Assembly (NCBI GenBank): GCA_944377745.1
Contig: CALWFV010000026.1
Location: 1-45,681, forward strand
Length of the DNA: 45,681 nucleotides
Direction: 5' to 3'
Origin: an uncultured Mediterraneibacter sp.
GTDB lineage: Bacteria; Bacillota; Clostridia; Lachnospirales; Lachnospiraceae
Below, piece by piece: positions 1 to 45,681 of the stretch (positions within the stretch are counted from its first letter, which is position 1; every line of letters starts with the position of its first letter). The position numbers were made by a program, and so were the translations under genes. Under the pieces are notes generated by a model. The model saw only the letters and a program-made list of their open reading frames with translations, was not told the DNA's origin and did no database searches.

Positions 1-51
1 ACGCCCTATCAAGCTCGAATTGCATAAATCGATATTTTTTAGCCACAAGTG

Positions 52-696
52 TTACAAAAACGCTTGACCACAACAGCTGCCGCCTTTGATCGGCTCCATG
101 ACAAGGACCGGTTTTCCGAACTTCCGGCAGACTTCATAGCACTGGCGACTCTGCACTGCCGGATCATTATAGTCCAGATAATTGAACTGGATCTGCACCA
201 CTTCAATCTGGGGATATTCTGTCAGAATCTGCTCAAGGACATCTGCCCGGTCATGGAAAAAGATTCCAAAGTGACGGAACTTTCCTTCCTGTTTCAGTTT
301 AAGGGCAGTCTCATATGCATTACATTTTTTGAAATACTCAAAATTCTCTGCTGTCTGGGAATGCATCAGATAAAAATCAAAATAGTCTACTCCGCAGGCT
401 TCCAGCTGGCTTTCAAACAATGGACGGATATCTTCCTCTTTCTTAAAATAAGAACTTGTCAGTTTATCCGTCAGGATATAGCGATCCCGGGGATATCTTG
501 ATGCCAGACACTCACGGATCGCTGTCTCGCTCTTTCCGTCCAGATATCCATGGTCTGTATCAAAATAATTAAATCCATTGTCCAGAAAGGCGTCCACCAT
601 ACGGGAAAATTCCTCTGTATCCACTTCTCCGTCTTTCATCGGAAGTCTCATACACCCAAAGCCGAAATTTTTCTTTACATTTTCAAAAATATCCAT
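52..696 (-). pseudogene. Aldo/keto reductase, C-terminally truncated
   Basis: The first ~205 residues read as an aldo/keto reductase of the ferredoxin-type clostridial family: GFGCMRLP near the start, NYFDTDHGY with the catalytic-type Asp/Tyr, and PVLVMEPIKGGS on a late barrel strand. The family normally runs to about 370-380 residues and ends in a 4Fe-4S cysteine cluster. Here the frame stops seven codons after MEPIKGGS, and the sequence to the left edge shows no continuation in any frame. The gene is therefore broken by a deletion or foreign joint near position 75. An ATG at 696 and a GTG at 708 both follow a GGAAAGAGA ribosome site. It is the last gene of a leftward redox cluster, lying just after the broken lipoprotein gene. 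Its likely original role was NAD(P)H-linked carbonyl reduction; the present product probably cannot fold. Confidence 0.8.
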
Positions 697-718
697 ACTC
701 GTATACACTCTCTTTCCG

Positions 719-1356
719 TTATCCGATTATTTCCAGTTCTCCAGAAAAATCGTCTGTCTGCCCTGCAATTACCTCCAGCCCGCTCTCCACTTTTCCAAGT
801 GGAACCAGTTCATCAGAGTAGCGGAAATCATATTCTTCCAGGAATGACGCCACGGGCATAGGAATAGACGCCCACATTTTCCTGTATCATCTGCGCGATC
901 GTCTGGGTGTTTCCCTGAATCTGGTCATTATATCTGGTAACGCTTGCGGATGAAACGGCATCCATATCCGCATCTTCCAGAGAATCTCCGATTTCTCCGT
1001 AGGGACCGCCGCCCCATATACTTCCGCCGGCACCGCTGTATGCCGTATTACATTCCACGATCGTAGGAGTTTCCTTCCGGTGACGCCTGTAGAGCTTCAT
1101 AGACTGCGATCAGCCCCTCCGAACTGATGTCTGTAGTCATATAAACAGCCGGAGATCCCGATGTATCTGCACTGTCAGTTTCAAAAGATGAGCTGCCCGC
1201 TTCTCCCTGAGTATTCTCTTCTGTTGTTTCATCTTCTGTCTGCTCTGAAGTCTCAACAGATACATTTTCTGTCGGCTCCTCTGTTTGGCTGCATCCGGCA
1301 AGCATGCCCGTAACAGTCATTGCGGCAATCAATGTGATCATAACTTTTTTTCTCAT
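719..1356 (-). pseudogene. DUF362/flavodoxin-like lipoprotein, scrambled remnant
   Basis: The start is convincing: an AAGGTGG ribosome site, a signal peptide ending in the lipobox LAGC (Cys21), and a Ser/Thr/Glu-rich linker. It then enters a DUF362-type N-terminus (AVYMTTDISSEGL, EALQASPEGN). At about 1085-1065 the frame slips, and a later DUF362 motif (TIVECNTAY) follows in another frame, so the stretch between them has been deleted. Further on come flavodoxin-like pieces: DMDAVSSASV, close to DVDAVSSPSV in the intact lipoprotein at 4250-4993, and GNTQTIAQMIQE. A second frame change near 860 leads into a MPVASFLEEYDF segment that ends at 719. This is a composite of deletion remnants, not a functional fusion. 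DUF362 identity is recalled from family motifs; the other parts are less certain. Confidence 0.72.
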
Positions 1357-1408
1357 AAATCCACCTTTTTATGTAGCGACAGTTTTTCATGTTTCTAAAT
1401 ATTTTTGT

Positions 1409-2095
1409 TTATTTCTTAAGAACCACGGACAGATAGTGGGCGATCCAGATAAACAGCCCCATCATGGCCAGATAATCTATATAAAAAGATATCGGGGACT
1501 CACTGTAATCCAGGAAAACAAACTGTGTCCTCAGAAACATGTAAGTCACCAGATCTCTTGTCACGAATACATAGAGACCGTATCCTGCGATCACGATACC
1601 TGAAATCCGAAAAATCACCTGGCGGATCTCTGATGGTTTTGTTGCTCCTGAAATATTTCTCACTCTTGCCATCATCATGCCCCAGTGGAATCCCAGGTGC
1701 ACCGCCATCAGCACAAAGCCCCAGTAGCAGGCCGCCATATGTACCAGCCTTGCCGTTCCCATACCTCCGGCGATCGGAAGAAATGCGAACACATGCCGGG
1801 ACATTGTGATCCCGCTTGCCATCAGGCAGATCATAACTGCAAGCAGCGCCAGATCCACCACATCGACCAGAACTCTTATTACAGTATATTTCCCCCGGAA
1901 CAGATTCCTGTACCAGGCAAGGTTCAGCAGATGATGTGCAATAAAAAGCACGAGCATTCCTGTCCCCGCCCATTCATGAGCCGTTTCTCCCCAGAACTGA
2001 TACCCCATCAGGAATAAGAGTGACAGCGTCATCAGGAGATCGACTGCAAGTTTGATCTTTGATCTTGGTTTCATTTTTTTCTTTCCTTCCCTCAT
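1409..2095 (-). CDS. DUF4405-like integral membrane protein
   Basis: About 228 residues with a basic N-terminus (MREGKKKMKPRSKIKL), followed by four to five hydrophobic segments. Several histidines lie inside or at the edge of membrane helices (AHHLLN, RLVHMAACY, AVHLGFHWG), the pattern of DUF4405/cytochrome-b-like membrane proteins thought to bind heme. A start at 2095 (GGAAAG ribosome site) or at 2074 (AAGGAAAG) is equally plausible. The longer open frame to 2221 runs into the flavodoxin gene and lacks a ribosome site. It starts 18 bases after the flavodoxin stop, so the two are co-transcribed. The context suggests a membrane electron carrier in a flavin-linked pathway; the partner is not visible. 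Confidence 0.75.
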   Translation of the reverse strand: MREGKKKMKPRSKIKLAVDLLMTLSLLFLMGYQFWGETAHEWAGTGMLVLFIAHHLLNLAWYRNLFRGKYTVIRVLVDVVDLALLAVMICLMASGITMSRHVFAFLPIAGGMGTARLVHMAACYWGFVLMAVHLGFHWGMMMARVRNISGATKPSEIRQVIFRISGIVIAGYGLYVFVTRDLVTYMFLRTQFVFLDYSESPISFYIDYLAMMGLFIWIAHYLSVVLKK

Positions 2096-2112
2096 CGTTG
2101 TCAACTTTCCTT

Positions 2113-2610
2113 TCACTTTTTCTGGAAATTTTCTTCCAACCATGTCTGTACCATATCCTGCAGATTTTCTCTTCCGTTTTCCAGTACATACAGGCTGCTC
2201 CCTATTTTTGCTGCCGGGCACAGCTTTCTTACCGTCTCTTTCATTCCTTTATCTTCTCCGCCACAATGGCTGAAAAAAGGAAGAAGGACCTTCCCTGCCA
2301 TATCATTTTTCTTCAGCCATGCCGCCAACGGCGGTGCGATAGTTCCGCACCAGTTGGGCGAACCGACAAAGACTACATCATATATGTCAGCACTTTCGGT
2401 TACAGGAAGCAGCATGGGAAACTTTCCGGATCTGCTTTCTTCGCTCACCTGACTCAAAAGGCGATCAAAATCTGCCGGATAAGGCTGCCTCGGATAGATC
2501 TGGCTGAGTCTTCCACCTGTCTGTTCCTGTATCACTTCTGCAATCTTACGGGTTTTTCCGGAATAAGAATAGCATACGATCAAAATATTTCCTTCCATAC
2601 AATCATTCAT
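2113..2610 (-). CDS. Flavodoxin
   Basis: 165 residues, the usual size of a small flavodoxin. The phosphate-binding loop is seen as CYSYSGKTRKIAE near residues 13-25, and the second FMN-contact region as FVGSPNWCGTIAPPL near residues 83-97. It lacks a signal peptide, unlike the two lipoprotein relatives nearby, so it should act as a soluble one- or two-electron carrier in the cytoplasm. The ATG at 2610 has a short AAGG site. The gene is followed within 18 bases by the DUF4405 membrane protein, which suggests a soluble carrier paired with a membrane redox protein. A long upstream region (2611-3043) with repeated motifs is a candidate control region for this pair. Confidence 0.88.
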   Translation of the reverse strand: MNDCMEGNILIVCYSYSGKTRKIAEVIQEQTGGRLSQIYPRQPYPADFDRLLSQVSEESRSGKFPMLLPVTESADIYDVVFVGSPNWCGTIAPPLAAWLKKNDMAGKVLLPFFSHCGGEDKGMKETVRKLCPAAKIGSSLYVLENGRENLQDMVQTWLEENFQKK

Positions 2611-3043
2611 CCTTTACCACTTATTTTTCAGCGCCCGCTCGTCTGAATTTCTCTTAGTTCATTATCCTCTGATTCTCGGATCCTGTCTAATACCTGTCCT
2701 TTATCATGAATCATTCCTGTCATGTATGATAAAATTATGCCTCAGTTCGATCTTATCCGACTTTATCCCCTCTGCTTTCATATGTTTTGGCTAAGTTTCT
2801 TTTCGCCATAACTCTATCCTTTCTCACCAATCTACGAAAATAACAAAGCAGTTCCTGCGCGCACAGACTGATAACCGAAATCATCCCACTGCTTTTAAAT
2901 GGTCTTTATTACAGCTGTTTTTTTCATTATAAACAGCTACTATTTCCTCTGTCTAATGCCTGTCTATTATGGATAAGCATTCCTTCTCCGTATGCTGAAA
3001 ATGGTTACGGCATCAACCGTATATGCTGATGCCATAACCATTT
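2611..3043. promoter_or_regulatory. 433-base non-coding control region with repeated boxes
   Basis: No supported gene lies here. Read on the minus strand, two imperfect copies of a ~38-base element occur at about 2948-2990 and 2682-2722. Both share GGAATG, ATAA, GACAGG and ATTAGACAG in the same order. An inverted repeat AGCTGTTT/AAACAGCT lies at about 2914-2936. The spacing suggests regulator boxes or a duplicated promoter for the flavodoxin-DUF4405 pair. The neighbouring LysR gene is the obvious candidate regulator of these boxes, but its DNA-binding domain is missing. Confidence 0.45.
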
Positions 3044-3046
3044 TCA
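2997..3046. repeat. Long inverted repeat at the 3' end of the LysR gene
   Basis: Arms of about 18 bases (AAAATGGTTACGGCATCA and its near-perfect complement, one mismatch) enclose an 11-base loop. One arm overlaps the LysR stop codon. There is no clear T-run on either side, so it may act as an mRNA 3'-end stabiliser or a weak terminator, not a classical intrinsic terminator. Confidence 0.6.
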
Positions 3047-3781
3047 ATGTTCCTGTATCGTCTGTACGAAAAGAGATGCCGCCTTGGAAAACAGATGGTT
3101 CTTTTTCCATAGGATCACGCTTCTGGTGATATGTTCCGGAAGGAGCTTGCGAAAGCAGAGTTCCTGATCCGCATGTATGGACAAAGCGCCGTCCAGACAA
3201 ACTGCACAGCCTATTCCCGCCTCCACCAGCAGTGCACTGTTGGAAAGGATATTATAGTAAGCCGGAATATTCAGATGTCTTTCTTCACAGTGCATCCAGT
3301 TGAGAACATGATTTTTTGCATTCTCCCTCCCCGGCAGGATCAGAGGATACTGCTTTATATCCTCTACTGTTATCGTCTCTTTTTTTGCAAGCTCGTGATC
3401 CCGCCGAATGAGTATTCCCCATGTTTCTTCCTGAGGGAGTCTTACATATTCATACTTTGCGGTATCAACAGGTTCCAGCACAAGACCAAGATCCAGCAGC
3501 CCATGCTCTATCATCTCTTTAATATTATCCGCCATCCCATTATAGAGATCAAACTGAACATTTGGATATCTCTCACGAAATTCTCTCATGCAGACCGCCA
3601 GCGTGCGTACGCCCATTGCTTCTGAAGCGCCAATCCGGATGGTACCGCAAATAATATCCTTTTGATCCATAAATGTTTGTTCCAGATTGTCCGCCAATTC
3701 TACGATGGTTTCCGCCTGTTGTTTAAACAGAAATCCTTCGTCCACTATTGTCAGAAAGTATTTCAGTACACGCAGTTCCAT
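3044..3781 (-). CDS. LysR-type regulator lacking its DNA-binding domain
   Basis: The start is well supported (MELRVLKYFLTIV with AGGAGG eight bases upstream), and it is the typical LysR beginning. After residue ~16 the sequence jumps directly to DEGFLFKQQAETIVELADN, the segment that in intact LysR proteins follows the winged helix-turn-helix and begins the linker helix. About 45-50 residues are absent; the intact LysR at 36600 in this window shows what should be there. The effector-binding domain (RIGASEAMGVRTL onward, with the ILPGRE and ALLVEAGIG motifs) is complete to residue 245. The frame is preserved, so a protein is probably still made but cannot bind DNA as a normal LysR. It could act as a dominant-negative partner or be a relic. 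Confidence 0.85.
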   Translation of the reverse strand: MELRVLKYFLTIVDEGFLFKQQAETIVELADNLEQTFMDQKDIICGTIRIGASEAMGVRTLAVCMREFRERYPNVQFDLYNGMADNIKEMIEHGLLDLGLVLEPVDTAKYEYVRLPQEETWGILIRRDHELAKKETITVEDIKQYPLILPGRENAKNHVLNWMHCEERHLNIPAYYNILSNSALLVEAGIGCAVCLDGALSIHADQELCFRKLLPEHITRSVILWKKNHLFSKAASLFVQTIQEH

Positions 3782-3808
3782 CTTATTACCTCCTGCCAAA
3801 GATTATAT

Positions 3809-4060
3809 TTATCTATTATCCAATTCCTCGTCCTGAAGCAGAACCCTCGCAAGCGGAATCAGTCTGTCCGACAGTATCGTCAGGAATGCACCTCCATGGG
3901 CACGATAAACCGAAGATTCTGATAACGGCGGATTGCCCCTTTCAGAAGCATATTAGTCACTGCTCTCGTTGTCTCGAAGAAATATTTCATCACGGTAGCC
4001 GGAAGTTCATCAGCCCCACCGCTTCAAATGACTGTATGATGTAATAATCGATTAAATGGA
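3809..4060 (-). pseudogene. Amidohydrolase (PF04909-like) C-terminal remnant
   Basis: On the minus strand, codons from about 4035 read ELPATVMKYFFETTRAVTNM and then LLKGAIRRYQNLRFIVP. The conserved HGGAFLTILSDRLIPLARVL follows only after a one-base shift near 3899-3902 (CCCATGG where CCCCATGG would keep frame). The frame ends at LLQDEELDNR just before the LysR ribosome site. These motifs match the C-terminal half of metal-dependent amidohydrolase-2/decarboxylase proteins, which are about 300 residues long. The N-terminal half and the extreme C-terminus are missing. In related clusters this family sits beside LysR and flavodoxin genes, so this is probably an ancestral neighbour that has decayed. 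Confidence 0.7.
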
Positions 4061-4068
4061 TTATATCA

Positions 4069-4206
4069 TCACAGTATCTGGTGTTCACGAAGAGAGATTT
4101 TTTCCACTTGATTTCCCGCTTCTTCTGCGCCACGGATAAATTCATCACACAACAGATCCGAATTTCCTTTTGCACGTGGACTTCCGTTAATTACTAATAC
4201 TTTCAT
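4069..4206 (-). pseudogene. NADPH-dependent FMN reductase-like N-terminal stub
   Basis: Forty-five residues beginning MKVLVINGSPRAKGNSD, the diagnostic FMN phosphate-binding start of the NADPH-dependent FMN reductase/iron-sulfur flavoprotein family, followed by one amphipathic helix. It then stops, while the family needs 170-200 residues. The ATG at 4206 is preceded by AAGGGAG. The gene follows the flavodoxin lipoprotein by 43 bases and is joined directly to the amidohydrolase remnant, so one deletion probably removed the end of this gene and the start of the next. Confidence 0.8.
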
Positions 4207-4249
4207 TTTATTCATCTCCCTTATTTTCAATATCAATGACAATCGTTCC

Positions 4250-4993
4250 TTAATATCCGATTCCTGCCACCCATTCCTGAATATCCTCCCGGGAGGAAGA
4301 TGCATCTTCCTCATAGCAGTCAAAGATATTATCTGAGATTACTGCACCAGGCGCAGCTTCTGTGATCAATTCCACACTTTGAGCCAGCCCGCCGGTTCCG
4401 TGGGAGCAGAATAAATACACCTGTTTGTCTGACAGATCATTTTCTTCCAGAAATGTCAGAAGAGGCATAGGCACTCCGTACCACCAGTTGGGATATCCGA
4501 GAAACACCGTGTCATAGTCATCCAGATTTTCCACTCTTTCCTGTAACTCCGGCCGAGCATCCTCGCCGCGTTCCTGATTGGCCCGTTCCAGGCACGCATC
4601 CCAGTCGCTCGGATAAGGATCTGTCACACGGATTGTGAACAGGTCTCCGCCTGTTTCTTCCTGCACCCAGCCTGCCAGCTGCTGTACATTTCCCGGAGGG
4701 ATCACACTGGGCGAGGAGACAGCATCCACATCATCCTCAAGAATTGCATTATCCGCCCATGAAAAATAAGCTACAAGCACATCGCCGTTTGAACCAGTCC
4801 CGCTCTCTTCTGTCTCCGTTGTTCCGTCTATTTCTGATGAGGGAGCCGTCTCAGGAGCTGTATCTCCTTCATCCCTGTTCTCTTCGGCTCCCACAGCCAC
4901 CGTAGTATCCTCTTCCGTATCAGCAGAACTATTGCATCCGGATGTTGCGAGAACAGCACCGATACAAATCGCTGTTAAAACTTTTCTTTTCAT
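4250..4993 (-). CDS. Flavodoxin-domain lipoprotein
   Basis: A complete 247-residue gene. The signal peptide MKRKVLTAICIGAVLATSGC ends in a lipobox with the lipidated Cys at 20. An acidic Ser/Thr/Glu linker (about residues 22-70) is followed by a flavodoxin domain: VLVAYFSWADNA at the phosphate loop position, GNVQQLAGWVQEETGGDLF, FLGYPNWWYGVPM at the FMN isoalloxazine site, and FCSHGTGGLAQS. It should be anchored on the outer face of the membrane and carry FMN-mediated electrons there. GGGAGG lies six bases before the ATG at 4993. It heads the leftward cluster; an ATAAGCATT box resembling those at 2611-3043 lies upstream at about 5094-5102. Confidence 0.88.
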   Translation of the reverse strand: MKRKVLTAICIGAVLATSGCNSSADTEEDTTVAVGAEENRDEGDTAPETAPSSEIDGTTETEESGTGSNGDVLVAYFSWADNAILEDDVDAVSSPSVIPPGNVQQLAGWVQEETGGDLFTIRVTDPYPSDWDACLERANQERGEDARPELQERVENLDDYDTVFLGYPNWWYGVPMPLLTFLEENDLSDKQVYLFCSHGTGGLAQSVELITEAAPGAVISDNIFDCYEEDASSSREDIQEWVAGIGY

Positions 4994-5182
4994 ATCTGCC
5001 TCCCTACTATTATTGTAAATTCCTTCTTGTCAACAGTTTCAAAAGCATTCAGCCTTCATAATTTTAATTTATCAGTTCATCTGTTTTTAGACAAATGCTT
5101 ATATTTTATCGTTTATCATTGGTGTCAGGCATTATATGATGAAAAGAAGATGAATATGGGATATCATTTAGAATTGTATATT

Positions 5183-5210
5183 GAAAAAACCCCGTAAACA
5201 CGGGGTTTTC
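5183..5210 (-). terminator. Intrinsic terminator of left tRNA-Met
   Basis: On the minus strand, AAAACCCCGTG, a short loop and CGGGG are followed by six T's, immediately after the tRNA 3' end. The same hairpin follows the right tRNA copy. Confidence 0.85.
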
Positions 5211-5216
5211 AAGAAG

Positions 5217-5290
5217 TAGCGGAAACTGGATTTGAACCAGCGACACCACGGGTATGAACCGTGTGCTCTAGCCAACTGAGCTATTCCGCC
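5217..5290 (-). tRNA. tRNA-Met (CAT), left copy
   Basis: A 74-base cloverleaf with acceptor GGCGGAA/TTCCGCT, D-arm AGCTCAGTTGGC, anticodon loop with CAT, and T-loop TTCAAAT. The discriminator is A and CCA is not encoded. The sequence is identical to the copy at 31584-31657. A possible promoter lies upstream on the minus strand, with TTGCAA at 5369-5364, a 17-base spacer and TATTCT at 5346-5341, so this copy may be expressed. An elongator Met identity is favoured, but a lysidine-type Ile(CAT) cannot be fully excluded by eye. Confidence 0.93.
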
Positions 5291-5340
5291 AAAATATATT
5301 AGATAAGGGATTATCTAAAAAATTTATTTAATTCTTGTAT

Positions 5341-5369
5341 AGAATACACTAACAATCGCATTTTTGCAA
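5341..5369 (-). promoter_or_regulatory. Candidate promoter for left tRNA-Met
   Basis: TTGCAA and TATTCT are separated by 17 bases on the minus strand, about 50 bases before the tRNA. Both boxes are close to the consensus, but nothing else supports it. Confidence 0.4.
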
Positions 5370-5470
5370 GCCTTTTTTTAAGTATTTTTGTGCATTATTT
5401 CTTACAATATTCATTCCATTTATTGTTTGAATTTTCTGACTATTGTATATTTTAGACTGTTTAGGAATCT

Positions 5471-5495
5471 AAACTAGGGTAAAATTAGGGTAATT
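5471..5495. repeat. TAGGGTAA repeats, left end of the island
   Basis: AAACTAGGGTAAAATTAGGGTAA contains two tandem copies of TAGGGTAA, between the tRNA and the integrase. A closely related pair (ACTAGGGTAAAAACTAGGGTAA) occurs at 31485-31510 inside the right end. Paired repeats at both inner ends suggest integrase arm-type or excision-factor sites. Confidence 0.55.
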
Positions 5496-5641
5496 TCTTT
5501 TCGCCATGTTTCATTTACAATTCTAATAATATAATCCAAGTATTTTTTCATTTAGTCAACTAACTTTTATTAATCATTCTTATATATTCATTGAATACTT
5601 CCATTTTTATTCTGAACAAGTTAACTATGGGAGGTTTTAAA

Positions 5642-6380
5642 ATGAAACGACGCATGAACAATGAAGGCTCATGGGGAACAAAAACAATTAATTCGATAAA
5701 CTATGTCTTTTTCAGAAAGACATATGTTTATTTTGATGGAACAACCGAGGACAAATATTTTTACGGAGCCACTTCTTCTGAAGTAAACCATAAACGGCAA
5801 AAATTCGAAAAATCATTAAATCAAACGAGACTCAGTCCATCTACAGCTTCACCTCAACTCACTTTCGGACAATATATTGAGAATTGGCTTTACAATGAAA
5901 AAACAGCGACTGTGCAGGAAGGAACATTTGATGGATATGAAACGGCAATTCGTGTCAGAATAAAAAATTTCAAAGGATACGACTTATGGAATAAGCAATT
6001 GTCACAGATAAATTCAGATCCGGCAGTTGGGATAAATATCTTCAAATCATATATTGATGCTTTAAGAGAGCATGGTTATTCTCTAAAAACTATTAAAGAG
6101 GTTGCCACATTAATTTCACAGTGTTGTGCCTATGCTTCTAACCCAATGCGAAATGATCTTGCATATAACTATATGGATTATGTCACCCTTCCAACGGAGG
6201 CTACTGTTAAAACACATAAAAAAGAGATTCACTTTATGTCTGAAGCGGAAATGCATGTATTGTACAATGAGGCAAAAAGAGTGAATTTGCCTACAGAAGG
6301 AGGTACAGGAACAGGCAAGTTAGTTTATAGCAATAATGGTTATGCGATTATACTAATAATGTATACCGGATTTTTGATTT
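5642..6380 (+). pseudogene. Tyrosine integrase, catalytic domain deleted
   Basis: It starts at an ATG eight bases after GGGAGG. The ~245 recognisable residues comprise an AP2-like N-terminal segment (GSWGTKTINSINYVFFRKT) and the SAM-like core-binding domain (LTFGQYIENWLYNEKT, then SLKTIKEVATLISQCCAYA). The beginning of the catalytic domain follows (FMSEAEMHVLYNEA, then ILIMYTGF). An intact protein would continue RxGE and the rest of the R-H-R-Y active site; here it passes at about 6378 into non-integrase sequence and runs open to 6604 only because it reads the next gene backwards. It is the only plus-strand gene of the island's left end and faces away from the tRNA. It cannot recombine as it stands. 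Confidence 0.85.
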
Positions 6381-6396
6381 TTATATCATACATGGT

Positions 6397-7002
6397 TTAC
6401 TTCCCTCCAAAAACAAATTTATTCATTCGCTGTACAGTAGCTTGGATAATTGGGCCTGATATCAAAACTGTAATAATCGTACAAATACCGAAGCTACCTC
6501 CCAGCAAAACCCCGATAACGACCATCGCCACATCCAATATTATACGGACAATTTTGACAGGCCATCCATTTTTCCCTGCCAGAGAAAATGTCACTGCCTC
6601 ATAAGAACCACGCCCAAGATTTGCTGATGCATAGATGCCAGTTCCTACTGCAAAGAGAATAATACCGATGCACATCAGCAGGAAATTTATCCAGACAATA
6701 TCGCTGTATCTTTGTATCCTACTGAATATCTCTACAAACCCACTGTATACCACCTGATACAAAACAGTTCCAATATGGATCTGTGAACGGTCATAAAACC
6801 AAACAAATACGATCATGACCACTGCTACCACAAAAGAAGTCATTCCGATACTCATCCCAGTAACTTTGGAGACTCCCTGCCATAATACGGCCAAAGTTGC
6901 ACTGCCGAATCCGGCATACATAGCAAGCGTAATTCCATAAGCAGAAATAATTGAGCCAACAAGAATTACTATAATTTTAGTAAGCCAGTTTTTTTCTCTC
7001 AT
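6397..7002 (-). CDS. YczE/YitT-like integral membrane protein
   Basis: 201 residues, complete, with about five hydrophobic helices. The family features are the N-terminal helix with GSIISAYGITLAMYAGFGSA, the glycine-rich ASANLGRGSYEAVTF segment and the last helix VMVVIGVLLGGSFGICTIITV. YczE-type proteins have no firmly established substrate. The ATG overlaps the stop codon of the upstream amidohydrolase fragment by four bases (ATGA), so the two were translated together, perhaps as a deaminase plus a transporter-like protein for purine- or triazine-like compounds. Its 3' end abuts the broken integrase, so the right-hand part of a foreign operon has been joined here. Confidence 0.72.
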   Translation of the reverse strand: MREKNWLTKIIVILVGSIISAYGITLAMYAGFGSATLAVLWQGVSKVTGMSIGMTSFVVAVVMIVFVWFYDRSQIHIGTVLYQVVYSGFVEIFSRIQRYSDIVWINFLLMCIGIILFAVGTGIYASANLGRGSYEAVTFSLAGKNGWPVKIVRIILDVAMVVIGVLLGGSFGICTIITVLISGPIIQATVQRMNKFVFGGK

Positions 7003-7355
7003 AACGCCCCTCCTGTAGATTCCTGTACAGACGAGATGATTTCTTCTTGAAGGGCGGGAAAGTGCTTAGAAGCCCTCTGAAGTAATTCATGACTAATCTC
7101 ATCAGCATATGCACTTTTCTGCCATTCGTCAATGCGTAGCAATCGCCCCTTTTCAACAACAATCTCTCCGTTGACAATAACAGTATCCACCATACGGGCA
7201 TCACCACTAAGTACGATACAGTCAGCAGGATCATTTCGGCCTCCTGCATAGGAAAGTGAACTCCAGTCAAGCAGAGTCAAATCTGCTGCTTTACCCGGCA
7301 CTAAGGTACCTATATCATTCCTTCCCAACGCTTTTGCTCCACCAGCTGTACCAGA
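6999..7355 (-). pseudogene. Amidohydrolase/deaminase C-terminal fragment
   Basis: The frame from a TAG at about 7356 reads GGAKALGRNDIGTLVPGKAADLTLLDW and continues through MVDTVIVNGEIVVEKGRLL to a helical C-terminus. This is the characteristic end of TrzN/8-oxoguanine deaminase/adenosylhomocysteine deaminase-type amidohydrolases, in which the metal-binding barrel comes earlier in the chain. About 320 N-terminal residues are missing, so no activity is expected. It overlaps the YczE-like gene by four bases. The substrate cannot be told from the fragment. Confidence 0.78.
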
Positions 7356-7530
7356 CTACGTATCCGGAAGAAGGAAGGCGGCGTGAAAGAGTATCTTATG
7401 ATCCGCAGGCTCCGCTGTACGGAATATCCCGTATTATCCAAGGAGTGAACCACCTGCCCGACATACTGCGTGAGGTGATGTACCGGATGTACGGTACTAT
7501 CCCCGCAGTGCCTCATGACCTCCCTGAACT
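7356..7530. other. Unassigned joint between amidohydrolase and beta-clamp fragments
   Basis: Both flanks are truncated genes. Open frames exist on both strands (on the minus strand the clamp frame continues through it), but none resembles a known protein and no ribosome site is present. It is probably a short leftover from a deletion. Confidence 0.4.
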
Positions 7531-7825
7531 CGAACACAGGCAGACTTGCCTTTCCGGTCTTCCATTTCACCAAGACGGTTTCCCCATTCAAGATTAGAGA
7601 AATCTCGTCCTCTGGAATTTTACCGACTATAGCCATCATGGTGGAAGCCTTGACCGCGATACTCATGTCCTTGCAGTCCACCGGGAAGCGGTTGCTGACT
7701 GCCAGATGCTCTGATGCAGCAGATACTTCCATTTCCCCGGACTTCACCAGGATGTTCAATTCTCCGGAACCTCTCAGGGCCTTTGCAGTACAGGAGATTT
7801 TTTCTAAAAATATCTTTCTGTCCAT
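7531..7825 (-). pseudogene. DNA polymerase III beta-clamp-like N-terminal fragment
   Basis: Begins MDRKIFLEKISCTAKAL with AGGAGG seven bases upstream and continues SGEMEVSAASEHLAVSNRFPVD, KASTMMAIVGKIP and GETVLVKWKTGKASLPVFE. These are the first ~98 residues of a DnaN-type sliding clamp, i.e. part of the first of three domains. Past residue ~98 the reading frame continues to 7310 but with unrelated residues, finally reading the amidohydrolase fragment in another frame. Clamp-like genes of this kind are carried by conjugative elements and plasmids of clostridia. The fragment probably belongs to the same degraded element as the sigma-like gene upstream. The chromosomal dnaN would be elsewhere. 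Confidence 0.68.
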
Positions 7826-7897
7826 ATCTTATCCTCCTCTTTTTTGATTCAGATTAAAATATGGCTCTATAATCCGAAACAAATAATATTGCAAAGA

Positions 7898-8311
7898 TTA
7901 GCCAAGATATTTCGCATGGTTGATCTGTACCCACCGTTCCCGCTCGATAAAATACTTTATCCCAACCTCTGCCCTGGGAGCTTTATTAATCCCTTCTCTC
8001 TTCCTGCGAAGCACATACACTCTCTTCCTCTGTTTTTCAGTAAGCTGATCGAGCGCGGCATAGAGCTCTTCTTCTTCCATATTCCGCTCTATAATCTCCT
8101 GAACAGATGGAACATGGTGGCTCATTTCTCTTTCAATGTTATCGCCACAATCCAGAGAATAATATGCTTTGTACCGGTATGTACGGATCCGGTAAGCGGT
8201 ATCTCCCCGTACGAATTCCAACAGGACTTCTACAACCTCGTCCGGCAGTGAAACAACATAGTCTTCTTTATATATTTCCGGGTAAAATTCCCGCAGATTA
8301 ATTTCTCTCAT
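7898..8311 (-). CDS. Sigma-70-like small regulator of a conjugative element
   Basis: 137 residues starting MREINLREFYPEIYKEDY, with GGAGG six bases upstream. It has a middle YKAYYSLDCGDNIEREM and a region-4-like LDQLTEKQRKRVYVLRR segment. This resembles the small sigma-70-family proteins of Tn916-type and related integrative elements (MKEINLRDFYP-like starts). The expected C-terminal helix-turn-helix is poorly recognisable after VYVLRR, so a compensated frame change or divergence there is possible. It lies between a 101-residue element gene (14-base overlap) and the clamp fragment. Its likely job was control of element excision or transfer genes; whether it still works is uncertain. Confidence 0.65.
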   Translation of the reverse strand: MREINLREFYPEIYKEDYVVSLPDEVVEVLLEFVRGDTAYRIRTYRYKAYYSLDCGDNIEREMSHHVPSVQEIIERNMEEEELYAALDQLTEKQRKRVYVLRRKREGINKAPRAEVGIKYFIERERWVQINHAKYLG

Positions 8312-8603
8312 GATAATCCTCCAATCTTGATTTTTTGATTGAACCGAAAATCAAAATCGAAGGTGGGGACCGGCATCTGCTCTGCTTTTCGTCAAAATGA
8401 TCTTCTCCCCCGTATATAAAAAGAGGCGCCTGCCAACAGACAGACGCACACTGATACGGATTACTTCTGTAATTAACAGAAAGCGAAAAATTTATGTCAT
8501 TTTTTGTCGAATGGAACGCCCCTGTAATCCGCAGTTGAATTACAGGACCGTTATTAAAATATACCCGATGTTTCCGGGGCCGAACTTCCGGCTTTTTCTT
8601 CAT
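8298..8603 (-). CDS. Hypothetical element protein, 101 residues
   Basis: I do not recognise the family. It begins MKKKPEVRPRKHRVYFNNG with a GGAGGGAG site ten bases before the ATG, and its stop overlaps the start of the sigma-like gene by 14 bases, which argues for a real translated gene. The centre has an aromatic/Cys-rich patch (YRSNPYQCASVCW). The last ~30 residues look random and may follow a frameshift. No signal peptide or membrane segment is seen. Confidence 0.42.
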   Translation of the reverse strand: MKKKPEVRPRKHRVYFNNGPVIQLRITGAFHSTKNDINFSLSVNYRSNPYQCASVCWQAPLFIYGGEDHFDEKQSRCRSPPSILIFGSIKKSRLEDYHERN

Positions 8604-8733
8604 CCACTCTGGTCTCCCTCCACGAAGGAGAACCTATGGACTGTTTATCGTCAACCTCCTTCTATATGGGAGAGCATAGGTGGAAATATTCTATTCTTTT
8701 TCCCGAAGTATCCAAATTCCGACAGATCAGGCA

Positions 8734-8768
8734 GAAAAAAGCGCCGTCTGATATCAGTGCGTTTTTTC
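8734..8768 (-). terminator. Candidate terminator after the response-regulator fragment
   Basis: On the minus strand, GAAAAAACGC, an inner palindrome CTGATATCAG and GGCGCTTTTTTC form an imperfect hairpin ending in a T-run, directly after the fragment's stop codon. Confidence 0.55.
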
Positions 8769-8769
8769 C

Positions 8770-8984
8770 TCAAACCTCAGATTTATAGCCAACACCGTAA
8801 ACACTTTTTACATAATCGGGGATATCTGGGGCTATCTTTAACTTTTTTCGGAGATTACTCACATGGTTATTTACCGCTTTACGTGAATAAAACGAATAGT
8901 CCTCATGCCAGACCAGATCCATGATCATCTCATAGGTAAAGACACGTTTCGGATGCATGATCAAGAGGGCAAGGATATCAAATT
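8770..8984 (-). pseudogene. OmpR/VanR-type response regulator, C-terminal fragment
   Basis: From a TAA at 8985 the frame reads EFDILALLIMHPKRVFTYEMIMDLVW, then AVNNHVSNLRKKL and YVKSVYGVGYKSEV. This is the DNA-recognition half of an OmpR-family winged-helix effector domain. The phospho-acceptor receiver domain (about 120 residues) and the first winged-helix strands are absent. No in-frame ribosome site is seen, so it is almost certainly not expressed as a regulator. The break falls 12 bases after the GH2 stop codon and marks where the glycoside cargo was joined to the degraded conjugative element. Confidence 0.8.
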
Positions 8985-8996
8985 CTTACCTGCCTT

Positions 8997-11195
8997 TCAT
9001 TCGCTCTTCTTTTTCGATATTTGGGTCAGTTTCCGGTTCAGTTCCCTTACCATTTCCTGAGTAATCGCTCCTCCTGCCATCTGGATAAGCCCGATCACTG
9101 TTGAGCGGTAAAGCATCTGTTGCATCTGAGGTGTCCTTTTGACGGCTTTGGTCACCCCGCCTTTGGCAGCCCTGGCATATTCGATCAGATCATCGATCAG
9201 TTTTCTTCCTTCCTCGTTATTTCTAATCTCTTCCAGCGTATCCTGAATGGAGAAATACCCGGGCACCACTTCCATTCCCGGCTCGTCAAACCAGTTCCGG
9301 ACAGAGGTCGTCTCCAGATAATAATCCGGATTTGGACTGTCAGCTTTCCTGATATGCATCCGGTCGCTCAGCCCATGGCTTCGAACCTCAATCGTATGCT
9401 CTCCTGAGATTGGTATTATAAAGGCAAAGATATGGGCGCCTTCCTTCTCATCAAGCAGCTTCCCGTCACAGTACAGTGCCGCACGCTCCTGATTAGTGTA
9501 GACCTTTATCTCCGTCATATTTTCTGCCCTGTCCACATACCGTTTCCCGCACAGATGGATAAAAGGTTCACTGCTCCAATATGCCTTATAGAGATAAAAC
9601 GCGTCTTTTCTGATTTTTCTGTCAAAGCTTACCAGACCTTTATGGTTCACACCGTTATCTCCTGCTTCCTCTCTTCCGTCCGCTCCGAAGTCAAACATAT
9701 TCCACACATAACTGCCCCATATATACGGTCTGGACGTAAACATCTTAAGCATATGCTCATGATACACGCACTGATACTGCTCCGAGTAATCTCCCCGCTG
9801 AGGTTTTGCCGACTGAAGCCTGAAGTGTGCATCTGCCCCATACTCGGAGAGACCTATGCACTTTTTCGGAAATCTCTTATGGAAGTCATCAAAAAAACGG
9901 TCATTATCCTCCAGCTCTCCCATATACCATCCATAGTACAGATTATAGGAAAGGATATCGGGGATATCATTGATCGGATTCTCCGGTTCCAGCATAAATG
10001 CATCTGCCATTGCTGTCACCCTCGTTGCATCCAGCCTGTGTGCCAGATCATTGAGGATCCGGTGGTTTTCCAGCAAATCCTCTGTAACGCCAGCAACACT
10101 CACTTCATTAGACAATGCCCAGCACACAACAGACGGGTGATTATAATTCTGGATGATCAGTTCCCGCATCTGAGATACAGTATTCTCCCGGCCATCCGGC
10201 ATATGTCTTGTAATATACGGAATTTCCGCCCACACGATCACACCGCGTCGATCGCACAGGTCATAAAAATACTGGTCATGCTGGTAATGGGCCAGACGGA
10301 TGGAATTGGCTCCCATCTCAACAATGAGATCCATATCCTCCTCCAGCATTTCTCTTGTTATGGCATTTCCTACGCCCCGGCGGTCCTGATGCTTTGACAC
10401 GCCATGAAGCGGACAGTGCCGTCCGTTCAGGAAAAAGCCTTCTTCCGGATCAAAACGATACGTCCGGCACCCGAAATCAGTGTCCACTCTGTCTGTTATC
10501 TCGCTTCCTGACAGTAGCTCTGCACTTGCATGGTACAGATACGGATCACTGATTCCATTCCAGAGATGTACATCTTCTATACAGATCACTGCCTCAACAC
10601 ATCCGTCTTTACACGGAACTGTAACGGAGTCCACTCCTTCAATACTCAGCCTGACCGCATCACTCTTTCCGCTTACATATGCCTGAATCGTGACAGATGC
10701 ATTTTTTCCTTCTACACAGGGCGTCACTTTGATTCCCGGAGTCCCGTAATAATCCAGATCAAAGTGGACTTCCGGCACAAGTATCATATTCACATCCCTG
10801 TAAATCCCGCCGTAAAAAGTAAAATCCGCTTTTTGAGGATAAACTCTGTCATTCGCCCTGTTGTCTACCTTGACTTCGAGCACATTTTTATCCCGAAGCA
10901 CCTTTGTAATATTCACACGGAAACGAGAGTATCCTCCGTCATGAACCGCAAGTTTTATACCGTTGAGCCATACTTCTGCCGTAGAGTTTACACCGTTAAA
11001 CTCCAGATATACCTGTCCTTTATCTTCCAGTACGGGTCTGTCAAACTTTTTTCTGTAGCAGCACACTCCCCTGTAATAATCATCGCCTCCGTCCTGCCCG
11101 TCTTTCGCATTCCATGTATGCGGAAGATCAATGCAGGCACATACACCTTCTTTTTCAAAAATCCAGTCTTTATTGATATTTATGATCTCTTTCAT
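8997..11195 (-). CDS. Glycoside hydrolase family 2 (beta-galactosidase/glucuronidase type)
   Basis: 732 residues from the ATG at 11195, which follows GGAAAGG; the longer open frame to 11276 has no ribosome site. Domain order is the jelly-roll (1-180, with VNSTAEVWLNG), the Ig-like sandwich (180-250), and the TIM barrel from FFLNGRHCPLHGVSKHQDR. The acid/base is Glu364 in WALSNEVS and the nucleophile Glu451 in GLSEYGAD. The enzyme is cytoplasmic (no signal peptide) and removes beta-linked terminal galactose or a similar sugar. After a C-terminal beta domain comes an unusual helical tail (about 650-732, ending GAITQEMVRELNRKLTQI), similar to that of the GH3 enzyme at 23886-26177. It is the last gene of the esterase-HPr-like-symporter unit, 22 bases after the symporter. 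Confidence 0.9.
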   Translation of the reverse strand: MKEIININKDWIFEKEGVCACIDLPHTWNAKDGQDGGDDYYRGVCCYRKKFDRPVLEDKGQVYLEFNGVNSTAEVWLNGIKLAVHDGGYSRFRVNITKVLRDKNVLEVKVDNRANDRVYPQKADFTFYGGIYRDVNMILVPEVHFDLDYYGTPGIKVTPCVEGKNASVTIQAYVSGKSDAVRLSIEGVDSVTVPCKDGCVEAVICIEDVHLWNGISDPYLYHASAELLSGSEITDRVDTDFGCRTYRFDPEEGFFLNGRHCPLHGVSKHQDRRGVGNAITREMLEEDMDLIVEMGANSIRLAHYQHDQYFYDLCDRRGVIVWAEIPYITRHMPDGRENTVSQMRELIIQNYNHPSVVCWALSNEVSVAGVTEDLLENHRILNDLAHRLDATRVTAMADAFMLEPENPINDIPDILSYNLYYGWYMGELEDNDRFFDDFHKRFPKKCIGLSEYGADAHFRLQSAKPQRGDYSEQYQCVYHEHMLKMFTSRPYIWGSYVWNMFDFGADGREEAGDNGVNHKGLVSFDRKIRKDAFYLYKAYWSSEPFIHLCGKRYVDRAENMTEIKVYTNQERAALYCDGKLLDEKEGAHIFAFIIPISGEHTIEVRSHGLSDRMHIRKADSPNPDYYLETTSVRNWFDEPGMEVVPGYFSIQDTLEEIRNNEEGRKLIDDLIEYARAAKGGVTKAVKRTPQMQQMLYRSTVIGLIQMAGGAITQEMVRELNRKLTQISKKKSE

Positions 11196-11217
11196 AACTT
11201 TCCTTTCCGATGTATAT

Positions 11218-12609
11218 CTATACCTCAGCAGACACACTCTCATTCTCCGCTTTTGCCGCCTCTCTTGCCGCTTCATTTTCAGCGTTGATCTGCGGCATCA
11301 TATCATCGAGCTTATAGCAGAAGAAGAGGATAAGGAATGTGATCAGATGGAAAATTCCCGGAAGCAGTGTCTGTCCGAAACGGATTCCCATCATTGTACC
11401 TGCCGTAATCTCCATCTGGGCATTGTATCCGATCAGTCCCAGAAGGATTCCGCCGAATGCGACTGAGATTGCTCCTCCCGTACGTTTTGCGAATCCCTGA
11501 ATAGCAGCCAGTGTACCCTCCATACGCGGCATCTTTTTCCACTCATTGTAAGATGCACAGTCAAAGATCATCAGGCGGACAATATGTGACATAGGAAGCG
11601 CCCCCATCATAACGAAGAAGTTGCCGATCAGAAACGCGATCAGGTTTGTATTTGCGAAAAAGCAGACAATCTCACCAAATATGGACATTCCTGCGCCAAG
11701 AGCCATCAGAGAGTGGACCTGCATTTTCTTAAGCAGCTTCGGAAAGAAAAAGACAAACGGGAGGGCAAAGATTGTCAGCGCGGACGCAACACTCTGAAGC
11801 CCTACATTGCCCAGTATTACTTCAAAATAATAAACCTGAAGGCCGAGGTTAGACGCAAAATTAGTAAACAGTGTAAAAAGCACGATGATCCAGATATATT
11901 TGTTCTTTCTGAGAATCGTTACTGCATCTCTAAGTCTGATTTCTTCTGAACTTTTGGAATCGGCATCCACATCTTCTGTCTCTTTAATGAAGATGAAACG
12001 CATCATACCGATAATAGCCACAGGACATCCGACCATGATCGCGATCCTTGTCCAACCGCCGCCAGCCGGAGCATATGCTGCGATCAGCTGCGGGGCGATA
12101 ATATTGAATGCAAATCCCGCAATACTTGAAATAACCCCCATAAAAGACTGCACACGGATAATCTGTCCTCTCTTAAATGCGCGCACCATATATACCGTCT
12201 CCCCTGCGTTCAGGAAAGTGTTAAACAATGCCGTGGCAAGCAGATACATACTCAGTACCCATATGTATTTCGGTGTATCGCCCCAGCTCGCCGGGCAGCT
12301 GAACATCAGGATCACGCTGATCCATGTGCCGATCACACATAATTCATATGGACGACCTTTCCCGAGACGAGTCTTTGTACGGTCAACAAGATATCCAGCA
12401 ATCACGTCTGTAATAGCATCGATCACCCGGCTTACTGCCAGCAGGATACCCAGGATTACCGGATCGAGATAAAGTGTATCCGTACAGTAAAACATAAAAT
12501 AACCGAGCATCAGTACACTGCATGTCTCTGATACCTCTCTTGACCCCCATGCCCAGAATCTTCCAATACCTACTCTGTCAGGGTTTTTCTCTCGTTTTTT
12601 CCCAAACAT
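11218..12609 (-). CDS. GPH-type (MelB-like) sugar:cation symporter
   Basis: 463 residues with about 12 hydrophobic helices and the GPH signature VDRTKTRLGKGRPYE in the loop after helix 2/3 (near residues 75-90). The second half holds CASYNEWKKMPRMEGTLA, the typical cytoplasmic loop of this family. GAGGAGG precedes the ATG at 12609. The family imports glycosides and oligosaccharides with Na+ or H+. It sits 45 bases after the HPr-like gene and 22 bases before GH2, so it probably imports the substrate of the GH2/esterase pair. It is a diverged paralogue of the symporter at 26207-27565. A GPH carrier with soluble enzymes points to intact import followed by cytoplasmic hydrolysis. Confidence 0.9.
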   Translation of the reverse strand: MFGKKREKNPDRVGIGRFWAWGSREVSETCSVLMLGYFMFYCTDTLYLDPVILGILLAVSRVIDAITDVIAGYLVDRTKTRLGKGRPYELCVIGTWISVILMFSCPASWGDTPKYIWVLSMYLLATALFNTFLNAGETVYMVRAFKRGQIIRVQSFMGVISSIAGFAFNIIAPQLIAAYAPAGGGWTRIAIMVGCPVAIIGMMRFIFIKETEDVDADSKSSEEIRLRDAVTILRKNKYIWIIVLFTLFTNFASNLGLQVYYFEVILGNVGLQSVASALTIFALPFVFFFPKLLKKMQVHSLMALGAGMSIFGEIVCFFANTNLIAFLIGNFFVMMGALPMSHIVRLMIFDCASYNEWKKMPRMEGTLAAIQGFAKRTGGAISVAFGGILLGLIGYNAQMEITAGTMMGIRFGQTLLPGIFHLITFLILFFCYKLDDMMPQINAENEAAREAAKAENESVSAEV

Positions 12610-12654
12610 CTTTGTTCCTCCTCATTCTCCAGACTCCTCTTTCTGACAGTTACT

Positions 12655-12885
12655 TTATTCAGTTATAAATTCTTTCAGGATCTCTTTGTCTTCTTCGCAC
12701 TGACATCTTACGGTTCCGCTCCTAATAATCCCGTCATGTCCGGACACTGTAGAAAACAGGAATCTCGATAATGTGGAATTCAGATTGAGCTGATCTCCGT
12801 CCAGTGTTTCGAAAAGCACATCTTTGTTGCATTTTTTTACGGTATCCAGAAAATCCGCATAATTAATTCCGTCTTTTAATTTCAT
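12655..12885 (-). CDS. Small HPr-like protein without the active-site histidine
   Basis: 76 residues beginning MKLKDGINYADFLDTVKKC, with a GGAG-rich ribosome site. The pattern of an opening strand, a helix with a conserved Cys, LNLNSTLSRFLF and a final helix CEEDKEILKEFITE resembles small HPr-fold proteins that Lachnospiraceae often encode inside sugar operons. There is no GIHARP-like phosphorylation motif, so phosphotransfer is not expected. Such proteins may be regulatory or scaffolding partners; this is inference from length and pattern. It is placed between the esterase-like gene (32 bases away) and the symporter (45 bases away), hence co-expressed with both. Confidence 0.55.
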   Translation of the reverse strand: MKLKDGINYADFLDTVKKCNKDVLFETLDGDQLNLNSTLSRFLFSTVSGHDGIIRSGTVRCQCEEDKEILKEFITE

Positions 12886-12917
12886 TTCTCCTTCTCCTCT
12901 TTCTGCTTTTTGTGCTG

Positions 12918-14972
12918 TTACTCGACAACAACTCTTACGCGTGCAAGATTTTTGATCTGCGTAAAGAGATCCGAGGCGTCTCCGTGCCGGTTGGACTTTA
13001 CACGGACTGAAGCCATATATGTGCCCGGCTTGTCGTATACATAGGTAAACTCGGCGTCTGCGCCGTGGATCCCGTCTTTCTCATACTTTGTGAAATCCGC
13101 CCGGTTCAGGAAGACTTTTTCTCCCGGAAGTCTGCTGATCTCCACCGGATCATAATCTACCGCCGTAATCTGTCCCGCTCCTTCCGGCACTTCCGCGTGA
13201 ACGGTAAAGTGGACTTCTTCTCCAGCCTTAACATGGGCGCATGTCTCTCCCTGTGCATACAGACTGACAAGAAGCTGCATTCCTCTTCGCTTTCCGGCTG
13301 TTTCCGCCGGCGTGATCAGTCCGCCGTCGCGTTCATACACGGTAGACGGTATCGGTTCGATTCCTCTCTCCACCCAGTCGCTCAGATCAAGGATTGCCTG
13401 ATGCAGCGCTCCCATATAATTGATGATCATGTTGCTCTCCATACTGGATGTATCTCCGTGAAGGCAGCGGTCCATATAGTAAAGCCTTACATTTTCATCT
13501 GTTCCCTTTGTCTCTTTAATCTTATTCTTATACCAGTCTCCGCACCACGGACATGTAGACTCGTCCATCAATGCCTGTGTGATCATCACCTTGCACTGGA
13601 TGTCTCCGTCCTGAGGCGGGACTCCTGTCATAGAATATCCCATTACATTATCCCTCTGGGGCAGCACCGGATTTCCCTTTTCATCACGGAACTGATCCCA
13701 TGCGTGAAAGGCAGGATCTGACGGGACCTGATGTCGGTAATAGGATTGAGCTGCAATATAGTCAGAATTATCAAGCGTTAATTCGTCTCCCGGTTTTACG
13801 GCAGAAAGAACCCCCTTAAGATCATCTTTTCCGAAACACATACCGATCACGAGACAATTTCCTTTAATATCACCCAGAAGAAGCTGCCTGCCTTTGGCAT
13901 CTCCTGTCTCAAATGTGATATTTACACCGCCCAGATAGAGATCTCCCTGAGGCACTTCCTCCAGTTCGATCCATGCGTCTTTCCCGTTCGTGAGCATCTT
14001 CTTCCATGCGTCATCCACGCCGTTTCTTCCGTCTATCTCCGAAGTCTCTTCTACTGTCCCGGGCACATGGACCTTTCTGACAATCCCTCTGAACTGCAGC
14101 CGGTCTCTGGAAGCACTGCTTTCGGGATCTGCCCCCATATATCCGGGCACTTCCCAAAAATCTTTAAAATACTGAGGATCCTTTGCCTTGATATTGGGCA
14201 TCAGTACAGGAAGGGAGCCGTCGTCGATCCTGCCTGCCGCTTCCATAAACCATGTGATTGGCGGAAAGCCCATCAGTGTCAGTTCTCTGAGCATTGCTTT
14301 TTCATTGTCATCCAGCCCTTCATACATATCGCCGCTTCCGCCTGCGTCAAGAGCGTCCACGATTTTCCCGAATACACGCCGCAGACATCTCTGACCCTGG
14401 GCGTGCATGGTGATCGTGTTGGGAAGGGATACAGGGGATCCGATCACATAGGGCGCCGCGCCGTCCCATGCATTCGTATTTTCCACGCACGCCATTGTCT
14501 TATATCCTCCGCCGCTTCCGCCGAATACATACCCGAACGGTCTCTCGCATCCGTAGATCTCTTTTGCCTTCACTCTGGAATATTCCGCAGCGGCAGCACT
14601 GGTCTCAAACAGACTTGTGGGGGACTCACTTGGTCCGAACATCATCTTTGAACCCATATTGCTCTCCACATAGTAAGCGCCGTTCTGCAAAGAAAAGGCG
14701 ATCACGTCATCCTCTCCCGTCTTGTTCAGAGAAGCGACTTCTTCATTCGGTCCCGGGAATGGAGACAGGTACTGAAAGAATCTGCCTCTGTACTCTTCTT
14801 CCGGCGGAAAGCAGAAACTGAATTTCAGATTTGTTCCTTCGAATCCTCCATGCATATACCGGTAGGGAAGCCTCGTACCGTCCGGCAGCACACGCTCACG
14901 CTGCTCATCCACGTCAATAAAAGGCTTACTGTATTTTGGATCTTTTGTAGCGTCATAGATTGTTTTTCCCAT
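12918..14972 (-). CDS. Large SGGG-type alpha/beta hydrolase with PKD-like tail (esterase-like)
   Basis: 684 residues with no signal peptide. A nucleophile elbow YVFGGSGGGYKTMAC puts the catalytic Ser at 153. Candidate triad partners are Asp470 (ITQALMDESTCPW) and His505 (DRCLHGDTSS). Between the elbow and the Asp lies a 200-residue insertion (about 240-440) including a small beta domain (VPQGDLYLGGVNITFETGDAKG). The C-terminus (about 590-684) looks like a PKD/Ig sandwich ending FTYVYDKPGTYMASVRV. The overall plan recalls tannase/feruloyl esterase-like hydrolases, but the elbow differs from CSxGG. It begins its own transcription unit (the terminator at 15041-15070 lies upstream) and is co-transcribed with a symporter and GH2. 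Its likely role is cleaving an acyl or other ester decoration from an imported plant glycoside; the substrate is unknown. Confidence 0.65.
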   Translation of the reverse strand: MGKTIYDATKDPKYSKPFIDVDEQRERVLPDGTRLPYRYMHGGFEGTNLKFSFCFPPEEEYRGRFFQYLSPFPGPNEEVASLNKTGEDDVIAFSLQNGAYYVESNMGSKMMFGPSESPTSLFETSAAAAEYSRVKAKEIYGCERPFGYVFGGSGGGYKTMACVENTNAWDGAAPYVIGSPVSLPNTITMHAQGQRCLRRVFGKIVDALDAGGSGDMYEGLDDNEKAMLRELTLMGFPPITWFMEAAGRIDDGSLPVLMPNIKAKDPQYFKDFWEVPGYMGADPESSASRDRLQFRGIVRKVHVPGTVEETSEIDGRNGVDDAWKKMLTNGKDAWIELEEVPQGDLYLGGVNITFETGDAKGRQLLLGDIKGNCLVIGMCFGKDDLKGVLSAVKPGDELTLDNSDYIAAQSYYRHQVPSDPAFHAWDQFRDEKGNPVLPQRDNVMGYSMTGVPPQDGDIQCKVMITQALMDESTCPWCGDWYKNKIKETKGTDENVRLYYMDRCLHGDTSSMESNMIINYMGALHQAILDLSDWVERGIEPIPSTVYERDGGLITPAETAGKRRGMQLLVSLYAQGETCAHVKAGEEVHFTVHAEVPEGAGQITAVDYDPVEISRLPGEKVFLNRADFTKYEKDGIHGADAEFTYVYDKPGTYMASVRVKSNRHGDASDLFTQIKNLARVRVVVE

Positions 14973-15040
14973 TCTGTTTTACCTCTTCTTTCATAAACTT
15001 GTTCTGCTGGTTGCACATCTTATGATGAAATCATACATAA

Positions 15041-15070
15041 AAAAAACGAATCTGCTAAGATTCGTTTTTG
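15041..15070. terminator. Bidirectional terminator between GH43 and the esterase-like gene
   Basis: The hairpin ACGAATCT-GCTA-AGATTCGT is flanked by an A-run on the left and a T-run on the right, so it can end transcription on either strand. On the minus strand it closes the AraC-to-GH43 unit. Confidence 0.8.
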
Positions 15071-15109
15071 TCTGCCGGGGTAATTTTTAGCTTTATTATC
15101 TTTCCGGAA

Positions 15110-16153
15110 TTATTCATAATCCTCGATCTTCCATGTACCCTTCCAGTCCAGATATCCCATTTCTCCGTCAAATCGGAACGGGAGCCACACATAATCCGCA
15201 AGCGAGGTATTAATGCTGCTGTCCAGCTCGTAATCCTTTGTCGGGATTTCTCCCTCAAAATCCGGATCAAACATCTTTTCAAAAACTTTTTTATAATTCT
15301 CATATTTCCAGTCCATATGTCCGGGCACCCACCGGTCCGCCACCGCGATATACAGATCTTTCTTTCCTTCTACTTTAAAGACCGATGAAATCTGGGAATG
15401 CCATGAAGTCATAGACGGATCGTCCGGGTGAGGATTTCCGAGGACTCTGTAGGGACCATGCCATGTATCCGCCACTGCGATCTCCGAAGGATTTGGGAGA
15501 TATCCTGTCGTCCCTGATGTAACAAGATAATGTTTTCCCTTTCTGCAAAAGTGCGCCGTCGCTTCCCTCACATAGGGCGGATGCGAATGGGGAAAATGTG
15601 TGCTGTAATAGCCTGTCACATCTGTATAATCCTCTGTCAGGTCCGCGCAGATCGTCTCGCTGTGCACCCGTTCAAAATAATAATATGCCTTCCCGTCCGG
15701 AGCGACTGCCAGATCAAAATCGCCGGCGCTCATATTGAGGGGGCGCAGTCCCTCACGCACTTTTGTATAAGGTCCGAGGATTGAATCTGCAGTCAGTACT
15801 GTCTCGGACTGTGTGCCATCCCTGTTCATGATCTTAAGCCAGCATACATATTTCCCTGTCATTTTATTATATATGATATGCGGCCTGTCCATCATAGCGG
15901 AAGGATGCAGGGAAGACGCCGGATCCTCCTCAGGAGGGATAATCAGACCCTGATCCTCCCAATTATACAGATCTCTGGAAGTATAGCACCTCACACCCCA
16001 GTGCCAGATATCGTCTTTTCCTGTTGTTTTCTCTTTATTTTCACCATACCAGTAATAGGTTCCTTCGATATACATGACGGAGCCGCCATGGGCATGGATC
16101 CTTTTTCCTTCCGTATCCAGCCATGTTTTTCCCGGATAAAATGCCTTGTACAT
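15110..16153 (-). CDS. Glycoside hydrolase family 43-like (galactanase/galactosidase subgroup)
   Basis: 347 residues from the ATG at 16153 (AAGGAG). The start WLDTEGKRIHAHGGSVMYIEGTYYWYGENK is typical of the GH43 subgroup around exo-beta-1,3-galactanases, as are GVRCYTSRDLYNWEDQG and DRPHIIYN. The acid residue is probably Glu197 in YVREATAHF, and Asp147 in SAGDFDLAV aligns with the substrate-orienting Asp. The canonical N-terminal catalytic Asp of most GH43 enzymes is not obvious, as in that subgroup. The protein consists of the five-bladed propeller only, with no carbohydrate-binding module and no signal peptide. It starts 13 bases after the rhamnosidase stop and is the last gene of the AraC-headed unit. 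The substrate is probably a terminal beta-galactoside or arabinoside of a small imported molecule. Confidence 0.8.
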   Translation of the reverse strand: MYKAFYPGKTWLDTEGKRIHAHGGSVMYIEGTYYWYGENKEKTTGKDDIWHWGVRCYTSRDLYNWEDQGLIIPPEEDPASSLHPSAMMDRPHIIYNKMTGKYVCWLKIMNRDGTQSETVLTADSILGPYTKVREGLRPLNMSAGDFDLAVAPDGKAYYYFERVHSETICADLTEDYTDVTGYYSTHFPHSHPPYVREATAHFCRKGKHYLVTSGTTGYLPNPSEIAVADTWHGPYRVLGNPHPDDPSMTSWHSQISSVFKVEGKKDLYIAVADRWVPGHMDWKYENYKKVFEKMFDPDFEGEIPTKDYELDSSINTSLADYVWLPFRFDGEMGYLDWKGTWKIEDYE

Positions 16154-16166
16154 AATCTTTCTCCTT

Positions 16167-18326
16167 TTACTCTGCCCTGCCCCAGAATGTATATCTTCCC
16201 GGATCAAGCTCTGTTTCCTTTCCATCGATGACAACGGTCACCGGCATATCTGCCCATATCTCATATCGGACGGTATCTTTCTCACAGCTCCAGTAAGACC
16301 GGATCTTTCCGTGCCTTGTATCAATTTCTGCGTCCATCCAGTCCATCCTTTTGTCAGGATGCGGACATATGACTGCCTTTTCGAATCCGGGCAGCGCCGG
16401 CATGATCCCGGCGGCTTTCTCGTACAGCCAGTCCGCTACGGAGCCATACGCATAATGATTGAAAGAATTCATATCCGTGCTCCAGAACTCCCCGTTTTCC
16501 ATAATTCCGTCCCAGTGTTCCCAGATTGTTGTCGCACCTTTATCCACAGAGTAAAGCCATGACGGATACTCCCTGCGCAGGAGAAGAGAATAAGCAAGGT
16601 CCTTATGTCCGTAATCACTGAGCACATGGAGAAGGTACGGAGTTCCCACAAATCCCGTGCGCATCTGTATGCCGTCGCGCCAGATCATATCCGCAAGCGC
16701 ATCCGCCGTCCTGCGTGGATCTTCCGCCAGACCGAAACGGATTGCCAGAATATGCTCTGTCTGCGTATGATATTCCGGATATTCTTTTCGGAAAGTCTCC
16801 ACAATATTTCTGTACAGCCGCTCATAACCGCTGACATCCGCTCCGATCACACGCCCTGCTTTTATAACTAATTCTGTAGAGCAGGCATAAAATGCAGATG
16901 CGATAAAATCTTCCCGGCTGGATCCTTTGTAGCTTCCCGACGGGGCGTCAAGTCCCAGCCAGTCCCCGAAATGCACGCCGCCGGTCCAGAGATACTGTTT
17001 TTTAGTAGCGGAAGTAATGTAGTCCACCCATTTTTTCATACTTTCAAATTGTTCCCGGAGCACTTCTTCATTGCCGTATGTCTCATAGATCTGCCACGGG
17101 CAGATGACAGCAGCATCGCCCCACGCCGCGCTTGGCGCTTCCTCCGGCATATAATCCGGGATCACCTGCCCGACGGATCCGTCCGGTCTCTGATCGGCTT
17201 TCAGGTCTCTGAGCCATTTGCGGAAAAATTTCTCCACATCAAAGTTATAACCTGCCGTTTTAACAAAGACCTGAGCATCGCCGGTCCATCCAAGCCGCTC
17301 ATCTCTCTGCGGACAGTCTGTGGGCACATCAAGGAAATTGCTTTTCTGTCCCCAGAATATATTGGAGATCAGCTGATCGATCTCCGGTCTGCCGCACCGG
17401 ATCCGTCCGCTCTGCCTGATATCAGAATAAACAACGATTGCCCGGAAATTTTCCGGCTTTGCCTCTCCGGGGAATTCCAGCAGCTTAATATACCGGAATC
17501 CGAAAAAGGTAAGAGTCGGATGCCATGTCTGCTTTCCTTCCGAACAGATATATACGGTCTCTGCCTTCGCCGAGCGGTAATTATCCCGGTAGAAATTTCC
17601 ATCTCTGTCAAGGACTTCCCCGTGCTGGAACCGGATTCTGTCGTCTGTATGAGCATTGACGCTGATTTCCACATATCCGGTCACTTCCTGTCCGAAGTCC
17701 ACCACTGTCTCACCGGCAGGCGTTGTAAATACCGCTTTCGCCATAACGGTCTCTTTCTCCCGGATCTCCTCGCCTTCCTGCGGAATCAGTCGATCCGTCG
17801 GGCTCTCTGCGGTGCAGACCGGCTTCCATATCTCCGGCTGTACCGTGGCATCGCAGATTTCACCGTCATAGATTTCGCTGAAGCGTATGGGGCTCTCTGC
17901 CCACTGCCATGAACCATCCGTGGCATATATTTCTTTTTCTCCATTGTCATATGTGATATGGAGTTCGGCAAATGCCGCCGTTTTTCTGTTTTTTCTCCGT
18001 AGCTTATCGGCTGACTCATTCCAGCCGGGCATGGGCGATGCGTACCACCCTTTGCCTACTGTGATCTCCAGCTTATTTTCTTCACCCAGCATATCTGTCA
18101 CATCATACTGCTGATACTGGAGCCTGTGGTCATATGCGGTCCACCCCGGCGCCAGCACATATTTTCCCACGCGGCGCCCGTTCAGGGCCGCTGCATATAC
18201 GCCAAGAGCCGTAATATATAACTCTGCACTTTTTATCTTTCCTGAAGTCTGTATTTCCTTTCGGAATACCGGGCATACATCGCCAATCCCCTCCGAAGGG
18301 CGTATCCATTGTGCCTGAAACTGCAT
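16167..18326 (-). CDS. Alpha-L-rhamnosidase, GH78
   Basis: 719 residues with AGGAGG before the ATG at 18326. The N-terminal beta domain carries ELYITALGVYAAALNGRRVG and APGWTAYDHRLQYQQYDVT. The (alpha/alpha)6 barrel opens with LDVPTDCPQRDERLGWTGD (residues 332-350), which holds the catalytic Asp342 and general acid Glu343. GVHFGDWLGLD and TTIWEHWDG are the other conserved active-site stretches, followed by a C-terminal beta sandwich. No signal peptide. It is shorter than many GH78 enzymes (850-1000) because an N-terminal extra domain is absent. The enzyme removes alpha-L-rhamnose from plant glycosides or pectin fragments. It sits 30 bases after the DUF5605 gene and 13 bases before GH43, so it is part of one operon. 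Confidence 0.93.
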   Translation of the reverse strand: MQFQAQWIRPSEGIGDVCPVFRKEIQTSGKIKSAELYITALGVYAAALNGRRVGKYVLAPGWTAYDHRLQYQQYDVTDMLGEENKLEITVGKGWYASPMPGWNESADKLRRKNRKTAAFAELHITYDNGEKEIYATDGSWQWAESPIRFSEIYDGEICDATVQPEIWKPVCTAESPTDRLIPQEGEEIREKETVMAKAVFTTPAGETVVDFGQEVTGYVEISVNAHTDDRIRFQHGEVLDRDGNFYRDNYRSAKAETVYICSEGKQTWHPTLTFFGFRYIKLLEFPGEAKPENFRAIVVYSDIRQSGRIRCGRPEIDQLISNIFWGQKSNFLDVPTDCPQRDERLGWTGDAQVFVKTAGYNFDVEKFFRKWLRDLKADQRPDGSVGQVIPDYMPEEAPSAAWGDAAVICPWQIYETYGNEEVLREQFESMKKWVDYITSATKKQYLWTGGVHFGDWLGLDAPSGSYKGSSREDFIASAFYACSTELVIKAGRVIGADVSGYERLYRNIVETFRKEYPEYHTQTEHILAIRFGLAEDPRRTADALADMIWRDGIQMRTGFVGTPYLLHVLSDYGHKDLAYSLLLRREYPSWLYSVDKGATTIWEHWDGIMENGEFWSTDMNSFNHYAYGSVADWLYEKAAGIMPALPGFEKAVICPHPDKRMDWMDAEIDTRHGKIRSYWSCEKDTVRYEIWADMPVTVVIDGKETELDPGRYTFWGRAE

Positions 18327-18356
18327 CCTTCATTCCTCCTGAACTTATATTCATTT

Positions 18357-19883
18357 TCATTCTTTTACTGCCAGAAGCGCCATGCCCTCTTTCGCGGGGA
18401 GTCCGAGGCAGATGTTTCCCCTGACTCCTTCAATTAGAAAGTTTCTTGTCATATTCCATACGTCGATCAGCTCTATCTTCCAGCTGCCGTCATCCGGAAG
18501 CTGCATATGTATCCGGGACGGGCATGCATGTCCCAGATAAAGCAGCCTGAATTGATCGGATTCGATCTGGAGCGGCGTCTGCGCATAAAAACTGTCCTGT
18601 ATATCCTGCGGAAATTTCTCCATCATTTCTTTGAATTTTTTTTCGCTTTCCGCCTCCGCCGGATCAGAGAGATCTGCATTGGGATTTCCAATCCTCCTGC
18701 GGATCGGTTTCCATTCTCCCGGAAGCGACTCCAGAAGTTCTCTGAGGAACGCGATCCGTGGCGCGCTTTCTCCGTAAAGTTTCCCGCCTTTCGCCCACCA
18801 GAGCACCTCGTCCTCCCTGTGGAACGTTTCTCCATGGGTACAGAAACCGCCCCTGCACATGGTCTGCCAGAACCGGTGCACCATCTCAAATCCTGTCAGG
18901 TTTCCCCATTCATATTCAATATCGCCCTCATATCCGCATTCATCGATCATAACCGGAAGCCCGTACTGTTCTTTCCACAGCAGGATCCGGTTGATATCGC
19001 CGGACTGTACAGAGCAGTGTGTCATCCATCGCTTCTTCGGATACAGCTGAAGGAAATTGTGGATCGAGATAAGATGACGATAAGGATCTTCCGCCAGCAG
19101 GATCTCCCCGTACTCATCCCAGTCCTCCAAAGTCTTTGCATGGACCATCTCGTACTCATTGGCAAGACTCCACCATATATTGCTGTGGGCAGAAAGTCTG
19201 GCAATACAGTACCTGAGATATGTACAGGATTCTTCCTGTGTCAGCTGCGCAAATCCCCATCTGTCATAGGGATGGAACAGGATCAGATCAGCTTCAATCC
19301 CGAGTTTTTTAAGATTTATGATCTGCGCATCCAGCATATCCCAGAACACCGGATCCGAATCGTTTACATTCCAGCTTCCGTCTTCCTTTTTCCGGAACGG
19401 ATACACCTCCGGATCGTTGTTATTATAAGGCATGGATTTCGGAAAGATACACATGCGGATCTTGTTAAACGGCGCATTCTCCAGCGTATGAAGCGTCTCC
19501 CCGCGCAGCTCTTCCGGCTGGTGGATCCATGCGTAACATGTCGTGCCGAAGGGCAGGAACCTTACGCCGTCATCATAGACAAATCCCTCTCCTTTTGTCC
19601 TTACCGGTCCGTGCATATTCTCTGCCGGAGCAGTACACAGGAACTCTCCCCCTGAGTTCTGTGTGCCGGCAAGTATCCTGTATTTCCAAAGTCCCTCATG
19701 CATCGGCATGAAACGGACACGATACTCTCCGCCCGAACAGCGGAACGCGGGAACCTTGATCTGCTTCTTTTCTTCTTCTGGCGTTCCGCAGAACTGGAAC
19801 ACCGCCGCGTTTTCTTCTGTCGCTTTTTCCAGTTCGGCATGTCCCAGACTGATCTCAAGCATCTCATATTTTCTGATCTCCAT
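18357..19883 (-). CDS. DUF5060/DUF4038/DUF5605-type glycoside hydrolase (apiosidase-like TIM barrel)
   Basis: 508 residues from the ATG at 19883 (GGAGG nine bases upstream). An N-terminal DUF5060-like beta sandwich (YRVRFMPMHEGLWKY near 54-68) is followed by a TIM barrel with DGVRFLPFGTTCYAW, then WWSLANEYE giving acid/base Glu243, and VMIDECGYEGD giving nucleophile Glu315. A C-terminal DUF5605-like sandwich ends RIHMQLPDDGSWKIELIDVWN. This architecture is related to GH140 apiosidases and neighbouring unclassified clan-A families; the substrate cannot be assigned. The combination with a rhamnosidase is compatible with apiose- or rhamnose-containing side chains. No signal peptide. It overlaps the 61-residue ORF by 20 bases, so translation is probably coupled. 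Confidence 0.75.
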   Translation of the reverse strand: MEIRKYEMLEISLGHAELEKATEENAAVFQFCGTPEEEKKQIKVPAFRCSGGEYRVRFMPMHEGLWKYRILAGTQNSGGEFLCTAPAENMHGPVRTKGEGFVYDDGVRFLPFGTTCYAWIHQPEELRGETLHTLENAPFNKIRMCIFPKSMPYNNNDPEVYPFRKKEDGSWNVNDSDPVFWDMLDAQIINLKKLGIEADLILFHPYDRWGFAQLTQEESCTYLRYCIARLSAHSNIWWSLANEYEMVHAKTLEDWDEYGEILLAEDPYRHLISIHNFLQLYPKKRWMTHCSVQSGDINRILLWKEQYGLPVMIDECGYEGDIEYEWGNLTGFEMVHRFWQTMCRGGFCTHGETFHREDEVLWWAKGGKLYGESAPRIAFLRELLESLPGEWKPIRRRIGNPNADLSDPAEAESEKKFKEMMEKFPQDIQDSFYAQTPLQIESDQFRLLYLGHACPSRIHMQLPDDGSWKIELIDVWNMTRNFLIEGVRGNICLGLPAKEGMALLAVKE

Positions 19884-20049
19884 CAAACATATCCTCCAAA
19901 AATGTAATCATTTCCTGTACACTTTTCCATTGATCCGGATATAGCGCGCCAGTTTTGGTTCGGCAGTCATCAGATGGCGGGTTCCCCTCCTGTTTCCTGT
20001 GGGGCAGCCATACCGCCTTTGCTTTCTGGAAGATATACCTGCCTTCCAT
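19864..20049 (-). CDS. Small ORF coupled between GH3 and the DUF5605 hydrolase (possible remnant)
   Basis: 61 residues starting two bases after the GH3 stop, with GAGGAG inside the end of the GH3 gene. It overlaps the start of the next gene by 20 bases. I do not recognise it as a family. Its start, FQKAKAVWLPHRKQE, resembles the opening of some rhamnosidase/fucosidase-type enzymes (AKAIW-like), and the rest does not continue that match, so it may be a gene reduced by internal deletion. It also serves to carry ribosomes from GH3 into the DUF5605 gene. Confidence 0.4.
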   Translation of the reverse strand: MEGRYIFQKAKAVWLPHRKQEGNPPSDDCRTKTGALYPDQWKSVQEMITFLEDMFDGDQKI

Positions 20050-20050
20050 G

Positions 20051-22456
20051 TTATGCAATCTCCTCTGCTTTCGCGCAAAAAGCTCTGTCACGGCCTTCGA
20101 TCCATCTGTCTTCTGTGATCCGTACATTTCCGGTCAGGCGGATATCTTCCGATGAGCTTCCGATCTGAATCTCTATGTCGCCTTTCTCGATCTTCCATTC
20201 CATATCTTTATCCAGAAACGCTGTCTGGCTCGCCTGCATGTCAAATCCGATCATCTTTTTCTCACCGGCCTTCAGACTGACTCTCTTAAATCCTGCCAAC
20301 TCTTTCACCGGTCTTGCCATACTTGCGCGGACGTCCTGGAAATAAAGCTGCACGACTTCGTCTCCTTCTCTGTCTCCAGTATTTTCTACTGTCACACGGA
20401 TCTTCACGGCCCCGTCCGGCGCAATCTCTTCGGATGAAAGTTCCAGATCCGAGTATACAAATGTTGTATAGGAGAGTCCCTGCCCGAAGAAATATCTGGG
20501 TTCATGAGGCATATTGACATAATCTTTAAAGCCGATGCTCTCGCCCTGATGCCAGTAGGAGCCGAAAGGATGATTGTAATAGATCGGCTCCTGACCAGCG
20601 CTTCTCGCTGTACATACCGGCATCTTTCCACCAGGATTGTATTTGCCTGTCAATACCTGCACAACCGCCTGTGCTCCGGTCTCCGACGGATTCCACGCTT
20701 CCAGTATAGCATCCAGATATGTGTCTGCCGCATCACTTGAAATCGGACGTCCGTCAAAGTGTACGCCGATCATCGGTTTCCCGAGTTCCGCAGCCCGGCG
20801 GATAAATTCTTCCTGACATACCGGAAGATTGATATCCGTACTGTCTACTCCCTCGCCCATTGTCGCCACCGAGCATGATCCGTGCTTACCGCCAAGTGTC
20901 AGAATAACGGCATCCGCCTCTCTCACTGCATCCAGCGCTTCATCGAAATGGGATAAATCATTCCCTGCTGCCGGATATCCGTATGCATAGATTATCTCTG
21001 TCTCTTTCAGTTCTTCCCTCAGCTCTTCCAGAAGGCTTCTGCACTCCGGCTTCTGGATCTTGAGGATCCTGTCAAACTCTTCCGTCTCATCGCTCTGGAT
21101 CTGGGTACCCGGAATAAAAGCCACATCTTTCCCTGCTACCGTTCCTGCTTCCAGTCCCGCAATGGAATTTGCAACAGCATGAACCGCCTCTTCCATACTC
21201 AGATGCGTATATCCGCCAAAGAAACTTCGCGCGTTCTTCGCATGGCATCCGATGACTGCAAGTTTCCGAACTTTTTTGTCCAACGGAAGCACGCCCTCAT
21301 TTTTCAACAGTACCATGGACTCCAGAGCGGACCGCAGAGAGATTTCTCTGTCCTTGCTGTCAAAAAATACTTTCCTGAGTTCGTCTCCTTCCAATGCAAA
21401 AGGATGCTCAAAAAGCCCCATCCGGAACTTGGCCTCCAACACTCTGAGTACTGCACGGTCCAGCACTTCCATATCAGCCTCTCCGGAACGGAATCTTTCC
21501 TTCAGTTCATCGCTGAACGCGATTTTCTGCTGAAGCTCCACATCCATTCCTGCTTCCATGCACATATATCCGGCATCCGTCATAGACTCTCCTATGTGCT
21601 GCACGTTATACACATTGCTGACAGCCCCGTAATCCGCCACACAGACACCGTCAAATCCCATTTCCTCCCGCAGAAGTCTGTTCAGGATTTCTTTCGAAGC
21701 AGATGCCGGCTCTCCGTTGATCAGACAGTAGCATGGCATAATTCCTCTCAGAGAAGCATTATGGATGGCTGCCTGAAACGGCTTGCCGTACACTTCATCC
21801 AGAAGTCTGGCCGGTGTGTCCGAATTTGCTCCATGGATCCCTGCCTGAGAGTTATGAAAGGCGAGGAAGTGCTTTGCAGTTGACTCCGCATGTCTTCCCG
21901 CTGTCTCATAATTCTGAATTCCTCTCGTATATGCCGTTCCCATCGCAGCAGCGAGCGTGGGATCCTCTCCATATGTTTCTCCCTGCCGTCCCATTCTGGA
22001 GTCTCTTGAAATATCCAGTACCGGCGCAAGAACTCGTGTAATCCCGCAGGCAAGTTCCTGACGTCCGACACTTTTTCCGATTTTTTCTTCCAGTTCCGGA
22101 TTCCATGATGCTCCTCTTGCGATCCCTGAAGGATAACTTGTCGAATCCTGAATAAATGGTCCGCAGAGACCCTCCATATGAAAAATGGCAGGAATATGAT
22201 GCTCGCTCTTTTCCATTACCATCTTCTGGATCTTTCTCTGCCACTGTACGGCTTCATCCAGACTTTCAATCTCCCGGACAGCAAGCGTACTCACTTCGCC
22301 GATACCATGCTTTGCCTCTTTCTCGATTATCTCCCAGTTATCATTATACGGGAACAGACAGTTCACCTGTCCCATTTTTTCATCCAGACTCAACTTTTCA
22401 AGCAGATCCTCTGCCCTTTCTCTTGCAGACAGACTCGTATCAAGATATCTTTCCAT
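20051..22456 (-). CDS. Beta-glucosidase/beta-xylosidase-type GH3
   Basis: 801 residues from the ATG at 22456 (GGAGG seven bases upstream). The barrel domain carries RMGRQGETYGEDP (154-166), the KHF motif (195-197) and the nucleophile Asp275 in VCVADYGAVSN. The second domain carries the GEGVDSTDINLP segment with the candidate acid/base Glu. A fibronectin-III-like C-terminal domain (KIRVTVENTGDREGDEVVQLYF) completes the usual three-domain GH3 plan. Unlike the second GH3 it has no helical tail. No signal peptide. It lies 91 bases after the AraC gene and is followed immediately by the 61-residue ORF, so it begins the enzyme part of that operon. The likely role is removal of terminal beta-glucose or xylose from imported glycosides. 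Confidence 0.9.
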   Translation of the reverse strand: MERYLDTSLSARERAEDLLEKLSLDEKMGQVNCLFPYNDNWEIIEKEAKHGIGEVSTLAVREIESLDEAVQWQRKIQKMVMEKSEHHIPAIFHMEGLCGPFIQDSTSYPSGIARGASWNPELEEKIGKSVGRQELACGITRVLAPVLDISRDSRMGRQGETYGEDPTLAAAMGTAYTRGIQNYETAGRHAESTAKHFLAFHNSQAGIHGANSDTPARLLDEVYGKPFQAAIHNASLRGIMPCYCLINGEPASASKEILNRLLREEMGFDGVCVADYGAVSNVYNVQHIGESMTDAGYMCMEAGMDVELQQKIAFSDELKERFRSGEADMEVLDRAVLRVLEAKFRMGLFEHPFALEGDELRKVFFDSKDREISLRSALESMVLLKNEGVLPLDKKVRKLAVIGCHAKNARSFFGGYTHLSMEEAVHAVANSIAGLEAGTVAGKDVAFIPGTQIQSDETEEFDRILKIQKPECRSLLEELREELKETEIIYAYGYPAAGNDLSHFDEALDAVREADAVILTLGGKHGSCSVATMGEGVDSTDINLPVCQEEFIRRAAELGKPMIGVHFDGRPISSDAADTYLDAILEAWNPSETGAQAVVQVLTGKYNPGGKMPVCTARSAGQEPIYYNHPFGSYWHQGESIGFKDYVNMPHEPRYFFGQGLSYTTFVYSDLELSSEEIAPDGAVKIRVTVENTGDREGDEVVQLYFQDVRASMARPVKELAGFKRVSLKAGEKKMIGFDMQASQTAFLDKDMEWKIEKGDIEIQIGSSSEDIRLTGNVRITEDRWIEGRDRAFCAKAEEIA

Positions 22457-22547
22457 AGCAAATCCTCCATTCATTCTGATCGTAACTGTATGATAAGATA
22501 TCTTCTAACGTCTGGATAGATAATTTTTCGTAAAAGGAAAGGAAAAT

Positions 22548-23786
22548 TTAGCTTTTTTCTGTCTCTGCACCTGAATTCATTGCCCGCTCCCTGTACTCTG
22601 CCGGTGTCATCCCTTCCTGTGCCTTAAATACCTTAGTAAAATAATTTCTCGTACTGAACTGAAGGATCTCACTGATTTCCTGAATACTTTTCTCGTTTGT
22701 GATCAGCCATACCTTGGCATAGCTCAGCCGTATTTTCTTAATATAATCCAGAAGTTTGATCCCCATCTCTTTCTGGAACCTCTTTGTGAGGTAATACTCG
22801 GTATATCCGACGCTTCTGGCGATATCCTTCAGCTCGATGGGTTCATTAAAATGTGCCTTAACAAAGTCACAGCACGCCTGTATGGGGCGGGACACTGTGC
22901 TCTCCTGTTTTGCGGCGCAGACTGCCTCCACACATTCATCCATGATCCTGCGCCGCAGTTCCGCAAGATCCGTCACTCTTGTACACTCCTCTATCTCATG
23001 GAGATACCGTTGTTCCATCTCACGGCCGTTTTTATTGGAGAGGCCGCCTTCTACAGCAGCGCGCGTACAGACGGCAGTGAAAATGATCAAAGTATCTTTT
23101 GCTTCCCGAAGCGGTGTGTCCAGTCCCAAACTGTACCTTGACATCTGAACCGTGTCATTCAGAATCTGATGATAGTTCCGGTTTCCCTCCCGGATACACT
23201 GGAGCATGGTCTGCTCCCGGTTTTTTTCACGCTCATAATCGGTAAAACTTTTTTCATGTCCGGAATTCTGTTCTTTTCTCTCTGTATACTGGGTAACGAC
23301 CGCATCCATATCCAGCATGCTGCCTGTGATCGCATAATGGAGCATCCGGATATACTGATCAAGGACAGGCACCGGCAGGATCGGGATATCCTGCATGATC
23401 CGGATGGACTTCTTCCGTATTTCAAGAGAGACACCAAGAGCTTTCAGGCTTTGCTCGAGTCCCTTTTCCGATGCCGCTGACGGAAAAACTGGCCCCATCA
23501 GTACAAGCATCTTATTCATATTTTTTGTAATATCCGCATATTCGCCGACCCACAGCATTCCAAGAGGATCTCCCATTACAAACGGTACTTTCAGCTCCGA
23601 TGCATCCTCGAGGGCAAAGCGGAGACACTCCCCGCTCCTCAGAATGAGTTCGAGCTCTTTCGCATTCTGGCTGGACGTATAGAACAATTTTCCGTCCGGG
23701 CCGAGTCCCCAGACCGGAACTCCGCTTCCCACAAAAAAGTATTCCATCAGGATAGCAACTCTCTGAGCAACATCATCTTTCCACAT
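22548..23786 (-). CDS. AraC-family transcriptional regulator with large sensor domain
   Basis: 412 residues from the ATG at 23786 (AAGGAG; the longer frame to 23831 has no site). The C-terminal ~100 residues contain two helix-turn-helix units: EPIELKDIARSVGYTEYYLTKRFQ and SIQEISEILQFSTRNYFTKVFK, followed by the AraC signature GMTPAEYRERA. The N-terminal ~300 residues are a sensor region similar to those in gut Clostridia beside glycoside operons (GVPVWGLGPDGKLFYTSS). It has no membrane helices, so it should detect a cytoplasmic sugar or glycoside. It sits in the middle of the locus, downstream of a terminator and co-directional with the flanking units, making it the probable activator of all three. 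Confidence 0.88.
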   Translation of the reverse strand: MWKDDVAQRVAILMEYFFVGSGVPVWGLGPDGKLFYTSSQNAKELELILRSGECLRFALEDASELKVPFVMGDPLGMLWVGEYADITKNMNKMLVLMGPVFPSAASEKGLEQSLKALGVSLEIRKKSIRIMQDIPILPVPVLDQYIRMLHYAITGSMLDMDAVVTQYTERKEQNSGHEKSFTDYEREKNREQTMLQCIREGNRNYHQILNDTVQMSRYSLGLDTPLREAKDTLIIFTAVCTRAAVEGGLSNKNGREMEQRYLHEIEECTRVTDLAELRRRIMDECVEAVCAAKQESTVSRPIQACCDFVKAHFNEPIELKDIARSVGYTEYYLTKRFQKEMGIKLLDYIKKIRLSYAKVWLITNEKSIQEISEILQFSTRNYFTKVFKAQEGMTPAEYRERAMNSGAETEKS

Positions 23787-23837
23787 AGTTTTCTCCTTTT
23801 CATCTGTACTTTGCTGCTTCAGGCAGGACATGGCAAA

Positions 23838-23880
23838 AGGCCGTCTATCACCTAATAAAACTAAGTATAGACGGCTTTTT
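23838..23880. terminator. Bidirectional terminator between GH3 (23886-26177) and araC-like gene
   Basis: GGCCGTCTAT, an 18-base loop and ATAGACGGC are bounded by an A-run and a T-run. On the minus strand it ends the symporter-GH3 unit, so the AraC gene needs its own promoter in or just after this hairpin. Confidence 0.8.
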
Positions 23881-23885
23881 ACCGA

Positions 23886-26177
23886 TTAACAACTTTCCTG
23901 ATTTATTTCTGTCAGAAATCTGTTCAACTGTTCTTCCCTGAGCGCCCCGTATGTCACCATAGACCTCAGAGGCATACCGAGCATAGTAGTCTGGATCGTC
24001 TGCTCGATCCGTTCCGGACACTCTTCCACATCCGACTGTTCCTCAATCTCCAGCTTTGAGAATCCCATATATTTCATAAGAGCTTTCAAAACAAACTGCC
24101 TTCCTTTTTCATTTCGGATCAGGCGCCCTACCGTTATATACTGCGTATAGCATACGGGCAGTGCCTGCGTACTTTCGATACGGACCGAATCCTCCAGTCT
24201 CAGATCCCTGCTGGATGCACCGATCTGGATCCTGTATTCTCCGTCCGGGACATACCAGTCATGAAGTTCTTTGCTGTAATATGCGAATGCCCTCTTATCC
24301 AGAGTAAACTCTGCTTCTCTGCTCTCCCCCGGCTTAAGGTCAATCTTGGCAAATCCTTTCAGTTCCCTGACCGGGCGTTCCTCCAGAGCCGGATCCGTTT
24401 CCGGCTCTACATAGAGCTGGACAATCTCCTTTCCCTGCACATTTCCCGTATTTGTCACACGGCACGATACATGGAGGACATCTGTATCTTTCATTTCTTT
24501 TCTGTCTAATCTGATATTATCATAATCAAAACTCGTATAAGAAAGCCCGTAGCCGAAAGGATATTCGACCTCCAATTTCTTCTTATCGTAATACCTGTAG
24601 CCGATAAACACGCCCTCCCGGTATTTTACCTGACCGTTTGCCCCCGGGAAATTGAGGTAAGAAGGATTATGCTCCAGTTCCAGCGGGAAAGTCTCCGCCA
24701 GTTTTCCTGACGGATTCACGCTGCCATACAGCACATCCGCCTCTGCCGCTCCGACTCCTTCGCCGCACAGATATGCCAGAAGGATTGCTTTCACCTGATC
24801 TCTCCACGGCATGATCACAGGCGCGCCGGCATGGACGACAACGACCGTATTGGGCTGTACTGCTGCAACCGCCTCGATCAGACGGTTCTGGACTTCCGGA
24901 AGATCCAGCGTACTTCTGTCCCATCCCTCGCTCTCATACTCATCCGGAAGTCCCGCAAAGACCACAGCTGTCTCTGCTTTTCCTGCCGCCTCCACGGCTT
25001 CCTCTATAAGATGTGCGGCAAGTTTTTTATCCTTTTCATTTTTTACATCATATCCTTTTACAAAAGTGACATCCGCTCCGGCAGATTCTGCCGCATGGTA
25101 TGCATCCTCCACTTTCCATGGATTCACATGACTGCTGCCGCCGCCCTGATAGCGCGGCGTAACAGCAAACTCTCCAATAAACACTGCCTTTGTCTCTTTT
25201 TTAAGAGGCAGGATATCGTCCCGGTTCTCCAGAAGGACCATACACTCGCCGGCAAGCTCTGCCGCCTTTTTGTGATCCGCCTCGTAGTCCTTTACGACCT
25301 CTCTTTTCTGCTCTGTGCAGTCCGATACAAACTGCAGGATCCGTTTTACGATCCTGTCCAGATCACGTTCATCCAGACTTCCGTCCCGCACCGCTTCCAC
25401 GATCTTCTGATCCTGAGCGCCGGGTCCTCCCGGCATCTCAAGATCAAGGCCTGCCCTGACGCCTTCTACACGGTCTTTGACCGCACCCCAGTCCGTCACC
25501 ACAAACCCTTCGTATCCCCACTGATCCCGGAGGATATCTGTCAACAGATTCTTATTTTCCGAGCAGAAAGTTCCGTTCAGGGAATTGTAGGCACACATCA
25601 CTCCCCGCACCTTTGCCTCCTTAATGACTTTTTCAAATGCCGGAAGATAGATTTCATGAAGCGTCCGCTCATCCACCTCTGTGTCTATGCTCATCCGCTC
25701 GGTCTCCTGATCATTGCAGGCAAAATGCTTGACGCAGGCAGCAACTCCCTGTGCCTGAAGACTTTTCACATATGCAGATGCAAGTTCTCCGGCAAGATAC
25801 GGATCCTCGCTGAAGTATTCAAAGTTTCTTCCGCACAGCGGGCTTCTCTTCATATTGACTCCGGGGCCGAGCAGCATCCCCACATTTTCCGTCTGGCATT
25901 CTTTTCCCAGGCACTCGCCCAACTCTTTCATTACATCTGTATTAAAAGATGCAGCCAGTGCGGAAGCGCTCGGGAAACAGACTGACTTGATGCTCTCATG
26001 AATCCCCAGATGGTCTTCCGGTCCGGTCTGCTTGCGCAGTCCGTGAGGGCCGTCGCACATCATGACTCTGGGAATATCCAGTCTCTCAATACTCTTCGTA
26101 TGCCAGTAATAATATCCAGAGCAAAGAGAAGCTTTTTCCTCTAATGTCAACTGCGGCAAAATGTCCATAATATCCAT
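23886..26177 (-). CDS. Beta-glucosidase-type GH3 with helical C-terminal tail
   Basis: 763 residues. The ATG at 26177 follows GGGAG by eight bases and is better supported than that at 26192. Motifs in order: CDGPHGLR (41-48), KRSPLCGRNFEYFSEDP (110-126), KHF (150-152), nucleophile Asp229 in FVVTDWGAV, the ESEGWDRSTLDLP loop with the acid/base Glu, and an FnIII-like domain (CRVTNTGNVQGKEIVQLYV). After it comes a ~75-residue helical tail (VGRLIRNEKGRQFVLKALMKY ... YGALREEQLNRFLTEI) that resembles the GH2 tail at the left end of the locus. Cytoplasmic. It follows the symporter by 29 bases and is closed by a terminator. It releases terminal glucose from imported beta-glucosides. Confidence 0.92.
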   Translation of the reverse strand: MDIMDILPQLTLEEKASLCSGYYYWHTKSIERLDIPRVMMCDGPHGLRKQTGPEDHLGIHESIKSVCFPSASALAASFNTDVMKELGECLGKECQTENVGMLLGPGVNMKRSPLCGRNFEYFSEDPYLAGELASAYVKSLQAQGVAACVKHFACNDQETERMSIDTEVDERTLHEIYLPAFEKVIKEAKVRGVMCAYNSLNGTFCSENKNLLTDILRDQWGYEGFVVTDWGAVKDRVEGVRAGLDLEMPGGPGAQDQKIVEAVRDGSLDERDLDRIVKRILQFVSDCTEQKREVVKDYEADHKKAAELAGECMVLLENRDDILPLKKETKAVFIGEFAVTPRYQGGGSSHVNPWKVEDAYHAAESAGADVTFVKGYDVKNEKDKKLAAHLIEEAVEAAGKAETAVVFAGLPDEYESEGWDRSTLDLPEVQNRLIEAVAAVQPNTVVVVHAGAPVIMPWRDQVKAILLAYLCGEGVGAAEADVLYGSVNPSGKLAETFPLELEHNPSYLNFPGANGQVKYREGVFIGYRYYDKKKLEVEYPFGYGLSYTSFDYDNIRLDRKEMKDTDVLHVSCRVTNTGNVQGKEIVQLYVEPETDPALEERPVRELKGFAKIDLKPGESREAEFTLDKRAFAYYSKELHDWYVPDGEYRIQIGASSRDLRLEDSVRIESTQALPVCYTQYITVGRLIRNEKGRQFVLKALMKYMGFSKLEIEEQSDVEECPERIEQTIQTTMLGMPLRSMVTYGALREEQLNRFLTEINQESC

Positions 26178-26206
26178 TCTTACAGCTCCCATCTTTCTGA
26201 TACCGC

Positions 26207-27565
26207 TTACTTTGCTGCCTCACGGTTTTTCTCATTTTCCTGACGGATTTCCGCCATTCTCTTGTCCAGTTTAAAATATCCTGTCAGCGATATTGCTACC
26301 AATACATAAAGCACCATAGGAACAATACTAAAGAGCATACGGATTCCCATTAAAGTAGCATCTGACTGCACTTCTAATGTTCCATTATATCCTACGATAG
26401 TAAGCAGCACACCTAATCCGCCGCTTCCCACAGCAGCGCCTACTTTCTTCGCAAGATTAACTAAACTGGACATAGTTCCTTCCATACGGTGCAGACCTTT
26501 CCACTCATTATATTCTGCACATTCCAGAACAGCAAGAGAGATCAGCATACTGCTCGGAATAGTTCCTGCGCCGGTAAATACAGCCGCTATTGCAAGAAGC
26601 GGTATGTTTGCCCCTGCAAAAAAGTTTATAAAGTATCCCACTGCCGAGATGATAAAGCCGATAAACATGAGCTTGACCACTGATATTTTCTTCAGAAGAG
26701 GAGGAAAAACAAATGCCAGCGGAATCGCTATGATCTGTACGGCACTTGCAATACTCATCAGACCTACATCTCCGACAATCCATGTATAGTAGTAAACAAT
26801 TGTTCCCATATTAGTTACAAAGTTAAACAGAAGTCCCATAAAGGCAATGATCAGGATATATTTGTTTCCCTTTATTACTGCAAGGGCATCAGATATTTTC
26901 AGGGATTCTTCTTCCTTCTCTGCATCAACATCATATTTTTCTTTTACAAAAATAAATCTGAGGATACCGATCGCTGTCATTGCGATTGCAAATGTACCCA
27001 CTAAAAGGCTCCATCCTGATGCAGAACGTGCATATGTAGACATCAGAATAGGGAACGCAATATTGAAGATTACAGAAGCCAGCATAGTGATCACACTACT
27101 GTAAGATGTCAGTTTTACAATCTGGGTACCCTTAAACGCGCGTACAAGGTACACTGTGTTGCTTGCATTCAAAAATGTATACGCGACTGCATTAACAAGC
27201 GAATACATAATAAATATCCAGATACACTTCATGATCTCGCTCAGTCCCGTCGGGCAGGAAAACATCAGCCATGTAGCCACCCACAGAAGGATAATGTACA
27301 ACTCATACGGACGGGCTTTTCCCCATTTTGTCTTTGTCCTGTCTACAATAAAGCCTGCAAATGCATCTGTCACTCCATCCAGAAGTTTACTTGCTACAAG
27401 GATGATACTGACATATGCAGGGGTAATTCCCAACGTATCAGTACAATAAGCCATTAAGAATCCCATCAAGAGTACCATTATTGAAGTAGAAACCATACGG
27501 CTGTTCCATGCCAGCAGATTTCCAAATCCAAGCTTTTCACTTGGATCTTTTGTTTTTTTCGTCAT
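26207..27565 (-). CDS. GPH-type (MelB-like) glycoside:cation symporter
   Basis: 452 residues from the ATG at 27565 (AAGGAG seven bases upstream; the frame to 27610 has no site). It has about 12 hydrophobic segments with the family loop VDRTKTKWGKARPYE near residue 75 and ECAEYNEWKGLHRMEGTMS in the second half. The tail is charged and cytoplasmic. It leads the locus and is co-transcribed with the GH3 at 23886-26177, so its substrate is probably a beta-glucoside. A candidate promoter and a palindrome lie upstream (27616-27686). The paralogue at 11218-12609 has the same layout but clearly different sequence, so the two probably take different glycosides. Confidence 0.9.
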   Translation of the reverse strand: MTKKTKDPSEKLGFGNLLAWNSRMVSTSIMVLLMGFLMAYCTDTLGITPAYVSIILVASKLLDGVTDAFAGFIVDRTKTKWGKARPYELYIILLWVATWLMFSCPTGLSEIMKCIWIFIMYSLVNAVAYTFLNASNTVYLVRAFKGTQIVKLTSYSSVITMLASVIFNIAFPILMSTYARSASGWSLLVGTFAIAMTAIGILRFIFVKEKYDVDAEKEEESLKISDALAVIKGNKYILIIAFMGLLFNFVTNMGTIVYYYTWIVGDVGLMSIASAVQIIAIPLAFVFPPLLKKISVVKLMFIGFIISAVGYFINFFAGANIPLLAIAAVFTGAGTIPSSMLISLAVLECAEYNEWKGLHRMEGTMSSLVNLAKKVGAAVGSGGLGVLLTIVGYNGTLEVQSDATLMGIRMLFSIVPMVLYVLVAISLTGYFKLDKRMAEIRQENEKNREAAK

Positions 27566-27615
27566 CACTTTAATCTCCTTTTCTTTCATTAAACAACAAA
27601 CCGGTGCCAACTGGA

Positions 27616-27635
27616 TTCAGGTGTGCACCCCTGAA
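27616..27635. promoter_or_regulatory. 20-base palindrome in the leader of the symporter operon
   Basis: TTCAGGTGTGCACCCCTGAA is symmetric about a central TGCA except for one base pair. It lies about 50 bases before the symporter ATG and downstream of the candidate -10 box, a position suited to an operator or leader hairpin. The AraC-type regulator of this locus is the natural candidate binder, but AraC sites are usually direct repeats, so another factor is possible. Confidence 0.5.
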
Positions 27636-27657
27636 CCATATCCTCGTTGTAATGTAA

Positions 27658-27686
27658 ATTATAGAAGAATATCTGGGATTCTCTAA
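27658..27686 (-). promoter_or_regulatory. Candidate promoter of the symporter-GH3 operon
   Basis: On the minus strand a perfect -10 TATAAT (27663-27658) has a poor -35 (TTAGAG, 17 bases further). A strong -10 with a weak -35 suits an activator-dependent promoter. Confidence 0.5.
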
Positions 27687-27789
27687 GAAACAAATTCGTC
27701 TTTCGGAATCAATTTTGGCTTTTTTACACACTCTGACGATTATACCGATTCGCAGATTATCTGGAATTTTTCATATAGGAGCTTAAATA

Positions 27790-27858
27790 ATGGATTTTGA
27801 AAAAATAATTCGGTATAATTTTCTTGGTTTATCTAATCAAGATATGGTGTCTATGTAG
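27790..27858 (+). pseudogene. Possible IS21 IstA-like N-terminal stub
   Basis: A 22-codon frame, MDFEKIIRYNFLGLSNQDMVSM, begins eight bases after AGGAG and stops at TAG. The pattern resembles the first residues of IS21-type IstA transposases (MDYxEIIRLxxLGxSQR...). The downstream 300 bases show no continuation in any frame. The match is short, so treat as a suggestion. Confidence 0.3.
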
Positions 27859-28185
27859 TATTGATTACTTCTAAATCTGCAACTATTATAATTAATCAGA
27901 GCTTAAAATTATCCCGAATTTTTCTGTAGAAATTCTGTGGTTAGGGCGTTTCTCAATATATTGAGGATAATATAACTTTCTGGATAACCAGCTTTATCTC
28001 AAATTCGGAACAATACCTGCAAGCAATGCAGACTTACGTAAGTTTGCCTATTACAGAGGATTTCCCGTCTCCGAAAAATCCTCTGTAATGCTTGTTGGTG
28101 ATACCTCCCCAAACCCCAAAGATCGCCACCTGCGATGACGGCTGCGCGTTCCTTCGTAACACTGAATACCCAAAGCAAAAATCAA
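27859..28185. other. Non-coding region at the 3' side of the relaxase pseudogene
   Basis: No supported gene lies here. It contains the hairpin at 28050-28089 and, on the minus strand, a GGGGTTTGGGG tract just after the relaxase stop (around 28111-28121). Similar sequence commonly trails relaxase genes of mobilisable elements. Confidence 0.5.
28050..28089. repeat. Perfect 14-base inverted repeat beyond the relaxase
   Basis: ATTACAGAGGATTT and its exact complement surround a 12-base loop. There is no T-run, so an oriT-like or element-end hairpin is as likely as a terminator. Confidence 0.6.
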
Positions 28186-29580
28186 TTACTGCCGGTTCTT
28201 TTCCTCTTTCCTCCGTGTCTCATGCCCGGCAGGAATATCCAGAAGATACTCTACATTTACCCTGACATTATGAAGCTCTTTCATTTCTGCCCGAACCTGT
28301 TTATACTCTGTGTACGCTTTTCTCTTCTGCTCTAACAGTCCGACATATTCTTCCCGGAGATTTTTGACAGAAGGCAGCTTCGTAAGTTCCAGACTGTCAA
28401 AGTATTTCTTCGCCGCCTGATGCAGAAGGATATCAGCTTCATGCTCTGCTCGAAACCTCTTACTGTACCCAGCTTTTCGGTACTCAATATACGTCTCTCT
28501 CGTCTTTGCATATATAACGATCTGTTTCTGCAATTCGCTGTCATCTGTTCTTCAAGACTTTTAATCTTCTCCGACAGATCATTAAATCGAGTTGTCACTG
28601 CCGACGTTTTTTCTTTCAGATCCTCATAGCTCATATCCCCATGTTCTTTCAGATACATGACCGCCTGGGAAAGCTGTTTTAAATTAAATACTTTTGCCCA
28701 TCGTTCATATCCCTGGCCTTTCCCTGAACGGACCGCCTCAATATCTAACAGTAATCCAATTTTTGCCCGCTGCCTGTATGTCGAATTTCTCTGTGGGCTT
28801 ACTATGCGAACACCGCTGATCCGCTCCTTTATCGCCTGTTCGGTATAGTCTCCTTTCAGAGTATTACATCGAGTATAATTTTCCTGCCCTTGCACACGGA
28901 AACGCAGATTCTTCCTTTCCCGGTTGACTTCAATACCTGCTGCCTCCATCTTCTCCAAAAACTCTTCAAAATCTTTCGGCTTCTCTTTTAGGACAGCATC
29001 AATCGCCTGCCGGATCTGCTCCTGAAAAGACGTCTGCTTTTTATTTCCCAGCCAGGTTCCATAATGGGCTCGGCTTTGGATCTTCCACAATAGACAATCC
29101 ATGTTCGAGACAGAGCTTGTCATTCATACGCCGGATTGCCCACGTTGATCCCCAAAAGTTCCGGAACTTTCTGGTACAGTCAAGCGTTGTGGAATTGATA
29201 ATGATATGATTATGGACGTGATGCTTATCTATATGCGTACAGACGACAAAGGCATGATTTCCTTTTGTCAGTTTCTGTGCAAGTTCCCGGCCGATCTGAT
29301 TTGCCTCTTCCGGTGTGACTTCTCCGGGCTTGAACGACTGACGGAGATGGTAAGCAATCACGTCATCTTCACCTCTGCTCCGGCCTGTTACATTCGTATA
29401 CTGTCTTTTGGACAGTAGGAACTCTGCATCCGCAATCCTGGTATCGCACTCATATCCGTATATGAATTTCCCCCGATCTGTCTTCTGTGGATTTTTCACA
29501 TAATCAATGATATCCGCTATCGCCGTGGAGATATCCCTGCCTTTCCCAATATGAAGCGGCATCAGCCGTGTTGTTGCTAT
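28186..29580 (-). pseudogene. MobA/VirD2-type relaxase, three lesions
   Basis: The translated pieces read as one relaxase. The N-terminus is ATTRLMPLHIGKGRDISTAI, with the ORF-like IIDYVKNPQKTDRGK, the histidine triad motif THIDKHHVHNHIIINS, and then FQEQIRQAIDAVLKEKPKDFEEFLEKMEAAG in a second frame. A basic C-terminal coiled region (MQKQIVIYAKTRETYIEYRKAG ...) lies in a third. Lesions: the expected ATG start is ATA at 29580-29578 although GGAGG is correctly spaced; a frameshift lies near 29075-29065 (PKPS to RAHYGTWLG); and a second frameshift lies near 28540-28525 (EQMTA to ELQKQI). The catalytic His cluster is intact, so mobilisation was lost recently. It identifies the island as a mobilisable or conjugative element. 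Confidence 0.88.
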
Positions 29581-29610
29581 TTCAAACCACCTCCATCATG
29601 TTTCTTGTAT

Positions 29611-30120
29611 TTATCTTTCCGGTTCTTTTTGAACATTCTTTTTATCCTCACGCTCCCGCTGCCCATCGCTTTTATTAAGCCGATTTCTCACAGAAGGCTT
29701 CTGTTCCTGTAATTCCTGGTATTCCCTTCTGGCCTGTGTGAGAAATAGATCCATCAGCCCTGTATGGCTGCGGTCCACAATAAACTCTGCGTTTCTGTCT
29801 CTTCCAAAGCTGTCTTTATCCTCAGGAACCGGAAAGGCTTTTGCCCATCCTTTGTTACTGTGGGAAATACGTCCATCCCATTCTTTCTTCCGGACGGTAT
29901 TGGCAAGTACAAGAAATACCCTGTCATATCCGAACTGTTCCACTACCTGATGAACCGCTCCTGATCCAAGCCTGTTTGCCCTGTAATGATCAGCGATTGC
30001 CTGCTCGATCGCCTCCTTACAGTCTATATTCGCATTGTGCGAAAGACGGTACTGCTCTATCTCACCATGCTCCAGTGCATAGGCCACTGAATGAGTATAT
30101 ATTTCTATCGCATCTTTCAA
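29611..30120 (-). CDS. DUF3849-type conjugative element protein
   Basis: About 170 residues starting KDAIEIYTHSVAYALEHGEIEQYRLSHNANIDCKEAIEQAI, the usual beginning of DUF3849 proteins, followed by FGYDRVFLVLANTVRKKEWDGRIS and FIVDRSHTGLMDLFLTQAR. A TTG at 30120 with AAGGAG about ten bases upstream is the most likely start, because this site sits just before the stop codon of the upstream gene; an ATG at 30141 lacks a site. The C-terminus is charged and repetitive (NKSDGQREREDKKNVQKEPER). The function of this family is unknown, but it is a regular partner of relaxases in clostridial integrative elements. The relaxase follows 30 bases later. Confidence 0.75.
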   Translation of the reverse strand: MKDAIEIYTHSVAYALEHGEIEQYRLSHNANIDCKEAIEQAIADHYRANRLGSGAVHQVVEQFGYDRVFLVLANTVRKKEWDGRISHSNKGWAKAFPVPEDKDSFGRDRNAEFIVDRSHTGLMDLFLTQARREYQELQEQKPSVRNRLNKSDGQREREDKKNVQKEPER

Positions 30121-30124
30121 ATCA

Positions 30125-30559
30125 TCACCGCTCCTTTCCATGATCTTTTTTCTCCGGTACTTTCTCTATCGGGCGCAGATCGTCAAACAAATATTTTGCT
30201 GTCTGCTTCATTCCTTCAAAGGTTTCTTCATCCGGCATCCATATCGTAACAACGACTGCATCCAACACTTTCTTCCCCCTGCTCGTATGGCTGAACTCCT
30301 GCGTCCTTCCCCACCATCCGTCGCCTCCGGTCAGTACATCTTCACACTTGCCGTCAACTTCCAGAATGTAACATGCCGTATCTACGCCCACTCCTTTTTC
30401 CTCAACCTTCTGCCCTTTATACATCCAGTCACGCATATAAGTGCCCAAATGCTGTTCCGGCGCAAAATAAAGATTTATTGACAACAAATTATAAGCCGGA
30501 TCAAAGGACAGGCTCTTCTTTTTCGATAGTAAAAAATATCTTATGGACTCAAATAACAC
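30125..30559 (-). CDS. Hypothetical element protein upstream of DUF3849 gene
   Basis: Up to 144 residues, beginning at a GTG (30559) with AGGAG only four to five bases before it. An ATG two bases upstream is out of frame, so a start-proximal frameshift is possible. Recognisable stretches are FDPAYNLLSINLYFAPEQHLG, GVGVDTACYILEVDGKCEDV and VVVTIWMPDEETFEGMKQTAKYLFDDLRP. I do not know the family; the look is of a soluble single-domain protein found in element maintenance modules. It ends four bases before the DUF3849 start, so the two are translated together. Confidence 0.5.
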   Translation of the reverse strand: MLFESIRYFLLSKKKSLSFDPAYNLLSINLYFAPEQHLGTYMRDWMYKGQKVEEKGVGVDTACYILEVDGKCEDVLTGGDGWWGRTQEFSHTSRGKKVLDAVVVTIWMPDEETFEGMKQTAKYLFDDLRPIEKVPEKKDHGKER

Positions 30560-30686
30560 ATGGCTCCTCTTTCATTTGAAAGTGGAATGGATGTTCCTCC
30601 CTCCATTTCGGATCTACTTTTGCTTTTTCTTCCCAATGTCGAAATTGATTAACAAATTTTTGTGTTTCCAAAAATGTGCCCTGCAT

Positions 30687-30757
30687 CAGACCATGAAAGA
30701 ATCGAACTCCCATCTGCAGTATTCGAGACCGCTATTCTACCGTTGAACTAAAGGTCT
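30687..30757 (-). tRNA. tRNA-like element with CGA anticodon (Gly-type scaffold)
   Basis: It folds into a near-complete cloverleaf: acceptor AGACCTT/ATGGTCT with one mismatch, D-stem GTTC/GAAT, anticodon stem GCGGT/ACTGC with loop CTCGAAT, T-stem GGGAG/CTTTC with loop TTCGATT, and discriminator G. The anticodon position reads CGA (codon UCG, Ser), but the variable loop is only four bases, so it is not a normal long-armed tRNA-Ser. The D-arm TAGTTCAACGGTAGAAT is that of tRNA-Gly. It may be a mutated pseudo-tRNA or an element-specific variant. It lies about 90 bases after a second tRNA-like sequence on the same strand. Confidence 0.6.
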
Positions 30758-30846
30758 AAAAACCACCCGGGGCATATGAAGCCCCTTTGATCACAGCCTT
30801 TCGCCGTAGGTGGAAGGAGGTTTTCAGTAAAAAGTAAGAAAACCAA

Positions 30847-30917
30847 ATAGGCTGTCCGGATTCGAACCGGAGAATAGATCCTTGCGCTCCTGTGCCTACC
30901 ATCTCGGCACCAGCCTT
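30847..30917 (-). tRNA. tRNA-Cys-like (GCA) element with degenerate anticodon stem
   Basis: The acceptor AGGCTG/CAGCCT (first pair A-A mismatched), the D-arm GCC...GGC, and the strong T-arm TCCGG-TTCGAAT-CCGGA are clear, and the discriminator is T as in tRNA-Cys. The anticodon region CAGGAGCGCAAGGATCT places GCA correctly, but only two or three stem pairs form and the base before the anticodon is C, not T. It is probably a decayed tRNA-Cys, or an unusual variant specific to the element. Confidence 0.55.
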
Positions 30918-31178
30918 TTGTGTAAATTATCTTATCACATTCGATAATATGATATTTTTCGCAAGTAAAAGCTGGAACTTCACGAAAAGGGTAATATTTC
31001 GTTATAAACCAGCATGCATCATGTCTATTGGGGATACATTTGAAGACATATTTTGCATTTTTAAAGTTTTTGAAGGAATGAGAGTGAAATGTGGGTGTTC
31101 CCACAGCATATCATAGTAAATATGTCCTATGAATATGCATGAGACATCAAACCATATGCACAAATGATAAGATTTTAC

Positions 31179-31295
31179 CTACTTTCTGTTCATCGTTTTG
31201 AGTGCTCCATTATGCCGCTTGACGGACGACACGCGAGCGGTACTGATGAGGGGATAAAAACCGCACCGGTTTTGTCTTCTTTCACACCATATCAT
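31179..31295 (-). CDS. Possible 38-residue ORF near the island's right end
   Basis: A frame reading MIWCERRQNRCGFYPLISTA and then RVSSVKRHNGALKTMNRK. No ribosome site precedes it. The residues look protein-like but no family is recognised, and it may be chance or a remnant. Confidence 0.22.
   Translation of the reverse strand: MIWCERRQNRCGFYPLISTARVSSVKRHNGALKTMNRK
31257..31273. repeat. Short perfect hairpin AAAACCG-CAC-CGGTTTT
   Basis: A seven-base stem with a three-base loop followed on the plus strand by a pyrimidine-rich tract. It could be a weak terminator; no gene ends nearby on that strand. Confidence 0.4.
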
Positions 31296-31484
31296 AATAT
31301 GATATTTTTTTACAAATCGATAAGAATATTTGGTATTATAGTAATATGATGGATTTAATCCATTGTACTTATTAATTGTTCTAATAAAGTGGAAATATGA
31401 TATGAATTGATCAAAATAGCGATTATTTATTAGTTATGCTAATGAAAAACAGCCTAAAAGTCAGAGGTGCAAATGCTTGATTTT

Positions 31485-31510
31485 AAAAACTAGGGTAAAA
31501 ACTAGGGTAA
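31485..31510. repeat. TAGGGTAA repeats, right end of the island
   Basis: AAAAACTAGGGTAAAAACTAGGGTAA has two tandem copies of CTAGGGTAA. It matches the repeats at 5471-5495 in the same orientation, 27 bases inside the right tRNA repeat. Confidence 0.55.
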
Positions 31511-31550
31511 ATCCTTAGTGTGTTACGAAATTGTATAGAATTGTATATTG

Positions 31551-31576
31551 AAAAAACCCCGTAAACACGGGGTTTC
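31551..31576 (-). terminator. Intrinsic terminator of the tRNA-Val/tRNA-Met operon
   Basis: AACCCCGTG, a TTTA loop and a CGGGG stem followed by T's on the minus strand, nine bases after the tRNA-Met 3' end. Confidence 0.85.
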
Positions 31577-31583
31577 CAAGGAG

Positions 31584-31657
31584 TAGCGGAAACTGGATTT
31601 GAACCAGCGACACCACGGGTATGAACCGTGTGCTCTAGCCAACTGAGCTATTCCGCC
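31584..31657 (-). tRNA. tRNA-Met (CAT), right copy
   Basis: 74 bases, identical in the tRNA body to the left copy, with anticodon CAT. It follows tRNA-Val by 15 bases and shares its promoter, while a terminator follows. This is most likely the ancestral gene, because it stays joined to the tRNA-Val/purL chromosome. Confidence 0.95.
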
Positions 31658-31672
31658 ATATTAGGTTTTATA

Positions 31673-31745
31673 TGGGGCCTATAGGGCTCGAACCTATGAC
31701 CCTCTGCTTGTAAGGCAGATGCTCTCCCAGCTGAGCTAAGACCCC
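31673..31745 (-). tRNA. tRNA-Val (TAC)
   Basis: 73 bases with acceptor GGGGTCT/AGGCCCC, D-arm AGCTCAGCTGGGAGAGC, anticodon loop CTTACAA (TAC) and T-loop TTCGAGC. It is the first gene of a two-tRNA operon. Confidence 0.96.
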
Positions 31746-31789
31746 ATATTCTTCAGGTTTTAAGTTTGTCACCCGCAACCTGCTTTGCT

Positions 31790-31819
31790 ATTATACTATC
31801 AGGATCAGGCAAATGTCAA
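31790..31819 (-). promoter_or_regulatory. Consensus promoter of the tRNA-Val/tRNA-Met operon
   Basis: On the minus strand TTGACA (31819-31814), an 18-base spacer and TATAAT (31795-31790), about 45 bases before tRNA-Val. Confidence 0.82.
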
Positions 31820-31875
31820 CAGTTTTTTTGTAAATTTTTCAAATTTTTTAAACTGCATATTCAATTTCACATATT

Positions 31876-31904
31876 AAGGGGCGGAACAGCTTGTTCCGCC
31901 CCTT
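31876..31904. terminator. Strong hairpin after purL
   Basis: AAGGGGCGGAACA and its exact complement surround a three-base loop, 36 bases after the purL stop. The following T-run on the minus strand is poor (AATATG), but stem strength and position fit a terminator. Confidence 0.7.
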
Positions 31905-31940
31905 CCATAATCCGCATAAATTCGCGCTTTTCTCATTTTT

Positions 31941-34900
31941 TTATCCGAAATATTTCACTCCGGACTCAAAGATCTTCATATCCTGTTCTCCGTAAATATT
32001 GACAGCTACGGAATCACCCCGGCGTTCGGAGTGAGCCATCTTGCCCAGGACTCTTCCGTCCGGACTTGTGATACCTTCGATCGCGCGGTAGGATCCGTTG
32101 ATATTCCATTCTTCTGACATACTGATGTTTCCTTCCGGATCGCAGTACTGCGTCGCAACCTGACCGTTCTCAAAGAGTTTCTCAAGCCACTCATCACCCG
32201 CCACAAATCGTCCTTCTCCGTGAGAAGCCGGATTTGTATAGACTCCGCCCAGTTCTGCTCCCTGCAGCCACGGAGATTTGTTCGTCACGACTTTTGTGTA
32301 CACCATTTTTGAAATATGTCGTCCGATCGTGTTGTATGTCAGCGTCGGAGAAGTTTCTGTCTGTCCGACGATCTTTCCATAAGGAACCAGGCCAAGTTTG
32401 ATCAGAGCCTGGAATCCGTTGCAGATTCCCAGTGCAAGTCCATCCCTCTCAGAGAGGAGTTTCTCCACTGCTTCTTTGATCTTTGCGTTCTGGAACGCCG
32501 TAGCGAAAAACTTCGCAGAACCATCCGGCTCGTCTCCGGCACTGAACCCTCCCGGGAACATGATCATCTGAGCCTGTCCGATCGCCCTTTCGAACTCCTC
32601 AACAGAAGATCTGATATCCTCTGCATCCAGATTCCGGAACACCCGTGTTATCACCTTCGCCCCGGCACGCTCAAACGCCCTCGCGCTGTCGTACTCGCAG
32701 TTCGTGCCCGGGAATACAGGGATAAACACTGTAGGCTGAGCCAGCTTATGGCTGCAGATATGGATATCCTTCGTGTCGTACAGTCTCTCCTCAACAGGTT
32801 CCTGTGAATCTGCCGGAGACTTCGTGGCGAACACTTTCTCCAGGGTTCCTGTCCACGCTTTTTCTGCTTCATCGATGCTGATCACTGTATTTCCATACTC
32901 GAAGCAGTCTTTATCTGTCACTTCGCCGATAACAGTGTACGTGATGCTCAGGTTTCCAACCTGTCCATCCGAAACCTCGGCAATGATATCACCGAATGCC
33001 GGTGCGAACAGATCCCGCGGATCCATATTGTGCTCCAGCTTTACGCCCATCCTGTTTCCGAATGCCATCTTGCTGACAGCCGCGATCACGCCGTGACGGT
33101 CAAGTGCATAAGCTGAGATGATCCTTCCGTTCCGGATATCATCCGTAAATTTCCCGTACTGCTCAAGCACTTTATCATAAACCGGCAGATCATACTCATC
33201 CCTGTCGATTCGCAGCCACACAAGACGGTTTCCTGCCTTTTTAAGTTCCGGCGTGATGATGTCCCCCTTCAGAGCCATGTCTACCGCAAACGAAACCAGA
33301 GTAGGCGGCACATCGATATCCTGGAAAGTTCCGGACATACTGTCCTTTCCGCCGATGGATGGCAGGCCGAATCCGATCTGAGCGGCATAAGCGCCGAGAA
33401 GCGCGGCAAATGGCTGGCTCCATCTCTTCGGATCCTCGGTCATCCTTCTGAAATATTCCTGGAAGGTAAAACGGATCTTGCTGTGGTCTCCTCCTGCGGC
33501 AACGATTTTCGCCACAGACTCTGTCACGGCATATACTGCGCCGTGATACGGGCTCCAGCTTGACAGATACGGATCAAATCCATAACTCATCATGGAAACG
33601 CTGTCTGTCTCCCCGTTCTGCACAGGCACTTTCGCCACCATAGCCTGAGTCTCTGTCATCTGATACTTTCCGCCATGAGGCATAAACACTGAGCCGGCGC
33701 CGATGGAACCGTCAAACATCTCCACAAGCCCCTTCTGGGAGCACACATTCAGGTCAGCCAGAGTAGAGAGCCATTTTTCTCTGACGTCTTCAACCTCTTC
33801 TCTTCGGAAAAGGCTGCCGTCCTTCTCCGGCATTTCCACCTCGACCGCCGTCTCCTGATGAGCGCCGTTGGTGTTCAGGAAGGCACGGGAAATATTGACG
33901 ATCTCTTTTCCTCTCCACACGAGCACAAGTCTCGGAGATTCCGTCACAACGGCCACCTCAGTAGCTTCCAGGTTCTCTTCTTTTGCATATTTCATGAACT
34001 CTGCCACGTCTTTCGGGTCTACGACAACCGCCATTCTCTCCTGAGACTCGGAAATAGCGATCTCCGTGCCGTCCAGACCGGCATATTTTTTCGGGACTTT
34101 ATCCAGTTCCACGCGAAGTCCGTCCGCCAGTTCTCCAATGGCTACAGAAACTCCTCCCGCACCGAAATCATTGCACTTTTTGATGAGACGGCTTACTTCC
34201 TCGCGTCGGAACAGGCGCTGGATCTTTCGCTCTGTAGGCGGATTTCCCTTCTGTACCTCAGCTCCACAGGTTTCGATAGACTGCTCGGTATGGACCTTAG
34301 ATGATCCCGTAGCTCCTCCGCATCCGTCGCGGCCCGTACGGCCTCCAAGGAGTATGATGATATCCCCCGGATCAGAGTTCTCACGAATCACGGCACGGCG
34401 CGGCGCCGCTCCAAGAACCGCTCCGATCTCCATACGTTTCGCGACATAGTCCGGATGATAGATCTCCTTTACAGCACCAGTTGCAAGTCCGATCTGATTT
34501 CCATATGAGCTGTACCCGTGCGCAGCTTCGCGGACAAGCTTCTTCTGGGGAAGTTTTCCTTTCAGAGTGTCTTTTGCCGAAACCGTAGGATCAGCCGCGC
34601 CAGTCACGCGCATCGCCTGGTAGACATATGTCCTCCCCGAAAGAGGATCACGGATCGCGCCTCCAAGGCATGTTGCGGCGCCTCCGAACGGTTCGATCTC
34701 GGTAGGATGATTATGTGTCTCATTTTTAAAGTTGATCAGCCATTCTTCTTCCACGCCGTCGACCTTGATCGGGACAACAATACTGCAGGCATTGATCTCA
34801 TCGGACTCCTCCTGATCGGCCAGCTTTCCTTCTCTCTTCAGACGGCGCATAGCCATGAGAGCAAGATCCATAAGGCAGACAAACTTGTCGTCTCTTCCCG

Positions 34901-35696
34901 CAAAGATCTCATCGTGATCTTTCCTGTACTGCTCATATGTCTTTACGATAGGCTCGCTATAGTCTCCCTCGTCAAAACTGATATCCTTTAACTCTGTAGA
35001 GAACGTGGTATGGCGGCAGTGATCCGACCAGTATGTGTCAAGCACGCGGATCTCGGTCATGGACGGATCTCGGTGTTCCTCCTCCCGGAAATAGTTCCGG
35101 ATATGCAGGAAATCCTTGAATGTCATCGCAAGTCCGAAGGAATCGTAGAGTGCCCGGAACGACTCATCGTCCATCTCTCTGAACCCGTCAAGTATCCTGA
35201 CGTCCTCCGGTTCCTCAAACACAGTCACAAGGGTCTCCGGTTTTTCCTCAGCGGCCTCTCTGGAATCCACCGGATTGATACAGTGGTTCTTTATCATCTG
35301 ATATTCTTCGTCAGAGATATCTCCTTCCACCACGTAAGTCACCGCCGTCCGGATCACAGGCTTTTCATCTTCTTTGATAAAACGGATGCACTGCTCTGCA
35401 GAATCCGCGCGCTGGTCAAACTGGCCCGGCAGGAATTCGACGGAAAACGCCCTGTTTCCCGGATCCATCGAAAACTCCTCTTTGTAGAGGATGTCAACCG
35501 GCGGCTCTGCAAACACGCCTCTGCACGCCTGCTCAAAAGTCTCGTCGGATATATTCTCCGCATCATAGCGAATCAGGACACGGATCCCGGTCACTCCGCT
35601 GATCCCAAGATAGTGGCGCACTTCGTGTCTCAGCTCTTTCGCCGTAACTCCGAACTCTGCTTTTTTCTCCACATACACGCGCTTTACATTACTCAT
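31941..35696 (-). CDS. purL: Phosphoribosylformylglycinamidine synthase (fused PurL/PurQ)
   Basis: 1251 residues from the ATG at 35696 (AAGGAG eight bases upstream). It catalyses the ATP- and glutamine-dependent FGAR to FGAM step of purine synthesis. The N-terminal PurS-like region is followed by the first synthetase domain (DTYWSDHCRHTTF, FKNETHNHPTEIEPFGGA), the glycine-rich GGRTGRDGCGGATGSS, and the second domain (GFGLPSIGGKDSMSGTF). A class-I glutaminase domain carries FPGTNCEYD, the nucleophile Cys in LGICNGFQ and the His in HGEGRF. The clostridial-type single chain is complete. The gene stands alone and is followed by a hairpin; upstream, palindromes TGTACA..TGTACA and ACAGATATCTGT (about 35723-35763) may be control sites. 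Confidence 0.96.
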   Translation of the reverse strand: MSNVKRVYVEKKAEFGVTAKELRHEVRHYLGISGVTGIRVLIRYDAENISDETFEQACRGVFAEPPVDILYKEEFSMDPGNRAFSVEFLPGQFDQRADSAEQCIRFIKEDEKPVIRTAVTYVVEGDISDEEYQMIKNHCINPVDSREAAEEKPETLVTVFEEPEDVRILDGFREMDDESFRALYDSFGLAMTFKDFLHIRNYFREEEHRDPSMTEIRVLDTYWSDHCRHTTFSTELKDISFDEGDYSEPIVKTYEQYRKDHDEIFAGRDDKFVCLMDLALMAMRRLKREGKLADQEESDEINACSIVVPIKVDGVEEEWLINFKNETHNHPTEIEPFGGAATCLGGAIRDPLSGRTYVYQAMRVTGAADPTVSAKDTLKGKLPQKKLVREAAHGYSSYGNQIGLATGAVKEIYHPDYVAKRMEIGAVLGAAPRRAVIRENSDPGDIIILLGGRTGRDGCGGATGSSKVHTEQSIETCGAEVQKGNPPTERKIQRLFRREEVSRLIKKCNDFGAGGVSVAIGELADGLRVELDKVPKKYAGLDGTEIAISESQERMAVVVDPKDVAEFMKYAKEENLEATEVAVVTESPRLVLVWRGKEIVNISRAFLNTNGAHQETAVEVEMPEKDGSLFRREEVEDVREKWLSTLADLNVCSQKGLVEMFDGSIGAGSVFMPHGGKYQMTETQAMVAKVPVQNGETDSVSMMSYGFDPYLSSWSPYHGAVYAVTESVAKIVAAGGDHSKIRFTFQEYFRRMTEDPKRWSQPFAALLGAYAAQIGFGLPSIGGKDSMSGTFQDIDVPPTLVSFAVDMALKGDIITPELKKAGNRLVWLRIDRDEYDLPVYDKVLEQYGKFTDDIRNGRIISAYALDRHGVIAAVSKMAFGNRMGVKLEHNMDPRDLFAPAFGDIIAEVSDGQVGNLSITYTVIGEVTDKDCFEYGNTVISIDEAEKAWTGTLEKVFATKSPADSQEPVEERLYDTKDIHICSHKLAQPTVFIPVFPGTNCEYDSARAFERAGAKVITRVFRNLDAEDIRSSVEEFERAIGQAQMIMFPGGFSAGDEPDGSAKFFATAFQNAKIKEAVEKLLSERDGLALGICNGFQALIKLGLVPYGKIVGQTETSPTLTYNTIGRHISKMVYTKVVTNKSPWLQGAELGGVYTNPASHGEGRFVAGDEWLEKLFENGQVATQYCDPEGNISMSEEWNINGSYRAIEGITSPDGRVLGKMAHSERRGDSVAVNIYGEQDMKIFESGVKYFG

Positions 35697-35824
35697 AAGC
35701 AATCTCCTTTGCATATTTTTCTGTACAGTCACCTGTACATATTACCTACAGATATCTGTCCTTATGGTATCACATTTTTCTCCATTAGTACAATTAATAT
35801 GATTAATCTTTTTCATAAGCGCTT

Positions 35825-36523
35825 CTAATTACTTTTCACTGTCTTCTTATGAAATCCTCCCAGAACAATGCTTAATATGAGAAGGATCACAAGGCCGCCC
35901 ACGAAAAGCCCTCCGATCCTGATCACCATGTCCGCGAAAAGCCCCTCCGGCAGCATACGGATCATATAGTCCTCCGCCGGATCAAAGAGCCACAGGTCAT
36001 TGTCAAAAAAGATATGATGGAACTCCACAAAAACCGCATTAAAGTCAACGGCGACAGCGATTCCCAGAGCCGCGACTGCCAAACCGACGACTATGAGCGC
36101 GATCTGGTAGCCGCGCGAAAGGATCCGTTTCAGATCTGCTTTGGACGCCACAAGGAAGATCAGGCACAATATAGCTATAGCCGCCGCTCCCAGCCTGATA
36201 TTCAGGCCTCCGATAAAAAGGTCTCTGACCTCCCCCATATGGAACCGGTCCTGTTCATTGAAAAAATCCTGCTCCTTCCCCTCAACGGTGGTGATAACAG
36301 ACAACTCTTCCCTGTCTCCCCGCAGATACGCCATCATCTCATGGGTAACATACATCGTATCTTCCATTGTCATATCAAGGTCTGAAAGCACATCATATTT
36401 TTCATATTCACGCTCATACACACCGAAATCTGCATACATTGCGATCTCGAAACTCGAGATCAGAAGCACAGCCATTATTGCAAAGGCAAAAATAATTCCT
36501 GCCGCCCATTGAATTTTTTTCAT
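35825..36523 (-). CDS. TIGR01906/DUF1461-type integral membrane protein
   Basis: 232 residues with four hydrophobic segments: one N-terminal, one near 110, one near 140 and one C-terminal. Between the last two sits the family's extracellular motif FHHIFFDNDLWLFDPAEDYMIRMLPEGLFAD. An early loop carries VTHEMMAYLRGDREEL. The biochemical role of the family is not established. It is divergently transcribed from the LysR gene at 36600 with only 76 bases between them, so that LysR is a likely regulator. Confidence 0.85.
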   Translation of the reverse strand: MKKIQWAAGIIFAFAIMAVLLISSFEIAMYADFGVYEREYEKYDVLSDLDMTMEDTMYVTHEMMAYLRGDREELSVITTVEGKEQDFFNEQDRFHMGEVRDLFIGGLNIRLGAAAIAILCLIFLVASKADLKRILSRGYQIALIVVGLAVAALGIAVAVDFNAVFVEFHHIFFDNDLWLFDPAEDYMIRMLPEGLFADMVIRIGGLFVGGLVILLILSIVLGGFHKKTVKSN

Positions 36524-36599
36524 AGCACGTCAATCCTTTCGTTGTATTCTCCCGCCTTATATCTTATAATAGAGCCAGGATTTATTAGGAGGTCTTATA

Positions 36600-37499
36600 A
36601 TGATGGATATAAATTATGAATTATATAAAGTATTTTACCATGTGGCGTCAACTTTGAACTTCTCCGAGGCATCCAAACAGCTTTTTATTTCACAGTCAGC
36701 GGTCAGCCAGTCGATCAAGACGCTGGAAAGAAAACTGGATCAGGTACTTTTTATCCGGAGCACAAAAAAAGTACAGCTCACCCCGGAAGGCGAGATCCTC
36801 ATGAGGCACATCGAGCCTGCCATGAACCTCATACAGAAGGGGGAAGCCCAGCTTCTTGAAGCCGCCACTACGGGAGGTCAGATCCGGATCGGCGCGAGCG
36901 ATACGATCTGCCGGTATTTTCTCATCCCATACCTGAAGCGCTTCCACAAAACTTTTCCCAATGCTCATATCAAAGTGATCAATCAGACCTCTGTGAAATG
37001 TGCCGAGCTCCTGAAAAACGGCCTTGTGGATCTTATCGTAGTAAACTATCCGAATAATTATCTCGGAAACACCGCATCCATCGTCAAGATCAAACGATTC
37101 CAGGACAGGTTCATTGCCGGCGACGCCTTTGAGGAGCTGAGAAGCAGAAAACTCACCTTCCGCCAGCTCATCAGATACCCCATTCTCATGCTGGATAAAA
37201 ACAGCACTACAAACGAATTTCTGCACCAACTTTTTCAGCAGCATCAGCTGGATCTGGTTCCTGAAATCGAACTGACCAGCAACGATCTGCTGATCGATCT
37301 TGCGCGCATTGGACTGGGGATCGCATTCGTGCCTGATTACTGCATCTCCGATAAGACGGAGAGTATCTATATCCTTGACACAAAAGAAGAACTGCCTCAG
37401 AGAGAGCTTGTCCTCGCATACAATGAGCACCTCCCCCTCTCACGAGCAGCTCAGGAATTCCTCAGTTACTTCAAGCCGGAGGAACAGAAGGCGGACTGA
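36600..37499 (+). CDS. LysR-type transcriptional regulator (intact)
   Basis: 299 residues from an ATG seven bases after AGGAGG. The winged helix-turn-helix is complete (FYHVASTLNFSEASKQLFISQSAVSQSIKTLE, then LFIRSTKKVQLTPEG), and the effector domain starts at QIRIGASDTICRYFL. It closes with IGLGIAFVPDYC and a short tail. Plus-strand promoter boxes include TATAAT near 36566 within the shared 76-base divergent region, consistent with autoregulation and control of the membrane protein. It is a useful intact comparison for the LysR relic at 3044. Confidence 0.92.
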   Translation: MMDINYELYKVFYHVASTLNFSEASKQLFISQSAVSQSIKTLERKLDQVLFIRSTKKVQLTPEGEILMRHIEPAMNLIQKGEAQLLEAATTGGQIRIGASDTICRYFLIPYLKRFHKTFPNAHIKVINQTSVKCAELLKNGLVDLIVVNYPNNYLGNTASIVKIKRFQDRFIAGDAFEELRSRKLTFRQLIRYPILMLDKNSTTNEFLHQLFQQHQLDLVPEIELTSNDLLIDLARIGLGIAFVPDYCISDKTESIYILDTKEELPQRELVLAYNEHLPLSRAAQEFLSYFKPEEQKAD

Positions 37500-37510
37500 A
37501 CATCCGCCTG

Positions 37511-39874
37511 TCATTCCTCCCAGAATCTTCTCATATATTCTTCTGCGTTTCCCGCATCGCAGGCTTTCCAGTTGTTCCATTCCCGCGGAAACATCTCGCG
37601 ATATTTTCTCTGCAGGAAACGATCGTCGAGCAGGAGAATTGTTCCACGGTCATTTTCCGTGCGGATCACTCTTCCCGCAGACTGCAGCACTTTGTTCATC
37701 CCCGGATAAAGATAGGCATAATCAAAACCATCCATTCCTTTTTTATCAAAGTACCCTTTTACGATCTCACGATCGTTACATACCTGGGGAATTCCGGGTC
37801 CTACGATGATTGCGCCGATGAGCCGGTCCTCCGCAAGGTCGATCCCTTCTGCAAAGATTCCGCCCATCACACAGAATCCGATCAGGCTCTTTTCTCTCCC
37901 GCTCCGGAATTCTTCGAGAAATGTTTCTCTTTCCTCTTCTCCCATAGACTGCGACTGAAGGATCACATCCATATCACATCCCGTCTCTGAAAATGCGTCA
38001 TAGACATCTTCCATAAATCGGTATGACGGAAAAAAGGCAAGGTAGTTTCCTTTCTTCGACACAGCGGCAACTCTGATATAGGAAGCTATTCTCCGGTACA
38101 TTTCCCGGCTTCTCTGTGTATATCTCGTACTCACATCTCTCCCGATCAGAAGGAGCCTGTTCTCTCTCGGAAAAGACGATTCAGCGTAGACAGCATAATC
38201 TTCCTTTTCAACGGAGAGAAGTTTTTTATAATAGTGTATCGGGAGAAGTGTTGCAGAAAAAAAGACCGTACTGTTTCCCTGTTCCAGGTACTCCTGCAGA
38301 TTTGCCGCCGGATTGATGCAGTACAGTTTTACCTTAAATCTTCCGTCCGGCTCCAGTTCACTGTAGATCACATAGTTCTCATCAAGAATATCATAAATAT
38401 TCAGGAAATCCCTGACACGAAAATACAGATCAAGAACACCTTCCCTTATGTCCCCCTCACGAAATTCTTCCAAAAAATTTTCCATCTCTGTCAGAAGATT
38501 CATCAGCTTTATCACCAGAGTTGAAACGCTCTCGAGGATCTCGCAGGATTCGCATTCTTTCTTCAATTCAAGGAAAACCCTGTTTGCTGCGTCAAGTTTT
38601 CCCGCCAGCTTTCTGTTCAGGTTCTTCACATCCCGTTTGAGAGAAAGGAACTCTTCTTTATAGAGCGTCGCGCTGTACATCTCTCTTCCCCGTTCCACAA
38701 GGTTATGGGCCTCATCAATGAGGAAGATATAATCTCCACTGCCGCTCTCAGAAAAAAAGCGCTTCAGATGCGCGTTAGGATCAAATACATAATTGTAGTC
38801 ACAGATAACCCCGTCCGTCCACACAGAGACGTCCAGGGAAAGTTCAAAGGGGCAGACTTTATATCTTCTCGCCTGTTCCTCGATCGTCTCCCGGCTCAGG
38901 TCATCCGTTCTGCTGATCAGATCATAAACCGCGTCATTGACTCTGTCAAAATGTCCCTTTGCATATGGACAGGCATCCGGATTACACTCTGTCTCCTCAC
39001 AGAAGCAGATCTTTTCTTTTGCAGTCAGTGTGATGACTTTAAACCTGAATCCCTGTTCTTTCAGAGTCCGGAACGCATTTTCAGCCACCGTCCTGGTGAT
39101 CGTCTTTGCTGTGAGATAAAATATTTTCTCTCCCAGTTCCTCTCCTACGGCTTTCACTGCCGGAAACACCGCAGCCATTGTCTTTCCAACACCGGTCGGA
39201 GCCTGGATAAACAGTTTCTTTTTCCGCAATATTGTGCGGTATACGGAAACGGCAAGATCTCTCTGACCCTCACGGTACGGAAACGGAAACTCGACTCCCT
39301 GAACCGACTGGTTTCTCGTTTCCCTCCAGCGGATCTGAAACTCCGCCCACTTCTTATATTTTCCGATCAGATCTTCAAACCAGAGCTGCAGCTCATCCAG
39401 ACTGCAGCTCTGTGTAAATCTCTTTATTTCTTCAGTGTCCAGATGACAATATGTCATCTGGACACTGATCTCATCAATATGATTCTGCGAAGCATAGATA
39501 TACGCATAACATTTCGCCTGGGCAAGATGGACTCCCACAGGTTGCTCAATATATTCCAGATCGCGGAGCACTCCTTTGATCTCATCTATCGTGACGTTTT
39601 CTTTTCCGTTCTCTTCACGGATAATGATGCCGTCAGCCCGGCCTTCAAGACGGATCACGAAATCCTCACAGGGGATTGAGATCTTCAGCGGCACCTCCGC
39701 ATGATAATCCGATCCCATCCTCCTCTGGATCTTTCGATGTATCCTTCCTCCCTGGAGCATGGCTTCTCTGTCCATCCCTCCGGAAATACGGTTATCGATA
39801 TCACCTTCTTTGAGGATGAACTCCACAAGCTCTCTCACGGAAATGCGCACTGTTTTTTCTTCCACCGGGCTCAC
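37511..39874 (-). CDS. DinG/XPD-like helicase with N-terminal PD-(D/E)XK (Cas4-like) domain
   Basis: 787 residues starting at a GTG that overlaps the slipin stop (GTGA). Residues 70-125 carry the nuclease pattern: EGRADGI with Asp81, then IDEIKG with Glu98 and Lys100, and HLAQAKCYAYIYA. The helicase begins near 200; Walker A is APTGVGKT (225-232) and the DEAH box is at 387-390. Four cysteines (290, 292, 297, 302) and Cys341 form the likely 4Fe-4S site of the XPD fold. The later motifs include LQSAGRVIRTENDRGTILLLDDRF. The enzyme is probably an SF2 5'-3' DNA helicase with a linked nuclease-like domain for repair or recombination. It is coupled to slipin and NfeD, which seems positional and not functional. 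Confidence 0.92.
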   Translation of the reverse strand: MSPVEEKTVRISVRELVEFILKEGDIDNRISGGMDREAMLQGGRIHRKIQRRMGSDYHAEVPLKISIPCEDFVIRLEGRADGIIIREENGKENVTIDEIKGVLRDLEYIEQPVGVHLAQAKCYAYIYASQNHIDEISVQMTYCHLDTEEIKRFTQSCSLDELQLWFEDLIGKYKKWAEFQIRWRETRNQSVQGVEFPFPYREGQRDLAVSVYRTILRKKKLFIQAPTGVGKTMAAVFPAVKAVGEELGEKIFYLTAKTITRTVAENAFRTLKEQGFRFKVITLTAKEKICFCEETECNPDACPYAKGHFDRVNDAVYDLISRTDDLSRETIEEQARRYKVCPFELSLDVSVWTDGVICDYNYVFDPNAHLKRFFSESGSGDYIFLIDEAHNLVERGREMYSATLYKEEFLSLKRDVKNLNRKLAGKLDAANRVFLELKKECESCEILESVSTLVIKLMNLLTEMENFLEEFREGDIREGVLDLYFRVRDFLNIYDILDENYVIYSELEPDGRFKVKLYCINPAANLQEYLEQGNSTVFFSATLLPIHYYKKLLSVEKEDYAVYAESSFPRENRLLLIGRDVSTRYTQRSREMYRRIASYIRVAAVSKKGNYLAFFPSYRFMEDVYDAFSETGCDMDVILQSQSMGEEERETFLEEFRSGREKSLIGFCVMGGIFAEGIDLAEDRLIGAIIVGPGIPQVCNDREIVKGYFDKKGMDGFDYAYLYPGMNKVLQSAGRVIRTENDRGTILLLDDRFLQRKYREMFPREWNNWKACDAGNAEEYMRRFWEE

Positions 39875-40818
39875 TCCGCCTTATCCATACGAGCGACCTC
39901 GGCGATCGTCTTGGTCAGCCCGGCGATACCCTGGAGCTCGGATGGGATAATGATCTTGGTCGCCTTCCCGTCCGCCGCCTTTGCAAATGCCTCCAGACTC
40001 TTGAGCGTGAGCACCGCATCGTCCGCGCCTGCATTTTTAATAAACTCGATACCGTCGGCAGTAGCTTTCTGAACAGTGCGGATCGCTTCCGCCTGACCTT
40101 CTGCTTCTTTGATCCTCTTCTGTTTCTCCGCCTCCGCGTTCAGGATCGCTGCCTGTTTGGAAGCTTCTGCCTCAAGAATGACCGACTCTTTTTCACCTTC
40201 CGCAACAAGGATCGTAGATTTCTTCTCACCTTCTGCACGCAGGATCGCTTCTCTTCTTTCACGCTCTGCCTTCATCTGTTTCTCCATGGCGTCCTGGATT
40301 GCCTTCGGAGGCATAATATTCTTAAGTTCCACACGATTTACCTTGATACCCCATTCGTCCGTCGCGATATCCAGGATCGTCCGCATCTTGGAATTGATCG
40401 TTTCACGGGAGGTAAGGGTCTCGTCCAGTTCCAGATCTCCGATGATATTACGGAGTGTCGTCGCTGTAAGGTTTTCAATAGCCGTGATCGGACTTTCCAC
40501 CCCATATGCATATTTTTTCGGATCCGTGATCTGGAAAAATATGACTGTATCGATCTGCATTGTTACATTATCCTTTGTGATCACCGCCTGCGGATCAAAA
40601 TCTACGACCTGTTCCTTTAAGGAAACCTTCTTCGCGACCCGGTCAAGGATCGGTACCTTGAAGTGAAGTCCGACACTCCAGGTTTCCTTATATCCGCCAA
40701 GGCGCTCAAGCACATACGCATGGGCCTGTGGTACGATCCTTATGTTGGTCACCAGAAGTAAAAGTACGATGATCAGAACTATGATACCTACAACAGCCAA
40801 ACCTATTAAACCACTCAT
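39871..40818 (-). CDS. SPFH-domain protein (slipin/QmcA type)
   Basis: 315 residues: one N-terminal membrane helix (GLIGLAVVGIIVLIIVLLLLV), the SPFH/band-7 domain (RIVPQAHAYVLERLGGYKETW to VELKNIMPPKAIQDAM), then a long Glu/Ala/Lys coiled coil (AERERREAILRAEGEKKSTI...). It forms oligomeric membrane microdomain scaffolds; the partner NfeD is encoded immediately upstream with a four-base ATGA overlap. The 3' end overlaps the helicase start by four bases. Confidence 0.93.
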   Translation of the reverse strand: MSGLIGLAVVGIIVLIIVLLLLVTNIRIVPQAHAYVLERLGGYKETWSVGLHFKVPILDRVAKKVSLKEQVVDFDPQAVITKDNVTMQIDTVIFFQITDPKKYAYGVESPITAIENLTATTLRNIIGDLELDETLTSRETINSKMRTILDIATDEWGIKVNRVELKNIMPPKAIQDAMEKQMKAERERREAILRAEGEKKSTILVAEGEKESVILEAEASKQAAILNAEAEKQKRIKEAEGQAEAIRTVQKATADGIEFIKNAGADDAVLTLKSLEAFAKAADGKATKIIIPSELQGIAGLTKTIAEVARMDKAE

Positions 40819-41264
40819 TTTTCAACCTCCTCATAACGTTTCAGGATCAGTTTGACGCCGGACACCGACACTACCTGCGCCAGGCTTCCTGCCGGCAGCT
40901 TTTCTCCGTTATCCTCGGAGCGTGCCGTCCATTCCAGGCCGCGGGCGACCGCAGTCCCTGTCTGTTCCAGATTGTCTACTGTCTCCGTAACTTTCACCAC
41001 TTCTCCGATAAGTTCTTCATAATTGGTCTTTTCATGATGCGCGTTTATGTACTTTTTCGCAAACGGTCTGGTAAACACCAGAAGCAGAAGCGATACCACG
41101 ATAAAAGCAAGGATCTGCCATTCCAGTCCCGCTCCTGCCGCAGAAACAATCACCGCTGCCAGTGCACCTCCTGCAAGCCATATCGCAGTCAGCCCTACTG
41201 TCGCGATCTCAATGACTATAAACAGTATCATCAGTCCGAGCCATACTAACATTGCTTTATCCAT
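40815..41264 (-). CDS. NfeD-family membrane protein (short form)
   Basis: 149 residues with two or three hydrophobic helices (WLGLMILFIVIEIATVGLTAIWLAGG, then WQILAFIVVSLLLLVF) and a C-terminal OB-fold domain (ELIGEVVKVTETVDNLEQTGTAV, then WTARSEDNGEKLPAGSLAQVVSVSG). This is the short NfeD that lacks the protease domain and pairs with an SPFH protein. AGGTGG precedes the ATG at 41264; it heads the NfeD-slipin-helicase unit. Confidence 0.92.
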   Translation of the reverse strand: MDKAMLVWLGLMILFIVIEIATVGLTAIWLAGGALAAVIVSAAGAGLEWQILAFIVVSLLLLVFTRPFAKKYINAHHEKTNYEELIGEVVKVTETVDNLEQTGTAVARGLEWTARSEDNGEKLPAGSLAQVVSVSGVKLILKRYEEVEK

Positions 41265-41355
41265 AAGCCACCTTTCTCCTCTGTAACATTTTATTATTTC
41301 GGGTTAATGATGATGTCTCTATCATAATCTGATTTGCCGTTTTATACAACTGTTT

Positions 41356-42117
41356 TTATAAAAATTCCGTCATTTCCCTCCGGTAACGCTTCGGAAGATG
41401 TGTCTGCTGCAGTTTCGGATTTTCTCTTTCTCTGATAGAGATAGATTCAAAAAAACCTTTCCAGAGTCTCTCATATTTTTTCTCTCCTTCTGAAACTCTT
41501 GACGCGGCCTCTTCTTCCAAATCTTCTCCCCACACCAGTCTCCACCTCTCCTTTGCCCTGTGTACAAGGAACGCTCCGTGAGTCTTATCATAGATCATCC
41601 AGTTTTCGAGAGGAAAGCGGTCGCTAAAATGGTCTGCGATGCATGTCAGCACCTGGCTTTTCGGAGAGATCTCCGAAAAAAGCGCCCCGCTCTCCAGCTC
41701 ACGAAATCGAATAAACTCCTTGTAGACGTGGGCTTCATTCGAAACACGCCTGCTCAGCTCAAAGACCTTTGCCACATCCGGATTTCCGAGATGATCCATG
41801 ATCTTTGTACTGTCATCAAGCCGTCTTGCCTCCTGCATCATGCGGAATACGGCCCCGCCTTTTCGCGCGTCGTCTGAGAGGATCGCATGGTAAACATCCC
41901 AGTACGCGTTATACCCCAGGTTTCTCTTTATCATCCTCTGGAGACTCTCCGATTTTTGTTCCGTCTCAATGACGGTCTTATATTCACAGAAAAGCTGCTG
42001 CTGGATCTTTCCTTTCAGTTCGATCCCCGCCTCCCCATGCCGCTCTTCCTTCCATGCATCGTAGAGAGCGGAACAGATCCCTGTCACTGTATCATTGCAT
42101 ATATATACCTGCTTCAT
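41356..42117 (-). CDS. TIGR03915/DUF4130-type DNA metabolism protein
   Basis: 253 residues beginning MKQVYICNDTVTGICSALYDAW, with the family stretches RMMQEARRLDDSTKIMDHLGNP, HVYKEFIRFRELESGALFSEISPKSQVL and DHFSDRFPLENWMIYDKTHGAF. The terminal region WKGFFESISIRERENPKLQQTHLPKRYRREMTEF is the most conserved. The family always accompanies the radical SAM protein encoded 13 bases upstream and is thought to act with it on DNA. It is soluble, and the precise reaction is unknown. The shared promoter is under SOS control (see the site at 43482). Confidence 0.88.
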   Translation of the reverse strand: MKQVYICNDTVTGICSALYDAWKEERHGEAGIELKGKIQQQLFCEYKTVIETEQKSESLQRMIKRNLGYNAYWDVYHAILSDDARKGGAVFRMMQEARRLDDSTKIMDHLGNPDVAKVFELSRRVSNEAHVYKEFIRFRELESGALFSEISPKSQVLTCIADHFSDRFPLENWMIYDKTHGAFLVHRAKERWRLVWGEDLEEEAASRVSEGEKKYERLWKGFFESISIRERENPKLQQTHLPKRYRREMTEFL

Positions 42118-42130
42118 ATGTTCCCCGCTT

Positions 42131-43465
42131 TCATTGAAAATCAGTTCCGGCAGAATGTACTGCCGCCATGTTCATATCGTCAAAAAGAGTAAGCTGTCTG
42201 TAGGTCATGCCTTCGGTGCCTTCCGGAAGCCGTTCTTTTGTATTGAGCAGATTTCTTGTGATGTAGTCTTCCTCAATCCTGACCGGATACATCATCTTTC
42301 CGCCGCATGTCAGAAAATAGAGCGCGCGTTTGAGGACCACTCCCATTTTTTTCAGATCATTAAATTCCAGTCTGCCGAGCCGTCTCGCCTTTACGATGCG
42401 TGACGCAGATTTATAGCCGATCCCGGGGACTCTCAGCAGAGTCCGGTAATCCGCAGTGTTCACCTCCACCGGGAAGAATTCGAGATGCTTCAGAGCCCAG
42501 CAGCACTTTGGATCAAGGAACACATTGAAATTCGGATTTTCTTCATCGAGCAGCTCCTTCGCCTCAAAATGGTAATATCTCAAAAGCCAGTCCGCCTGAT
42601 AAAGCCTGTGTTCCCTGAGAAGAGGCGGTCCCTCCTCTCTGATCGCCGGAAGCGCTTTATCGCTGTTTACCGGAACAAAAGCCGAGTAAAATACTCTCTT
42701 CAGGTCAAACTTTTTGTAAAGAGCCTCAGCTACATTGAGGATCTGATAATCCGTCTCGGGAGTCGCTCCGATGATCATCTGCGTGCTCTGTCCGGCCGGA
42801 ACAAACCTGGGCGCGTTCTTATACACTGCAATCTCCTGTCGGTTCTCCCTTGTCTTCTCCTGCACGAGGCGCATAGGCTTCAGGATATTCTTCCGTGATT
42901 TGTGAGGGGCCAGGAGCCGCAGACCTTCCGCAGTAGGCAATTCAAGATTCACGCTCATCCTGTCCGCCAGAAAACCGGTAAGCCGAATCAGACGTTCGTC
43001 CGCTCCCGGGATCGCTTTCACATGGATATACCCCTGAAAACTGCAGACATAACGCAGTCTGTAAAGAGTCGCATAAATAAGTTCCATCGTATAGTCCGGA
43101 CTCTTTAGTATCCCGGAACTGAGGAACAGACCTTCGATATAATTTCTCCGGTAAAACTCCATCGTCAGATCACATACCTCCTCCGGAGTAAAAGACGCTC
43201 TGACCACGTCGTTTGAAGATCGGTTCACACAATATTTACAGTCATATATGCACTCATTCGTAAACAGGATCTTGAGCAGAGATATGCATCTCCCGTCCGC
43301 CGAAAAACTGTGGCAGATTCCTGACCTGCTGCAGTTTCCCATTCCGGTTCCGTCCCCCTTCCGGTCAACGCCGCTGGAAGTGCAGGCCACATCATATTTT
43401 GCCGCATCTGAAAGGATGCTCAGTTTATCATATAAGGGCATATCTGCCATCACTCTGTCACTCAT
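42131..43465 (-). CDS. Putative DNA modification/repair radical SAM protein (TIGR03916 type)
   Basis: 444 residues from the ATG at 43465 (AAGGAGGGG). The radical SAM cluster is CIYDCKYC (Cys72, Cys76, Cys79). Additional Cys lie upstream (28, 45, 51, 60). The C-terminus has a helix-hairpin-helix DNA-binding motif, LLRVPGIGYKSASRIVKARRLGRL. The combination of radical SAM and HhH with the TIGR03915 partner suggests a DNA-lesion repair or base-modifying enzyme. The start choice drops a 32-residue extension that would overlap the SOS box. The gene sits after an SOS-regulated promoter, strengthening the repair assignment. Confidence 0.9.
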   Translation of the reverse strand: MSDRVMADMPLYDKLSILSDAAKYDVACTSSGVDRKGDGTGMGNCSRSGICHSFSADGRCISLLKILFTNECIYDCKYCVNRSSNDVVRASFTPEEVCDLTMEFYRRNYIEGLFLSSGILKSPDYTMELIYATLYRLRYVCSFQGYIHVKAIPGADERLIRLTGFLADRMSVNLELPTAEGLRLLAPHKSRKNILKPMRLVQEKTRENRQEIAVYKNAPRFVPAGQSTQMIIGATPETDYQILNVAEALYKKFDLKRVFYSAFVPVNSDKALPAIREEGPPLLREHRLYQADWLLRYYHFEAKELLDEENPNFNVFLDPKCCWALKHLEFFPVEVNTADYRTLLRVPGIGYKSASRIVKARRLGRLEFNDLKKMGVVLKRALYFLTCGGKMMYPVRIEEDYITRNLLNTKERLPEGTEGMTYRQLTLFDDMNMAAVHSAGTDFQ

Positions 43466-43481
43466 ATTCGCCCCTCCTTTC

Positions 43482-43495
43482 CGAACATTTGTTCT
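43482..43495. promoter_or_regulatory. LexA (SOS) box of the radical SAM repair operon
   Basis: CGAACATTTGTTCT matches the Gram-positive LexA/DinR consensus CGAACnnnnGTTCG at all but the last position. It lies 17 bases before the radical SAM ATG, in the region where transcription should begin, so bound LexA would block the promoter. Confidence 0.78.
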
Positions 43496-43501
43496 TGTAC
43501 C

Positions 43502-43530
43502 AGAATAGCACATACGTTCTGTTTTTTCAA
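43502..43530 (-). promoter_or_regulatory. Promoter of the radical SAM repair operon, overlapping a half SOS site
   Basis: On the minus strand TTGAAA (43530-43525), 17 bases, TATTCT (43507-43502). Within the spacer, AGAACGTATGTGC is an imperfect second SOS box. Confidence 0.7.
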
Positions 43531-43539
43531 CTATTTCAC

Positions 43540-43587
43540 AAAAAAAGTGCCGTTCAGCCATCTTTTCAGATGATTGAACAGCACACT
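43540..43587 (-). terminator. Intrinsic terminator of ptsH-ptsI
   Basis: On the minus strand a long two-tier hairpin, GTGCTGTTCA...TGAACGGCAC with inner CATCT...AGATG, is followed by seven T's, 40 bases after ptsI. Confidence 0.85.
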
Positions 43588-43627
43588 TCTATTCTTCAGA
43601 TATAATGCACCACACTATGTGACTGTG

Positions 43628-45250
43628 TTATTCACACTCTCTGATCTTCTTTCTAAGCGGAAGAACCATGGACGGTGAAACAGACAGTTCATCCAGCCCC
43701 ATCTTAAGGAACGTCTCCGTAAGTTCAAGATCAGCCCCGAGTTCACCACAGATACCGATCCACGCCCCTTCTGCATGAGCGTTCTCAGCAGCCATCTTTA
43801 TCATTGCAAGCACCGCCGGGTGATGCGGATCATAGAACTCGTCAAGCTTCGAGTTCTGACGGTCGATCGCCAGTGTATACTGAGTCAGGTCATTTGTTCC
43901 CACACTGAAGAAATCAACTTCCTTCGCAAGATCACGGCTGACCATAACAGATGCCGGCGTCTCGATCATAATACCGAGCTCCACATCTTCCTTATACGGA
44001 ATGCCCTCACTCTTCAGTTCTTCCTTCACCTCCGCGATGATCTCCTTGATCTTAAGGACCTCTTTTACAGAAATGATCATTGGGAACATGATGGAGATAT
44101 TTCCAAACACTGCCGCGCGATACAATGCGCGAAGCTGAGTCTTGAAGATCTCCGGTCTGGTCAGACAGATACGGATCGCTCTGTATCCGAGAGCCGGGTT
44201 GTCCTCTTTGTCAAGTCCGAAATAATCAACCTGCTTGTCTGCTCCAATATCAAGCGTACGGATAATGACTTTCTTTCCCGCCATACTCTCGGCAACCTGC
44301 TTATAGACAGAAAACTGCTGCTCTTCCGTCGGGAAATCTGTATTCTCCAGATAGAGGAATTCGCTTCGGAACAAGCCGATCCCGCCTGCGTCATTTTTGA
44401 GCACGGCTCCAAGATCAGAGACATTTCCAATATTGGCATATACATTGATCTTCTGTCCGCTCTTCGTCACATTTTCTTTGCCCTTGAGCGTTTCAAGCAG
44501 CGCCTTCTGCTCCAGATCTTTCTCCCGCTTCTCCTCCATAGCCTTTCTGGTAGCTTCATCAGGATCAATATAGAGAGTTCCTGTAAATCCGTCGATGATC
44601 GCGTCTTTTCCGTCATACTCCTGACGGAGCGCCTCTCCCAGCCCGATCACGGCCGGTATGTTCATAGTCCGGGCCAGAATCGCGGTATGTGAATTGGATG
44701 AGCCATACATTGTAGCAAAGCCCAGGACTTTGCTCTTGTCAAGCTGGACCGTCTCGCTCGGTGCAAGATCGTCCGCCGCGATGATGCACGGCTCGTCCAT
44801 CTCTTTTATCCCGCCGCTGACACCGCAGAGGATATCCAGCACACGCTCGGAGACATCCTTTACATCCGCAGCACGCCCCTGCATGTAAGCGTCATCCATA
44901 GCCGCAAACATCTTTGCAAAGTTGTCAGCGGTTGTAGCCACAGCATATTCCGCATTCACTTCCTGAGTACGGATGATATTTTCAATGGACTCAAGATAAT
45001 CCAGATCCTCCAGCATCATCTGATGAATCTCAAAAATCATGGCGTTTGCTTCTCCCACATCGTCAAGAGCTTTATCATAAAGCTTCTTTAACTGGGATAC
45101 CGCCGTGTCTTTCGCCTGCTGAAAGCGGGCCCACTCTTCGTCAACATTGTCAACATGAGTCCTTTTGATTACTTTTTCATTTCTCTGATAAAATAAAAGC
45201 TTTCCGATGGAAACACCGCCGAATACACTTTTGCCACTTATCGTAACCAT
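43628..45250 (-). CDS. ptsI: PTS enzyme I (phosphoenolpyruvate-protein phosphotransferase)
   Basis: 540 residues, slightly shorter than the usual ~570. The phosphorylated His is 188 in GSSNSHTAILAR, the PEP-binding domain carries GIGLFRSEFLYL and FGTNDLTQY-type SVGTNDLTQYTLAIDR, and the catalytic Cys is in GICGELGAD near 500. The ATG follows the ptsH stop by three bases, so the pair is one operon. It transfers phosphate from PEP to HPr and starts sugar import by all PTS permeases. Confidence 0.96.
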   Translation of the reverse strand: MVTISGKSVFGGVSIGKLLFYQRNEKVIKRTHVDNVDEEWARFQQAKDTAVSQLKKLYDKALDDVGEANAMIFEIHQMMLEDLDYLESIENIIRTQEVNAEYAVATTADNFAKMFAAMDDAYMQGRAADVKDVSERVLDILCGVSGGIKEMDEPCIIAADDLAPSETVQLDKSKVLGFATMYGSSNSHTAILARTMNIPAVIGLGEALRQEYDGKDAIIDGFTGTLYIDPDEATRKAMEEKREKDLEQKALLETLKGKENVTKSGQKINVYANIGNVSDLGAVLKNDAGGIGLFRSEFLYLENTDFPTEEQQFSVYKQVAESMAGKKVIIRTLDIGADKQVDYFGLDKEDNPALGYRAIRICLTRPEIFKTQLRALYRAAVFGNISIMFPMIISVKEVLKIKEIIAEVKEELKSEGIPYKEDVELGIMIETPASVMVSRDLAKEVDFFSVGTNDLTQYTLAIDRQNSKLDEFYDPHHPAVLAMIKMAAENAHAEGAWIGICGELGADLELTETFLKMGLDELSVSPSMVLPLRKKIRECE

Positions 45251-45253
45251 ATC

Positions 45254-45511
45254 TTATAAATTCTCCTTGAAGAATGCTTCTAATTCAGCGATTGCCTTAT
45301 CTTCATCTGCTCCTTCCGCAGAAACAGTAACTTCCTCTCCGCTCTTAACTCCAAGTCCCATAACTCCAAAGATCCTTTTCGCGTCGGCACTCTTCTCACC
45401 TTTCGCGATCTTGACAGCGGACTCATATCCTGCCGCCTGTTTTACGAGGATTCCTGCCGGCCGTGCATGGATTCCTTCCGGATCAGTAATCACATATTTA
45501 AATTCTTTCAT
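45254..45511 (-). CDS. ptsH: HPr phosphocarrier protein
   Basis: 85 residues with AAGGAGG before the ATG at 45511. The phospho-acceptor His15 lies in GIHARPAG. The site equivalent to regulatory Ser46 is Arg46 (ADAKRIFGVMGLG, where B. subtilis has LKSIMGVMSLG), so HPr kinase cannot modify this protein at the classical position. It is the first gene of the ptsH-ptsI operon. Confidence 0.95.
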   Translation of the reverse strand: MKEFKYVITDPEGIHARPAGILVKQAAGYESAVKIAKGEKSADAKRIFGVMGLGVKSGEEVTVSAEGADEDKAIAELEAFFKENL

Positions 45512-45552
45512 GGTTATATATCCTCCTTTAACCTTTTAGTGATTCTTTTTTT

Positions 45553-45581
45553 AGTATATAACACATTGTATGAATTTTCAA
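45553..45581 (-). promoter_or_regulatory. Promoter of ptsH-ptsI
   Basis: On the minus strand TTGAAA (45581-45576), 17 bases, TATACT (45558-45553), about 45 bases before the HPr ATG. Confidence 0.72.
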
Positions 45582-45631
45582 TCAAGTTTAGCCGGATTTT
45601 ATGCACGGGAGTTTGACAGTTGAATAAATAA

Positions 45632-45671
45632 AAAAGTACTTGCAGGCCGCATAAAACCTGCTTTTTTTATG
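45632..45671. terminator. Bidirectional terminator at the right edge
   Basis: GCAGG and CCTGC around an ~11-base loop, flanked by an A-rich tract to the left and seven T's to the right. It probably closes a gene lying beyond the window. Confidence 0.6.
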
Positions 45672-45681
45672 TCAATTTTTC

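Follow-up and report, generated by a model that had tools for sequence, protein, structure and literature searches.

The islands collected by the Islander program leave one full tRNA gene and a fragment of it: among 3919 islands, 3760 carry 3' fragments and 159 carry 5' fragments, and a site centred on the anticodon is one common class, accounting for 2083 of the 3919 (PMC4383910). The tRNA-dependent lysogeny described for actinobacteriophages involves an element that comes with an entire tRNA of the isotype it targets; host and element share a common core of about 10 bp, and the host tRNA is restored at neither junction. A promoter was shown for the tRNA of phage Fionnbharth, and the related phages Cain and Ximenita differ in rebuilding the host tRNA (PMC10865867). 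Pasteurellaceae ICEs integrated in tRNA-Leu carry a full replacement gene, an intact tRNA-Leu after parA; of the host tRNA, which is disrupted at each end, remnants of 10-13 nt are left (PMC6028734).

The window analysed here, a whole stretch of 45,681 nucleotides from an uncultured Mediterraneibacter sp. (genome G000, contig C26), holds a 26-kb region that can be set beside each of these systems. It resembles the Islander islands in its tyrosine integrase, tRNA target and direct repeats at both ends, but where they have one full tRNA and a fragment, both copies here are full (PMC4383910). As in tRNA-dependent lysogeny, the element would have brought a full tRNA gene of the isotype it targets, in this case with conserved upstream sequence; unlike in the phages of that study, both junctions are complete, with the right copy intact behind tRNA-Val, and the element bears a relaxase, its phage nature not being established (PMC10865867). 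With the Pasteurellaceae ICEs it would share a full replacement tRNA on a transmissible element, and it differs from them in that the host tRNA is not disrupted (PMC6028734). On balance, we think it probable that a degraded integrative mobilizable element occupies window 5.3-31.5 kb and that a whole tRNA-Met gene formed part of its attachment site.

Anatomy of the 26-kb region

The earlier note claimed two complete tRNA-Met genes, and ARAGORN and Rfam both call them, at 5216-5290(-) and 31583-31657(-), so the classical layout of one full gene plus a fragment is absent from the window. The copies are identical across the tRNA and differ at two positions within a 122-base block running from the tRNA 5' edge to ...AATATACAATTCTA, past which the similarity between their surroundings stops abruptly. 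They are the only near-full tRNA-Met copies found in the genome, the remaining three of five matches being short or weak. The right copy forms the junction beside purL (attL) and is read as having a host 5' part; its upstream spacer resembles that of relatives, and it follows tRNA-Val(tac) at 31672..31746(-) (ARAGORN, Rfam), which opens the host Val-Met pair beside purL, an order found in most relatives' loci. The left copy presumably took its 5' half from the element (attR). No fragment was found when a tRNA-Met piece was sought between the integrase and the left copy (5291-5700), suggesting that the left copy itself fills the place of the expected attR core. On the 3' side of each copy, a hairpin recognised by eye is accompanied by the AATATACAATTCTA motif; that at 31536..31582(-) is read as the right end of the element and that at 5169..5215(-) as the end of an older one. 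A scan of the left region that also covered sigma-70 sites returned no terminator. A further tRNA-like gene was noted at 30686-30758.

Inner repeats at both ends had also been proposed, and these are found as a paired TAGGGTAA just inside each tRNA-Met copy, at 5475..5493(+) and 31491..31510(+), presumably the arm sites of the integrase at the left and right ends. The four exact occurrences of TAGGGTAA in the window (5475, 5486, 31491 and 31503) compare with a mean of 0.78 in 100 shuffles, none of which contained four, and the paired form, restricted to these two places in the window, arose in 0/100 shuffles.

The left copy was said to have promoter-like boxes of its own. The candidate promoter, TTGCAA-17-TATTCT at 5334..5369(-), was recognised by eye. 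A sigma-70 scan of 5100-5700 gave four sites against 3.7 in shuffles, none at these boxes, which lie below its threshold, and a result at chance level was not taken as proof. The 19-mer at 5334-5352 is found exactly in the related genome G007, in the same place relative to tRNA-Met, and the left upstream sequence aligns to that of G007 with a score of 27, where the maximum in 500 single-base shuffles was 9. The exact 19-mer occurs in 2/58 genus genomes, and the reversed pattern used as a control is equally frequent (one match each in G034 and G037, 2/58), so that it is the place and exactness of the 19-mer that count and not its number. The case for this candidate promoter thus rests on conservation.

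The integrase fragment at one end and the relaxase at the other, both noted earlier, are present, but an intact island is not. The tyrosine integrase at 5642..6370(+) consists of the N-terminal 243 aa and ends at MYTG, directly ahead of the position where its relatives have the catalytic arginine. The relaxase, at 28332..29562(-), is frameshifted into two frames that overlap, 29041-29562, which holds the nuclease domain, and 28332-29123; its NCBIfam matches fall below cut-off, and it is most like a region on contig C25 of G005, 87% identical, where a single 463-aa frame is found and no tRNA is called within the 20 kb taken. A DUF3849 protein lies beside it (29611..30141(-)), and a Pfam scan of 23 island ORFs revealed no secretion gene. 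With its truncated integrase and the two 122-base repeats with arm-like sites, the region fits an integrative mobilizable element as a remnant only. Given the cut integrase and the frameshifted relaxase, the element is probably immobile today, and without the catalytic part of the integrase neither excision nor mobilization would be expected without help.

After the cut integrase comes a mosaic of short or cut genes (6397..8964(-)), including a YitT-like gene, the C-termini of an amidohydrolase and a response regulator, and others without match. The cargo at 8997..27610(-) encodes a GH2 enzyme, two MFS_2 sugar transporters, a protein with a weak PKD match, a GH43 enzyme, a GH78 rhamnosidase, a DUF5060/DUF5605 protein, two GH3 enzymes and an AraC regulator. 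It is plausible that these sugar operons were brought in by the element. With up to five candidate places scored per genome, the 7.5-kb block 8700-16200 has matches in 20/58 genus genomes including this one, the others in pieces, and as a whole it was not found in the 57 other genus genomes; with up to two places scored per genome, 15100-22500 has matches in 26/397 family genomes including this one, the others at 65-75% identity. No cargo donor was found among the 58 genus genomes for the former segment or the 397 family genomes for the latter. Sugar-related genes also occur in G007 and G005 where the DNA lies on the element side of the locus: G007 has a GH5-type enzyme together with an MFS_2 transporter, and G005 an MFS_2 transporter together with an esterase-like hydrolase.

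Empty sites in relatives and the chromosomal flank

The empty site that the earlier note predicted is the usual state: of 28 genomes measured, 20 have no more than 1.4 kb between tRNA-Met and ispF, and purL, tRNA-Val and tRNA-Met are continuous on one contig in G014, G003, G001 and G032. These empty sites, together with the same paired TAGGGTAA at both junctions, bear out an insertion at tRNA-Met. The end motif ATA[CT]AATTCT is found in 3/8 enlarged and 0/20 compact Met-ispF intervals (Fisher p 0.017), an association not taken as proof, since the motif was picked after viewing the sequences and independent cases are few. As for the converse arrangement, in which relatives would have both tRNA copies with the same separation of core genes, extra complete tRNA-Met copies do occur in G007, G057 and G033, and duplicated Val-Met pairs in G052, G018 and G012, but the separations differ. 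In G007, a complete tRNA-Met has ispF on its 3' side and the left upstream sequence of the window on its 5' side; its terminator is similar to the ones in G014 and G023, placing the crossover upstream of the terminator. The G007 contig C81 ends inside the tRNA, so one junction of that genome is out of view.

Contrary to what had been supposed, the left tRNA-Met does not border old chromosome. ispF, the neighbour of tRNA-Met in relatives, is here on another contig, starting at about 1442 of C40. The two contig ends share a split aldo-keto reductase gene, which starts at 52-708 of the window and has its other end in the first 0.9 kb of C40. Window 1-5160 was therefore dropped as native flank; with about 1.4 kb of C40 it is read as inserted DNA too, a link between contigs that rests on one split gene. 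The flavodoxin, DUF4405, LysR and aldo-keto reductase segment (1..5132(-)) lies outside the 26-kb unit and differs from the flank of relatives. The element thus appears to adjoin other inserted DNA. The adjoining C40 segment contains a group II intron remnant; an intron was at first taken as the cause of the C26/C40 break, but reading of the DNA suggests a further insertion within the aldo-keto reductase gene. This insertion was read by eye, and BLAST confirmed the outer two pieces only.

Related integrases and alternative origins

Eight of the 58 genus genomes match the integrase at E 0.001 or better, strongly only this genome and G017; matches were found in 3/392 genomes of the order sample and 2/397 of the family sample, this genome counted in both. 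Phage records gave nine matches at 26.7-29.4% identity and plasmid records none, and integrase scans of genome contigs and viral contigs confirmed no relative. The G017 integrase (53% identity) lies beside nt 24-74 of tRNA-Met, after which comes ispF; another contig holds a complete Val-Met pair, so that the two junctions are on different contigs. Judged by this layout, G017 is the ordinary 3'-fragment arrangement at the same site. The G440 integrase (36-38% identity) adjoins a complete tRNA-Thr, and elsewhere on the same contig are two pieces of tRNA-Thr, nt 1-40 from the 5' end and nt 51-72 from the 3' end, the latter assigned to a second element because a start at nt 51 misfits an anticodon crossover. 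Two candidate parallels were set aside: G389 (36%), with no tRNA called near the integrase, and G554, where the 3' end of a complete tRNA-Thr faces the integrase, the ordinary layout. Tentatively, a small tyrosine-integrase clade may protect its tRNA target in three ways, with a 3' half (G017), a promoter and 5' half (G440), or a whole promoter-equipped tRNA (G000, G007); in the last case integration would add a functional tRNA gene and open up two new landing sites.

The second promoter-bearing tRNA-Met could instead be an older chromosomal duplication of tRNA-Met and terminator, with islands gathering between the copies later through homologous recombination between them or unrelated insertions, a history that we consider less likely but give real weight, since G033 has the second copy with no element. 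Complete tRNA duplications are known in the genus as tandem Val-Met pairs in G052 (one of the 20 compact genomes), G018 and G012. The second G033 copy lies about 205 bp past the first with a similar promoter pattern and no element between, and the sequences downstream of the two copies are alike within G000 and G057 and, by eye, G033. The integrase and the paired arm sites, however, are located at the two copies, there is no further 3' fragment to mark another attR, and the related G440 integrase stands beside a complete tRNA gene for a different isotype, the second copy of which is reduced to a 5' piece. A purL tree speaks on both sides: its four carriers are explained by two changes, yet they fall in two separate groups, with single-copy genomes such as G014, G003 and G044 inside a supported clade with G000 and G007, although 85/500 label shuffles need as few changes. 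These clade statements are limited to the 35/58 genus genomes in the tree, this one included and G012 and G018 absent; G033 entered with 39% of columns, and the placement of G017, on a long branch, is unsure.

Less probable still is a patchwork of several insertions between att remnants, in which integrase, relaxase and sugar genes have no common history. The gene fragments at 6397-8964, the element-end motif after both tRNA-Met copies, the intron remnant in C40 and the likeness of the relaxase to a G005 region with no tRNA called nearby would fit such an origin, but the matching arm-like sites at both ends argue for at least one element spanning the interval. That assembly or binning joined the left copy to unrelated sequence is very improbable: the draft genome has 85 contigs, and C26 and C40 each end in the same gene, but both tRNA-Met copies lie inside one contig, the same left junction recurs in the separate assembly of G007, and the flavodoxin and aldo-keto reductase genes are likewise together in G053.

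A model for insertion and its implications

If an element carrying its own tRNA-Met is responsible, its tyrosine integrase would have inserted it into the tRNA-Met downstream of purL and tRNA-Val. Its attachment site, unlike that of usual elements, would have contained an entire tRNA-Met gene, promoter and terminator included, so that a crossover inside the tRNA, presumably in the anticodon region, could leave two complete genes, the right copy joining the host promoter and 5' half to the 3' half of the element, and the left copy joining the promoter and 5' half of the element to the resident 3' half. The integrase would later have lost its catalytic domain and the relaxase become frameshifted, fixing the element with the sugar genes as cargo. 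On the resident 3' side there is what seems to be the end of an earlier element, and the locus is therefore read as a putative case of tandem accretion at a tRNA-Met hotspot.

An element that carries its whole target tRNA would leave behind no fragment while increasing the number of tRNA genes and offering two landing sites; such elements could account for tandem islands and for some of the additional tRNA genes. Since the Islander program discards matches that fall within a full-length tRNA gene, it would pass over the present arrangement (PMC4383910). Related integrases with differing tRNA arrangements offer a means to test how element-borne tRNAs and classical attachment sites interconvert in evolution, a question left open in the account of tRNA-dependent lysogeny (PMC10865867). 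If the integrase clade does protect its target in three ways, the whole-tRNA mode would favour tandem accretion and escape island finders that seek fragments.

Two tRNA-Met copies and the interrupted flank

Two complete tRNA-Met genes, at 5216-5290(−) and 31583-31657(−), were found in the window, and a genome search recovered no other near-full copy. The earlier note's claim that both are full is thus borne out: they share a 122-base repeat with 2 differences, with sharp limits at the tRNA 5' edge and, at its other end, at AATATACAATTCTA. The right copy follows purL and tRNA-Val, whereas the left has an unlike upstream region, with an integrase farther out. The inner repeats claimed for both island ends were also recovered, TAGGGTAA occurring at 4 sites in the window as two pairs, each just inside a tRNA-Met copy (chance level 0.78 single sites and no pairs). 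By hand count, the distance between these paired arm-like sites and the anticodon is ~220 bp for the left copy and ~110 bp for the right. A 73-nt tRNA-like gene with anticodon CGA at 30686-30758(−) (Rfam 52 bits) was called tRNA-Ser, yet lacks the long variable arm; by eye, a possible second cloverleaf-like remnant follows it at ~30850-30916.

The gene expected 3' of tRNA-Met, ispF, lies in this genome not in the window but on contig C40. An aldo-keto reductase gene starts at the window's left end (Pfam positions 3-196) and ends at the start of C40 (positions 240-290 of 291), both pieces aligning to a single gene in a relative, G053. No tRNA-Met piece was found when C40 was searched. Taken together, these findings mean that the inserted DNA extends from the right tRNA-Met across the entire left part of the window. 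C40 also carries a group II intron match (596-681) and, by eye, an IS-like end just before the ispF flank (~1400-1440). Its stretch 4786-18572 is 99.4% identical to G023 across 13.8 kb against merely 91% for purL, which suggests recent recombination. Contig C12 of the same genome holds a second, diverged version of the flavodoxin/DUF4405/LysR cluster seen at window 1-5132.

The site in relatives

A purL-Val-Met query matched all 58 genus genomes (this one included), with purL directly before Val-Met on one contig in, for example, G014, G003, G001 and G032; G010 and G019 depart from this, with purL matched far from Met, and several relatives' contigs end in this region. DNA 3' of Met was obtained for 42 genomes besides this one and G017; G007, where only the second Met copy connects to ispF, was kept out of the interval count, 13 genomes were not measurable and 28 were measured. 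The first Met-to-ispF interval spans 383-1353 bp in 20 of the 28 and 2.0-26.2 kb in 8 (the 1.4-kb limit was chosen after the values were seen, and the G005 value combines two sequence stretches). The compact intervals, together with the single-contig arrangements, agree with the empty site that the earlier note had expected. Among the compact genomes, G052 carries a tandem Val-Met pair.

The 110 bp upstream of the left tRNA-Met align with those upstream of a complete tRNA-Met in G007 with a score of 27, compared with a mean of −7.7 and a maximum of 9 in 500 single-base shuffles. An exact 19-mer within this alignment occurs, with up to 2 mismatches, in 2/58 genus genomes, in each case on the 5' side of a tRNA-Met; the control, the pattern read backward, also matches 2/58, once each. 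A shorter pattern, CTTG...TAGTGTA..CT, is common to the inverted copy of G057 and to G033. These similarities suggest a candidate promoter, for which a consensus scan gave no call.

Since the sequence 3' of the tRNA in G007, which continues to ispF, resembles the G014 and G023 terminators, the crossover would be placed upstream of the terminator. Unlike G007, the window has a motif found at element ends after the left tRNA-Met. It occurs in 3/8 enlarged and 0/20 compact intervals (Fisher p 0.017) and in 1 of the 13 unmeasured genomes, G011; we read it as the putative end of an older element.

Integrase, relaxase and cargo

The truncated integrase (5642-6370(+)) ends at MYTG; in the integrases of G017 and G440, LR or MR and the catalytic domain come next at this point. 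Pieces of unrelated genes follow it in the window. In G017 the integrase adjoins tRNA-Met nt 24-74 and then ispF, with a complete Val-Met on a different contig. In G440 a 384-aa integrase adjoins a complete tRNA-Thr; nt 1-40 of this tRNA recur as a 5' piece, and nt 51-72 as a 3' piece, elsewhere on the same contig (C17). The start of the G017 fragment and the end of the G440 5' piece would bracket the crossover within the anticodon region (nt 24 to 40), if its position is equal in both. The 3' piece is inconsistent with this bracket and would be assigned to a second element: the complete tRNA-Thr lies between two integrases, with the 5' piece 62 kb off and the 3' piece 58 kb the opposite way, and because the second integrase is on the other side of the gene, we infer that two elements share it. 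The genome under study has only a weak next-best integrase match (34%, partial length), and hence no same-type helper was seen there.

The relaxase (28332-29562(−)) occupies two overlapping frames, compared with one 463-aa frame in G005, and its NCBIfam matches are MobP-type, far below the curated cut-off. The ~140 bases just after it (28015-28156), possibly part of a mobile module, recur whole or in part at 87-93% identity in G005, G035, G016 and G043. The cargo comprises GH2, GH3, GH43 and GH78 enzymes, two MFS_2 transporters and an AraC regulator; 20 of the 58 genus genomes (this one included) match 8700-16200, the others in pieces only, with at most 5 places per genome scored. Sugar-related transporters, hydrolases and AraC regulators also adjoin tRNA-Met in G007, G005 and G056, in the last from translations only and with a DDE transposase beside Met.

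Origin of the second tRNA-Met

We favor, with some reserve, a degraded integrative mobilizable element whose attachment site carried the whole tRNA-Met. The second copy could instead be an older duplication, in line with G033, where a second Met with a predicted promoter lies ~205 bp from the first with no element, and in G052, G018 and G012, which have tandem Val-Met duplications. In a purL tree of 35 genomes the four carriers fall into two groups, as repeated acquisition would produce, and gain and loss could also account for this (85/500 shuffles were equally low). On these grounds older duplication is retained as a less likely reading that keeps real weight. G057 has two inverted tRNA-Met copies 1 kb apart, with 108-base arms 96% complementary (stretch 18427-19686).

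A limited literature search, mostly outside subscription papers, turned up no case of an element said to leave two complete tRNAs behind. Islander records 3919 islands, 3760 with 3' fragments and 159 with 5' fragments, and discards matches inside full tRNAs (PMC4383910), and actinobacterial ICEs integrate at the tRNA 3' end (PMC3218068). Elements of tRNA-dependent lysogeny (PMC10865867) and Pasteurellaceae ICEs (PMC6028734) bring a full replacement tRNA and the host gene stays broken, whereas in the window both copies are complete.
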